Origin: Brachycybe producta
Taxonomy: Eukaryota > Arthropoda > Diplopoda > Playtdesmida > Andrognathidae
Assembly: GCA_036925085.1 (NCBI GenBank)
Contig: JAUPFP010000018.1
Span: forward strand, 2,985,885 to 3,049,884
DNA: 64,000 nt
Direction of reading: 5' to 3'
In this document: piece after piece, positions 1 to 64,000 of the stretch
How positions within the stretch are numbered: the stretch's first letter is position 1
How the letters are laid out: every line of letters starts with the position of its first letter
The notes under the pieces: generated by a model
What the model saw: only the letters and a program-made list of their open reading frames with translations
What the model was told of the DNA's origin: nothing
Database searches by the model: none
Position numbers and translations under genes: made by a program

Positions 1-204
1 ACGGGTGGTTACTCAGCACCCCTTGGCATTTTTGGATTTTACAATTTTCTCCAACTGTGCACTATGAACTAGTTGAGCGCTTAACTGAATGATGATGTCA
101 CGTAAAATATTGTGGTTTGCACAATATAGCCTCTAACAAGCTCATATGACAATGGTCTTCTTAATGGGTGGGGGGTCGCACAAAAAAAATACCCACGAGC
201 TGCT

Positions 205-372
205 ACAGGCAATTAGAAATCGGGACAAACTTCAAATTGGTTTGTTGTGTGGTTTGAAGTTGAAAAGGTCGGAGCATGTGACGTCAGACTACAAAACCAA
301 CCAGTTAGAAGTTGCATTTGTCATAAAAAGAGCGGAGCCAACTTCTGTTTGTCCCGATTTCTAATTTCGTGT
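205..372. mobile_element. MITE-A copy 1 (MULE-like, palindromic)
   Basis: The tips read ACAGGCAATTAGAAATCGGG at the left and its degenerate inverse at the right (ending CGTGT). The element is flanked by an exact 9-bp duplication, CGAGCTGCT, at 196-204 and 373-381. It carries GGGCGGAGC-like and CCAAT-like motifs inside. It is slightly shorter than its sisters and is non-coding. Confidence 0.85.
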
Positions 373-381
373 CGAGCTGCT

Positions 382-1637
382 AAGCACCACCTTAAGTTTT
401 TGAAAAGTAGGCTCCTACAATTGAGAACATCACCTATTCTGAAGTAACCTAAACCGAACTATCTATACCGGACCCTATCGTAACCTAAAATTAGTAACAG
501 ATTCTGACAAGCAAATTCAGAAATGTTTGCGATCTTTCAAAATATTAATAATCTAGACATAACACGAATAAGAGTCAGATAACAAAGCAAAATAATGTGA
601 CTTCTGTGTTACACAATTAGCTAGAACTTTACCAACACCGGGTATTTAAGAGGTTTAACCAAACCTATCAGTAAACTATCAGTTTTCTGCAAGAGAAATA
701 AAATAAGTAAAGTCACGAACCTTGAATTCTTTTGATTCACAACTAGAACGAAAGCCCGTCTTGGACGGATGTGATAGTCTCACATAATATCTCAGATTGA
801 GAACATTTCGCGATATACAGTACATATTTCGAGTAAATACTTTGCTTGATCCTGATATAAGTCTGCCTTCCTTGTGTTTGAAAAAATGAATACACAAAAA
901 CTCCAGCCAGTCGCCTTGAACCAAGAACCTCTCACTTCTCTGCCAAAGACATAACTAATTTTGCTACCAATGTAAATTGTGAGAACAAAGGTGACCTCTA
1001 CCATAACCCACATGGATTAATTTATTCTTTAGAAGAAAAAAAACGTGATGCAATAAAGCAAGCTTTCCTATTTGCCAACTTTATATGTTCAGGGGGTTCT
1101 GGAGAAATTTGATAATTTTTCACAAAAAAAATGGGGTAAACAGAGGAAAATTGAAAATTCTAACACAGCCTACCAAGAAGCTCATCTAAAGATGTGTGTA
1201 CTGGTTAATTTTCACCATTCGAGTGTATACATGTAGTTTCCGAGAACATTCTTGTACAAAAGGAACGAGCGAAGGAGAGATAGAGAGAGAGACAAGCCCT
1301 TAGCAAATTTTGATATTAGAAGATGTCACACAAACACGGTTCACAGAAATTCTATTTACAGAAAGAAAAAATGAGATTTTTTAGGACTGTTAAAATGCCT
1401 TAGAAAACATACATTAAAGTAGTGTAATTTGCATTTCTTTTTCATTCAAGAATTTTTTTTTTTACTGTGAAAAATTCACCCTATGAGATTGGTACTACTT
1501 TCGTTAAAAAAGATAATACGAAAATTAAAATTTTTTTTTTTTTTCTGAGTAGAATTTGGCTGTATATTTCAAATTATTAGATGACTTCAAAATCATTAAC
1601 ACTGAATACAACAAAGCCAAGAAGTAACAACAACCTT
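382..1637. other. Gene-free AT-rich stretch
   Basis: No coding signal, inverted repeat or recognisable element is visible. Short open frames on the minus strand lack any family resemblance. Confidence 0.5.
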
Positions 1638-1940
1638 ATACCTAGTACACACCTCATAATTTAAATGCATTTAAATAATGAACGTATTCTACAGAGCCCT
1701 ATGTGATGGGCAAACAAACAATATGTCGAATGCAATTTATTCAGTTAATAATCTGAAAATATTGAGTTAATACTTAAATATAATATAGAAACTAATGACA
1801 AAATATTGATTTAGTATTTCAATTTAAAATATTAATAATGAAGTGAATTTTTATTTCGTTCATGTCCTTAACTGAATTCCGTATAATTCACCAAAACACA
1901 TTTAATTTGGATTCCTTTAACTCATGTGTGTACAAGGTAT
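1638..1940. mobile_element. MITE-D copy 1, uninterrupted reference copy
   Basis: A 303-bp element with inverted tips ATACCTAGTACACACCTCAT and ATACCTTGTACACACATGAG. It is AT-rich and non-coding. It shows the empty sites of two Helitron insertions elsewhere in the window. Confidence 0.8.
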
Positions 1941-2208
1941 ATTAGTCATAAGGGCCTATTTAACAGACAAGAGGCAACGCAGGTCTTAAATATCTGATTT
2001 GCAAACTTTTTGATGATATTTTCTGACTCTCAGAATGTAACCCATTCACTGAGAGCTTATCAGTTTAAACATGTAGTTTCATAAATAATAGACAGTATCT
2101 TTTATATCTTTCAAACGAGAGAATTGGTGATTATCATGACATCTATTTAAGAAGTGACTGCTTTAAAAAAAAAAACCTTCTGCCCCAAACTAGTTTATCC
2201 CACTTAGT

Positions 2209-2596
2209 AGCTGTGTCCATACTCTTGCGCTTTCATCTTCCTTCTGCACTTTCACGTTCCTGTTCATTTTTTTTCCAAACTGCATTCGTCAAAGGCATGC
2301 CTTTTGGTACATGTCATTTATTGCATGCCTCCACTTGTCCTAACATTCAACTTCAAACATTGAACGACTACTGACGGACAGTCAGTAGTCGTTCAATATG
2401 TTTGAAGTTGAATGCAATGTTGAACAGAAAATCCACTTACTTGTTCGGAATCACGAGCACTACTGCATGTGTTACGGTTTTCGACACCGTTCAACATGTT
2501 TAAGGCATGCGCTAAAGGATGCGTCACTTTCGTCAAACGCATGCGTCATACCTGTGTGCTAAATGCAAGCAAAAGCGCACTAGTGTGGACACAGCT
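2209..2596. mobile_element. Inverted-repeat element K with internal hairpin
   Basis: The tips AGCTGTGTCCATACTCTTGC and GCACTAGTGTGGACACAGCT are inverse. Inside, 2344-2375 and 2381-2414 form a nearly perfect 32-bp stem around GGACA. Confidence 0.7.
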
Positions 2597-3010
2597 AATT
2601 AGAATCCCTCATATCAATCAAGAAACTAAAAATTAAACAAAAAGTATGAATCATTTTTGACAAAGTTGTTCTTGTTGAACAAACAGCAATGTACTACATG
2701 ATAAATGTTTAATACAATACAAAAATAATATAAAATCATATGGATATTTCTATTCTGCTGAATGCTTTTATCATCTTTTTAACAGTAAATAAGCTACTCA
2801 GATGGCTACCATGCAGTACCTGTTTTGGGTATGCATTTTTTTTATTAATCTTGCTGATTAATAAAAAAAATGCGAGCAAAAAATAAGAGCAAGTTCCAGT
2901 GTCACAAGAAGTCGTACTTGTGTCTGTTGTTTGCCTTCCTTCAGGCAGTGAAAGTTGTACAGAACGTCGTATACTGACATTGTGAGTAGACCTTGCCACC
3001 TGTGGAGGGC

Positions 3011-3215
3011 ACTTGCAATTAGAAATTGGGACAAACAGAAGTTGGCTCCGCCCTTTTTATGACGAACGCAACTTCTAATTGGTTGGTTATGTAGTTAACG
3101 TCACAGGCTCCGCTCTTTTCAACGTCGAACCACACAACAAACCAATTAGAAGTTGGCGGTCGTCATAAAAAAGTTCCGAGCAAACATCTGTTTGTCCCGA
3201 TTTCTAATTGCCTGT
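3011..3215. mobile_element. MITE-A copy 2
   Basis: This is a 205-bp palindromic copy with 9-bp flanks GTGGAGGGC (3002-3010) and GTGGAGGAC (3216-3224), one mismatch. The left tip has decayed to ACTTGCAATT. Confidence 0.85.
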
Positions 3216-3409
3216 GTGGAGGACAATCCTCCATTCGGAAGAACTGTCCTCCCGACAGGTCCTCAATTGTGTGGAGGACATGTTTGCCTTTGTGGAGGAT
3301 GGTCCTGGTGTGTTCTATTTTTCACCAAGGTGAATTATTTCATAAAACTTCAAATTTTAACCCCAATGGAAACAAGGCCTTAAATGCAAAAAAAAAAAAA
3401 ATTAGATTT

Positions 3410-4139
3410 AAGGGTAGTACACACCGGGATTCTTTGTTGCGATACATTGTTGTGGGGCTGAATCGCGGCTGAATCTCGTCTGTTGCGATTCTGTCCCGCA
3501 ACAATGTTGAAATGTTTCGGGCTGAATCGCGTCAGCTCAGATTCATGTTTTTTGAGTCCCATCGAAATGGGAAACATTTCAACATTGTTGCGGGACATTT
3601 CATAGTGTGGAGTCTGTGGACGTCTTTTGAAACATGAACAAAGACTCAAAGGGCTCAGCTTGCTTTTAATTATTAAAGACGTCTTTTTCAGTGGTCCACG
3701 TCGTTTTTTAAGTCTAGTACTAGACTTAAAAAAAGATGTGGACCACTGAAAATATTGTTAAACTACATGTAATTGAGGACCTCCTGTAGAAATTGTGTTT
3801 GTGGGAAGTTATGGTCTTTGACTACAAAGGCAAATAAAATAAATGAAATTTAGAAATCCTGCCCCATCTTCCAATTTCAGGGCGTCCAAAAGGCTTAAAC
3901 CGAACGTGCTCTCAGCTGAGAAGAGCTTGTGTGCCCACCACCACTTCTGCTTTCATTTGCCTCTCATTATGAATCACCGCGTAGGCCAGGCCCATATTGC
4001 AAGGGCCACTTCGCTGGTGATATTTACATGGTGAAAGCAAGAAGGAGGAAGAAACACTCATTGTAGGTGTGGACAAGGAACAACGTTGCGGGTCTGGATC
4101 GCGTCAGTTGCGATTCTGCCCCGGTGTGTACTAGGCTTA
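3410..4139. mobile_element. Inverted-repeat element E, copy 1
   Basis: The tips GGTAGTACACACCGGGATTC and CCCCGGTGTGTACTAGGCTT are inverse. The interior repeats GCAACAATGTTGAAATGTTT and GAATCGCGTCAG words in both orientations. About 730 bp, non-coding. Confidence 0.72.
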
Positions 4140-4756
4140 AGAATGTTGATGCCAAAGGTATAGCATTGGATTCAATGGGGTTTGTGTGGTCTGCAAAAGA
4201 ACCAAATCGGCGTCTTAACAATAATGTGAAAGTGATTAATTTCACACAAAAAAAAGTTTTTTTTTATGCCAATAAACAACCCCGGAAACATTAAAACCTT
4301 CAACAGATACCATCTTTTGCAACACCACGACGCAGGGCCATAGCCAGCTACCGCCAGCAGCCGCTGTGACCGCAAGGGGCGCAGGAGGTGCAACCATGAC
4401 TTAGCTACGCCACTGCCAAGACAATTTCTGATTTCATAATAGGTAATATGTCCAAAGGTGGAAAGAACTCCTTCCACTGACCATACAGCAGCAGTTAGTA
4501 ATTGGTTAACACAAGAAAGGCCAAAAGCCTGAAGCTCTGATGTCATTTTTGAAGCTTTGCAGACTGCTTTGCCGCTTAGCTAGAGAGTAATATAAACCAA
4601 GCCTAAGTCAGCTAACTCCAATATTCTTATGCCGAACAACAGAAGACAGAAGGCTGGATTTTATACATGAAGACAATTTATTTGACTTGAAACAAGAAAC
4701 GTTTAGAAAATATTGGAGATTAAAAGTTGAAAAGCAACAAGAATTGTTAAAATTCG

Positions 4757-4995
4757 AAAATGGCCAAAAGTCGAAAAATATTTAAATATTCTGAAAGCTC
4801 TACAAATACCTCAGGAGTGCGCAACTGGCTTCAAAGTCTCAAAAGGCTTCGAAACGCACAAGGAATCAAGAATTTTTTTAAATTCGAAAAATGGTTCAAA
4901 AGCCAAGACTTTAGTTTTTTTTTTTTTTTTTCAAAAAATGGCCAAAAGTCGAAAAATATTTAAATATTCTAAAAACTCCAAAAATGTTTCAGGAG
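4757..4995 (+). repeat. Direct repeat, period about 178 bp
   Basis: AAAATGGCCAAAAGTCGAAA at 4757 recurs at 4935, each followed by TATTTAAATATTCT. A diverged third unit (GAAAAATGGTTCAAAAGCC) lies near 4886. Confidence 0.65.
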
Positions 4996-5894
4996 CAGTC
5001 AAATTTGGATTCCTCATCCAAAATCAATATATTGAGTAGTAAGTTTTATTTGGTTTGGACAAGAAATACCTATTTTATGGGCAAAATTGTGTTACCTCAA
5101 CAAGCAAATTTGACAGAATTTAAGCAAGCGTTTTCCCTTACTGTACACATCATGACATTGAAAGTGATTCTTCCCACTTTTTAAGCGTTATTGCTCAACA
5201 TATGTGTTGAAAACATTAATATTTGCAACAAATTGTCATTATGAGACTTATTATTTAGAACTCTTAGGCGTACCGTGTAGCCTACATTTATAGGTTTCCT
5301 GTCGTTTTCAATTTCAAGTCGTTTTAAGTAATTAGCTTTCTTCATTAACGAATTATGACTTTGTTGGTCACGACGGCCACTTTCAAAGATGGCGACGAAC
5401 GCACACGTGCTACAGGTGGGGACTTTTAGTGGTATGTTCAGGACATCAAAATCCATGTTTGTGCCAAAATTAGTTTCATTTGGAATATCTCTAAGGTTAA
5501 ACCCCAAAGTTCCTGTGCTAACAGCATGGTAGTGGGAAAGTCGCAGGAACGCAGGACGCGGGACAGGGATTGCGTCTCCAGATCACCACGGGATCCTGCA
5601 GGAGACACTAGAGGAAGTCATCACCATGTGTACACCACCGAAATACGTCATAAACTGACGTTACGTGGCTGAAAATGTTTCCAACTCTTGACGGGACTCT
5701 CCCGTGCGATCCCTTGGCGGTCTGGGCAGGCAATCTCGATCGCGTGTCCCGCTACTTTTCCACTACCGCTCCCGTGTCCGACATTGGTTTTGAGTGTTCC
5801 TTTAAATTCAAGTGTAAACCAGGTTACAAATACACCTGTCACGTTCCTATTATTTAATAATATTTGCAATGCTCAGGAAAACAGGCCTTGAAGA

Positions 5895-6460
5895 GACCAT
5901 TACCTCCAGAAATATTTTATCAAAATATTGTCAAGAATTATTTAACGATTACCAAAACAATTTTTAAAATTTAAAATATGTCAATAAAACCATAAAAAAA
6001 TTAAACATGAAGTGACTTTTTCTGAGTTACCAAACGACGCCATTTTCAATTTCCAAAAATGCAAGTCTCCCCCTCCCCCCCCCCATTTTTTGGGAAAGGT
6101 TGCCTGCCACCTTACATTTCCAGAATTCCTTAATGAAATATAGGTATTCCCTATTCCTATTCCACTCAAGACAACCTTTCATGTGGAATAATTCAAATAT
6201 TAAATCCATGGTACTTTGAAATGAAAGTAATCTGAGCTGGTGACAACACATCAGAATTCGAGTAGAGGAGTAGACTTTGGGAAGTTTTGTTGCCAACGTC
6301 TGTTGTTTGGTGTCGCATCTATCTGATAAACTTCATTTACAGGAAGTCAACTGATTTTTAATGTTTAAATTATATTAATGACTTATTTTAAATTTTAAAA
6401 ATCATTTTGGTAATCATTGAATAATTCTTGACAATATTTTGACAAGAAATTACTGTTCCA
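5895..6460. mobile_element. Inverted-repeat element Q
   Basis: The left arm TCAAAATATTGTCAAGAATT (5921) pairs with AATTCTTGACAATATTTTGA (6421), and the arms extend about 80 bp. The CTTTTTCTGAGTTACCAAAC and G/C-run segment near 6013-6085 recurs inverted at 50215-50300. Confidence 0.7.
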
Positions 6461-7647
6461 CCAACAATTAAAGCACGCTTCAGAAACAAAATTATTTTTG
6501 TATCATGGCAGTAATATTTACAGGAATTAAAATTGAGAGAGAAAAGAAAATAATGTTGTATTTATAAAAAAAAAAAAAATTCACACATCAAAACACTGGT
6601 CGTTAACTATTTTCAATTTCCAAACCAAACAATATCAAATGTTACGACAAACTAACAAATTAACAATAATTAATAAACAAATAATACCCTGAACGTGAAG
6701 AGAATGTTTCTGAGATCAAACTCGAATAAGTTTCAAATTAGTTGACTGAAATCGTTGTGTGTTTTCCCTCCGAAAACCCTTTTCGGTGCAAGCCACCCCA
6801 TTCCACCCTCGCAGGCCATTTGTTTTTGTTGTTTTTTAAAAAAAAGAAAATCAGTGACAAAATGAACATAAAAAGGACATAATGACTGATTTGAAATTTG
6901 GAGGATTATTAGGGCAAGGCAGATCAGAGCAAATGTGGTGCTGACACACAATGTCAAAAAAAAAATTACAATACAACAAACAACACAAGAAAAAAATATA
7001 CATTTAATAAAAAAAAAAAACATTCAAAGAAGAAAAAAAAGACAGCAAAATTAAAGAGAGACAAAAAAAAATATGTATTGCTTATGATTTTCCTACCTTG
7101 ACCGCCAAGTTGTGTGCCTGACGTTGACGGTTGAGATAAGCCATCTGAATGTAATCCTGTTAATGTGTCGTGGAGCCTTGTTCTGTCCGATGACTGTTTG
7201 GCAAAACAAAATACAATACAATCAGCAAAGGTTGACCGACATTCTTAGAAATTATTATATTAAAAAAAATCAAGTGATGAATAGGGTATAATCTCGTCAC
7301 CGTCTTTTACGTGTTAAAAAAAAAAAAAAAGTCTGGACTTTGAAATTGATTTGACCAGTAGATACAAACGATAATTTCGTATAAAAAAAATTGTTAATTA
7401 CACATGGTCAACAATAACCAGGAATAATAAGTCCATCAACTGGTAACTTAATACAATAATGATGAAAATACCAAGATTTACATGTAGGCCTACAACGTTT
7501 ACATGAGAGAAATGAACCACTAAACTTTTAACGACATAAAATTAAACTACTAATTCTTGAAAGTGTTTATATGCATAAAATTACGTTATTAAATTAGAGT
7601 GACCTTCAAACACAATGTCATCACAAAGTTTGATAATGGGGTAGCTA
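6461..7647. other. Gene-free stretch with A-runs
   Basis: Many A homopolymers and no coding signal. The 96-codon minus-strand frame near 6733-7023 is phenylalanine-rich translation of A-runs. Confidence 0.5.
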
Positions 7648-7854
7648 AGAGGCAATTAGAAAACGGGACGAACAGAAGTTGGCTCCGCCCTTTTTATGAC
7701 GACCGGCCACTTCTAATTGGTTTGTTGTGTGGTTCGACGTCACATGCTCCGCCCCTTTTCAACGTCGAACCACACAACAAACCAATTAGAAGTTGGCGGT
7801 CGTCATAAAAAGGGCGGAGCCAACTTCTGTTTGTCCCGATTTCTAATTGCCTGT
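7648..7854. mobile_element. MITE-A copy 3
   Basis: This is a full-length palindromic copy with internal GC boxes and CCAATTAG. The flanks do not show a clear duplication, so they have probably mutated or one end was lost. Confidence 0.8.
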
Positions 7855-8920
7855 AGAAAAGAAACATATTTATTGCCAAAAAAATGAATTCCAATTTGCT
7901 TTTTTTTTTTTTTTTGTGATTTCAAATGCTTCTTTCTGATTGGTGGGAATATTTTGAGAGCGGAAAAAAGTTTAGCTTTTTGTTCCAACTAGTTTTTAAT
8001 GAATTTTCCGTTCACTTTTTTATGGAAAATTTTCTCATTTAAATATTCTGTTGTGATTTTCTGATCGCGGAATTCCGCGTGTGTGTTCCAGGCTTAAGAG
8101 ACGAGAAAAGTTAAAAATTCGATTGAAAAACTTCAAAATGAACTTTATTGCTTTCTTTTACAACATGTCCATTTAAAAAAAAAATGATAAGACCTTGATA
8201 GGAACAACACAAATGTTTCAGGTGTTTTACAGTAGCAAGCAACAAAAAAAAACAAGTTTTGTATTAAAAACCTTTCTTTTTAGTAAAAATTACTTAAAAA
8301 AAATACAGGAACACGTTATTGTAGAAAAAAAAAAAAAACACGCATACATTTTTATATTCTTGAGCATAAATTTCCACTCTTTCTTTATAGAGCTACAAAT
8401 ACCTATGAAACTAATAACTCAATAGATTTCAAACAGGTTACATTTTTGTGGTTAAACAAATTCAAATGAAAAAATACTAGGAAAACGGAAAATTTAATTA
8501 TGCTGCAACAGCGCAGACAAAAATGTAGAAAAAATTCTATTAGACGCCCACCATATTACTCAGCTTCGAAAAAAGATTTTTTTAAAAAAAAAATAACCCC
8601 ACCCTTTTTTTCAAAATGAAATCAAGTTTGAACACTCAATAAAGTGGAAGAGTACATGTACAGTATGTAAAGAAATTAGGTAGACTTTTAAGATAGACAG
8701 GTACCGTGCACACGTGATGCGCCTCACCAACAGCACCATCCAATTACCGAAAAAAAAATACACTTTTGTTACGAAAACAAACAACAATAAACTAAGACTG
8801 GGTCCGCATCAAGCTGACAAAAGTGCAATAGCAGTTCAAAACACAACAAAAATGTCAACAAAAAAAAAAAAAAAAAAAAAAAAAGAAGGCAGATTAATTA
8901 TGAAAACAAAACGTGCACAT

Positions 8921-8980
8921 TGCCTGTGTAAAAACAGGTTTACTGCCGCTGCTGGCAGTAAACCTGTTTTTACACAGGCA
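8921..8980. repeat. Perfect 27-bp hairpin with 6-nt loop
   Basis: The arms 8921-8947 and 8954-8980 are exact inverse complements around the loop GCTGCT. The outer seven bases of each arm (TGCCTGT / ACAGGCA) equal a MITE-A tip. Confidence 0.9.
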
Positions 8981-9177
8981 ATTAGAAATCGGGACAAACA
9001 GAAGTTGGCTCCGCCCTTTTTCATGGCGACCAGCAACTTCTAATTGGTTTGTGTGGTTCGACGTTGAAAAGGGCGGAGCATGTAACGTCAGACTACATAA
9101 CCAACCAATTAGCAGTTGCATTCGTCATAAAAAGGGGCGGAGCCAACTTCTGTTCGTCCCGATTTCTAATTGCCTGT
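8974..9177. mobile_element. MITE-A copy 4, abutting a perfect hairpin
   Basis: Full-length copy with both tips (ACAGGCAATTAG and inverse). Its left tip is the end of a 27-bp perfect inverted repeat (8921-8980) described separately. No convincing 9-bp duplication is visible. Confidence 0.8.
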
Positions 9178-9364
9178 GGTGTTACCGCTTTGTGACGTCC
9201 ATAACCTAAATAAATTGCTGTTCAATTGAGCAGTTTATTTCTTACTGCAAATTTTGATTTTTGCTGCTACATAAAATAGCAGTAACCAATAAGATGATGA
9301 GAGAGGAGGTGACATCATAATCACATTTTTACATCTGATTTAGCAAAGGAACAAGATGACGGTT

Positions 9365-10004
9365 ATGCCTAGTTCTCACAACCTTCATGTAGCTCAGGCT
9401 AAGGACTTAGCCTATGTATACGGGTTGTGAGAACACACACTAGATGGTGGTCAATGTCAAATGTTAGCTTTGATTAGGTAGCCTTGGTTACCCATATGTA
9501 GCCTACACATTATTTAGTGTGAATGCAAAACAAAGTTAACTTGATCGTACGCCACCTGGTGGTCATAAATCTGAATAGAAAATGGCGTCATTCATTTTCT
9601 ATTTCCATTGTTAAATGTTTCAGTCTATTTGTTAATTTATTAAAACAATTTAAAATTATCAATTGATCTTTATTTAATAATTACATATTTCCATAAACTC
9701 TAAATCATCAACCTACCTACAATTAAAATATGTTGCATTTAGTGTGTTCAATGAAGACTCATGCAATTCAGTTTTGTTAGTATGGACAATATCAGCCATT
9801 TTCCCTCCAATTATGTATACATTGTGCAGGTTATACACAGCACAATGTCCACACATAATGGCCAGTGCCAAATTTGTAAAACTGAAATAAATATGCTGTA
9901 GTGAGCGCCACCTTTAGGCAGGTCACGAAGCGCACATGTGAACACAGTCGTTTAGCCGAGGCTATTTTAGCCCGAGCTACAAGAAGGTTGTGAGAACTAG
10001 GCAT
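9365..10004. mobile_element. Inverted-repeat element H
   Basis: The tips ATGCCTAGTTCTCACAACCT and AGGTTGTGAGAACTAGGCAT are exact inverses. A further internal GTTGTGAGAACACACAC lies near 9424-9440, so a shorter relative may be nested. The AT-rich interior is non-coding. Confidence 0.78.
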
Positions 10005-11282
10005 GATGCTCCACTTGGCTGTGGTCAAACTTTGTATAGTATATATGGGTAGCCTGTCCTAATGGTGTTGCGCAAACTATCCTTGTGACGGAAGACTATA
10101 CAAACTATTGCTTGTATAGTCTTCTTTATTTGTTCGCTTCTATTCGAAGTTCCAATATACTGTAGTATATACTTTATTGAATGCTCAGTTTTTCTTGGCT
10201 TTGTCCTCACTTGTGTTTTCATGCTAATTTCAAAACACTCCTAGCAACTGTATGCTGCTTATAATTCGTCATTTTACTCGAGTCTTATAGTTATTACAAA
10301 AGAAATAAAACTGACAATGTGTTTACAAACGTTTCTTCCACAATGTATAGTTATGGCAATAATTAGTGTTCGTGAACGCACTGCATGCTTTTCCAAACTG
10401 ACAATACACCTTCGGTTGCTTGGAGGGAGCTGTGATAAGTTCGCATACTTCATAATTTTATGACATTAATTGTAATGCCAAATTTTTAAATAATATTTTT
10501 TCGGCTAATTTTCGGACCGATTTCTACAAAATGAGCTTTTTTTTTTTTTACAAACCTCACATTCGTACGGTAAATAAATAAAACTTTAACATTTTTAAAG
10601 GTAACCGTCAACGACAGACAGTCGGTGACAGGAAGTTTAGTCGGTCAGAATGAATGGTATGGCTTTTTTACAGGGCAATGCACACGGGCCGACTAAATAG
10701 ACGGACTGACAAAAAAAAAAAGATGGGACATGTTTCATTTTTTTCCCCGACCATCGACCTAACTGTCGGTGTGGTCCGTAGGCGGTGGAATGGGATCCTG
10801 TACTCGACCGTGGACACGCACACGAACAACTATTTAGTGGGACAGGTTTATAGGTTTTTTTTACGTCATTTGAATGTTTCATCAACACTGGATCTCCCCC
10901 ATGATGGCAAGTTATCTTGCACAAAAGCGCAACCACCGACAAACGGACGATCGATCGTGTTGCTCTTGTATTTTTTACGCTTCAGACATCTGACAAGTCT
11001 GTCGGTCATGTGCACAGATCTTACTATAAGTTAGTCTGTTGCCGACTGTCTGTTGTTTGCAGTAATTATACCCTAAGATTGAAAAAAATTACACAACAAA
11101 ACATATAACGTACAAATTTATGAAAAAGTTCAAAAGTTTCAGCATGACTGGGAAGCGTCACTACTTTATAGTTATTGTTTGGGTAAGTTTCCTGGTAAAA
11201 AAAAAACAACAGTAGCGAAGCAGTGATTCTTTGGAATTAAGGGGAAACGTCAAATAAAAGAATCTCCATGAACCAAGCTCAG
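10005..11282. other. Gene-free stretch with GTCGGT-word foldback
   Basis: 10610-11050 holds scattered CTGTCGGT and inverse words and a GTGCACA/TGCACAC pair, probably another decayed inverted-repeat element. The overlapping open frames on both strands reflect this symmetry. Confidence 0.45.
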
Positions 11283-11640
11283 CGTCGTCACTAGGGTTGG
11301 TGTCACCCAGTGCGGTTACTCATAGTGTCACCCCTCCCAACTTCTTCCATGGACCTCCTCCGAGTCCTCCTGCACCAGGCCAAACAGAATCCTTAGTAAT
11401 GTGGGTAAATTTAGGCCCTAAATTTACAAATTATCATGTTTTGTTGTTTTTTTTTTTCATGCTAACGAAAAGGCGTCTACGTCAATGACGTAACGTCATT
11501 TCTATTCTAGCGTAAAATATATTAAATACAAAAATATATTATTAAACAACACTTTTACAAGTACGCATGAGAACAACGTGTGTAAACCCCTGTGATTGGT
11601 GTTACCCGGTGCAGTCCGCACCCTTTAGTGACACCACTGA
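11283..11640. mobile_element. GTCACTAGGG inverted-repeat element
   Basis: The ends GTCGTCACTAGGGTTGGTGT and CACCCTTTAGTGACACCACT pair, and each is followed inward by a CACCCAGTGCGG-like word. Confidence 0.55.
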
Positions 11641-12261
11641 CCTAGCCACTGTTCTACAGTTCAATGAAATTTTGCTTGGCATTCATTCGCTCAAACTGAA
11701 AAAAAAATACTACTACAACTAGTATGCAGGAGGGCTCCAACTGAAATGCTTGTTAATCAAAATATTCCGATTCGTTCCGTTCCGATCCGATGTAGTGTTT
11801 TCGACAAGCTCAAACATTGACATTTTACGAGGGCCCGTTTAGGCCTGCGGTAGATCTATCTGGAAGCTTTGACAAACTTCATGCATGCATGACTAGTTTG
11901 CAGTGACTAGTAGTGACCAAGTGGAATTCGGGGTTTTAGAGAGGAGTTTCCGCAAAACGATTTTTCACAATAAAAATTTGCTAGAAAAAGTGATTTAATA
12001 TTTGAAAACACTTAATTCATTCTGAAGGTTTTCTTGGTATTTTTCATCAGCACAGTAACCATTGTTTAAGGTGGCTGAATAGTTATTTCTTTTCTTTTCT
12101 ATAGAAGGTCTCTCTTCCGTCCACCTGCGATTTCGAGAAAATTTATGTTTTTCAAGCGAACGTTTTTCAAGAGAAACATTACCGGAAAAAAAAAAACGTC
12201 AAAATGTTTTAGAACCTCAAATAGTTGGTGATAATGTTATTTTTTTCTAGAAGTGGGACAA

Positions 12262-12675
12262 ATCTTAAATTTTCTCGAATCCGAATCCTAAAAGGTTCTC
12301 GAATCCCTCGAATCGTTTATATTATAATCCTATATTATTCATTAAGAAGATACAAATAAATGAAATAATATTAAATATTAAATTATTAATAAACTGAAAA
12401 CATTATGTGGCACTCAGGGTCGCCACAAGGTGATCCATTGGTGATCCGGGTACAACACCGAAATTGCAACAATCGCCGTTTTTTTTGTTAGTGAACGCTC
12501 TTCTATTGGACGTCAATTGAATTTAAAACTAATTTTACCAATGATTTTTTAGTTTTTTTTTTTTTTTTCAGCTTAGTATTTGAAAGATTCGAAAAACGAA
12601 AAAATCGTAAGGATTCGAGTTTTCGAATCTCGAATATTTTTCAAAATTCGTGAGATCCGAGAATTCGAATGTCCC
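12262..12675. mobile_element. TTCGAATC inverted-repeat element M, copy 1
   Basis: Both ends carry ATTCGAG/CTCGAATCC words. The centre has GTGATCCGGGTACAACACCG and GAACGCTCTTCTATTGGACG. About 410 bp, non-coding. Confidence 0.68.
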
Positions 12676-13194
12676 CCCCCCCAATCCCTAAAAATAAAAC
12701 TTTTATGACAATGTTAGAAAAATACGAATATAGTTTTTCATGAAATGTCAATGGAAAACCTAAAAAAACGGGTCACTTTCAAACTGAACTATAAAAATGT
12801 TTATTTTTTTTTTTAAATATTGACAAGAAGAAAAAAAAACGTTTATGGCACCCCAATCTTCTAACATAAAAGAAACATCTACTCAGCTACCGTAAGTCAA
12901 AACAGAATGAAAAACATATAAATTGCATTTATAAAATATGAATCTACTCTTTTCAAATATCAAATCAATTTTCCCTATAGTATATATTATAGCACAGTAA
13001 TGTTTGAGTTTGAGCTTAAAATTACAACGAAAATTATGAAAATGAACAACAAAAAAAAAGAAAAATGGCAGCACCGTTTCACGAATCACATCTCATCATC
13101 AATATTACATTTACAGCTAAAGAAAAACGTCTCTAATTTGCCAGAGGTTAGGCCCTATAGGGTGGTCTCATGATTCGAAAGTACATTAGATCGG

Positions 13195-14030
13195 AGTTAG
13201 CGAAATTTCGCTACGAAATTATTTTATTTACGAAATGATAACATTTTGACGTCACTTCCGCCTCCTTTCGTTGTAAAATAAAATTACGAAATTTTTGAAT
13301 AATTTCATAGAAGATTTGGTAGAAGGTGTGTGTGTGTGTGTACGTGTAACGCCGTTTTCGAAACTTGAAAACGATGGCATTTTTCCATCGCTTCGATGGA
13401 AAAAGATATCGATCTTGAAGACAAACCACACAAATCGCTGTATAACGACAACGTTTTCGTTTTTCGGTTGCTTCGCTAACTGACAGGGTTGGCAAAGTTT
13501 TTCCCAGGGGTGGTATTTACCAGATATTACCACGGTATTTTCCGTCTGGAAATAATGGCTTTTTAGACAATTTCAATTTTTAAGCCAATATTTTTCTCAT
13601 ACAGTCTGCTTTTGCGTTTACACTTTCTTTCCGATTTACTGGTCTTCCAACCCCTGTTCATTTTTTTTTGTGATTTAAGTAAAAATAGCTGTACATAAAA
13701 TATACAAACCTAAAAAATTAAAAACTAGTGGCCAGAATCCAGATTAGCCATATAACTGAAGTTGCCATTTGACTAGTGAGTCAATGCGTCATAAAATAAT
13801 ACTAACAATAACTAGATGAAAAGAGCATAATACTAGTTTTTCCCGGATTTAGTGGTAAAAACCGGTTGTAACTGGTATATACCAGCAGTGCCCTGTCCTT
13901 TACCGGGTTTTCCCGGGATTTTACCAACCCTGCTAACTGAAAGTACGAAATCGAAACGAAAACGAAATCACTTAATTTAAATATATTAATTTCGTTAAAC
14001 TTAAATTTCGTACGAAATGTCGCTAACTCT
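13195..14030. mobile_element. TTAGCGAAATTTCG element P with a nested CAGGGTTGG element
   Basis: The outer ends GTTAGCGAAATTTCGCTACG and TACGAAATGTCGCTAACTC pair. The inner element (about 13483-13931) has ends CAGGGTTGGCAAAGTTTTTC and GATTTTACCAACCCTG and contains TACCAG/CCGGT words. A second copy of the outer element is at 49195-49635. Confidence 0.7.
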
Positions 14031-14116
14031 GTAATATGTTTGAGTGATGACTGATGAGAATTTCTGTTCATGATTAATACAGAACTCATTGCATTACATG
14101 TTTTCCAGCAACTCTT

Positions 14117-14362
14117 TAGGCTAGTAATACACACGAGGATTCTTTGTTGCGATACATCATTGTGGGACTGAATCTCGTCAGTTGCAATTCAGACCCGCAA
14201 CAATGTTGAAATGTTTTAGGGCTGAATCGCACCAGCTCAGATTCATGTTTCTTGACTGAGAATCTTCGAAACATTGTTGCCGGTCAGAATCGCTACTTAT
14301 GCGATTCAGACCTGCAACAATGTATTATCGAAACAAAGAAGCCTGGTGTGTACTAGCCATTA
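14117..14362. mobile_element. Inverted-repeat element E, copy 2 (short form)
   Basis: Internally deleted version, 246 bp, with tips CTAGTAATACACACGAGGAT and GCCTGGTGTGTACTAGCC and the same GCAACAATGTTGAAATG words. Confidence 0.7.
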
Positions 14363-15429
14363 AGACCTTGGTCGGGCCAGGAGGTACAGCTTGTATGTAG
14401 GTTAAGGCAAGATTGCTCTCTAGTGCGCATATGCAGAATGCAGTAAGTATTGCACCTACTGCAACCTGCTTTGACTGGTGCATTTCAACAATGTGCATTC
14501 GCAGTAGAATGCTACCAATACCATAACCACGTCTCTACATCTACTGTATTGTACTGTATGCCACATTTCAATAAACAAACGTTCCCAAGATAAGAGACTT
14601 GCTCTATAACGTTTTAACAGTTAAAGCCTTGGTAGAGCTCAATGCTAGACCTCTTTTACCACTACACCACTGCTTCCATATCTAAAAAAACCATTTAAGG
14701 CATTGCTAGAGCTCAATGAAACACTCAGAAATCATAGTTTTTGGAAGTTTTTTCTTCCGAAAACTGCTGTTTCGGAGTGGAAAATCTGAAATCAAAAGCT
14801 CAGAAATACAATATAGAATCCAGGAAAATGCAACACTGCAATGGTCAGGGTGACGACCATGTGCAGACAGCAACACAGGGATTTAAGGCCTTAATACAGC
14901 TTAATGAAAAAGAAATCTGAAAAACATATTCCAAAAACATAAATTCCACAAAATGGAACTCAGAAAAAGAAAAAAACTTGCAGCCTATAATGAAAATAAA
15001 TAAAAACTGAAAACAAAAGCAACTGTGTAAATTCCTATGCTGCTTGCTGTCTGCACATGGTCACCCTGACCGCTGCAGTGTTGCATTTCCCTAAGATTCC
15101 CTATTGTATTTCAGAGCTTTTTTTTTTCTTTTCAGAGTACTCTGAAATAATGTTAAAAACATTATTTCAGAGTACTCAGATTTCCCACTCAGAAACAGCA
15201 TTTCTGAGTGTTTCAAAGGCCTTTAACCTAAACGTACATCACATTTTCTTTTAGTTTTTAAAAATTTTCTAAAAAATAAGTCAGGCTGCAAACCATAAGG
15301 ATTTTTAAAATTGTGCACATTATTTAAAAAAATTAGTTAGGCCCCGGGGGCACACAGGATAACACGAAACCTTTTTCGAAACATGATGAAACGAAAACAT
15401 CTCGAAATAAAAACAGAAAACAACCTTTC

Positions 15430-15790
15430 AACAAGATTCAATTCAATTCAACCCAGTCCACCTGCAATCAGCTTAAAAGCCCATGTGGCAGGGGGGGGGG
15501 GAATTGCTTCCGAAACAAGACATCATTGTTAAATTGAAATCGTCATCCTAACAAAGAACTATCAACTAGAAGAGAACTCCATTGTCTAATAACATTCGGA
15601 GAAATGAAAAAAAAAAAAACGACCAAAAATATGCATCAGTTCTAGCCATTAATTCTTTGAATGTCTTTGACTTCGAATGACCGTGTCTTCCCTTACGAGG
15701 ATGTGTATTCAGTAAGTCATTAAGTAGAGCCATATTATCATCGTCTGCCAGTAAACAACAACCGAAAAGGGCAAGGCTTTGGTCATTTCT
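15430..15790 (-). pseudogene. LINE 3' end, second family (copy 1)
   Basis: Minus-strand RTDAYFWSF is followed by degraded sequence. It shares TTGAATGTCTTTGA and TCTTCCCTTACGAGGATGT with 37745-38095. It sits inside an element whose ends read GGCACACAGGAT (15351) and ATCCTGTGTGCGCC (16240-16257). Confidence 0.62.
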
Positions 15791-16719
15791 TCGGCCTGCT
15801 AATGAGCAAAACCATAATGAAACAAAAATTATTCAGTCTGTGGCACTCTTTTGCTAAGATGACGGCGTTAAATGTTGGTGATATCGATACTGATGCACGT
15901 ACTCAAAAGAGACTACAGCATCACGTGGACAAGAGTCCTCCCCGGTTTTGAACACACACATTGGTGTAAAGTAAAATGTAATACTGTAACACAGTATGTA
16001 TTTTTTCACGAAACAAACTACATGAAACATAGAAGTAATAAAGACAGAGCTGCTTTGTTTTCAACGTGTCTCGCTATGTGTCGTCGTGTGTCATCACTTT
16101 TGTTCCGCCTACCTCTTGTCAGTCAGCATTGTGCAGCGAGCGACTCATCTGAAAGCATGTAGTCAAAAGTTGGAATGACACGCAAACGAAACACACAATG
16201 GAGACAAAAATGTTTCGTTTCATCATGCTTCAAACAGTTTTGTCATCCTGTGTGCGCCCAGCTTTAAAAAAAAACAATTTCTGACTCATATCAACTTATA
16301 TTTTTAACCTATTTTTCTTTTAACAAAAAAAAAATCAATCAAATTTATGATTTAAAAAAAAAAATCACTTGATTTAAATGAAACAACCCTGACTTATATA
16401 AACAAAGGTAAAATTTGGTATATTTTATATACTGTATATATGAGCGAGCGTATTTCAAAATGTAATCATAAAAAAGAACTAAATTTAGCTAATTTCATTA
16501 TTTTAGCTAACTTTTTGAAGTTAAAAATAACCGAACCTTCCTTTCTTCAAATTTTATTCGGAAGGAAAAAAAGTTCTCCATTACTAAAATAAATTTCGAG
16601 ATAAATTAACTGAATAAAATATTTAAATGAACCTGTTTTTCAACAACAACAAAAACAAAAAACAAAAACAAAAAAAGAAGTCTTTAATAAAGCGGAATTA
16701 AATAAAAAGAGACAAGTGT

Positions 16720-17128
16720 AAAGCTTCGTTTTCACGGCAATAGTTCTATCGTGAGAATAGCTGTCATGAAAGTTGCGATAGTTCACTCTCACGATAAGCA
16801 ACTGTCTACACGTCTTGAAGTAACGTGATAGTTGTCTGTCACATGACAGTGTGACGTCTACTTCACAGATATTATTGAGTCAACAACAGTGTTGCCCTCT
16901 CTCTCCCTCCAGAAGCCAAATTTCCCCACAACATGGATATTTCCCTACAAGCGGTCACTCAACAACTATTACTATTGCAACGGTACTATCAACTATCTCT
17001 AGTCAAACGAGATAGTGTGATAGTGCTATCTCGCAACAGTGTGATAGTAATAACTATCATGTGGTCTTCACGATGATAGTTCTGGCGATAGTTGCTCTCA
17101 TGACAGCAATTATCGTGAAAACGAGGCT
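16720..17128. mobile_element. Inverted-repeat element F, copy 1
   Basis: The tips AAGCTTCGTTTTCACGGCAA and TATCGTGAAAACGAGGCTTG pair. The body is made of ACTATCNCGATAG-type words in both orientations. Confidence 0.7.
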
Positions 17129-17559
17129 TGAATGAAAAAAGACAAAATTAAACAAAAAATGTGTTCAATTTTTCTTTTTTTCATTTTACACTGTGTTTCG
17201 TGTGTCCTGCCTGAATGGTCTAAAGCCACAAGTTATTTACTTCTGTACATGTAACTTGTGGCTTTGAACTTACCGATGACCATTCGGGATGACATTTAAG
17301 AAAAGAAACGTGGGTTCATTTAAATATCCAACTAGTTTACATATAGTTTACATATATATATATATATATCCACAATTTTTGCACGTAGGTCCCATCTCTC
17401 AAAATTAGTAATAACCCCTCCCTCCCTCCCCCCCCCCCGGAAAGTCCATCTTTAATTATATACACTTCAATCAAAACGCAAAGAAAATTTCATTAAAAAC
17501 AACCCCAAAAAGCAAATTTTACAGGAATCTCTCTCTCTCTCTCTGACCATGACTAACTT

Positions 17560-17715
17560 TCCCTTTGCCCCACCCTTTTACGAACGTCAGAGCAAATATC
17601 AACCAATTAGAAATAGAAAAGGACGGGGCATGTGACACCAGAGCGAGAAATTAACCAATTAAAAATTGATGAGGCTCCAAAAAAAAGGGCGGGGCAAACG
17701 AAAAGTTCGTGCTAA
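17560..17715. mobile_element. Decayed MITE-A relative
   Basis: Degenerate palindrome with CCCCACCCTTTTACGAACGT on one arm and AAAAGGGCGGGGCAAACG on the other, and two CCAATTA motifs. The tips are unclear. Confidence 0.5.
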
Positions 17716-17978
17716 AGTACAGAACAGAAAATCTCAATACTTGAAGAGAAGTAACAATAATTGGCTGCGATGATAATTGTGACACTGAGGCTACTTCACA
17801 TGTATTGTAAAACTAATGCCTAGTACACACATGAGTTAAATGAATTCAAATTAAATGTGTTTAGGTGAATTACACGGAATCCAGTTAAGGACATGAACCC
17901 AAATAAAAATTGACTTTATTATTAATATTTGAAATTGAAATACCAAATCAATATTTTTTGTCACTAGTTTCTATATTA

Positions 17979-18446
17979 TATTATATATTAAGCCAAGTCT
18001 GTGTGTGTGGGGGGGGTGTAAGTGATTAACGCTGTACAATTTATATAAATTTAAATGAATAAATGAACCGCTTTTTTCTCAAGGAAAGAGAGAAACGTGG
18101 AGGGGAAAAAAGGGGGAGGGGGAGACTGAAATTGAAATGAAAGGAGTAAAAAAGGAACGAACGACGCGCATGCGCACACCAGAGAAAAATGAAAAACTCA
18201 TTTTCTCTTTCAAATATAAAAAGGGGAGGGGATAATAGTAGCAAAATTAAACTACAGTTTATCACGGGCAATTGTGCCCAGCATTAGAATTTCTTTTGCT
18301 CCGCCCTTTTATGGACGTCATCAATTTCTAATTTGGTTTGTTACTTAGTCTGACGTCATAAAAGGGCGGAGGAAAAGAAATTCTAATGCTGGGCACAATT
18401 GCCTGTAAATTTCGCTCCCGTCATTTATGACGGGTTACCCCACTAG
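17979..18446 (-). mobile_element. Helitron-like element copy 1 (3' end at the right)
   Basis: The right end shows a hairpin CCCGTCATTTATGACGGG (18417-18434), then TTACCCCA and CTAG (18443-18446), followed by T: the canonical Helitron 3' terminus. Set against the uninterrupted MITE-D at 1638-1940, removing this stretch restores ...CTATATTA|TATTTAAG..., that is A|T insertion without a target duplication. The 5' tip begins TA rather than the canonical TC. It carries MITE-B at 18264-18406. The open frames in it are repeat translations, not genes. Confidence 0.72.
18264..18406. mobile_element. MITE-B (MITE-A relative) inside Helitron copy 1
   Basis: The tips GGGCAATTGTGCCCAGCATT and its inverse pair across a 143-bp palindrome that also contains the CCGCCC and TGACGTCA motifs of MITE-A. 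Confidence 0.75.
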
Positions 18447-19223
18447 TATTTAAGTATTAACTCAATATTTTTAAGATTATTAACTGAATAAATTAAATTC
18501 GACATATTGTTTGTTTGCCCTTCACAGAGGGCTCCGTAGAACACGTTTATTATTTAAATACATTTAAATTATCAGGTGTGTACTAGGTAAAAGTCTCATG
18601 TATTGACTATAGTTAAGTGTGCAGTGTAAATGCACAACCCTGATGGATGGATGCAATCACATAAATTGAACTGAATTGCAGTAATGCATTTTAATCAGTT
18701 AATCAGAGACCTAAATGCTTTATATTATAACACACACGCACACCACTTGACTTGGATTGAAAACACACTCACCACCATTTCCCCTTCACCCTCCTTTGCC
18801 CATTCTTCAAAGTTATACTTCAAAATTTATCCCCAAACTATCTCTCTTGCTTTTTTTTGAGAACGCCCTGCAGGTTTATTTACATTTTTAGTAGATAAAA
18901 CTACCACTTTCAAGATTATAGACCTTTTAATAAAATAGCCTTCTAACTGTGGAACATGCAGTTAGCTACCTCACATAATGCTGCTAAACATTACATGGAG
19001 AGAGAGAGAGAGAGAGAGATAGCTAACCGAACGGTTGTGGTTCGCTACACAGGCAGTTGAGCACAGACAGAAAAATTATGTTAGCCCAGCCCATTTTATG
19101 AGCATCAGACCAATAAAACAAACACGTAACAAACCTAAATAACTGCGCCCAACTGCTTCTGTTCACACTACTGCTACCAAAGCTTAGGAACAGCTACCAA
19201 GGGAGGGGGGGGGGGAAGAGAAC

Positions 19224-19421
19224 ACAGGCAAGTAAAGACAGTAAGATACAGTCGTTTGCTCCGCCCCTTTTATGAGGACCGGCAACTTCTAGGTTTGTTA
19301 TGTGGTATGACGTCACATGCCCCACCCTTTTCAATTTCCAATTGGCTGATATTTGGCCTGACGCTCATTATAAAAAGGGGGCGGGGCGAACGACTGTATC
19401 TTCCTGTTTTTACAGGCCTGT
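19224..19421. mobile_element. MITE-A relative (subfamily with GATACAGTCG)
   Basis: The tips ACAGGCAAG and GGCCTGT border arms that contain GATACAGTCGTTTGCTCCGC and its inverse. The flanks GAAGAGAA and GAGGAGAA form a near-duplication. Confidence 0.72.
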
Positions 19422-20251
19422 GGAGGAGAACAACTACTTGGGTCACTACAGCTACCTGTGTCATTCCAGCTACCAAAAAAATATAAGCCTTTTTTCCCCC
19501 CCTAACCTAACCTAATGAAACCGAACCGAACCGCACCTAATCCAACCTAAACTAACCTTTGTGACCCAGGTAGCTGTAGTCATGAAAAAAAAAAAGGTCT
19601 AGATGTTTTTTTGGTAACTGTAATGACCCTTGGCAGTTGTATAGTGCCCACAGTTAGCTGTAGTTACTCAGGTAGCTATAGTGAGCCAGTCAGTCTCAAA
19701 CGAACTTATCTTGAAAGTGGTAGAGAGACTACAAGCATTGTCCACACGCCTCAAATTGCTCGCACTTTTGTTTGCTCTCGGTAGAGTCGGTAGTAATGCT
19801 GAAACGTGCTCTCATTCCTAAACACTTCACACACACACACACAAACAAAAAGACAGAATAAAGGTCCAATAAAAAAAAACAGAAACCGGGGTTGAGGTTG
19901 GATGAGGGAGTTGTTTTTTCAAACGAAACTGCAAGAAGTTAAGTCTGCTAATCAGCACAGAAGTTACATCTCACTATATCACATTCAAAAACACAAAAGA
20001 CACAAACAAATGACATGAATCCACAGGAAAAAGGGAACAACTATGAAATATTAAGATTAAGATAATGGGGTAACATGAATTTGCTTTCACCCCCTCCCTC
20101 CCTCCCTCCCTCCTCCTCCTCCTCCCCTAAATTGGCACAAGTATAGAAAATAAATATAAATAAACACTGAATAAGATAACATTCGAAAAAGTTTCTCTAT
20201 CTCTCTTTCTATCCAGAAAACTACAACACACATAAGAGACACAACCAAAAT

Positions 20252-20662
20252 TCACGGATTAACAGCACGATGCTCCTTCCGCAGCATACAAAGTCTGCAG
20301 TTCTTGATGTAATTATTTACGGCCAACACGTTGCAAAATGCATAAACTTCCTTTACTTTGGATCGTGTTATAGGAGCGCATGGATGATTGTTATCGTCAT
20401 GAAACATCTTGAGAATGGCTGGTAATTCCGCCTGTCTTGCAACTGGTTTACCGGAAATCTGGTCCAAAACAACTTTTTGTCCATCTTTTATACCCAAGCA
20501 ATACCTCTTCTTAACTTTACTTTTCAAATCAGTCGAGATGAGTGGATCGGATTCGCCTTTTTGTAGTTCCAAACAGCGAATCATTTTCTCGTACAATGCG
20601 TCACTCGGATAAGTAATGTCGTCCACACCCTTCAGTGTTCGAGAATGGGATGGATCCAATTG
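20252..20662 (-). CDS. Candidate alternative 3' exon: integrase-type HHCC zinc finger (copy 4)
   Basis: The exon has 136 codons, from acceptor GGTTCTTGTGTGCAG (ending 20663), phase 0, to a stop after LRKEHRAVNP. It carries VDDITYPSDALYEKMIRCLE, LKSKVKKRYCLGIKDGQK, ISGKPVARQAELPAIL and FHDDNNHP to NCRLCM (HX4HX28CX2C). The frame happens to stay open for 68 more codons upstream, through a hydrophobic AT-rich stretch that looks like intron. This is the most distal exon found; more could lie beyond the window edge. Confidence 0.73.
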   Translation of the reverse strand, partial: QLDPSHSRTLKGVDDITYPSDALYEKMIRCLELQKGESDPLISTDLKSKVKKRYCLGIKDGQKVVLDQISGKPVARQAELPAILKMFHDDNNHPCAPITRSKVKEVYAFCNVLAVNNYIKNCRLCMLRKEHRAVNP

Positions 20663-21016
20663 CTGCACACAAGAACCGAAAATGTACTTTAAAATGCTGA
20701 ACTTGATTGAGTTTATATATAATAATAGTATATACAGGCAAACTTTTGCTAAGTAACCGAACGACAACAAAAAAAAAATAACAATTGGCAGAGTCAACGC
20801 AATATTTTTTTGTTTGTTGCAAAGATGGATTTCAAAATGACAAGGATTTTTTAAAAAAAAATACACTTGTTTCTGTTCGGCAACTCGGCTTTTGGGTAAA
20901 ATGTTAGTAATTTAACAATAATTGCAACGCGGTTCTATAAAAACAATATCACTGAATCATTCGGGGGGGGGGGGGGGGGGCCATCAATGTTTACTTTTCT
21001 GCCAGTGGTGTAGTTA

Positions 21017-21660
21017 AGAGATGGCAACAGGTAGAACCGGATGTGGGACATTTGCCCTAAAGGGACATTTGCCCTATAGACACTTTCCCTAAAGGGACAT
21101 TTGCCCTATACACACTTGCCCTAAAGGGACATTGGCCCTATGGACACTTGCCCTAACGGGACATTTGCCCTAAAACCCAGTAGATCCGAAACGTTTCTAC
21201 TCGGTTCGGAACCGATTTAATCGGTTCGCGTTTCTTTTTTTTTTTTTTTTTTTTGGAAACTGGTTCTGATCAGTTCGTGGACGGATCTTGTGCTGCAAAT
21301 TACGCGCAGTTTTGCACAGCACAAGATCGACGAAATGACCAGAACCCGTTTGAAAAGTTTCCTAATATGCATTCGCAGATTTGTGCTGCAAATTCTGCGC
21401 CAATATTGCGCAGATCTGCACAGCACATTAGTCTCTAATGTGCTGCGCAAATCTTCTACTGCATTTGGAACCGGTTCGTCAAGTTCGACGAACAGATCAT
21501 AACCCGTTTGAACCGTTTCCCAATATGCATTAGCAGATTTGCATAGCACATTAGTTAGCGGTGACGAAGGGTAGAACCGAACCGAATCTACTCGGTTCGG
21601 AACGAGTTCCGATCAGTTCGAACTATACTGGCGAACCGGTTCTATCAGTTGACATCTCTA
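21017..21660. mobile_element. Inverted-repeat element O (GAACCGGTTC-rich) containing a minisatellite
   Basis: The tips AGAGATGGCAACAGGTAGAA and GTTCTATCAGTTGACATCTC pair. The inside repeats CGGTTCGGAACCGAT and GTGCTGCAAATT.. GCGCAGAT words. Confidence 0.65.
21040..21178 (+). repeat. Minisatellite of GGGACATTTGCCCTA units
   Basis: Tandem array of about 18-20-bp half units (GGGACATTTGCCCTAAAG alternating with ACACTTGCCCTA..), so the composite period is about 37 bp. It lies inside element O. Confidence 0.75.
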
Positions 21661-22563
21661 GGTGTAGTCATGTCGGAGCTTATAGTTGGAGCGGTGCCTC
21701 AGTACTCTTTTTAGGACTGGAGCAAAAGCTCCAGTATAATATTTAAAATATTTACTTTCATATCTTTGTTATTTTCACTGAAATAATATGGTAATATTTC
21801 AAAATTACTGTCATTTTGATGGTTCTCCATTGCTAGAGAGAGAATTTAAAGGAAAACCCCATGGAAAATGATGAAATTTTCGTAGCTCGCTGAATGTATT
21901 CTGCAAGACAATAATTGTGATTCTATTAAAGTAGAACCTCGATTATCGGAACTAATATGTCTGACATGCATAGTTCCGATAATCAATGTTCTAACTGCAA
22001 TTTTGTTTTAAAGTTTTCAACTCACGAAAACATAAGACAATTCAGGAAAAAATGAATTTTGCTATGAAATTAATATGAAATCCTATCAACTTTTTTTCAA
22101 TTATTGGGTGTCGATAATATCGATATGCAAATTTCAACAGCTCCCCCCCCAAGCTTTCTTTTACAACCTACACCACTGCTTCCTTCACTAAAAACCATTT
22201 AAGGCCTTGCTAGAGGTCAATGAGAGAAACACTCAGAAATGATAGTTTTTGGAACTTTTTCTCTTCCGAAAACTGCTGTTTCTAAGTGGAAAATCTGAGT
22301 ACACTCTGAAATAATGTTTTTAACATTATTTCTACACTCTGAAATAATGTTTTTAACATTATTTCAGAGTACTCCGAAACCAAAAAAAAAACAACTCTGA
22401 AATACAATAGGGAATCTAGGGAAATGCAACACTGCAATGGTCACACAGCAGCATAGCGATTTACACAATTGCTTTTTGTTTTCAGAGTTTTCATTATGCT
22501 ATGTAGGCTGCAAATTATTTTCCGAGTTCCATTTTGTGGAATTTATGTTTTTGCAATATTTTT

Positions 22564-22771
22564 ACAGACAATTAGAAATCGGGACAAACAGAAGTTGGTT
22601 CCGCCCTTTTTATGACGAACGGCAACTTCTAATTGGTTTGGTTATGTAGTCTGACGTCACATGCTCCGGACCTTTTCAACGTCGAACCACGCAACAAACC
22701 AATTAGAAGTTGCCGGTCGTCATAAAAAGGGCGGAGCCAACTTCTGTTTCTCCCGTTTTCTAATTGCCTGT
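22564..22771. mobile_element. MITE-A copy 5
   Basis: Full-length palindromic copy with TGACGTCA and GC-box motifs. T-rich flanks (TATTTTT on both sides) are consistent with a duplication that has lost one or two bases. Confidence 0.8.
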
Positions 22772-23309
22772 TATTTTTTCATAGTTCTTTTCACTGAGCT
22801 CTAGCGAGGCCTTAAAATAAATGCGTGTTCCCCAGGATATCAGTATCTTAGAACATATTTGTGTCAAGCTTGCTTTTTTTTTTTTCTTTTTTTAAAAATA
22901 CACTTTTTATGGCATTTTGAAAACGATCAAATATAGCTTTTCCTTTTTCTTTTTAGGCTGAGTAAAAATTTTAGCCTGTTAGCGTTCAAAAACAATTTTT
23001 GTAAAAGCTTAAAAAAAAAAATGCGATAAAGAGGTTATTTTTAGGGTCATCAACAACATGAAAAAAAATATCTTAAGGGTGTGTTTTCTTTTTATTTTCA
23101 CTTTTTTCTAAAACATTTTCCATTTATTTCTTCTAAGTAGCTTTCTGAAAAGCGGCGACAAAAAAGCTCTTTTGAGGAGACTTTAATACCACTAAAATGT
23201 GTAACATGTAAGTTTAAAAGCCGTTCGCAGCATAGAAAACGATTAGAACGATTTTTTTAAAAAAACAAACAGATTATTTGAAACTAGAAGAGTAAAATTA
23301 AGAGACAAC

Positions 23310-24085
23310 ATCATAAAATTACTTCGAAAAATCTCCGCAAACAGCGCTAGCATCGTTTTTCTATTGAGCCCATACACCCATTATGTTAAAGAAAAAATGT
23401 TCATTTTTAAAATACAGTCAATGGCGGCAATATGTTTGTTTATTTTTCATATTTAAAGTTGTCCAATATTAAGTTTTCAAAGTGCAATGTGCGCCTTAAA
23501 TATATGCTGATCGAGTGATAGAATGACAAAAAATTGGTAAGTGCGGTTATATTTTTAAAAAACTATTTCAAAATCGCAAATGTCTAACTCTTATGTTAAA
23601 CGCCATTGATAACGCGCTCTCGTAAGCAAAAACATCCATTAAAAAATGCTCGTAAAAATACATGAAAATAATTTTAAAAAACCAAAAAGAAAATCACCAC
23701 GTGCGCCAAAGCGTTGTCTTTACAGTGGTTTTTAAAATTATTTTTAAGTTTTTTTTACAAGCATTTGCTTACGAGCACGCACTCAATGGAGTTTAACATA
23801 AGTTAGAAATTCGCGATTTTGAAATATGTTTTTTAAAAATAGAACCGCACTTACCAATTTTTTGTCATTCTATCACTCGAATAGCATATATTTAAGGTGC
23901 ACGTTGCACTATGAACCATCAAAATTGGACAACTTTAAATATGAAAAATAAACATAATGCCGTGACTGTGTATTTTAAAAATTAACTTTTTTTCTTTAAC
24001 ATTGGGTCTATGGGCTCAATAGAAGAAAAAAAAAAAACGATACTAGCGCTCTTTGCGTAGATTATTCAAAGTAATTTTGTGAAAA
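23310..24085. repeat. Large inverted repeat N (arms about 370 bp)
   Basis: The left arm (about 23310-23700) and right arm (about 23720-24085) share long inverse stretches: TAAGTTTTCAAAGTGCAATG, ATTTAAAGTTGTCCAATATT, GGTAAGTGCGGTT and AACTCTTATGTTAAAC. The centre holds CACGTGCGCCAAAGCG. Partial copies occur at 27560-27760, 43600-43790 and 61520-62150. Confidence 0.78.
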
Positions 24086-24526
24086 TAATATTTATTTGTT
24101 TCACAAGAGTTTTAAAATAAAACTTTTTATTACAGTTTGAAGTCGTTTATCGTTGTTCTTTATAGCTTTTGTAGTCATAAAACTGTGTAGCAGCAATATT
24201 TCTTAAAACTGATATAAAAGTTTATTTTGAAACATATTTTCACGAAAATTATCTATGCACAATTTGCACATATAGGCCCGATGCACACATCCTTGTTTTG
24301 TTAACGTTTAGCAGCAAAAAAAAAACCACGGATGTGTGTGCCCCTGATCAACATACAACAAGGTACTGAGAAACCGAAGTTGCTCGTACGGTGCTGTGGA
24401 GAATTACGGCACAAAATGCATCCAAGCTGGACGTGCGATGTCGGGGTAGGCCGAGGTAGGATGTGCAGTGCCCCCGTCTAACTAATAGACTCAGGCCATA
24501 GTCCTAACTCCGGCGCCACAGCTATG

Positions 24527-24779
24527 AGGCGCCGTTTGGGCCATATATATAGGTGAGAAATATATATGTGGTAGTGAGATTTGCAGCCGCGTCATGGCTC
24601 CGCCCATGTCATGACGACTGGTAACTTCTAATTGGCTGGTTATGACGTCAGACTTCATAATTAGAAGTTACCAGTCGTCATGACAAGGGCGGAGCCATGA
24701 CGCGGCTGCAAACTTCACTACCACATATATACCGTATACGATAAGTAATGTAATATACGGCCCAAACGGCGCCTCATAC
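24527..24779. mobile_element. Palindromic element with outer arms TATGAGGCGCCGTTTGGGCC
   Basis: The outer arms pair at 24523-24550 and 24757-24779. The core (24590-24715) is a second near-perfect hairpin with CAGCCGCGTCATGGCTCCGC and a MITE-A-like interior (CCAAT, TGACGTCA). It is either one long palindrome or a MITE-A relative inserted at the centre of another foldback. Confidence 0.65.
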
Positions 24780-24983
24780 ACAGCAAGCCTAGTTACCCTT
24801 CTAGATTCAAATACGGTTTTGAAAACTCGTTCATAAGTTGCTTCAAAAAAAAAAAAGCTTTACAATTGATTTGCTTTGAACATCTATAAAAGGCTTTTTT
24901 TCACAAGCAACTATATCATTAGCAAATTTGGATGACTAACTTCTAGAAAAATGTTTTGGACTCGACACACCAGCCATACTGGG

Positions 24984-25096
24984 GCAGACTAATCGTAGGT
25001 CACTAGGCGACCTACACTATTAGACATGAACTGTGGGTCACTCAGTGACCTACAGTTCTGAAGTATAGGTCACCTAGTGACCTACGATTAGTCTGC
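24984..25096. repeat. Palindrome with three AGGTCA-type inverted repeats
   Basis: The outer arms GCAGACTAATCGTAGGTCAC and inverse enclose three inverted repeats of an AGGTCA-like half-site, each with a 5-nt spacer: 24997-25013 (one mismatch), 25035-25051 and 25067-25083. Confidence 0.8.
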
Positions 25097-25153
25097 TCCT
25101 TACCAAATGTGATAATACTCTTGCAAGACTTAAGAGTGGTTTCTTCTTAAGAG

Positions 25154-25358
25154 ACAGGCAATTAGATATCGGGACAAACAGAAGTTGGCTCCGCCCTTTT
25201 TACGACGACCGGCAACTTCTAATTGGTTTGTTGTGTGGTTCGACGTTGAAAAGGGCGGAGCATGTGACGTCACACTACATAACCAACCAATTAGTAGTTG
25301 TTTTCGTCATAAAAAGGGCGGAGCCAACTTCTGTTTGTTCCGATTTCTAATTGCCTGT
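25154..25358. mobile_element. MITE-A copy 6
   Basis: This 205-bp copy has an exact 9-bp duplication TCTTAAGAG (25145-25153 and 25359-25367). The CRE palindrome TGACGTCA sits at 25265-25272 and a CCAAT box at 25287-25291. It is the best-preserved copy in the window. Confidence 0.9.
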
Positions 25359-25695
25359 TCTTAAGAGTGGGTTCTGTCTTACAGAACGCGTGCAGAAAAC
25401 TGTGCACGATTCACAACAATATTTGACTACTTGTCAGCATATACTGTATGTACAAAACGTTAAGAGTCACACACTTAGGCTTGCCACCTTTCCTCCTTTG
25501 TGGAGGACAGTCCTCCATTCGGAGGAAATGTCCTCTGGCCAGGGCCATCCTATACGAAGGCAAACATGTCCTCCCCACAATAAATTGTATAAAAACTTAA
25601 ATACGTTCATGGAGTCCTGGTCCTGGCCGGAGGACAGACCTTCCGAATAGCAGACTGTCCTCTACACGTGGCAAGCCTAGTCACACTACAGGATA

Positions 25696-26017
25696 AAACC
25701 TAGGACACACTATGCGTCAAATGCCTTCCAATGCTGGACGAATCATAAGATTGACACACAGTATGGCCGTGAGATGGATGTCGAGTGAGGGATACCGAGC
25801 GTCTAACGTTTCGACACTGGAGGGTATTGGGAAGGCATTCAGGCAGGTGTCGGTTTCCTTGCCTCGCGTCAAAGGTTTCCAATGTTTGCATGCCCCGACG
25901 TTGTATACCAATGGTAGACACATAGTCTGTGACCGGTTCATCAAGTGTCCAACTAGCAAATGTTGGAGACAAATATGGGTACAACGTTGGATACATAGCG
26001 TAGTGTGTCCTAGGCTT
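25696..26017. mobile_element. Inverted-repeat element I
   Basis: The tips ACCTAGGACACACTATGCGT and TAGCGTAGTGTGTCCTAGGC are inverse, and the whole 320 bp is palindrome-like. Long open frames on both strands here are symmetry artefacts. Confidence 0.72.
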
Positions 26018-26353
26018 AACAACAGTATTAAACTATACATTAATTTCCCTTCGCCTCTCTTGAAGTGTTAAATTTTTGGTTGACATTAGCTAACACAAGT
26101 TCACCATTTTGAAAACATGTTGATAACACGCCCACACAAATTTCTATGCGTAAACAATACGGCACATGTAGTGTTCTGGAACTCAAGTTCTTTTTAGTGG
26201 ATTTTTTTTTTAAATAACATCAGTCAAATCTTATTAAATATCATCCTGACAAACTGACTTGAAACAAATGCAACAAGAAATATTGAAGAGATTCCTATGA
26301 AAATCAAAAAAAAAAAAAAGATATCCAAAAGGCCACAGCATGTAGGAGGCCTA

Positions 26354-26737
26354 CTAGTACTGCTCCTTCCGCCGCTGACACACTTTGCAGTTTTTGATGT
26401 AGTTCTCAACGGCCTTCGTGTTGCAAAATGCATATTCGCACTGTACTTTCATTCGTGTAATCGAGCAACACGGATGACCAATATTGTCATGACATTGTCC
26501 CAAAATGGCTGCCATCTCCGACTGTCTTGCAATTGGTTTTCCAGTCGCCACGTCCAACAGAAGTTTACGACCATGTCTAAGTTCCAAGCGAAACTTGCGC
26601 CTAACTTTATGTTTAAAACTCGAAGGAATGAGAGGATCCGTTTCGCCCTTTTCCAGTTCAAAACAACGAATCATTTTCATGTAACAGTCATCACTAGGAT
26701 AAGTAACATCGTCCACACGGATATGAGGTTCCAATTG
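26354..26737 (-). CDS. Candidate alternative 3' exon: integrase-type HHCC zinc finger (copy 3)
   Basis: The exon has 127 codons, from acceptor GGTTCTCTTGTGCAG (ending 26738), phase 0, to a stop after CQRRKEQY. It carries VDDVTYPSDDCYMKMIRCFE, a basic KHKVRRKFRLE stretch, VATGKPIARQSEM and the zinc motif CHDNIGHP to NCKVCQ (HX4HX28CX2C, ligands all present). The open frame extends 15 codons above the acceptor, but that segment is the conserved intron tail shared by all four copies. An alternative view is that those upstream residues (KYVFGSLVQ) are coding too; copy 1 has a stop just above them. Confidence 0.73.
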   Translation of the reverse strand, partial: QLEPHIRVDDVTYPSDDCYMKMIRCFELEKGETDPLIPSSFKHKVRRKFRLELRHGRKLLLDVATGKPIARQSEMAAILGQCHDNIGHPCCSITRMKVQCEYAFCNTKAVENYIKNCKVCQRRKEQY

Positions 26738-27559
26738 CTGCACAAGAGAACCAAAAACGTACTTTAAAAGGCAGAACTTCAAATACGTTTATCCTAAAAT
26801 TGAATTACGTCTCGAAATTATACATGGTTCTTATGCGCTTTGCATCTTAGGGAATTAATTGTGTGCTTGAGAAACATTGCTTTATGGGATTCATAATTTT
26901 CTGGACACACTGGAATTGCTGTTGGTTTTATATTTTCTGGTTTTGACAATGCGTTATCGCATTCTGAACTTGAACTCTTGTACCTCTGCCACAGGCCATC
27001 TTATATCGAAAGAGCTCATACAAGTAGTTTAATAAGGCCGGTGACCATACACTGCCGCAAACAAAACAACATCGGGAAGTTTGAAACCACCTGGGGCCGT
27101 TTGCTTCGAGCAGAAAAGCCTGCAACAAACTGTAAAGTGGGAGCAGGCACACTGACGCGAGACAAAACGATTTGTTTGCTCCAACACAATAGTCGTGTTG
27201 TTTCGCCCAGTGGCGTAGCCAGGATTTCTTTTGGGTAGGAGGGGGGGGGGGGGGTCCAAAATGTTCTTCTTCAGAATAAAGCTAGTTGGCCCACTATGGC
27301 GCGCAGCGCCATCCAGAAGAATTTTCCATTGTATGCTTCATATGAAATCAAATAGTGTACCGTTCACTATAAGGCGACACGCTGCGACGCGCGAAACTCA
27401 CTTGCAGAACTTCCATGCCAGAAGTTTCAAGGAGAACCAATAAGAACTGTTTCCTTTCACCGTGGCGCGCCTCTTTGTTTGTGTGTTGTGGGAGGGAGGG
27501 GGAGGGGTAGACGAAAAGAACCAGAAAAGGGGAGGGGGAGAATGCGCTCACGTGACATT

Positions 27560-27760
27560 CTCACACCTCAAATTGTTAAGTGCGGTTCTATTTTTAAAAC
27601 AAATTTCAAAATCGCAAATTTCTAACTCCATTGAGTAAGCGCTCACGTAAGCAAGAAGAACATCCGTTAAAATATGCTCGTAAAAAATACCTAAAATTAA
27701 TTTTAAAAAAGCACAATTAAACCACACTGAAGCCAACACATTGGCGCACGTGCTGATTTT
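27560..27760. repeat. Partial copy of inverted repeat N
   Basis: Shares AAGTGCGGTTCTATTTTTAA, TCGCAAATTTCTAACTCC and CATTGGCGCACGTGC with the 23.3-24.1 kb and 61.5 kb repeats. Confidence 0.6.
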
Positions 27761-28238
27761 TTTCTGGCTTTTTTTTTAAATTACTTTGAAACATAAGACT
27801 ATTATTTTTCAATACGACGCAGATCGTAATTATATCTGTGTTGCAGCAACTGTTTAAAAGCTGCAAAACCACACCCGAAAAACGAAACTTGCGACCGATT
27901 TCTTGCAAAAAATATTTTGATTGTTCCCGGAAATGGTTTTTTTTTAAAAAAGAGCAACAATAAGAAATTCGAACTGTTTTTCGAAAATAAAATCGTTGAG
28001 CTGATGAATCGGAAAAGACTTTTTTTTAATAGAAATTATATTTTACGCTTGTAAAATAAACTTGTTACCGCAGTTATAAAAAGCCAAAAATAACGTTTGC
28101 AGGAAACGACAATAAAAAACCTGTAAACAAAAAGGGTTCTTTTCTAGGAAGTTTATTTTTTTGAAAATATTGCCACTAGAAAAATCAATAAAAGCTTAGC
28201 TATGGCAATATTATTATTATAACCACCCACATCAATCT

Positions 28239-28259
28239 ACTCTCTCTCTCTCTCTCTCT
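28239..28259 (+). repeat. Microsatellite (CT)n
   Basis: About ten CT units. Other dinucleotide runs: (GT)n 13327-13341, (GA)n 18997-19019, (CA)n 36853-36876, (CA)n 55849-55872 and (GT)n 61656-61674. Confidence 0.9.
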
Positions 28260-28397
28260 GGAACGCTCTGACGTGGAACCCTCTAACGTTGTGTCAGTGG
28301 TAACCGTTATACCTTTATGCCGCTAGATGGCGTTCGCAACGGCACTAATGCTCTGACGATGTGTCAGTGGTAACGATTATAATTACAACTACAATTA

Positions 28398-29585
28398 GTA
28401 CTCTGCTAGCAGCCAAATAGGCCTATGGCAGAGGGACATAAAAGTCCACAAGCAGCTTGACAATGCTTAATGCATTGTCAAGCACATGTATAAAAACAAA
28501 ATGAATATACAAATGTCAATCCCACAAAACAAAATTATTCCCATTCACCACTTCTTTCTCAGGAAGAGGGTTCCATTGTCTTTATAACTCTAGGGAAAAA
28601 AAGACCAATAATATGAATCTGTCCTAGCAAAAATCTCCCTAATTTTCTTAGAGTGGTCAGCCCTGCCCATGTATGGTGCTTTATGAATATCACTGGACTG
28701 CAGTTTAGGACAATCACCACGTGTAATTTTTCCAAACAATTTCAAACTTAATTCAGCCCTGCGATGTGCCAAACTATGCCATTGTAGCACTGACAACATC
28801 TCAGTGACACTATCTGTAAATTTGTGCCTGCCACAAACAAACCAAGCTGCCCTACGCTGAACCATTTCAACTGAATGAGTGTGAGACAGAGTGAGAATTC
28901 CATACACTGCAGCAATACCCAAGATGAGGCCAAACCAATGCTTGATAGGAAATAGTTTTAACTTATGCTGGGCAGGTGTCCAATGTCCTTTGACTAAAAC
29001 ATAGCATTTGTAGAGCTTTACCAGTAACACCATCAATGTGTTTTTTCCCAAGAACGGTCATCTGTCATTGTAACCCCCAAGTACTTATAACACTTGACAC
29101 TCTGAAGAATAATGTCATTCAAACTATAATTGAACACAATTGGATTTCTACCCCGAGTTAGCCTCATAACACTACACTTCCCCTCATTCAACTGAAGCTG
29201 TCCTGTATTACACTATCCCTCAATTGCCTTCAAGTTTAGAGCTAATGTTTCACAGTCTTGGATACCATCAACCTCTTTGTAAATTAAGAGTATCATCAGC
29301 AAATAGTCTACAGTTGCTGCCAACTGTGCTGCTGAGGTCATTAATAAATATCAGAAACAAAAAAGGACCCAGCACACTACCCTGGGGTACACCAGATTTA
29401 ATAGCCAACCACTCTGAGTGAGACCCATTTACAACTATTCTTTGTTTCCTATCACTTAAAAAAAAAGTTACCCATTTGGTTACCTGCCCCCCAACCCATA
29501 TGCTGCAACTTTTGCCAGAAGTTTTTAATGTGAAACAGTGTCAAATGCCTTACAAAAGTCAAGAAACACCATATAACCTGTCACC
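28398..29585 (-). pseudogene. LINE reverse-transcriptase 3' half, decayed (copy 1)
   Basis: Minus-strand remnants of a non-LTR reverse transcriptase in scattered frames: LDFCKAFD (about 29545-29570), SGVPQGSVLGP (about 29365-29399), the FADDT core of the YXDD motif (29291-29315), then VQRRAAWFV (about 28850) and ARTDSYYWSFFP near the C terminus (28590-28625). Frameshifts separate the parts and the 5' end is missing. Jockey/CR1-like by motif style; the clade is not settled. Confidence 0.8.
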
Positions 29586-29661
29586 ACTAGATGGTGGCAT
29601 ACATCAGTTATATAATATCTAAACATATATGATTTAGTTCAAAGGTTAACCATCCTAGGAC

Positions 29662-29857
29662 ACAGGCATCTGTAAACAGCTTCAGAATTTCTTTGGTTCC
29701 GCTCTTTTATGAGCGTCATCAATTTCTAATTGCTTTGTTACTGGATCTGACGTCATATGCCCTGCCCTTTTTATTTCTAATTGGTTGATATTTGGTCTGA
29801 CGCTCATATAAAAAGACAGAGCCAAAGAAATTCTGAAGCTGTGTGCAGATGCCTGTG
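29662..29857. mobile_element. MITE-A relative (subfamily with TTCAGAATTTC)
   Basis: The tips ACAGGCATC and GATGCCTGT flank a palindrome rich in CCGCTCTTTTATG and CCAATTAG. The flanks TCCTAGGA (left) and TCCTAGGA (right) duplicate exactly if the tips are read as CACAGGC and GCCTGTG. It lies at the decayed 5' edge of a LINE. Confidence 0.78.
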
Positions 29858-30829
29858 TCCTAGGACGGACAACATCCCCTATTCGTATTGGTTCCCCCCA
29901 TTCCAAAATCCTCGTCTTATGACGGGCATGCTTCACAATTTGAAGCATGCCCGTCATAAGTATATAAAGCTCAAAAGCACACTACATCGGATCCGAACGG
30001 AACGAAATCGAATAGGGATATTTTGATAACAAGTATTTCAATGGAGCTTGCCGCATCCGATCCACCATGGCGTTTTCAATCCGATCCGATCCGATCCATG
30101 CTACTGTGGTGGGACTCCATTGAAATGCTTGTTATTCAAATATTCCGATTCGTTCCATTTCCGATTCGAAGTATAGTGTGCTACAACTTACAAGCTTTTA
30201 CTCTTTTTAAAGTTACTTTCAACAAGTTTGAGATCCCTATTTATGATTTAATGATTAATTTTAATTAAGATCAATTCTTTAAAACAAAACGATATATTTT
30301 TTAAAAAAATGGCCAACACAAAAGGAAATCAAGGGAATTCAAAAAATTTCAGTTAATAAAAGAACAATATATCATACAGTATTATGAAAGTTTTAATTAA
30401 ATGGAGAAAAAAAACTCAGGTTTAAATATAAAGAAAAAAAAATACAATTTCTTTGATTTTAGAAAATCACAATGATTTTTATCCTTTCTTTCGCTATAGT
30501 GCCACAGTTCCTTAATACTCAAAAGCAAAACAAATCGATATTATTTGTATATCATTTTTCGCCTTTGGTGCAAAAACAGGCTGACATCCCGAATAGTCAT
30601 GCACGTACAGTATCTACATGTACATCCACTAGATCACGGGTGGCCAACTTCATTCGGACCGAGAGATGTACTTCTATTACCAATTCACGAAACGTTAGCA
30701 ATCGACCCGGTAAATCGCAATCGACGACGACGTGTTGGTCACGTTTTAGCATTACCGGTTTTTCTTTGGTAATAAATTTCGGTAATAAAGCTAAAAATTT
30801 ATATTCCACTTAAACAAAACATATTATCA

Positions 30830-31182
30830 CTAGTGGGGTAACCCGTCATAAATGACGGGAGCAAAATTCACAGGCAATTGTGCGCATGCGCGTCGTTTTT
30901 TCCTTTTTTTTTACTCCTTTCATTTCAATTTCAGTCACCCCCTCCCACTTTTCTCTCTCTCTCCCCCTTCTACACTTTCCAACCTTTTCCCCTCACTCCC
31001 TCCCACTTTTCTCTCTCTCTCTCCCCCCTTCTACACTTTCCAAAGGAAGAGTTCAAACATATAGTTGACCTTGAGAAAAAAAAACGGTTCATTTATTCAA
31101 ATTTATATAAATTCCGACGTGCTTCAATGGTTTTTGTTACTCCACACACACACACAGACCTGGGATATTATATATATAATAA
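30830..31182 (+). mobile_element. Helitron-like element copy 2, internally deleted
   Basis: Inverted relative to copy 1. The plus strand begins CTAGTGGGGTAACCCGTCAT with the same hairpin and is preceded by A. It ends in the (CA)n GACCTGGGATATTATATATA tip. It lacks the MITE-B block; the junction lies at a shared GTGC word, suggesting a microhomology deletion. The pyrimidine-rich interior yields spurious open frames. Confidence 0.7.
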
Positions 31183-31295
31183 TTTTTAAATTCATCTCTA
31201 AGACAATAATATTCCTAAAACAAATGAAATACAATATAAATTAACCCAAACCACGGTCAACAATATCCTACTATATGAAATAGTTAGTTAGCACA

Positions 31296-31500
31296 ATAGG
31301 CAATTAGAAAACGGGATGAACAGACGTTTGCCCCGACCCTTTTATGACAAACGGCAACTTCTAATTGCTTGTTGTGTTGTCTGACGTTGAAAAGGGCGGG
31401 GCATGTGACGTCAGACCACAAAACAAACCAACTAGAAGTTGCCGTTCGTCATAAAAGGGGCGGAGCAAACGTCTGTTTATTCCGTGTTCTAATTGCCTGT
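31296..31500. mobile_element. MITE-A copy 7
   Basis: This 205-bp copy is flanked by GTTAGCACA (31287-31295) and GTTAGCGCA (31501-31509), a 9-bp duplication with one mismatch. The left tip has C to T (ATAGGCAATT). Confidence 0.88.
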
Positions 31501-32428
31501 GTTAGCGCACAGTATAATCCGTAATGGAACACAAAATAAAGCATTCATTTCATCTCCCAATCTGTTCTCCCATTTTATTCACTATTTTTTAGATATACCG
31601 TTATTTTCTAGACACGAGCGGGTGGCTGCGTGTGTCAGACAGCCAAATTTTTTGAGTGGTTTTTTTCTTCGCCATCGATTGCTTACTACTACGGCTCAGA
31701 TTTTGATGCAATATCAACCGGATTATAATTATAATTAAAAAAAAAATTGTTAGAGGCTAGAACTCTAATTGACAACTGATAGTAACCAGACATCTAGCCT
31801 TTCTAACCAGCCTATTCTGATTAGAAAAAAGCATAATTGGAGTTGCTCTAATGATGATGATGATTACTTTACAATTGGCGGGCCACAAATTGAGAAACAT
31901 TCCGGTTGATATTGCATCAAAATCCGAGTCCTACTTACTACCATTGAGCCGTTCGTTATATTCTCTCCATGAATTTGCACACACAGACACAAGGCACACA
32001 AGCACAGCACAAGCGACAATATAATGTATCTTGTATGTGAAATTTTAATTTCAAAAACTCAGTGGGGTTCTTAAATATTGGTCCAAAATATCCAAAATTA
32101 ATAGAAAACTTTTTACCGAAAAAAAAAACGGGTATAACGTCAATTTACCATTAATACCGATGTAACAAAATAAGACCGGTGATACCGGTTTACCAGTAAC
32201 GATAAAACCGGTAATGAAAACCCTAGTTGGCCGTCCCTGCACTAGATTAACATGGTGCATCTATCCCTATCAATGTTCCAGCACCGACAATGAAACTAAA
32301 AACGTTTGCCCAAAATACAACAGTTCAAAAATAATTTCCACTAAAAGGCAACTCAACCAGAATTACTGCACAAGTATAATAGTAACAAATATGAAATGCC
32401 GTTTAAACATCTTGTCAATTTGTAAATA

Positions 32429-32434
32429 TTTATT
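32429..32434 (-). terminator. Putative polyadenylation signal for FLYWCH exon 3
   Basis: AATAAA on the minus strand, about 75 nt after the stop of the 32506-33003 exon. Position supports it; the motif alone does not. Confidence 0.4.
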
Positions 32435-32505
32435 CAATTTAAAAAAAAAACATGACACATTAACATACTTCAATGTAAAATTTAAAATCCATAGTGGTGT
32501 GTTGG

Positions 32506-33003
32506 CTAATTCAGTTGCATTGATGCGCTGTCTGAAATGTCGGCGTCTTCGATTGCTACATAAGAAACGGCTTCGGGACTAAACGAAGCCACGGTTTCGT
32601 GGCTAACTGCAGCCACATCTTCTTGACTAACTGTAGCCATGGCTTCTCGACTAACTGTGACCACGTCCCGTATTATTTCTTCGGATGGTGCGATACTCGT
32701 TACCGAACGAATCGTAATCTCTTCTTTAGCTTTTTTCCTTGGAGATTCAGAATTTTCTTGTGAATGGTTAACGTGAGCGCCATGTGATTCTAAATAGTGT
32801 ACTCCATCAATGACAATCGAAACTGCTTTTGCCGTACAGTTGAACATCCTCCTTTTGTCACAGGCCCAATAAAATGCGTGACATTTATCACTTGCCCTGA
32901 TTCTGTCTGACACTTTCACCATCTGGTAACCAGCAACATTTAACTTCGGTTTCCCTCTCGCTGACATGACGGTATCGCAACGTGTTAAGTTTTTTGGCAT
33001 TTT
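32506..33003 (-). CDS. mod(mdg4)-like: Candidate alternative 3' exon: FLYWCH zinc finger (copy 3) with Val/Ser/Glu repeats
   Basis: The exon has 165 codons, from acceptor TATTATTCACAG (ending 33004), phase 0, to TAG at 32508-32506. The FLYWCH domain comprises GKPKLNVAGYQMVKVSDRI, AFYWACDKRRMFNC and GVHYLESHGAHVNH. The tail is longer than in the sister exons. After AKEEITIRSVTSIAPSEEI it carries about four copies of an eight-residue repeat (pattern VSxExVAx) such as TVSQEDVAAVSHETVA, so it has expanded by repeat slippage. A minus-strand AATAAA (plus 32429-32434) lies about 75 nt past the stop. Confidence 0.8.
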   Translation of the reverse strand, partial: KMPKNLTRCDTVMSARGKPKLNVAGYQMVKVSDRIRASDKCHAFYWACDKRRMFNCTAKAVSIVIDGVHYLESHGAHVNHSQENSESPRKKAKEEITIRSVTSIAPSEEIIRDVVTVSREAMATVSQEDVAAVSHETVASFSPEAVSYVAIEDADISDSASMQLN

Positions 33004-33705
33004 CTGTGAATAATAAATTCAGAAGAGAGAAAAAAAAAATCTTAATTCAGTTGGTTACAAGTTCACACGTAAAAAAAAACCCAGAGAAGACACACCTGCG
33101 CATTCTTGCATACTGTGTAACAGAGGAATAATAAAAAAAAGAACTTCTGCGCACGTTCGTATGTCGCGTAAGACAAGGAAGGTGTCATTTTAGATGAATT
33201 GCGCGTGCCACGTATCAATCATCCGTTGTAATCATCAAACACGTATAACTCCACTGCTTAATCCAATGGTGTTACTTAACATCCTTTTTGAAGTTCGATG
33301 AAGAAAAAAAAAAACGAGCCCGGAGTGCGTGGGATTTTCTACCGGTGGGCCACAAAACGCACCAGATAAATGTAACAGTACCAATAAACACACCTGCGCA
33401 TTCCTCTTACATTATTATACCGTTACGCTACACCAGAATGCGCAGGCATGTCTCAAGAGTTAATAACAAAACACTTTTTGACATGATTATAATAAAAACA
33501 GCTTCAAAGTGTAAATATTTCCCTAACTGAAACAACTTTTATCACAGTCTAGGCAACAATTATTCTAGCAATGATGCTATATGAATAAAAAAAAATGGCG
33601 CCTGTATTTACTAAAATGCCTTCCTGACTAATTAAAAATAAACTAGTAAAAGTTAACACTTGCATCAAGACAAAAAAAATGTCAAAACCCGAGCTCTCTC
33701 GTTAC

Positions 33706-34095
33706 TTATCGTAACTGACAAACACTGCAGTTCCTTATGTAGTTCTTAACGGCAATGATGTTACAAAATGCATAAACTTCTTTCACTTTTGTCCGAGTTC
33801 CACAGATGCCGGGATGATCGTTACCGTCATGAAACCGTTTCAAAATGGTTACCATTTCAGACTGTCTCGCAATTGGTTTTCCAGTCATCACATCATATAG
33901 TATCTTTTGACCGTTTCTTATTTCCAAGCGACACTTCCTCTTTACTTTCCATTTCAAAGAACCAGGAATGTTTGGATCCGTTTTGCCTCGTTTCATTTCC
34001 AAACATCGAATCATTTTCTCGTATAAGCCGTCGGTTGGAAAGGTAACGTCGTCCACGCTCATCTGATATCCAGCACTGGGATGTGGTTCGAATTG
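33706..34095 (-). CDS. Candidate alternative 3' exon: integrase-type HHCC zinc finger (copy 2)
   Basis: The exon has 129 codons, from acceptor GGTTCTTGTGTGCAG (ending 34096), phase 0, to TAA at 33708-33706, right after NCSVCQLR. Layout: N-terminal linker (1-14), a block with VDDVTFPTDGLYEKMIRCLE (14-33), a basic stretch (48-56), GQKILYDVMTGKPIARQSEM (62-81), then the zinc motif with His89, His94, Cys123 and Cys126 (HX4HX28CX2C). The Arg codon of EKMIRC is CGA here and CGC or CGT in two sister copies, so the protein is kept while third positions drift. No start codon is conserved among copies. The FLYWCH exon 32506-33003 follows within 0.7 kb. Confidence 0.75.
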   Translation of the reverse strand, partial: QFEPHPSAGYQMSVDDVTFPTDGLYEKMIRCLEMKRGKTDPNIPGSLKWKVKRKCRLEIRNGQKILYDVMTGKPIARQSEMVTILKRFHDGNDHPGICGTRTKVKEVYAFCNIIAVKNYIRNCSVCQLR

Positions 34096-34149
34096 CTGCA
34101 CACAAGAACCGAAAACGTACTTTAAAACGCAGAATTTAGCTTTTTATAC

Positions 34150-36020
34150 ACAACAAATACATGTTTTAGTTTTTTGTTTTTTTTTGGGGGGGAAAGGGGG
34201 GGGGGGGGTTATGTTCACGCATCATGCATGTGTAGATTGTGTAGTTCGTTTCCACTTTTGTGGTACCAATGCATACTTGTCACTGCACCTTTCCGCAATT
34301 TAAGGCTAGTGTAAAACTCTTGAAACAAGAAGATCTAGTGGCTTTTGTCAAGTGAAAAACTGACCATTCTGCACATTCACTAGGCAACGTATAAGCATCA
34401 ACAACCTAATACATCTTCCTTTAGGTTTTAAACTTCTCATTATCATCATAAGACTAACGTAGCACGTACGTCGGCAATGCACGTGCTGACGGCTTATACT
34501 GTATAATACAGAGTTCAACTTTCGACAGCGCAACTTATTGGCATTACAACAATAGTATGAATAATAAATATTGTTCACTGCAACACGAGCTCTATTTATG
34601 TGATTGAGTAATTCTCCTCGACTCTAGCCAACGTAAGTGATAAACGTTAAGGCGCGCATACACGAACAACCGTCTACGGGTTCACACGTACAACCGCATT
34701 TTTTTTTAGGCTAGAGCAGTGCCGTACACCCGTGTCAAGATCAAGCGTCAATAAAAAGTGTCGCGTCTCTCTAAACGACTCTACGCTTCAGCTAGATTGC
34801 GGGTGTGAATCTGCCAACATGGACGAAGCTATTCTAGCGGCCATGGTGTTTGTGCAGTAATAAAAATAAAACATTCACAACAAAATACAGAAGTGTGGAC
34901 AAAGTGTTTTTTATTAGAAATTTTCACTGCATAAATTCTAATTTAAAATAGTTTCTTTGTTTTTTTTTTTTTTTTTTTTTTTGAATTTGCGCAAAAGTAA
35001 TTTTATTTATTTATTTATTTTTTTAAATATTTATTCAGACTTGTGTAGTTGCTGAACGTTGGTTATGATTATATGGTGGTGATGGTTATTGTGTTGCAAA
35101 TTACTACCACGGCCCACCCGCCAATAACCTTTAGGCCACTCATGCCAGAGGGCATACAACAGTCTATGTTACAGACAAAATGGGAAAACAATACACACTG
35201 GGGTGCCCGAGGGCAAGTGCGAGGCTTGTGTGTGTCGACACACTCGCAAAAAAATGCCAGCCGATTTGGAACTCGCCTAGAGCGGTCTACGACACAAAAT
35301 TGGACCTGTCCACACCATTGAGGACACTGTAACTTGGTTTAGGGACACCAGTCTATGTGTTGTGTACACAAACACAGACACTTAAGTGTACATAGACTTG
35401 ATCTAGACACAAAAAAGTGTCGTCGTGTAGACGATGCTTTACGTTGATCCTGATTGTCGGAAAGACTAACCAAACCGAAGGTGTATAACCAGCCGTTTTG
35501 CAAGGCGTCGGCTGTGGCGTCACATTTTGACGTCACTATTCCGTTATTGTCGTTATGTGCTCTGCATTAGTCGTATGAAGATAACGAGAGCCTTTATTAT
35601 CTCTGGTTGCGATCTTACGTCGACATTCAGTACGAACGGGCAATATGGAAATAGTGAAGTGAAAACGACATCACAGGAAACATATATTGCATTAAGGTAC
35701 ACGCCGTGGTGCGTTATCGTTCGTGCAAGACTTAAAAAAGACCGTAACTAAAGCCTTGTGCATATTCAATATAACAGCAGAACAGCCTACATTACGCAGG
35801 TTTACGTTTCAACTGCAAAATTATACAGTGTCTGATGAGTGAGTGATTATTGTGTGAAATTTATTTTCTAGCAGAGACACAGAGAGAGAGAGCGACTGTC
35901 ACCAATGAAATCACTTTTAAATCCAACATTTTTAATTTCATTTTTCATTATTTTCAAGTACAATGGTGATATTGTATTGTCTGAAAAGTATCATCGCAAG
36001 GCAATGATTATTTGAATTTG
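34150..36020. other. Intronic stretch between HHCC copy 2 and upstream exons
   Basis: Contains a poly-G run (34192-34208), decayed foldbacks with ACACGAACAACC and GTGTCGTC words, and a T-run at 34960-34982. No exon with a recognisable domain was found. Confidence 0.45.
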
Positions 36021-36021
36021 A

Positions 36022-36400
36022 AAAATTACTCTGCAAGCAGCCATAAAGGCCTATGGCAGAGGGACAAGAGTCCAAGTGCAGCATAGAAAATGCATTGTCA
36101 ACACCAGAAAATATAAAACCCTATTGATATAAACCCAACAACAATTTCAATATTTTTTAATGCTGCAAATATATGCATTGTCAAAACAAAACAAAATTAT
36201 GACTCCCATAAAATACGTTTTTCCTGCACAAAATCCCCAGCAAGCGAGTTCCATTGTCGAATCGCCCTCGGGACAAATGACCAGTAATAAGAATCTGTTC
36301 GTGCAAAAATCTCTCCAACTTTGTTAGAGTGGTCACCCCTACCCAAATATAATGCCCTGCAAAGTTTACTTGAAGTAGGTTTAGGGCAAGAGCCTTCTAA
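36022..36400 (-). pseudogene. LINE 3' end (copy 2, same family)
   Basis: Aligns with 28400-28720: GGCCTATGGCAGAGGGACA, the RTDSYYWSF coding segment on the minus strand, and TTGTTAGAGTGGTCACCCCT. Only the last part of the RT reading frame and the tail remain. Confidence 0.7.
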
Positions 36401-36488
36401 TTAATAGTGAAAGCTAATTATGTCTAACAGCTTAGAAGCTAAATCATTTCTGGTAGTTAATGACCTTTAGATCATCAAATATGACAAA

Positions 36489-36908
36489 CTAGTGGGGTAA
36501 CCCATCATAAATGACGGGAGGAAAATTCACAGGCAATTTTGCGCATGCGCGTCGTTTTTTGCTTTTTTTACTCCTTTCATTTCAATTTCAGTTTCCCCCC
36601 TTCCACTTTTCCCCCCTCCACGTTTCTCTCTCCCCCTACACTTTCCCCTCACCCCTCCCACTTTTCTCTCTCTCCTCCCCCTTCTACACTTTCCAACCTT
36701 TTCCCCTCACCCCCTCCCACTTTTCTCTCTCCCCCCTTCTACACTTTCCAAAGGAAGAGTTCAACATACAGTTGACCTTGAGAAAAAAAAAAAAACGGTT
36801 CATTTATTCAAATTTATATAAATTCCGACGTGCTTCAATGGTTTTGTTACTCCACACACACACACACACACACACATACACAGACCTGGGATATTATATA
36901 TATAATAA
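36489..36908 (+). mobile_element. Helitron-like element copy 3, internally deleted
   Basis: Same termini as copy 2 (CTAGTGGGGTAACCCATCAT start, A before it, TATATA-rich end) and the same internal deletion, so both derive from one deleted master. A tract of TCTCTCTCCCCC units has expanded here. Confidence 0.7.
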
Positions 36909-37199
36909 TTGTTTCTTTAGTTTTTCTTTAGCTTGGTTTGTGATTGTGAATGGCTATTAAAAGTTTACAACTAAGGGCTATTTGTATACACATGACAACA
37001 CATTTTAACTTGTTTTTCCGGTAACATGGAGAAAAAACAGCTGTTTTTTTTTAGTAATTCGTACAAAACATACAGTTTTTGTTATGATTATATGGTTTAA
37101 ATACAATTATTAGTCATACATAACACACAACCTCTAATCAACATATTTGTTAAACAAAATCATGCAAAATAATTACGTGTAGAGCATTATTCATACATT

Positions 37200-37735
37200 T
37201 CAAGCCCAATTAGGGTTTCCATTACCGGTTTTATCGTTACCGGTCTATTTTGTTACATATGTATTACCGGTAAATTGACCTTTCAATACCGGTTTGTCGG
37301 TAAAAAACAAAAATTTGATATTAATTTTGATAAAAGAATTGACCAATACTTAAAGAGCCACTGACTTTAAAATTAAAATTTCACCTAATTATAAGTAGAA
37401 ACCAATAGTTTTTTTTTCTTCAAAAAAATGATGTTCGTATGCACTTGTAACCGTTTACGAAAGTCGCCGTGAGGTCCTAACATAAATGTTCGTACAGCTA
37501 AAATCCTTTCCGTGGGATTATATATACCGTACATACTTAGGTGCTAAATTAACGCAACATCTTCATTTGTTACGCTTGTGACATATAAAACAATTATTAT
37601 GTATAACAAATATTAAAAAGTGATATTTTTCTTCGATTTTTGAGTTTTTTTTTTTTACAGTGCTTATTAAATTTACCGGTATTACCGGTTTCGGTAATGC
37701 CATAAGGTGGCTGGTAATGGAAATCCTAGGCTCAA
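37200..37735. mobile_element. TTACCGG inverted-repeat element
   Basis: The ends TAGGGTTTCCATTACCGGTT and GGCTGGTAATGGAAATCCTA pair. A related end lies at 32120-32226 (TTACCAGTAACGATAAAACC). Confidence 0.65.
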
Positions 37736-37744
37736 TCATCGAAC

Positions 37745-38095
37745 CGTTTATTCAATTCAACTCAATACACCGGCACTCAACTTAAAAGCCACGTGGCAGA
37801 AGGGGGGGGGGGCATTACTCCCGATCACAAATGATTGTCGTTCAGGTAAAACAAGACATCATTGTTAAATTGAAATCGTCCCAACAAAGGACCAGCAACT
37901 GGAAGAGAATTCCATAGTCTTAATAACAATCGGGGGAGAAAAACGACCAAAAACAAGCATCAGTTCTAGCCATTAATTCTTTTAATGTCTTTGAATGCCC
38001 GTTACGTGTCTTCCCTTACGAGGATGTACAGTATATATTCAATAAGTCATTAAGTAGGGCAATATTATCATCTGCCTGTAAACGTCCAAAAAGGA
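37745..38095 (-). pseudogene. LINE 3' end, second family (copy 2)
   Basis: Same segment as 15430-15790 with about the same endpoints, including a G-run just after AAAAGCCACGTGGCAGAAG. Confidence 0.62.
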
Positions 38096-38657
38096 CACAG
38101 ACATAAAGACCTGCCTGCACGCCAGGGTTGGCTGTTTTAAAACATTTTGTTTAAAACAGGTTGTTTAAAACATGTTTTAAACAGCATGTTTTTTTTAAAA
38201 AAAAACATTGTTTTAAATCAACCAATTTTTAAAGAAAATGTGCCAGTTAAATATTCATGAACTAAAATCATACAATCATGGTGATTTCTCTGTACAGACT
38301 GAAATTAGATTAGATTTATAGAATAAAAATGCCATTCACATCCACAACCAAAATGCTGGTCACTTTTGAATAGCTAGAGGAAGTGATCAGGTAATACTGT
38401 GAAACCTTAGACTATTACTTTACTGGACTGGCAAAACTCCCGAAATTATGTGTTGGACAGTTTTGCATCGTCGTTTTCAAAGTGGCGCCTCTAGCGGGAC
38501 TATGGTATATGAACATGAATAGTAAAAGTGAAGTTTTGGACGAGTTCATTTTGTAGCTATGTAGGGTGTATTTTTATATATTAGTATAAAAAGTATGGCC
38601 GATGAAGAACTATACAGGCATAGCCTCCTATAGATACTATCTATAGGAGGCTATGAC

Positions 38658-38700
38658 ACAGGCAATTAGAAATCGGGAGGGATGATCAGAAGTTCATTCA
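38658..38700. mobile_element. MITE-A left-end fragment
   Basis: Only the first tip (ACAGGCAATTAGAAATCGGG) and a few degraded bases remain. It directly follows a 38625-38655 palindrome built on TAGCCTCCTATAG. Confidence 0.65.
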
Positions 38701-39254
38701 CTGGCGTAGCGAGGGGGGGGGGGGCAGATGTGGCATTTGTCCTGGGTGCCAAAATGTGGGGCTGTGATAAAAATAAGGGCTTATACATATAGTATGATTA
38801 ATATGATTATAAATATAACATTGTCCCAAATCCCACTGACTGTGTTGTCAACTTGGCATAATCAGGCACCCTATAATAGTATTACTGTTACTGTATAAGA
38901 CCAGAAACCCTAGGAATGTTCCCAGCTATGCCACTAATTTCATTTGCTCTTCTAATAAATTCACCACACACTGTACACGACAAGTCACCAACTAGTATTC
39001 CAATTTCAATTCGAAAAATTAAACGTACAAATTTAACACGAAAAGCATTATTTTAATAAAAAAAACATTTTTTCTTAAAAAAAGTTTTTTTAAAAAAAAA
39101 ACATGTTTTTTTCCAACTCTGCTGCACGCAGTAGAAAGTGGCCAGTTCCCCCATTCCTTATACTGGATACACATAATATATGAGAATGCATGAGCATGGA
39201 AATAAACAAAGAACATGCACATACCATTATAAGGGCAGGTGGTTTATACTCCAA

Positions 39255-39449
39255 ACAGGCAATTAGAAAACGGGATGAACAGAAGTTGGCTCCGCCCTTT
39301 TTATGAGGAACGCAACTTCTAATTGGTTGGTTATGTAGTCTGACGTCCCATGCTCCGCCCTTTTCAACGTCGAACCCCACAACAAACCAAATAGAAGTTG
39401 GCATTCGTCATAAAAAGAGCGGAGCTAACTTCTGTTCATCCCGTTTTCT
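39255..39449. mobile_element. MITE-A copy 8, right end truncated
   Basis: The left tip ACAGGCAATTAG and body are intact. The right arm stops at CCCGTTTTC without the terminal TAATTGCCTGT. Confidence 0.75.
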
Positions 39450-40303
39450 TTGCAAAGCTTTGAAGCTCCTAAAATTAGCTCCCCAAAGCTTAGCTTGTTC
39501 ATACAAACACATGGTCTTGCAAGCTTCACTGCATTTTCTAACCTTTATACCCTATAAAACAAGATGTACAAAACAATAGAACCCTTCCCCTTCTGGAAGA
39601 AAAAAAAAAGGTGTGACTTGTTCACCCCAATTGTGTATCCGTTTCACAATTGGTGCTTTCTAAGTTGCTAAGCTCTGAAAGCGTGGAATCGGGGACTATA
39701 ATTGACAGTGCTTCACATTCTCGAGCCCTTTAATGTACGTATAGTATATACAGGAACGTGACGATTACAGAACGCGCACGACACGAGCTCGAGGAAAAAG
39801 CCTTTCGATTTATATTCACACGTGTGGGGAGTGACAACGTCCGTCGACTTGGAATTACATAACAAACGAGAACGGAGCGAGAGCGGAAAGAGATTCCTGA
39901 AAAATATCATTGGCAACGATAGTTGAGCAAGACCTGTTTGTGGCACGGACGAGCTCGGTGTCAATATAAACAGTTCTATTGAAAAACCTCCAACAATATT
40001 TTAGCTCGGGCTCGTGTCCTGCTCGTCCCGTAGTCGTTACGTACAAGTACAAAGCAACCCTAAATCGAAAGGCATTTTCCTCGGTCTCGTGTCGTGCTCA
40101 TCCCGCTACGTACCTGCATAAATAGACAATTACCTGTGATACAGGCTAGGCCTACAATTGAACACCAGAGTTGGCTCCCTGATACACTGTATTGAAAACT
40201 ATATTCCTTCAAAGACAATTACATAAAAGAACAAATACAAGTAAAGCAAGAAATATGAAACTTAAATACCAAAAAAAAAAACTTTCAAAAATTGTAACTT
40301 TTT

Positions 40304-40309
40304 TTTATT
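40304..40309 (-). terminator. Putative polyadenylation signal for FLYWCH exon 2
   Basis: AATAAA on the minus strand, about 105 nt downstream of the stop of the 40412-40816 exon. In AT-rich sequence this hexamer is common by chance, so position is the only support. Confidence 0.4.
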
Positions 40310-40411
40310 AAAAACTTTAAAAAAACCATACAGACAAAAGATAAACAACATAATCCCTTATTTTAAACATAATTCACATCTAATTTCACATCCCTCGGAC
40401 TCGTTGGTCCT

Positions 40412-40816
40412 CTAGCTGAAAACGGCATCTTCGCTACGTATACACGAATCGGTTTCTTCACTATACGAATTCATATCTTCAATTATTTTTTCAGGTTCTG
40501 CGATACTCCTTACGGCCGTAATCGTAATCTCTTGTTTAACTTCATCTGTCACTGTGGTTTTCGGACGGTTCGGTAAATGGTTCATATGTTCACCGTGCGA
40601 TTCTAAATAATGTACGCCATCAATGACAATCGATACTGCTTTTGCTGGACATCGGTTCGTCCTCTTTCTGTCACAAGCCCAATAAAATACGTGGCTTTTA
40701 TCGTTTGCCCTGATTCTGTCATGTACTTTTACCAACGTGTAACCAGCAACATTTAACTTTGGTTTCCCTCTCATTGACATGACAGTTTCACATGCTTGCA
40801 AGTTTTTGGGCATTTT
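40412..40816 (-). CDS. mod(mdg4)-like: Candidate alternative 3' exon: FLYWCH zinc finger (copy 2)
   Basis: The exon has 134 codons, from acceptor TATTATTCACAG (ending 40817) in phase 0 to TAG at 40414-40412. The FLYWCH domain is intact: GKPKLNVAGYTLVKVHDRI, VFYWACDRKRTNRC and GVHYLESHGEHMNH. The tail carries EVKQEITITAVRSIAEPEKI, in which VKQE fits a SUMO acceptor consensus, and then an acidic Ser/Glu-rich end. A minus-strand AATAAA (plus TTTATT at 40304-40309) lies about 105 nt past the stop, as expected of a terminal exon. It lies 0.95 kb downstream of copy 1 and is probably its tandem duplicate. Confidence 0.8.
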   Translation of the reverse strand, partial: KMPKNLQACETVMSMRGKPKLNVAGYTLVKVHDRIRANDKSHVFYWACDRKRTNRCPAKAVSIVIDGVHYLESHGEHMNHLPNRPKTTVTDEVKQEITITAVRSIAEPEKIIEDMNSYSEETDSCIRSEDAVFS

Positions 40817-40944
40817 CTGTGAATAATAAAAATTCAGAAAGAAAGAAAAAATAAACTTAAAATTCAGAGGGTTAACTATTTTTTCACAAAAAAAAAACGA
40901 GACACACCCTATGGATTATTTACTACGTACCATAAAGATGTATC

Positions 40945-41365
40945 CAGACCACTCGTGCTCGTACTCGGTGAGGTGGATCGTCGACAAGCCCGAAAAACGT
41001 GGACGGACTCGCTAGCCACGACACGAGCAGCACGAGTAACGCAAGCCAGGGGCTAATCTGCCTCCGCCTGGTGTCGGTACATCAAAGTGGTGCTCGTCAA
41101 GACTTGCAAGTCATTGGACGGGGACGCGAGCACAGTTTAGTTCACTCACTATACGCGTGTAGCGTCAACAATAAGTGCACGATAATAAAGTTTGCACTGG
41201 TAATCCACACTTCGTAGTCGGGCCATCGGATCCGCACGAGTTAAAAGTCTCTCGAGTAACTGAACTCAACAAGGAACTCCATCCTCGGTTGTCAAGAGCA
41301 CGATCTCGACAAGTCAACATGGACACAAGCCCGAGCCCGAGTAGGAGTAGTCTGGACGCACCTTA
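40945..41365. mobile_element. GTCCAGACYACTC inverted-repeat element
   Basis: The ends TGTATCCAGACCACTCGTGC and GTAGGAGTAGTCTGGACGCA pair. GAGC/GCTCG words are frequent inside, as in the 39710-40120 stretch, which looks like a relative. It lies just upstream of FLYWCH exon 2. Confidence 0.6.
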
Positions 41366-41399
41366 ACAGCGGAATAAAACAAGATTCTATGCATGATGC

Positions 41400-41640
41400 C
41401 ACCAACTGTTTTAAACTTTCTTTCTTTGCTATACGCATAATCCACTACTTCGCATGCTGTTCTTTGTGTGATACACTGCCACCTGCTGAAATATTTGAAA
41501 ATAATCCACACTGCACGGGGGCTTGAACCCATGACCAACATTAGTACTGTACATTACCATGGGCTGAGACACTAACCAATACACCAGCAAGACAAGAGGA
41601 GATTACATCTTGTTTTACTTTTTAGACCATTTTTGACCTC
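41400..41640 (-). mobile_element. tRNA-derived SINE, copy 2
   Basis: The minus strand reads CTTGTCTTGCTGGTGTATTG then GTTAGTGTCTCAGCCCATGG and GGTTCAAGCCCCCGTGCAG, followed by TATTTTCAAATATTTCAGCA. This matches copy 1 over both boxes and the tail. Confidence 0.65.
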
Positions 41641-41763
41641 CGTACACCTCCGTATATAGGATCATGAAAGAAAAGGGGCAAAAAAAGATGTCTGTATGTC
41701 TGGATGCCCGAGTTTGTGGGTCGAACAACTCAACTTTAGCCGTTTCACACAGTACTAATGCGT

Positions 41764-42165
41764 CTAGACGAAATGGGCACTTTGGTTGGGTATATAGGGA
41801 CCGGCTTCTTGACTAACTGGATCCAGATCATGAAATATTTGTTCAGGCGCTGCGATACTCCTCGCTGTCGTAACCGAAATCTCTTGTTTAGCTACTGTCA
41901 TTGTTGTTCGTGGACGTTCCGGTAAATGGTTAACATGAACACTATGTGATTCTAAATAGTGCACGCCATCAATGACAATTGACACTGCCTTTGCTGAACA
42001 GTTGTTCGCTTGCCGTTTATCGCAGCACCAATAGTATATGTGGCGTTTATCGGATGCCCTTATTCTGTCGCACATTTTTACCATCGTGTACCCCGAAACA
42101 GTTAACTTCGGCTTCCCTCTCGATGACATGATAGTTTCACATGCTTGTAAGTTTTTTCCCTTTTT
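41764..42165 (-). CDS. mod(mdg4)-like: Candidate alternative 3' exon: FLYWCH zinc finger (copy 1)
   Basis: This exon of 133 codons starts after TTGTTATTCGCAG (ending 42166) in phase 0 and stops at TAG 41766-41764. It encodes a FLYWCH zinc finger: GKPKLTVSGYTMVKMCDRI, then IYYWCCDKRQANNC and GVHYLESHSVHVNH, supplying the Cys and His ligands. FLYWCH ends are the variable parts of mod(mdg4) isoforms and bind DNA or protein partners such as insulator proteins. Where the two sister exons have AAA ATG at the start, this one has AAA AAG. The ATG is therefore not a conserved initiator, and the exon must be spliced to upstream coding sequence. The tail shares AKQEI..ARSIAAPEQI with its sisters. Confidence 0.78.
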   Translation of the reverse strand, partial: KKGKNLQACETIMSSRGKPKLTVSGYTMVKMCDRIRASDKRHIYYWCCDKRQANNCSAKAVSIVIDGVHYLESHSVHVNHLPERPRTTMTVAKQEISVTTARSIAAPEQIFHDLDPVSQEAGPYIPNQSAHFV

Positions 42166-42489
42166 CTGCGAATAACAAAATTCAGAAAAAAACTTAAAAC
42201 AATTTTCGCAGGATTTCACGCTTTCACATAAAAAGGGGGTAGTCACACCTAAACATTCTGGCATACCATATAACATAAGAAAGAAAAAGCTGTGAAAAAC
42301 AATGCGTCATTTATACAAACTAGCTATGCTCTGTGTGGAAATCTCTTAAGTTTTCCATTGCACTTACTGGTGTAAAACACGCAGAAATTAATTGTCCGCT
42401 GGTTTAACTTGACATTCTTTGATTTTCTATGCAAAAATCTGCAACTGGGTAGAATGTAAATAGCGCGCGCCACGAACAAAACCAGTGAA

Positions 42490-43164
42490 GCCAAGTACAC
42501 CCCAGGATTCTTTGATACGATACATTGTTGCGGGGCTGCTCCGATACAATGTTGCGGGGCAAGAATCGCAACTGACGCGACTCAGACCCGCAACATTGTT
42601 ACATGTCCACATCTATACTCAAGTTTCTCTCTCCATCCTTCTGGCTTTCACCATGTCATTATCACCTGCGGAAGTGGCCCTTTCAATATGTGCTTACACT
42701 GTCATTGATCAAGAGGGGCGAATAAAACAGAAACGGTGGTGGTGGGCACTGTGGGCGCACAAGCTTTTCTCAGCCGAGAACACATTCAGGTCACCCTGAA
42801 ATTAGGAGATGGGGCAAGAGTTCGAAATCCCCAAAACACAATTTAGTAGTGAATTTTTACACAGAAGGTTCTCAAGTAGTTTAACAGTATTTTAAAAGCC
42901 TAGTCTTTAATAAAACCAAACTCAGCTCTTCTGAGTCTTTGTTCGTGTTTCAAAAAGCGTCCACACTATGAAATGTTTCGCAACAATGTTTAAATGTTTC
43001 CCATGATGGGAGTAAAAAAAACATGAATCTGAGCCGACGCGATTCAGCCCCAAATCATTTCGGCATTATTGCGGGTCTGAATCGTAACTGAAGCGACTCA
43101 GCCGCAATTCACACTCAATCACAACATTGTATCGCAATAAAGTATCCAGTTGTGTACTACCCTT
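42490..43164. mobile_element. Inverted-repeat element E, copy 3
   Basis: The tips AAGTACACCCCAGGATTC and CCAGTTGTGTACTACCC pair. The interior matches that of 3410-4139 in inverse order (for example GATGGGGCAAGAG versus CTGCCCCATCTTCC). It lies in the intron just above the FLYWCH exons. Confidence 0.68.
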
Positions 43165-43599
43165 AAGAAATGATATCACAATAATGTACAGTTGCACACG
43201 CACACTAGCACCTTTAGCAGAAGCCTAACAGCGGGTGGGGGTCAGAGTTGTATTAGTATTATCTTAGACCATAAAACTCCGAGACTGGCAACTCGTAATG
43301 TGTTGAATGGCGACAAATAATGAAAACTACAGCAGCACCTTCTAGTTGGTATATTGTGAACTAAGGGTTTAGCCAATGAACCAACACCTTCCATTTTCTC
43401 TTAAATGCTAGTAAAACCATTTCCCGCTATATTAAGCGGTGCTGATCGAGGCTATACTGTCACCACTAACTTCAAGCATCGCATTTTCCCAGAGTTGACA
43501 GTCCCAAAGTGGGATGGCCTAAGGTATTATATTAAACACCTACAAATTATCTTGTTATGTTACAAAAGAACGTGCAATTGTCTCTGCCTAAATACTAAA

Positions 43600-43795
43600 C
43601 TTTGCCATTAAGAGGTTAACATCACAAAATTCCTTCGAAAAATCTCCGCAAAGAGCGCTAGCATAGACCCAATGTTAAATAAAAAATGTTAATTTTTAAA
43701 ATACACAGTCGCAGCGGCAATATGTTTATTTTTCATATTTAAAGTTGTCCAATATTAAGTTTTCAAAGTGCAATGTGTGCACCTTAATCCAAATC
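43600..43795. repeat. Partial copy of inverted repeat N (one arm)
   Basis: Shares CTCCGCAAAGAGCGCTAGCA and TTAAAGTTGTCCAATATTAA with the left arm at 23.3 kb. Confidence 0.62.
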
Positions 43796-44158
43796 GCACA
43801 AATCGTCTGAATAATGTGTGTGTGGACAGTAGTGATATTAACATACAGTAGGACATAAAGCCTCCAGTTACAATCTGCAACTCCCACGACCTTTATGTGT
43901 CCCAGTATGACGTATGTAGTGAAGCATATTGTGGGACTGAAGTCTAGTTTTTGGTTGCATATTAAAAACCAATAGATTTAGTCCAATTTCCAAAAAAAAA
44001 AAATAAGTTGTCTTTGGTTAAAAGCAAATGTTTATTTTAAAAAAAACCAAGCGGTTAAAACCATGGTTTTAACCACAACCACAATGGTTAAAACCAAGTC
44101 ACCTTGATGGGAAGGTTATTACCAATACAATAGGAAAAGCTAACTTAAAACACTTTCT

Positions 44159-44310
44159 ATGGATCCTATTGTTATTGCTGTAGAAGAGATAATTAAGCAA
44201 CTTCTAAAGTTAGATCCAAATAACAGCTGTGGTCCAGATGGAATACTGTACATGCCGCTAGTTACAGTATTTCATGTAAGCTTGTATGTCATGTATAGCA
44301 TGAAATGGCA
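44159..44310 (+). pseudogene. LINE reverse-transcriptase N-terminal fragment
   Basis: The frame reads IKQLLKLDPNNSCGPDGIL, the motif that opens the RT domain of many non-LTR elements (LDPNKSxGPDGI). The frame then runs into unrelated sequence. Confidence 0.6.
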
Positions 44311-44432
44311 CACCAAAGCATTGTCACGGTTGTTAGATATATCATTAATAAATATATCATATAACATATTTTTAATTATTCCATTTTTACTATTTTCACA
44401 CAAAACAACTGTATTTAAAACTTATAATTAGG

Positions 44433-44838
44433 GATGGAACATTCGGATCCCCGAATCACGCGAATGTTGAAAAATATCCGAGATTCGAAAACTCGAATCT
44501 TAAAGAGCTTTTTTTCGTCTTTCGAATCCTAACCCTGAAAAAAACTGTTAAAAACTTTGGTAAAATTAGTTTTAACTCCATTGACGTCCAATAGAAGCGT
44601 TCACTAACAAATAAAACGGCGATTGTTGTAATTTCGGTGGTCGACCCGGATCACCTTGTGGCGACCCTCAGTGCCACACTGTTTTTTTGTTATTATTAAT
44701 AATTTAATATTTAATATTATGTCATTTATTTGTATCTTCTTAATGAATAACATAGGACTCTTATATGAAGGATTCGAGAGATTCGAGGCCCTTTTAGGAT
44801 TCGGATTCGAAAAAAATTAGGATTCGTCCCACCTCTAA
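44433..44838. mobile_element. TTCGAATC inverted-repeat element M, copy 2
   Basis: Starts GGGATGGAACATTCGGATCC and ends GGATTCGTCCCACCTC. The centre matches copy 1 in inverse orientation. Confidence 0.68.
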
Positions 44839-45237
44839 AAAATATCACACAATAAACTGTGTACCAGCCAGTGAAAACTTCACTTTTTGTTTACTGGCAG
44901 AAGTGGGCACTTTCAGAATCTGAAATCCGTTTCGTTCCATCACGAAATTCATTTGGTGTTCAGATCCTAAGCAAACCAAAATTTGCTCGCACAGTTTCAA
45001 AACTGAACGCACCCAGTGTCACAAATGTGCAAAGCACCAATTTCTGCCAGCAAGTTTTCGGGGTGAAAATCACAGAAAGTGTGCTGGGCAAACAAACATT
45101 AGTGGCAATTAAACATGGCATAAATGAAACAAAAACTCCGATTGTACTATATATCATATCCTCTAATCCACTATTTCACTACATTTTTTCTCTAAGCTTT
45201 TGAAAACCTATATTCGGATATTGTTTAAAATGTCTTC

Positions 45238-45660
45238 TCAAATAGGTCCCTGTTTACTCATGGAATCCTTTCGAGACTGACAAAATTTGCAGTTTTTCAC
45301 ATAATTTCTGACAGCAAGAACATTGCAAAATGCATAAACTTCTTTTATGTAGGACCGAACAAGAGTGGCACCCGGGTGACCACTCTCATCATGAAACCTC
45401 CTCAAAATGGCTTGCATTTCAGACTGTTTCGCGATCGGTTTGCCTGTCTTCACGTCGAACACCCGTTTTTGACCACGTTTTATTTCCAACCGACATCTGC
45501 TCCTAACATTGCTAATTTTGCTTTTCACAAAACCAGAGATGCGTGGATCATATTCTCCTCTTTTCAGTTCCAAACAGTGAATCATTTTCTCGTATAAGTC
45601 GTCAGTGGGGAAAGTGACATCGTCCAGACCCTTCAGATATCGAGTGTGCGATTCCATTTG
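45238..45660 (-). CDS. Candidate alternative 3' exon: integrase-type HHCC zinc finger (copy 1)
   Basis: This exon of 140 codons runs from acceptor GTATGCAG (ending 45661) to TGA, in phase 0. It opens QMESHTRYLKGLDDVTFP, followed by a block shared with the other three copies (YEKMIHCLELKRGE, KRGQKRVFDVKTGKP, ILRRFHDE). It closes with a zinc-binding motif HX4HX28CX2C (FHDESGHP to NCKFCQ). This spacing fits the H2C2 domain that precedes the catalytic core in LTR-retroelement integrases and persists in domesticated genes such as KRBA2 and GIN1. No integrase core (DDE) follows. Upstream in frame there is a stop close to the acceptor, so the exon cannot start much further out. It is the most divergent copy, with His replacing Arg in the EKMIRC block and extra residues around 58-60. 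Confidence 0.7.
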   Translation of the reverse strand, partial: QMESHTRYLKGLDDVTFPTDDLYEKMIHCLELKRGEYDPRISGFVKSKISNVRSRCRLEIKRGQKRVFDVKTGKPIAKQSEMQAILRRFHDESGHPGATLVRSYIKEVYAFCNVLAVRNYVKNCKFCQSRKDSMSKQGPI

Positions 45661-45941
45661 CTGCATACAAGAACCAAAAACGTACTTTAATTACCTAGAA
45701 ATCCAAAATAATCTACTACTTCATCATCACTCATGAGTAAAAGCTGCTCACTAAACGACCGGACAGAAAGAGTAAAAAAAAATCCCTGGACGAATCAAAT
45801 CAAGCCATTGTAATGATTTTAGGTGAGTTACTCCCCACCAGGGTCCCTATTTCATAAAAGAGAGTGGTTGTTACCTTAGTATTTACAATGGTAACATACC
45901 GTGGTATTTTTTATCGTTGTTAATTGTTTGTTATTAACTTA

Positions 45942-46561
45942 CTAGTGGGGTAACCCGTCATAAATGACGGGAGCCAAATTTCGTAGGCAATTGTGCCCAG
46001 CATTAGAATTTCTTTTCCTCCGCCCTTTTATGACCTCAGACCAAGTAACAAACCAATTAGAAATTGAAAAGGGCGTAGCATGTGACATCAGACCAAGTAA
46101 CAAACCAATTAAAAAGTGATGACGTTCACAAAAGGGCGGAGCAAAATAAATTCTAATGCTGGGCACAATTGCCCGTGACAAATTCTAGTTTAATTTTGCT
46201 ACTATTATCCCCTCCCCTTTTTATATTTGAAAGAGGAAATGAGATTGTCATTTTCTCTGGTGTGCGCATGCGCGTCGTGTGTTCCTTTTTTTACTCCTTT
46301 CATTTCAATTTCCGTCACCCCTCCCACGTTTCTCTCTCCCCCTCTACACTTTCCAACCTTTAATATCATGGGGTTCTTGGATGGGCAGAGTGCAACAAAT
46401 AGTTGACCTTGAGAAAAAAAAGCGGTTCATTTATTCATTTAAATTTATATAAATTCCGACGTGGTTTTTGTCCTTGTTTGTACAGCGTTACTCAAAGAAG
46501 GAAGCAAGGAAGGAAACATCGAAGGATAGACGGGGCTTAATATACAGTATATAATATATAA
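45942..46561 (+). mobile_element. Helitron-like element copy 4
   Basis: Starts CTAGTGGGGTAACCCGTCAT after an A. It carries MITE-B (about 45984-46176) with tips GGCAATTGTGCCCAGC, and ends in a TTAATATACAG..ATATAA tip matching the 5' end of copy 1. Confidence 0.7.
45984..46176. mobile_element. MITE-B inside Helitron copy 4
   Basis: This is the longest MITE-B copy in the window, with two internal blocks of CAGACCAAGTAACAAACCAA. Its tips match those of the other MITE-B copies. Confidence 0.7.
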
Positions 46562-46859
46562 TGGTAGAATTTCACATTTACTGTGGTAAAATTCTAAACT
46601 TTACTGCAGTTGGTACTACCGTAAATTGTAAACACTACTGTGGGATTTAGAGATGGAAAGAATGATGAAGATGCTGCCAAAATTTTCGAAAGATGTGAAA
46701 GTTCTTCATTTGCTTTAAAAGATGAGAGAAAAAAGCGTACTTTTTTCAAAATTTTCTTCTGAATCACTTCACGAAAACATACATTATCTTTACTCGAAAC
46801 AAGAAAATTAAACAAAAAACCAAGACATTTTCGATACTCGCTTTTATAAAAAAAAAAAA

Positions 46860-47030
46860 AAGGTCTAAAAAGTAAAACAAAGTGTAATCGGGTCTTGTCT
46901 TGTTGGTGTAGTGGTTAGTGTCTCAGCCCATTGTAATGGTGGTTACGTTGGTCATGGGTTCAATCTCTTGCAGTGTGAATTATATTTTCAAATATTTCAG
47001 AAGGTGGCAATGGAAAAACAAACTAACAAA
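46860..47030 (+). mobile_element. tRNA-derived SINE, copy 1
   Basis: Contains an A box (TGGTGTAGTGGTTAGTG, 46904-46920) and a B box (GGGTTCAATCTC, 46956-46967), followed by TATTTTCAAATATTTCAGAAG. The pol III boxes are well spaced, but the anticodon arm is imperfect and an unrelated tail is fused. Confidence 0.65.
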
Positions 47031-47271
47031 TTATCAAGTTAAATAAAAGTGAGTAAAAAACAATGAAATGCTAAACTTTAAAAAAATACTCAATATAAAT
47101 AACATAGTTCAATTACACTGGATGACAAAACACTCATTTCACTGCTTTACCCACCTCATACCTAGTACACACCTCATCATTTAAATGCATTTAAATAATA
47201 AACGTGTTCTACAGAGCCCTCTGTGAAGGGCAAACAAACAATATGTCCAATTCAAGTTATTCAGTTAATAA

Positions 47272-47848
47272 TTATATATATAATTATATATATAATATCC
47301 CAGGTCTGTGTGTGTGTGTGAGGGAACTAACGCTGTGTCGGAATTTATAAAAATTTGAATAAATGAACTGCTTTTTTTTCTCTCAAGGTCAACTATATGT
47401 TGCACCCTTCCCATCCAAGAACCCCATGATATTAAATTGGAAAGGGGAAAAGGTTTATAAAGTGTAGAGGGGGGGGGGGGGGGGGTGGGGAGAGAGAAAC
47501 GTGGAGGGAGAAAAAAGGGGAGGAGTGACTGAAATTGAAATGAAAGGAGTAAAAAAGGAACAAACGACGCGCATGCGCACACCAGAGAAAATGAAAAGCT
47601 CATTTTCTCTTTCAAATATAAAAAGGGGAGGGAATAATAGTAGCAAAATTAAACTAGAATTTATCACAGGCAATTGTGCCCAGCATTAGAATTTCTTTTG
47701 CTCCGCCCTTTTATGAATGTCATCAATTTCTAATTGGGTTTGTTACTTGGTGTGACGTCATAAACGGGCGGAGGAAACGAAATCCTAATGCTGGGCACAA
47801 TTGCCTGTGAATTTTGCTCCCGTCATTTATGACGGGTTATCCCACTAG
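47272..47848 (-). mobile_element. Helitron-like element copy 5, nested in MITE-D
   Basis: The right end has hairpin 47819-47836, then TTATCCCA and CTAG (47845-47848), then T. The host MITE-D reads CAGTTAATAA|TCTGAAAAT across the site, as in the uninterrupted copy near 1740-1760. The insertion is therefore A|T with no duplication. The 5' tip begins TTATATATATAA. It carries MITE-B at 47666-47808. Confidence 0.78.
47666..47808. mobile_element. MITE-B inside Helitron copy 5
   Basis: Tips ACAGGCAATTGTGCCC and its inverse. The flanks GAATTTATC and GAATTTTGC agree at 7 of 9 positions, the remains of a 9-bp duplication made when MITE-B entered the ancestral Helitron. Confidence 0.72.
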
Positions 47849-47990
47849 TCTGAAAATATTGAGTTAATACTTAAATATAATATAGAAACTATTGACAAAA
47901 AATATTGATTTAGTATTTCAATTTAAAATATTAATAAAGTCAATTTTTATTTGGTTCTTGTCCTTAACTGGATTCCGTATAATTCACCTA

Positions 47991-48287
47991 ATACCTTGTA
48001 CACACATGAGTTAAATGTATTCAAACTAAATGTTTAGGTGAATTATACGGAATCCAGTTAAGGACATGAACCAAATAAAATTTGACATTAATATTTTAAA
48101 TTGAAATACTAAATCAATATTTTGTCAATAGTTTATATATTTTATATTTAAGTATTAACTCAATATTTTTAGATTATTAACTGAATAAATTGAATTCGAC
48201 ATATTGTTTGTTTGTCCATCCCAGAGGGCTCTGTAGAACACGTTTATTATTTAAATGTATTTAAATTATCAGGTGTGTACGAGATAT
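47991..48287. mobile_element. MITE-D copy 4, inserted inverted into copy 3
   Basis: The tips ATACCTTGTACACACATGAG and ATCAGGTGTGTACGAGATAT lie within the right arm of copy 3, whose sequence resumes as AACACATTTAATTTGAATTC. Confidence 0.72.
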
Positions 48288-48725
48288 AAACACATTTAAT
48301 TTGAATTCATTTAACTCATGTGTGTATACAAGGTATACCAGGGAGTAAATTGTATTTCATTTACTAAACATAATACAAAAGCAATTTGTTTATGGTACGT
48401 TAATTGTGATATTTCTGCTTTATCTTGGTAACAAAAAACAAAAGTTTTATGAAACATGATCATAGTAAATCACTGTTTACTGTGGTAGGCTTCCTTCTAC
48501 AGTAATTTCTGTGTGAAACAGCTTTCGCTGACTTTTACTACATTAAGGTGGATATTACTCAAGTAACACCTTTATGAAATAGGGCCCAGATAGGGAGGTA
48601 ACAGCCTATTTTTCTTGCATATTTAAATTTGTTTAATCAAGTTGCCCCATCCAAACACACGTTATTCATTAGTGCTACGTTAGTCCTGCTAAAGATGTGC
48701 TAATCATACTTCCGGTTTAATGGGT

Positions 48726-49890
48726 AATCACCAGAGGGCGGAATTCTATAAAAAAACATATTCCAAATACATTCAGGTATCATGCCCAAATTTAATATCC
48801 ATCCATTTCAGAATGTTAGGAATTGAATAAACTACATTTATAAATACATATTTTACATATTTTGGAAAATATTTAAATACACATATTTTTGTAAATATTT
48901 ATTGAAATTTAAACATATAAATATTTTTTTTTCAAATTTCAAATATTTATACCAATCACAATCATTATTAATCACTGAATTGGAAAGAAACTAACAAAAT
49001 TATAATTTTTCAAGTATCTAAATGTTATTTCGTGAATCATTAGTTACTTTATATAAGGTTAGTAGAGACCACATGTTAGAAACAAAGAAGACAAAGAAAG
49101 TTAAGTTATTTTATGTCTGTTTTCCAGTTGTTAATGAAATTTAACAAAACCATTTACTATTTGAAAGAAAATTTGTCTTTTACAGTAACTTGTGAAGTAT
49201 TAGTTTCGTACAAAATAAATTTATTTACGAAATTCATTATTTTGACGTCATTTCCGGCCGATTTCGTTACAACACAAAGATTTCGTACGAAATGAGGCAT
49301 TTCTTTACGAAATTATAAAATTATTTTGTAGTTGGATTTTGTCGATGGAAAACGACGTTGTTTTAAAAATAATAACCAACCCTACATGAAAGATTTCCGA
49401 TTAAAGCAAGAATATTAAGTGCAAAGAACAATAAAAATTAAAAAATCTACGTTTAGTGGCGATTAATTAGGCAAAAATTACCACACAAATCGCCGTAAAA
49501 GGTGAATGATTTCGTTTACGTTTTTGGGTTGCTTCGCTAACTACAATAACGAAATTGAAACGAAAATGAAATCATTTAATTTAAATATATAAATTTCGTG
49601 AAACTTAATTTCGTATGAAATTTCGCTAAGTCCCTATTGTAGTAAAGTGGTCTCTCACTATCAATTATCTAACATCTACATTTTATGATAATTCTGATGA
49701 TAAAACATTTTTACTTTCTAAGAAAATTAAAATAAATGAATTAAAAGTATAAAACAGACTATTTGCTTATTAAAGACTATTTAGGAATTTAAAAATATTT
49801 TAATACATATTTTGCCCATTTTGAGTACATATTATATGTACACATTTTCCAATAATAAAAACATTTTATTCCGCCCTCTGGTAATCACTA
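48726..49890. mobile_element. CCAGAGGGCGGAAT element enclosing a second P element
   Basis: The ends AATCACCAGAGGGCGGAATT and ATTCCGCCCTCTGGTAATCA are inverse. The body is full of AAATATTTAAATAC words. An element P copy (49195-49635, TACGAAAT words) is inserted in its middle. Confidence 0.68.
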
Positions 49891-50446
49891 ATCAGCATTT
49901 TCTTTCGTGGGGGACCACTCAGCATCAAGGTGCCCCCCCCCCCCAAAAAAAAAGCAGCACTAGTGACCAAGGTAGTTCTGTTCGTTAGTGTTGGCTGGTG
50001 CAAAATAAATTTTCGTTAGAGCTACTTCCGGTCAAAAGTTATTAAACAATGATTTTTTTTTTGGTAGTTGCCCGCTAACATCTCCAAAAATGTTTCAAGT
50101 TTTTGTTGTAGATAAGCAACAAGACCGTTAAACAAGAAAGGGTGCACTAATACTTGGAGCACCCTTAACCAATGAGGCTACTCACTAGCATGGGTCTATG
50201 GACTATCAAGTTTAATGGGGGGGGGGGGGGGGGGACTTTCGTTTTTGGAAATTTAAAATGTCGTCGTTTGGTAACTCAGGAAAAGTCGCTTCAATTTTGT
50301 GGCCAACCTGCCTTTTCTGACACTATCTCAAGCCACCTTAGAGATTTTTTTCACTAAGGCAGCCAACTCCCAATTATAATACATACATCCAGAAACGGTA
50401 AAAATATAACTTTATTCATCACTGGAGCTAGTTCTACAGTTATGGC

Positions 50447-51448
50447 GCAGTCACACTAGGCTGGTTTCCCAGCCGCTGGTTGCTGCTGGCTGGTTGTAGC
50501 TCTCTAGCAGCATAGTCTGAACTGCTACCAGCAACTGCTTTTCCCAGCATGCTAGTGATTTTAACAGCGGCTGGTGAAGTTGGACATGTCCAACTTTAGC
50601 AGCTACCAGCTGGTCATGTTACTCCCTTCCTGCTGCCGCCATCTAGTGTGAACTTTTTGTTGCTAGTAGTGGCACTAGTGGTAGTTGAAACTCCACTGCT
50701 TGGGTTGTTTGTTGTTAGAGTTTGTGTTTTTGCAAGACGGTGATTGGATGACTTGCACTGCTAATAGGCTAGCAGCAGCAGCTGCTTTGGGTTCACACTT
50801 GTCCAGTCACTGCTGGTATTAGCAGTGCAAGTCATCCAATCACCGTCTTGCAAAAACACAAAATCTAAAAACCAACCAACCAAGCAGTGAAGTTTCAACT
50901 ACCCACTAGTGCCACTACCAGCAACACTGGCTGGTAGCACACTGGTAGCAGCAGGAAGGGAGTCACATGACCAGTTGGACATGTCCAACTTCACCAGTAA
51001 ATCACTTGCCTGCTGGAGAAAGCAACTGCTGGTAGCAGTTCACACTATGCTGCTAGAGGGCTACAACCAGCCAGCAGCAACAGCAAGCAGCAGCTGCTTT
51101 GGGTTCACACTTGTCCAGTCACTGCTGATATTAGCAGTGCAAGTCATCCAATCACCATCTTGCAAAAACACAAACTCTAACAACAACCAACCCAAGCAGT
51201 GGAGTTTCAACTACCACTAGTGCCACTACTAGCAACAAAAAGTTCACACTAGATGGCAGCAGCAGGAAGGGAGTCACATGACCAGCTGGTAGCTGCTAAA
51301 GTTGGACATGTCCAACTTCACCAGCCGCTGTTAAAATCACTAGCATGCTGGGAAAAGCAGTTGCTGGTAGCAGTTCAGACTATGCTGCTAGAGAGCTACA
51401 ACCAGCCAGCAGCAACCAGCGGCTGGGAAACCAGCCTAGTGTGACTGC
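50447..51448. mobile_element. 1.0-kb inverted-repeat element G
   Basis: The tips GCAGTCACACTAGGCTGGTT and inverse match over at least 60 bp (GGTTTCCCAGCCGCTGGTTG). The middle carries a direct repeat of about 100 bp (50775-50875 and 51095-51195) with CTTTGGGTTCACACTTGTCC, indicating a nested sister copy. Very rich in CTGCTGG/CCAGCAG triplets. Confidence 0.78.
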
Positions 51449-51841
51449 GGCATTATTGCCAGTGGTTCAACAATGTTTTAACCAGAGGACATCTGAAGGC
51501 ATTCCAGAGATCGCCCTTTCGGTCATCCTCCCCCTGAACACTCCTTACACAATAGACCACCGCAACCCCTCCCGCCATGAATAGCTTAAGGGCCCACTTC
51601 CACTACATCCTCTAACAAGTTAAAACGAAACTGCAGCCACTTTCACCCGGACTAAATAACAAATGCACTTTATAGTCCACTACCATTGCCGTGCAATGGT
51701 GGACTTTTTAATCAGCAACGGGAAACATCAGAGAAGCGTGCACCGATCGCCCACTAGCAGGAGAAGTCACCCCATACGAAGACAATGTAAAGACGATAAC
51801 ATGATATAGACCAGTTACTCCAAGTCTAAACAGACTGGAGT

Positions 51842-52396
51842 AGAGACGTGCAAACTAAAAAAATTTTTAGTCAACTAAAAGTTGACTAATTATAACTTTA
51901 GTCAACTATAAACTAATTAGTCAACTAAAAAAAATTAGTCGACTAAAAAAAATTAGTCAACTAATTCAAAATAGATCTTCAAATTGTAGGCAATAGGGGG
52001 CACTGCACAATTCATAAAGAATACAGCATTAGCTTAATAAAAAGTTTAGTCTGGCTAAATTTTAGTATAATTAAAATTTGTAGTGTAGTTAAATTTTCTT
52101 AGTCCGACGAAAAATTTTAGTCAATTATTTTTTTAGGCTGCCTAAAAATTGTAGTCGACTAATTTTCTTAGTCCGACTAAAATTTTTAGGCGACTAATTT
52201 TCTTAGTATGACTAAAAATTTTAGTCAACTAAAAAAAAATTAGTTAACTAACTAAAATACAAACTTTTAGTTTTTGTTATAAACTAACTTTTTTTCTTCT
52301 GAAAAGCATTGTAAAATAACAGACAGTTACCGAGTTATTTAATTCGACTAATTTATTGATTTTAGTCAGCTAAATTTTAGTTTGCACGTCTCTAGA
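51842..52396. mobile_element. TTAGTCGACTAA-rich inverted-repeat element
   Basis: The ends AGAGACGTGCAAACTAAA and TTTAGTTTGCACGTCTCT are exact inverses. The interior is a low-complexity array of TTAGTCAACTAA words. Confidence 0.75.
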
Positions 52397-54162
52397 CTGG
52401 AGTTCGAATGCATAACAGACAGAAAGATAGAACAAAGGCCACATTTAGCCTAATTAACGTTTCTCTCTTATACAAACAACATTCTTATTTCAAACGAACG
52501 CGTTGAATAAAAAATACTACAATTAAAAATATTATCAAAAATTACACACGGAAACTCAGAGCCAGTGGCGTCGTCCACAATATAGATCTAAACCCCTGGA
52601 TTTTGGTATCCACCCACACACATATATTGGCCCTCTCTATTGCATTAAACTACAGTCAATTTGTGCTATTTTAGAGCAACAAAGACCTAGAAAAGAGAAA
52701 GAAAAATAACCTCTGGGTAAATTTTTTGATTTTGTCAGGGGAGTGAACAATATGACCAAGTACATCAGATAACAAACTGCATCTGATTTTCATTTTTTTT
52801 AGTTGTTCTCGGATAGGAAGACAAACATCCTTTTTTTGCTTCTTTTCCATATCATCCTGATCCTATAACAACTTTTTTGCTCCAAAGAACAGCAAAGACC
52901 TGAAAAATGAAGAATTCTTTCTTTTTGTTCGAAAATCACTAACATTTAAAATGTGCTTGTCTCAAATTATTTGAAATAAATTAAACAGAACGATGTGGTA
53001 ATAACGGGGTCATCTTCCCCGCATTCACTTTGAATAGCTTGAACCTAGCAGGCTCACAAACAAAATTCGTTTAATGGGAAAAGAAACAGCAAAAGATCGA
53101 AAATAATTTAACAATACCCCAACAACAGTATATATGTTACTGGCAATCTGCAAAACCAACCAACCTTGCTAGTGAATCTGCAAAATTCAACACCTAACAT
53201 GTATTGAATTTTGCAGATTCACTAGCAAGTCCAGATTCATCGTCAGAATGTGCATATCACTAAAGGTCAGATGACATTTGTTCGTAGGTGGCCCCGTTTT
53301 CAAGTTGTTTTAACCCACAAAACAACTCAAAATTTGTTTTTAAAAAAAATTCACAAAAAATAACCTCTGGGTAAAATTTCCTGATTTTCTTTTTGTCAGG
53401 AGTATCACATTGAACCACTGAATCAAATAAATACTGCATGTCTTTATCTCATTACGTTCTTGAGTTATTCGACCCACAAACTCAGAGATGCGGACATACA
53501 GACAATACGTCCCTTTTTGCCCACTTTTCCTGCATGATCCTATATACCTCCATTGCTCTATGGAGTAATGAAGGTCAAAAACCACCTGCACAAATAGAAA
53601 AAATGTTGGTAGCCACACACTGCGCCTATGTTTGAAAAGGATTCAAACAAATATCAATTTTCATTTTCAGTTTTTCAAAGAAAGATTTGCAAGAGTCGAA
53701 GAAATACAAGAAAGTGGAAATTGCACAACATTAATTACTAGTACACTGAAACTTTGAAATACATCAATGCATTTTTTAATCCTTGAGTGCATCAATATAA
53801 AAACATTTTAATGGGGGTAGAAGAAAAAAAATCATGATTTTAAAAACAATAAAAAATCAGATTTTTTAAATTTAAATCATGATTTAGAAAAACAATACGT
53901 TACAAATTTAAATACACAACCCTATAACATTTTGCACGCACAACACAATCAACATGAACCAGTTAAGTTTGAAGAGAAATGTACATTCCTAGTTTATTAA
54001 CTTTATAATTACAGTAGAGCGTCGATTATCGGAACCAATTATTTTTTACTGTATCTTATTATGGAAATTAAAAACATTTCTTTGCAATTGGTTTTTTTCT
54101 TACTTTTCTCCATTTTTTTAATGGGAGTTCGATTATATAAACTTTTGATTATCGGATATAGG

Positions 54163-54698
54163 GATGGGACATTCGAATTCTCGAATCCCGCAAATCTTGA
54201 AAAATATTCAAGATTCATAAACTCGAATCTTCGCGCTTTTTTTTTTTTTGGTCTTTCGAATCCTAACCTTTAAAAAAAAACTCTTAAAAACTTTGGTAAA
54301 ATTAGTTTTAACTCCATTGACATCCTCATTGAATCCTCGGATCTCACGAATTTTGAAAAATATTCGAGATTCGAAAACTCGAATCTTTACGATTTTTTCG
54401 TTTTTCGAATCTTTCGAATACTAACCTGAAAAAAAACAACTAAAAAATCATTGGTAAAATTAGATTTAACTTCAATTGACGTCCAATGGAAGAGCGTTCA
54501 CAAACAAAAACTGCAATTGTTGCCATTTCGGTGGTTATCCGGATCACCAATATCACCTTGTGCCGACCCTGAGTGCCACACTTGTTTTTTATTATTAATA
54601 ATTTAATAGTTCATTGATTTGTATCTTCTTAATGAATAATACAGGACTCTTATTATATGAAGGATTCGAGAACCTTTTAGGATTCGTCACACCTCTAA
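54163..54698. mobile_element. TTCGAATC inverted-repeat element M, copy 3 with duplicated left half
   Basis: Starts GGGATGGGACATTCGAATTC. The left segment is repeated (54175-54320 and 54335-54490), then the common centre and TTAGGATTCGTCACACCTC. Confidence 0.65.
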
Positions 54699-55018
54699 AT
54701 TAAAAGTAAGACACCTATACGAGCCAGACACAGGTATGGTAAGCCAACGTAAAGAATAAAAGCACAGAAAACTTTTTTCCATGATCGTTTTATTAGCATT
54801 TGTCTGCGTTCACGTGTTTTCTGTGCTTTTCCAAGCCTACGATGACATCCATTATTTTTCTCTGTGCGTTTTCATGGATTTCTCTGTTTTTAGTCTGGAA
54901 CTTGCTTACGCTTCTGAATAGAAATGAAGTCTGGACAATAATCATTGCTTGCAAACAAAGTTTCCTAATAAGTTCTTAGCTTAGGACCTATGGGTAAATT
55001 TCAAAATCACTACATGTT

Positions 55019-55481
55019 TAAAGCCTCATTTTCACGACGATAGTTCTTTCGTGCGTGCGAGGGAAATTTGGCTTCTGCAGGGAGAGAGGGCAACACTGTT
55101 GTTGACTCAATGATATCTGTGAAGTAGACGTCTCACTGTCATGACAGACAACTATCACGTTACTTCAAGACATGTAGACAGTTGCTATCGTGAGTGTGAA
55201 CTATCGCAAGTTTCATGACAGCTACTCTCACGAAAGAACTATCGCCGAGAAAACGAGGCTTCACTATCACTGTCGCGACAGTACTATCAACTATCTAGTT
55301 AAACGAGATAGTGCGACAGTGACTATCGCAACAGTGACTATCACGTGGTCTTCACGATGATAGTTCTCGTGATAGCTGCTGCTCTCGACCATGACAGCAA
55401 CTATCGTGAAAACGAGGCTTTGAGAAACTTAATCGACCATGACAGCAACCATCGTGAAAACGAGGCTTTGAGAAACTTAAG
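55019..55481. mobile_element. Inverted-repeat element F, copies 2 and 3, with terminal tandem duplication
   Basis: A first unit, 55019-55263 (AAGCCTCATTTTCACGACGA to GAAAACGAGGCTT), is followed by a second half-unit. The last 46 bp or so, with CGTGAAAACGAGGCTTTGAG, are duplicated in tandem at 55387-55481. Confidence 0.65.
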
Positions 55482-56358
55482 AGAATTAACAACGTGTACA
55501 TGAGTAATTGGGTGTAACTGAATATATTCGAGGTTATTTTCTAAAGAAAAAAGACATTCAAACATTGAATAAGGGAAGAATCCCACACACGCTGAATAAA
55601 ATCCCACTGAATTTCACTTTTTTAAGCATTTACACAATTAACACCATACATTTTTGCATGCAAAATGAACACAGAATACTTGCTTCTAAGGCCTTGTTTC
55701 CATTGGGGTGAAAAAAATTTGAACTGAAGTGAAAATTTCAACTGGCGAAAAATAGAACACACGTGTGTTTAGCTATTTTTCACCAGTTGAAATCTTCAAA
55801 AGTTCAAATTTTTGCCCCAGTGACAAAAAAAAAGCACAAGGGACGAATCACACACACACACACACACACACTGAAAACAAATCCCAGGAAATTTCACTTT
55901 GTAAGGCATTTAGCAGAAGTACCATACATCTTTAATTGCAAACGAACATAGAAATATGCTGATTTTTTATTTCTATTTTCTGGTGGTTTTTCAGCGTATA
56001 TGTATGTCATTCTTCCCCTAATTTTGAGTTACCGTATAGCTTCTAACAATGTAACATACTAACAACAAAGTATAAAAAAGTCTCAATCTCTCCAATGTTC
56101 TTTTTTTTTGAAAAAACAAATAAAAAAACCGTTGATTTAAATCAATTCAGTCTGTTCCATACGTGGCGTCGCAACTTTCCTCCTCCACCACCTATGCTTC
56201 AAACACGTGTCTACAAAGACAGCCAGTAAACGGGGCCATACAGTTCTTGCAAAATGAGCCCCACTTTCCTTCAGCAAGAGATCGGAAACGGGAATGCTCG
56301 TTGTCTACATTAGAAAAACCATTCTACTGTGCATTTTTCGACATCAGAAAACTCGGTT

Positions 56359-56583
56359 TCACGTCGTCCTTTTAATCCTTTTCATATGCTGCATTTCCAA
56401 AGCCGCAGTCGTCAGTTTGTTCCGATTTTTCAAAATCGTAGATAAAGTGCTTATAGGTATTTGAAATTCCGCTGCGATGACTTTTCTGGGTCTGTCTCCT
56501 TTGTCGATTGCTTCGAGTAACTCGAGTTTCCTTCCAACCGTCAGAGTTTTTAACTTTCTCTTGCCATCACCACTCATTTTAAA
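56359..56583 (-). CDS. Candidate alternative 3' exon: CENP-B N-terminal/Psq-type helix-turn-helix
   Basis: This 74-codon open exon ends in TGA at 56361-56359. After an acceptor CTTCTTTCAAG (ending 56584) it begins TTT AAA ATG in phase 0. It contains KRKLKTLTVGRKLELLEAI, then a helix-turn-helix with VIAAEFQIPISTLSTILKNR. This is the CENP-B_N / pipsqueak-like DNA-binding HTH that opens jerky, CENP-B and Tigger/pogo transposases. Only this single HTH is present; no DDE transposase follows. Its orientation and phase match the BTB gene, so it may be a terminal exon giving a BTB-HTH isoform. The alternative is a fragment of a pogo/Tigger-like transposase or a small independent gene, since an ATG is available near the start. 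The HTH is confident; the splicing is inferred. Confidence 0.6.
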   Translation of the reverse strand, partial: FKMSGDGKRKLKTLTVGRKLELLEAIDKGDRPRKVIAAEFQIPISTLSTILKNRNKLTTAALEMQHMKRIKRTT

Positions 56584-57194
56584 CTTGAAAGAAGTTTAAA
56601 AACAATAATGAATGACGCGGCAAACACACAAAGTATGAATACGTGGTGAAAATGAACACGTATTCGTTTTGGAGAGGGAATTAACACCGACAAACAGACA
56701 AGAGCAAGACTGAAAACGGGGGTGGCAATAATGTAAACAAAGACATGTGTACAGCTTAGTTCTTTCAGAACAAACTTCGATTTACAGCCAAAGTTTAAAA
56801 CCCAAGCGTACGATCATTCAAGTTTATAAAACGAATAAGAGTTAACAGGGGATCTACACAGGGAACGTATGTTAACTGCGAGTAATGGAGGATTTTGACT
56901 TATGGAGGTCCAACTGTAGATAAATGTTTGGTGAACCATCAATCAGCACCACTGATTGAAAAAAGGTTCAAACCAAATATTAATTTCTAATTTTTTTTTA
57001 ATTGTCAAGAGAAAATATGGAATACTTTTTCCAGGGTAAAACTACAGTAAGATTAAATGGAATTGCACAACATTAAACCCCACTAAAAAGCTTTGAAACA
57101 CATTATCATAATTTCTAATGCGCAAGTGCGCAGAAAATAAAAAAAAAATATTTTCAAAAACCAAAGTTCTGAAACTTTTCTTTAAAAAGGTTTA

Positions 57195-57466
57195 TCCGAT
57201 TCCTGCAGAGCCCTGTAAAGGACATGCGAGGTTATTGACTTTAATCTCATTTATTCGGCCATGTTAATTATGCCATGTTGTGCGCACCATACTCTAATAA
57301 TTTAATTATTGCTGCTACTAGAGGGCACTCGCAATAATTTAATTATTAGAGTATGCTGCGCGCAACATGGCATAATTAACATGGTCGAATAAAAGAGATT
57401 AAAAGTCGACATGTCGAGATTTAAAAAAAAAAATCTTGCATGTCCTTTACAGACAGGGCTCCATAG
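57195..57466. mobile_element. GAGCCCTGTAAAGGACATG inverted-repeat element
   Basis: The arms GCAGAGCCCTGTAAAGGACA and GTCCTTTACAGACAGGGCTC pair. The inner arms CCATGTTAATTATGCCATGT and inverse are near-perfect. A shorter relative is at 62153-62231 (GAGCCCTGTTGAGGACA and inverse). Confidence 0.72.
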
Positions 57467-59100
57467 ATTTCCTTGTAATTGATACGAAAATTATTTTAAA
57501 TAATAAGTATTTCTTTGTAATTATGAAATACTTAACCTGTATTTTAAATTCCCTGTTACTTTCCCTCAAGTTTTGAAAACAAAATTCGGATTCTCTGAGA
57601 ATTCCAGGTTTTCCTTGTTGGTGTGTGAACCCTGAATGAGTTGATGAATCCAAGTCACGAGGAATTCTTAAGACAACCATTGAAAGGCTTTAACAGTGGG
57701 GACAAATAGGCTTTTAAAATAAATACACTGTCAATAAATAATAAAATATGAATGGCCCAACAGTGACCAACACCTGAAATCACGAATAATACCACACTTT
57801 AAAAAAAAACAAGTAAAGAACTAACAGCAGCCCCATTCGATTCAATTAAATATGCTTTTCAAAATGAATATAATTATGCTAAAATTAAGAAAATATGCTT
57901 CTCAAATTGAGAAAAAATATTCTGCGTCGAATCAGGAAAATTACTCAAAATTGAGAAAACATACTCAAATTGGGAAAATAACCTACTAAAAATAAAGAAA
58001 ATATGCACAACTTGAAAAAAAGTATGCTAATAATTTCAAAAAATACGCTGCTCAAATTAAAACAATATTGCTTCTGAAATTGAGGAAAACACACTCAAAA
58101 TTGAAAGAAAAAAACGATGCTTTTCAAAATGAGAAAATAAGCTACTCGAATTGAGATAAAAAAAAATATTCTGAAATTAAGTTTTTGTAAAATATATATC
58201 TGTTCACTAACTAGACCAATAACAGTTAGTTGTTTCAGTGTCCCTTCAGATTCAACCGTACATTCAATTACTCACCTGCTTTCACAATACACCATTCTGT
58301 TCAGTGCACTTTTGAGACTGACTGCCATACATCATAAGTTTCTTTTTTGTGTTACTTTCAAGAATTCTCAAAAAAAAAAAAAACGCCACAAAACTATTTC
58401 ACTCTTACTCCAAGTCAGGACGTAAAGGAAGTTAAGTTTATGCTTCTCACTCGCCCATGGCATTTAATGAGCGCCGAGCATACAGTACGTAGACGAACAA
58501 CGAGACAAGACAAAAAAAAAACAATTTCCAGAAAAAAAGTAATTGTAAAGAACTTTCCTTATCCAGTGATAAACGTCAATCACGTCGTTCCGATCAAAAC
58601 TAAACCAACGGTTTTTGCAACGTTTTAACGTACGTACTACCCAGTACGTCAACGGTATTTTTTCTTCTTCTTCAAACTAAAGTTGTTCTAAAACTTTTGT
58701 TAACTTATTAACTACGTTTCAGACAGACAAGACAGACTAAACACTGCAAGTAAGTTACAGTAACATCATCCTATATCACTACTTTGCATTAAAAAATCAA
58801 GTTTCACGACAACAGTTTCAGAGTTTCACCAATCAACAGAACCAAGTTTCTTTACGTTACGGCAAGTAAACGGGATTAGTTGCTTCCTTTTACAGCATTC
58901 GTAGGATTGTTTTAAGCAAATGTTTTTTTGCAAAACTTTCGTTTTCGACACTAGTAACGAACTCTTACCGTTCGTCGTTTAAAAATGAATAATACGAATC
59001 GAATCGCCCGAGCCTTCTTTAGAAGTTCTCGGCTCAATTTAGATTTAAAACAGCTTAACACTTCGCAAACACTAATTCACTTTTTTTTTCTTCTTTCCTT
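57467..59100. other. Intron between the HTH exon and the common exons
   Basis: 57840-58180 is a degenerate tandem of AAATTGAGAAAATATGCT-like units with a period of about 25-30 bp. Beyond it nothing coding is visible on the minus strand. Confidence 0.5.
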
Positions 59101-59204
59101 CAGTAATTCTTCTAACAAGAAATTTACGACTAATTATAAACAATCACCATAACAAACAATATAAGATACGATAAAAGTAAAAAAAAAACGAAAAGAGTAC
59201 TAAC

Positions 59205-59282
59205 CATGTCCAAGTCGTAGTTCGGGTTCGTGTCCATAAGAAGTTCGATCGGAGGTTCGGAAAGTAATTCAACCGGTTCAGT
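59205..59282 (-). CDS. mod(mdg4)-like: Second common coding exon, 78 nt
   Basis: A short exon of 26 codons lies 104 nt downstream of the BTB exon. The acceptor is a pyrimidine-rich tract ending CTCACAG (59289-59283) and the donor is ATG|GTTAGT at 59204-59203. Both boundaries are phase 0. The peptide is acidic and hydrophobic, opening TEPVELLSEPPIELLMD and ending NPNYDLDM. It has no known fold and reads as a linker between the BTB part and the variable end. Together the two exons give a common region of 270 residues. The call is based on splice signals and an open in-frame peptide; no transcript evidence is available here. Confidence 0.75.
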
Positions 59283-59386
59283 CTGTGAGAAACAAAGAAG
59301 AAAAAAACGAGACGAATATATTTAAGATTAAAAAAAACTGCACAAAAAAATGGTTCATTCAAAATACGGAAAGGGGTGAATAAAAC
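59283..59386 (-). other. Short intron between the two common exons
   Basis: This 104-nt intron runs from donor GTTTTA (59386-59381) to acceptor CTCACAG (59289-59283). The donor is weak compared with the GTRAGT consensus, which could favour skipping or regulated use. Confidence 0.6.
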
Positions 59387-60207
59387 CTTTGGCGTTATCT
59401 TCGGATCAGTATCACCGATGGGTTCGAAACAGATCTCGGACGACTCGATCGGAGGATGGTTCGAGTCGTCGTTACTCGGACGTCGCATTGGTCGGTGCCG
59501 CTTCCGTCTCGAAAGAGGCGATGCACGGCCTTCATCGTTAGATTGTGGAGAGGCAGCGTTCTGTCTTTGTTGTTGTAGCTGCGTTGCCATATCTTCGGCG
59601 ATCGAAGTCGCCGTTCCAACTCCACCACTAACGTCCATATCGTCTCCTCCTTCACCACAACTACCACCACCACCACCTCCTCCTCCTGTTTCTCCTCCTC
59701 CTCCGCCGTTCTCACCCGATCCGTGATTCGAGTGCGAATGAATACTCGGAGGAACGGCTCCAGACGACACTTCCGCTAATCCCTTCACCTTGAGTGCCTC
59801 GGCCGTCTTGAGGAGAGTGGACAGTTGGTCTTGCGACACATTTATCTCTCCTTTGTACATGAAATCAACGATCGATCTGAGTTCCGTGTACTTTATGTCC
59901 TTTAGAATGACGATCGGATGTTTGCACGGATTCTCCTTAAAGAGAGACTGGAAGTAGGGAGAACAGGCAGAAAGGACCACCTTATGGGCCTTCATACTGA
60001 GCCCCTCGCACGCCAATGTCACGTCCACAAAGTCTTCACTCTGAAGAAGTTGGTCGAAAACGTTCAACATGTTCGTCTGGTGGTTGTTCCACCGAAGGCA
60101 AAACTGTTGACTTCCCATCTTGGTTTTTTTAGCACCCCTTTTTTCACCTCTTATAAATATAGACTCTTGTTTTCACTCTTGTTCAAATGCTATTATGCTC
60201 GACCCGC
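59387..60207 (-). CDS. mod(mdg4)-like: Common 5' coding exon with BTB domain, mod(mdg4)/lola-type
   Basis: The coding part is 60118 down to 59387 (244 residues); 60119-60207 is 5' UTR after a strong acceptor (T-run then CCCAG at 60212-60208). Residues about 5-116 form a BTB/POZ dimerisation domain of the arthropod ttk group: FCLRWNNHQ at the start, VDVTLACEG, KAHKVVLSACSPYF, and a closing LLKTAEALKVKGLAEV. Next come a glycine-rich linker (about 134-155), a Q-rich patch (180-185) and a basic nuclear-localisation-like stretch RRKRHRPMRR (204-213). The exon ends in phase 0 at AAG with donor GT at 59386-59385; the open frame continues into poorly coding intron and should not be read through. Family members are nuclear chromatin or transcription factors that dimerise through BTB and gain specificity from alternative 3' exons. 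The BTB alone is as close to lola and broad as to mod(mdg4); the FLYWCH exons downstream decide for mod(mdg4)-like. Confidence 0.88.
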
Positions 60208-60439
60208 CTGGGAAAAAAAAACCAACAAAAACAAGAAACAAAGACATTAATAGTTTTTAACATCTGGTCAAAATAATACCTTTAAAAGTTTATTTTGACG
60301 TCTATAACATGCAAAATGTTATTAAAATACTAATAAATGCTTTCATTTTTGCTCAAAAGATTTAAAGCCGGCAAAATAAACGTCAAAAATGGGTGGAACT
60401 ACTTTTTATTTTCTCTATCTTTTTATTAGAAGAGCCGAG

Positions 60440-60475
60440 CGCGTCCATCCGCCATTTTGGCTTACTCCATAGGAG
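60440..60475 (-). promoter_or_regulatory. Possible 5' region of the BTB gene: YY1/Pho-like motif
   Basis: On the minus strand GCCAAAATGGCGGATGG stands about 240 bp above the 5' UTR acceptor. This resembles the YY1/Pleiohomeotic core (GCCAT / AAAATGGCGG) often found near start sites of broadly expressed genes. A second such motif in plus orientation (AAGATGGCGCCGCC) lies at 60834-60847. A non-coding first exon must lie upstream of 60207, because that exon begins at an acceptor; where it lies is not settled. Confidence 0.3.
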
Positions 60476-61500
60476 GCTATGATCTTAACGGACATTCACC
60501 CGTAAGACCAACAAAAAAAAACACATCCAAACCCATTTTAATAGCCCTTTTTAAGCGTCACGTTCATTTTTAATAAAAAGAATGATAAGATATTCATCGT
60601 TTAAGTTCGTTTTTACGTCTACATACTTACAAAAATGAATGGAAATGCTCGTTTTTTTAATCCAGCGAAGAATAAACTCACATCCAAGATGACAGCAAAA
60701 CCGACTGACCGACTAATTAGTCTTCCTACGCGATGGTGAAACGGCGCGGAATAACAAAGACAGTAATAATAAAAAAGGGAGGTGATGCGGACAAGCCAAT
60801 ATAATAATAAAAAAAAATTAATAATTGTTTTAAGATGGCGCCGCCAATGAAATACGTTATACATGTAATAAATATTAATGTATAAAATGGCGTTTATTAC
60901 ATTATTTATTAAAAATTGTCATTGCTTCTTTATAGTCCATTGATGAAGTTTTCGTAGAAAACGAAATGTTTTCATAATTCCGCCATTTTTTTCAAAATCG
61001 CCTCTTCCAAGGCGCCCCGGCAAACAAAAAATCAAAATTCTTTCAGTTAGATCCTTAGCCTTCTTCTATAAGACTATATAAAGGCCTAGAGGAAGGCTAG
61101 GGCTAGATATATAGATAGATATACAGTATATAACGAATACATTTGGTGTAATTGTCCATTACACGAAACGTATGTCCATTTCGTGAAATGCATATACGGG
61201 GCGACCTGCTGGAAAACGCGAAATGGACACATTTCGTGTAATGGAGAATTACACCAAATGGATGTGATATATTGACAATTATATTATTGATATATGTAGG
61301 CCTATAATTTGCAGTGAAGCCCATCCTAGGACGGTTGATGTTTAATCTTAGACTATTTATTACTTTACAATTTAAAAAAATATAAAAATAACATATAAAA
61401 AACATATTTATGTGAATGGCATACTTTAAAAAAAATTTATGTATATTATTGCTTACCAAACACTATTTGTTTTTAATAATAATACAGCGTATAAATACGT
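60476..61500. other. Upstream region of the BTB gene
   Basis: No open frame with family resemblance. 61130-61265 is a palindrome with ATTTGGTGTAATTGTCCATT and inverse. First non-coding exon(s) and the promoter are expected here or beyond, but cannot be pinned. Confidence 0.4.
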
Positions 61501-61519
61501 AAAAATAATTTCTAAAAAC

Positions 61520-62150
61520 CAGAAAAAATTAGCACGTGCGCCAATGTGTTGGCTTCACTGTGGTTTAATTGTGGTTTTTAACCTCCATTGCTCTTTAGAG
61601 CAATGGAGGTATATAGGATCATGCAAGAAAAGGGGCAAAAAAAGATGTCTGTATGTCTGTGTGTGTGTGTGTGTCCAGAACCCCGATTTTGTGCATACAC
61701 ATGCGTGCACGTGTACAAGTGCATACACATGTAACAATGAAAAAAAGTTGGTTATTTGATATATGAAAGCATATATTAAAGCAATGGAGGTCTATAGGGT
61801 TCCTTGAATCCCATGTTTAAATTATGTTTACGTATTTTTACGAGCATTTTAATGGATGTTTTTTTTTTTACTTACAAGCGCATACTCAATGGAGTTTAAC
61901 ATAAGAGTTAGAAATTGGCGATTTTGAAATAGTTTTTAAAAATAGAACCGCACTTACCAATTTTTTTGTCATTCTATCAATCGATCAGCATATATTTAAG
62001 GTGGACATTGCACTTTGAAAACTTAATATTGGACAACTTTAAATATAAAAATTAAACATATTGCCGCGCAACTGTGTATTTTAAAAATTAACATTTTTTC
62101 TTTAACATTGGGTCTATGGGATCAACAGAAAAACGATTCTTGCGCTCTTT
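61520..62150. repeat. Copy of inverted repeat N with an inserted segment
   Basis: The centre word GCACGTGCGCCAATGTGTTG (61530) and right arm (61830-62150, AGAACCGCACTTACCAATTT) are separated by a block with ACCTCCATTGCTC and AGGATCATGCAAGAAAAGGG. That block recurs near 41640 and 53540. Confidence 0.62.
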
Positions 62151-62740
62151 ATGGAGCCCTGTTGAGGACACGGATGCTAAGTCGTCCGGACGAGATAAAA
62201 AATATTTTATGTCCTCAACAGGGCTCTGTAGATGGGTAACGAAAGTGCAAAAAAAATACTTACAATGAGTCCCCTGTGAGGCAAGTAGTGTCTATCGGTG
62301 CGTGCCGCCAGCCTATGGAGTCGCCATTTGTGGACAGGTACGAAGTGCCTGGGCTACTAAATTTACATTGACAGCTCTGATAAAATTTACATTTTTCACA
62401 TTAACTTTTTTCAGGAGCAACAAAAAAAAATACAAAATGTTTTAGAAACTAGAATAGTAGGAGATAATTTTTTAAAACAAGCTTCATGACGATAGTTTGA
62501 ATAATAATTTTTTTATGATCGTTTCAAATCACTAACGTCATAGACCTCACAGTACCCCATGGAATCTAAACTGGCAAAAGTGACAATGTGCAATTCGCAA
62601 ATAGAACGCGGATGATACCAACAAAAAAAAAGCCTAACAAATATTTCCACTCAGCGACATGAAAACTACACCACGTTCATCCCTAGAATGTGTCTATTAT
62701 TTCCAGTCTGATCACATTTTGTTGTATTTTAACTAGAGAT

Positions 62741-63118
62741 GTGATGAATCCTAAATTTTCTCAATCCGAATCCGAATCCTAAAAGGTTCTCGAATCCCTC
62801 GAATCCTTCGAAATAATATTAAATATTAAATTATTAATAATAAAAAAAAACAAGTGTGGCTTCACTAAGGGTCACCACACAAGGTGATTACTACATTGGT
62901 AATCCGGGTACCACCGAAATTGTAACAATCGCCTTTTTTGTAAGTGAACCCTTCTATTAGACGTCGATGGAGTTTAAAACTAATTTTAACTAAATTTTTA
63001 ACAGTTTTTTTAGGTTAGGATTTCGAAAGACGAAAAAAAGCGGCGAAGATTCGAGTTTTCGAATCTCAAATATTTTTCAAGATTCGCGAGATTCGAGGAT
63101 TCGAATGTTCCATCCCTC
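62741..63118. mobile_element. TTCGAATC inverted-repeat element M, copy 4
   Basis: Starts GATGTGATGAATCC and ends CGAATGTTCCATCCC. Same centre as the other copies. Confidence 0.66.
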
Positions 63119-63210
63119 GTTTTAACCCATTCTTAAGTTATTCGAATTTTTACGACAAAACACCTAAAGATGGGATATGCTAGAGATAGGGAAGCAAGGA
63201 TAAAGAAGCC

Positions 63211-63561
63211 TTAAGGGGCAGCCACACTATGCCGATCGGCATTATGTATGTTCGGCATTGTGGAATAAATAGGAGGAGACACTTTAGTCGGCACTGCCGA
63301 CAGGCCGATCGGCTTAACGAATCGAAACCGAACGATAACATAAACGGATCCCGAGCCTAATTGCGTAGTGGGCCGTTACACCATACCCCTGCGGTGCGGC
63401 GCAGCTTGGTGTCCAGTCGTGGTCGCAAGTTACAATTTCAGTCACTCGCACACAATATTTCTCACTCACTGACCACCCAGTAGTGTGGACGTCAAACCGA
63501 TCGGTTTTGGAGAGCGGCAATGCCGATTTAAGCTGATCGGAATAGTGTGGATCCACCTTTA
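63211..63561. mobile_element. Inverted-repeat element J
   Basis: The tips GGCAGCCACACTATGCCGAT and GATCGGAATAGTGTGGATCC pair. The word GCCGATCGGC is scattered inside. Confidence 0.68.
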
Positions 63562-63854
63562 GAATGGGCGATGACGTAGCAGTCATCAATCAGTCACATG
63601 GAGCACTCAGGAAAAAAAAAACAATTTTTTTATTGCAGCGATGAGCAAAACACGAAATGGCGTTTGCTCATCTTAAGACCAATCAGACACATAAGATATG
63701 TAATCATTTAACTGATGGGCAAACTGTTAAGAGCTAAAAACAGTGCAATATATAATTAGCAACTATTCCTAAAGCTGTAAATACACGGTCAATTTTGGCG
63801 AAGTCAATGTCACGGTAATGTATACGTATGTTACTGTAAATCTGTAGAATCAGT

Positions 63855-63990
63855 CAATCTGCAGATTGCCTAGGTAATCTGCAAAACCACCAAACTGCTA
63901 GTGAATCTGCAAAATTCAAATACATTTTAGGTGTTGTAGTTTGCAGATTCATTAGCAGGTTCGTTGTTTTGCAGATAGGCAGATAGGTGC
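63855..63990. mobile_element. AATCTGCAAAACCA palindromic element
   Basis: GTGAATCTGCAAAATTCAA and its inverse form a hairpin. A sister copy is at 53140-53232 (TTGCTAGTGAATCTGCAAAA and inverse). Confidence 0.65.
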
Positions 63991-64000
63991 AGCAGTACGA

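Follow-up and report, generated by a model that had tools for sequence, protein, structure and literature searches.

Organization of the BTB locus

The stretch of Brachycybe producta DNA analyzed here (64,000 nucleotides; the window) carries, on its minus strand, two common exons that encode a BTB/POZ domain of the TTK type and a linker, followed by four predicted terminal exons with an integrase-type H2C2 zinc finger (e1–e4) that are interleaved with three FLYWCH exons (f1–f3), and by a predicted linker exon 3 that would lead to Psq exons outside the window (Table 1). The BTB domain of exon 1 is recognized by the Pfam BTB profile with 97 bits, and the exon carries FCLRWN at its start, in agreement with the N-terminal FxLRWN motif that marks TTK-type BTB domains (PMC11426971). 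The donor of exon 1 is in phase 0 (AAAG/gtttta) and appears weak by eye. Exon 2 has a counterpart in exon 2 of a tandem BTB copy (50% over 20 amino acids, E 0.02–0.03) and, by eye, in P0003 (KSEPLEVNEPQIELLMDD). Linker exon 3 surfaced when the PSTSG motif was used to look for a further shared exon downstream of exon 2 and ahead of the ends; a similar SQPSTSG stretch was seen by eye in P0003.

Table 1. Predicted parts of the BTB locus in the window (the Psq exons lie beyond it); the coordinates of e1–e4 run from the first base after the AG acceptor through the stop codon
Feature	Position	Strand	Description
Common exon 1	59387..60118	-	Start codon and TTK-type BTB/POZ domain (MGSQQFCLRWNNH...)
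Common exon 2	59205..59282	-	TEPVELLSEPPIELLMDTNPNYDLDM; end ATG/gttagt, phase 0
Acceptor element of e1	45661..45690	-	Conserved 30 nt
Alternative terminal exon e1	45238..45660	-	Lead block and H2C2 finger, 140 aa; PF17921 38.7 bits
Alternative terminal exon f1	41764..42165	-	FLYWCH, PF04500 30.7 bits (cut-off 23.6); predicted acceptor
Alternative terminal exon f2	40412..40816	-	FLYWCH, PF04500 30.3 bits; predicted acceptor
Acceptor element of e2	34096..34125	-	Conserved 30 nt
Alternative terminal exon e2	33706..34095	-	H2C2 finger, 129 aa; PF17921 31.4 bits
Alternative terminal exon f3	32506..33003	-	FLYWCH, PF04500 27.4 bits; predicted acceptor
Acceptor element of e3	26738..26767	-	Conserved 30 nt
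Alternative terminal exon e3	26354..26737	-	H2C2 finger, 127 aa; PF17921 34.4 bits
Acceptor element of e4	20663..20692	-	Conserved 30 nt
Alternative terminal exon e4	20252..20662	-	H2C2 finger, 136 aa; PF17921 25.8 bits
Predicted linker exon 3	7097..7193	-	SSDRTRLHDTLTGLHSDGLSQPSTSGTQLGGQ; phase 0 at its 5' side, phase 1 at its 3' side
Two Psq exons	C18:2966434-2966580 and C18:2958611-2958736		Beyond the window, after linker exon 3

An earlier note, made from the DNA letters alone, had taken the finger exons for isoform ends of a BTB gene, and the predicted arrangement fits this claim: the exons lie on the same strand as the BTB exons and downstream of them, and e1–e4 and f1–f3 are all predicted to start in phase 0, matching the donor of exon 2. 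Polyadenylation signals follow e1, f2 and f3 at 507, 102 and 71 bases, respectively; none was found within 1.5 kb past e3, and the nearest ones past e2, e4 and f1 are more than 1.2 kb away.

The identification of the gene as mod(mdg4), also made in the earlier note, could not be upheld. A mod(mdg4)-like gene has been defined by a BTB domain upstream of FLYWCH (PMC4667647), and the BTB exon followed by three FLYWCH exons on the same strand agrees with this definition by position; however, the BTB domain is closest, by identity among the matches listed, to a millipede protein (85% identical), and the linker and Psq exons follow. The listed matches either are unnamed myriapod and chelicerate proteins or bear the names bric-a-brac, tramtrack, abrupt or longitudinals lacking. 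The gene is best read as a BTB-FLYWCH-Psq composite rather than simply as mod(mdg4). Neither the finger nor the FLYWCH profile matched any of the best 120 of 5976 BTB-relative proteins, and two protein database searches with the finger exons yielded no match at E<=10 (66 and 2889 candidates, respectively, within set length ranges).

Integrase-type zinc finger exons

The four paralogous exons indeed share the pattern HX4HX28CX2C, with complete ligands in each; the pattern occurs four times in the six-frame translation of the window, whereas 100 rounds of shuffling by two-base blocks gave a mean of 0.01 and never more than 1. The common lead block, previously put at 80–90 residues, spans 82–89 residues ahead of the first His. 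All four exons exceed the Pfam gathering score of PF17921 (Integrase_H2C2), 25.5 bits, which e4 clears only just, in agreement with the proposed integrase-type zinc-binding domain, and the spacing in all four falls within the range HX3-7H(X23-32)CX2C given for the ligands of such fingers (PMC5384227). The synonymous drift noticed earlier in the Arg codon of EKMIRC (CGA, CGT, CGC) holds for three copies, but the copy at 45 kb has His (CAC) at this position. A profile scan of the four exon frames detected no integrase core, and no C2H2 fingers were found in these exons. The exons retain (Y/F)P near the start and DP ahead of a basic stretch, which may or may not correspond to the YPYY motif that Ginger1-derived integrase genes have upstream of the finger. 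Two AlphaFold models reached intermediate confidence (mean pLDDT 71 and 63, respectively); the model of e1 had no significant match among solved folds, and a sequence search of solved structures found no relatives at E<=10.

A fifth finger copy lies just beyond the window (C18:3050949-3051293). The genome search recovered five close copies altogether, all on C18, the contig of the window, on one strand and near the two BTB exons. The tandem BTB exon pair is likewise accompanied by an H2C2 exon in a phase 0 reading, and only one 3' exon was recognized for this tandem copy. In the best tree, the fifth copy and a related gene on C35 fall outside e1–e4, with weak support (ultrafast bootstrap 43–84, SH-aLRT 66–93).

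Selection and a shared splice-acceptor element

The purifying selection suggested in the earlier note is borne out by dN/dS ratios below 1, namely, 0.20–0.41 among e1–e4 (NG86) and 0.18–0.50 in the four of the six pairs that could be solved with YN00; these ratios are rough because dS is close to saturation (NG86, 0.78–1.24 across all six pairs). The last 30 intron bases ahead of e1–e4 are identical at 26–29 of 30 positions in all six pairs, compared to 8–17 of 30 for the next 30 nt further into the intron, and therefore represent a conserved splice-acceptor element. Its 18-nt core occurs at these four places and at one other in 295 Mb, compared to two places for the backwards control pattern; the fifth finger copy lacks the element. 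Both the finger protein and the acceptor element are maintained by selection. Base pairing between the acceptor element and a pre-mRNA docking site, of the kind known from Dscam, was sought here and rejected: the best duplex (-28.5 kcal/mol) was unexceptional beside 12 single-base shuffles, which gave -25.6 to -32.5.

Origin of the finger module

The closest relatives of the module outside C18 are a longer, integrase-like gene on C35 (126.7 and 118.3 bits) and, next, a pair on C4 (58–60 bits); the other integrase-like frames in the genome reach at most 25 bits, weak matches that leave the beginning of the lead block uncovered. The idea of direct capture from a gypsy-class element thus gives way to kinship with the integrase-derived genes on C35 and C4. 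Matches of these relatives to the rve core (C35, 17.3 bits; C4, 28.0 and 28.6) stay below the cut-off of 32.6, and the C54 relative has none.

The earlier note had named intact LTR elements around each copy as an observation that would speak against recruitment; the search for such elements revealed no LTR-like bracketing pair but only short dispersed repeats. The direct repeats of at least 90 nt between 18 and 48 kb are the exons themselves, dispersed repeats 63–89% alike, and one 285-nt pair. That e1–e4 are members or remnants of LTR or DNA transposons that landed in introns of the BTB gene appears very improbable, even though their domain is of the integrase type, integrase frames abound in the genome (of 1816 candidates, 150 gave scored PF17921 matches) and the introns hold many dispersed repeats. 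Copies of a 93-nt family flank e2, e3 and e4 on both sides; these are not LTRs because they are divergent (63–77% alike), do not bracket e1, and belong to a family scattered across the window in both orientations. The 285-nt pair (92%), with members 29 kb apart, brackets the entire array, and a reverse-transcriptase-like frame was noticed by eye at 29268–29540, 2.5 kb from e3. Against transposon copies stand the confinement of the close copies to one strand of C18 beside the two BTB exons, the missing core, the shared splice acceptor, and the frames that stay open in all four copies at dS near 1. To judge from how few copies were found, the missing LTR-like brackets and the exon frames, which contain no core, an LTR-element origin of the finger copies is unlikely.

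Gene model and alternatives

To judge from its exons, domains and phases, the locus is probably a BTB gene that undergoes alternative splicing and has exapted an integrase zinc-binding module for some of its ends. Under this model, exons 1 and 2 would be transcribed and spliced, in phase 0, to a single exon from a set of alternative ends: four of these would supply the N-terminal part (lead block and H2C2 finger) of a domesticated integrase and three a FLYWCH domain, with another path leading through linker exon 3 to the Psq exons. Most simply, a single recruitment of the integrase module, lacking the catalytic core, would have been followed by tandem duplications. The BTB domain would multimerize the protein, each alternative end presenting a different DNA- or protein-binding surface, and the H2C2 ends would probably act as recruitment modules, by analogy with the variable ends of Mod(mdg4) and the HHCC finger of ZBTB11.

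The finger exons could conceivably each be a small gene in its own right or form part of a different minus-strand gene, given that the fifth copy has an ATG right ahead of the conserved block (MPSKPIDD...), that a Met stands in a similar position in the free-standing relatives on C35, C4 (C4b) and C54, and that some exons lack a nearby polyadenylation signal. We consider this quite improbable: e3 and e4 need an upstream exon because, read as exons, they reach a Met no earlier than residue 20 (e3) and residue 27 (e4), the acceptor element is conserved in all four exons, and the phases match the BTB donor, with no other donor exon noticed by eye among the frames of at least 90 aa. Moreover, the finger exons are interleaved with FLYWCH exons, known partners of BTB in mod(mdg4) (PMC4667647). 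Trans-splicing, rather than cis-splicing, of the finger exons to the BTB exons, the mechanism used by mod(mdg4) and lola of Drosophila, is improbable as well. The loci known to be trans-spliced are BTB genes that have numerous 3' ends (PMC4667647, PMC11426971), and the tandem BTB copy, with its single recognized 3' exon, might borrow others; however, cis-splicing suffices for parts that are ordered on one strand within 55 kb of the window, and mod(mdg4)-like genes of Daphnia, beetles and Hymenoptera are cis-spliced (PMC4667647).

An extension of the alternatively spliced BTB gene that we regard as doubtful is a combinatorial selector, in which the two tandem BTB fronts would draw on one common array, with at least five ends of the integrase-finger kind, three with FLYWCH and two with Psq, class-specific acceptor elements and splicing factors would switch the ends by class, and BTB repressors could be guided by their integrase heads toward the mobile elements from which these heads descend, either to the element ends or to the element products. 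If the alternatively spliced gene itself is real, it would illustrate how a domesticated transposon domain can join a regulator gene through an optional exon at its end, not through a permanent fusion, and can afterward expand, under selection, into a modest set of variants. Exon choice at BTB loci of this kind is made directly testable by the conserved acceptor element.

Comparison with known systems

The insect mod(mdg4) and lola genes resemble the locus in their TTK-type BTB exons and many alternative 3' exons, including FLYWCH (PMC4667647, PMC5666082, PMC11426971); PMC5666082 and PMC11426971 do not mention integrase, and in the millipede gene, unlike mod(mdg4) and lola, Psq exons follow at the same locus. 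The domesticated Ginger1 integrases Imagin and Gin-1/Gin-2 likewise keep an H2C2 finger in a host gene (PMC12863088, PMC2836005). However, these are free-standing genes, most of them with a core, which in Imagin is dead (PMC12863088), whereas the window exons have none. Orthology to Imagin by synteny (the MMUT intron) was considered and rejected: all nine MMUT matches lie on C5 and the relatives on C35, C4 and C54. Crab orthologs of Imagin are also found away from the MMUT location (PMC12863088).

The earlier note knew of no description of BTB combined with an integrase finger, but this pairing has been published for vertebrate ZBTB11, a BTB protein with an integrase-like HHCC finger whose ligands are functionally important (PMC5384227), and it is the largest domain pairing in a published screen (PMC12062965). 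A limited literature search did not find the alternatively spliced, C-terminal form, so that the predicted array would be a variant of a known combination. In ZBTB11, the finger (HX6HX29CX2C) precedes the BTB domain and C2H2 fingers lie at the end (PMC5384227), whereas in the millipede gene the finger (HX4HX28CX2C) would follow the BTB domain, in four alternative terminal exons without C2H2. If confirmed, BTB would have been combined with an integrase finger a second time, apparently independently of ZBTB11, and such repetition would point to a reusable function of the finger in chromatin proteins.

Four predicted terminal exons with an integrase-type zinc finger

The four paralogous exons proposed in the earlier note (e1–e4) are all present, each with the full ligand set of HX4HX28CX2C, and the common lead block ascribed to them spans 82–89 residues. 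The motif occurs four times in the six-frame translation of the window, compared to a mean of 0.01 (maximum 1) in 100 two-base-block shuffles, and all four exons exceed the cut-off of the Pfam Integrase_H2C2 profile (PF17921), e4 barely (25.8 vs 25.5 bits). Amino acid identity among them is 55–62%. The reported synonymous drift in an Arg codon holds for three copies and fails for e1, which has His at that residue.

Features of the BTB locus (window positions unless marked C18, contig JAUPFP010000018.1)
Feature	Position	Strand	Remarks
BTB exon 1	59387-60118	minus	upstream of e1–e4; Pfam BTB 97 bits
Exon 2, short	59205-59282	minus	follows the BTB exon; ends in phase 0
e1	45238-45660	minus	phase 0 after AG acceptor; lead block and finger
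e2	33706-34095	minus	phase 0 after AG acceptor; lead block and finger
e3	26354-26737	minus	phase 0 after AG acceptor; lead block and finger
e4	20252-20662	minus	phase 0 after AG acceptor; lead block and finger
Acceptor element	45661-45690, 34096-34125, 26738-26767, 20663-20692	minus	30 intron bases before e1, e2, e3, e4
FLYWCH exons f1–f3	41764-42165, 40412-40816, 32506-33003	minus	phase 0
Predicted linker exon	7097-7193	minus	past the finger/FLYWCH exons; SQPSTSG; phase 0 in, phase 1 out
Psq exons	C18:2966434-2966580, C18:2958611-2958736	minus	outside the window

The purifying selection postulated for e1–e4 is supported by the NG86 ratios of 0.20–0.41 in the six pairs (dN 0.25–0.35, dS 0.78–1.24) and by YN00 ratios of 0.18–0.50 in the four of six pairs that were solved; the ratios are rough because of dS saturation but well under 1. 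The three pairs of FLYWCH exons yield NG86 ratios of 0.42–0.47. Of the four pairs involving a fifth copy of the exon, two have dS values of 1.65 and 2.69; dS could not be computed for the other two, nor for any of the five pairs with a related gene on contig C35.

Predicted exon joins

BTB exon 1 starts with FxLRWN, a mark of the arthropod TTK type (PMC11426971). The three FLYWCH exons (27.4–30.7 bits vs a cut-off of 23.6) are interleaved with the H2C2 exons. In P0003, a millipede protein that is a probable orthologue, an SQPSTSG-like stretch was seen by eye behind its own exon-2-like segment. The two Psq exons came to light through weak matches at the protein level (E 0.004 and 1.5e-4); they score 33.4 and 30.3 bits vs a cut-off of 20.4, and their acceptors, read by eye, are in phase 1. 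From this layout, exon 2 would appear to have the finger exons, the FLYWCH exons and the linker exon as competing partners, with Psq joined after the linker. Polyadenylation signals lie 71–507 bases from f2, f3 and e1; none was found nearer than 1.2 kb after e2, e4 and f1, or within 1.5 kb after e3.

In each of the six pairs, 26–29 of the 30 intron bases preceding e1–e4 are identical, compared to 8–17 of the next 30; with exon dS near 1, this agreement points to constraint. An 18-nt core with two ambiguous places has four sites here and one other genome-wide (two for the reversed core, used as a control). The FLYWCH exons have a different, less conserved acceptor in common (17–19/30). The element most likely fixes the branch point and tract and may also bind a factor; in a search for a complementary docking site, none stood out. 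It includes AAAGTACGT (in e4, AAAGTACAT), which resembles a 5' splice site right before the 3' splice site and may contact U1.

Origin of the finger

Whole-genome searches with e2 or the fifth copy as the query gave identical rankings. The five C18 exons come first, followed by the C35 gene (126.7 and 118.3 bits), with lead block and finger in common, two adjacent frames on contig C4 (58–60 bits) and one on C54 (28–30 bits); the remaining integrase-like frames reach at most 25 bits. Among the 150 matches listed in one of these searches, from 180 candidates, the 141 that rank under C54 start no earlier than residue 40 of the 127, covering the finger, at best together with the stretch ahead of it, and never the beginning of the lead block. 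Many lower-scoring matches, in open frames of 1,000–2,500 codons, are probably LTR elements. In the C35 and C4 frames, the finger is over the cut-off (37.1, 32.9 and 29.9 bits) and the integrase core matches weakly (17.3, 28.0 and 28.6 bits, under the cut-off of 32.6); the C54 frame has a finger under the cut-off (23.6 bits) and no match to the core profile. The module is thus a member of a small, integrase-derived family of frames, and the exons correspond to its N-terminal part without the core. On C4, the neighbouring integrase-like frames L020 and L021 (363 and 385 aa), with a finger, a weakened core and acidic tails, probably represent two domesticated genes in tandem.

The family may be derived from Ginger1, as are Imagin (PMC12863088) and Gin-1/2 (PMC2836005); identity of the family with Imagin by position was rejected because MMUT is on C5. 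An LTR arrangement around the copies was likewise rejected, on the pattern of direct repeats. From 18 to 48 kb, those of at least 90 nt comprise the H2C2 and FLYWCH exons, two families of ~90 nt (63–89% alike) and one 285-nt pair (18186-18470 and 47588-47872; 92% identical, 29 kb apart) that flanks the whole finger/FLYWCH array. Copies of a 93-nt repeat flank e2, e3 and e4, not e1, on both sides, and this family is found throughout the window in both orientations. By eye, a reverse-transcriptase-like frame was noticed at 29268-29540, and reverse transcriptase/gag-like mobile-element frames between exons of the locus at C18:3058970-3063660 and C18:2973858-2983223.

Tandem copy and relatives

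In this 295-Mb genome, a tandem BTB exon (C18:3069094-3069453) lies 23 kb upstream, with 95% identity over 120 residues and a similar phase 0 exon 2 (50% over 20 residues). The fifth H2C2 exon (C18:3050949-3051293; 56% identity to e2, PF17921 42.2 bits), between the two BTB exons and just outside the window (C18:2985885-3049884), has a possible phase 0 acceptor upstream, by eye without the 30-nt element. The interval between these BTB exons yielded no second linker exon. The BTB stretch (59747-60121 vs C18:3069082-3069456) retains 91.7% DNA identity, and the linker region after BTB and the finger exons have diverged far more, a contrast that gene conversion in the BTB exon would account for.

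The BTB region had 5976 protein matches. Among the 120 listed, the top E-value belongs to an Aedes albopictus protein named bric-a-brac 1 (62% identity) and the top identity to one protein at 86%, then a Chamberlinius (millipede) protein (85%), other Chamberlinius and Strigamia proteins (75–82%), and horseshoe crab and ticks; this one domain thus points to a myriapod as the probable source. The listed domains of these relatives include BEN, Psq, C2H2 and Tc5/CENPB-type HTH; H2C2 or FLYWCH profiles built from the window matched none of the 120. Finger-directed protein-database searches, among candidates of set length ranges, gave no match at E<=10. The module may be confined to this lineage, or present in other species without annotation. 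A second BTB-FLYWCH locus probably exists on contig C94, where three successive FLYWCH-like open frames (C94:231449-234670; one match at E 0.008, others by eye) lie 16 kb away from a further BTB exon (C94:215089).

Comparison with known systems

The AlphaFold models, of middling confidence, predict a helix-rich lead and three strands ahead of the finger; the e1 model had no significant match among solved folds. The earlier note knew of no description of this combination; however, BTB joined to an integrase finger has been published, with 808 of 828 such proteins in chordates (PMC12062965), as have alternative BTB ends with FLYWCH (PMC4667647). Within a limited literature search, the apparent novelty lies in an arthropod locus where the finger has been multiplied as a C-terminal end, predicted to be alternatively spliced, whose copies share an acceptor element. 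The locus would produce BTB multimers with exchangeable ends, in which the H2C2 end could serve as a recruitment surface, by analogy with Mod(mdg4)-67.2 and ZBTB11. The specific C-terminal part of Mod(mdg4)-67.2 brings the protein to Su(Hw) sites with help from FLYWCH: recruitment drops when FLYWCH is removed, yet the FLYWCH-less protein could still rescue the mutant phenotype (PMC5666082). ZBTB11 loses its function in a rescue assay when any HHCC ligand is mutated, but not when the N terminus is deleted (PMC5384227).
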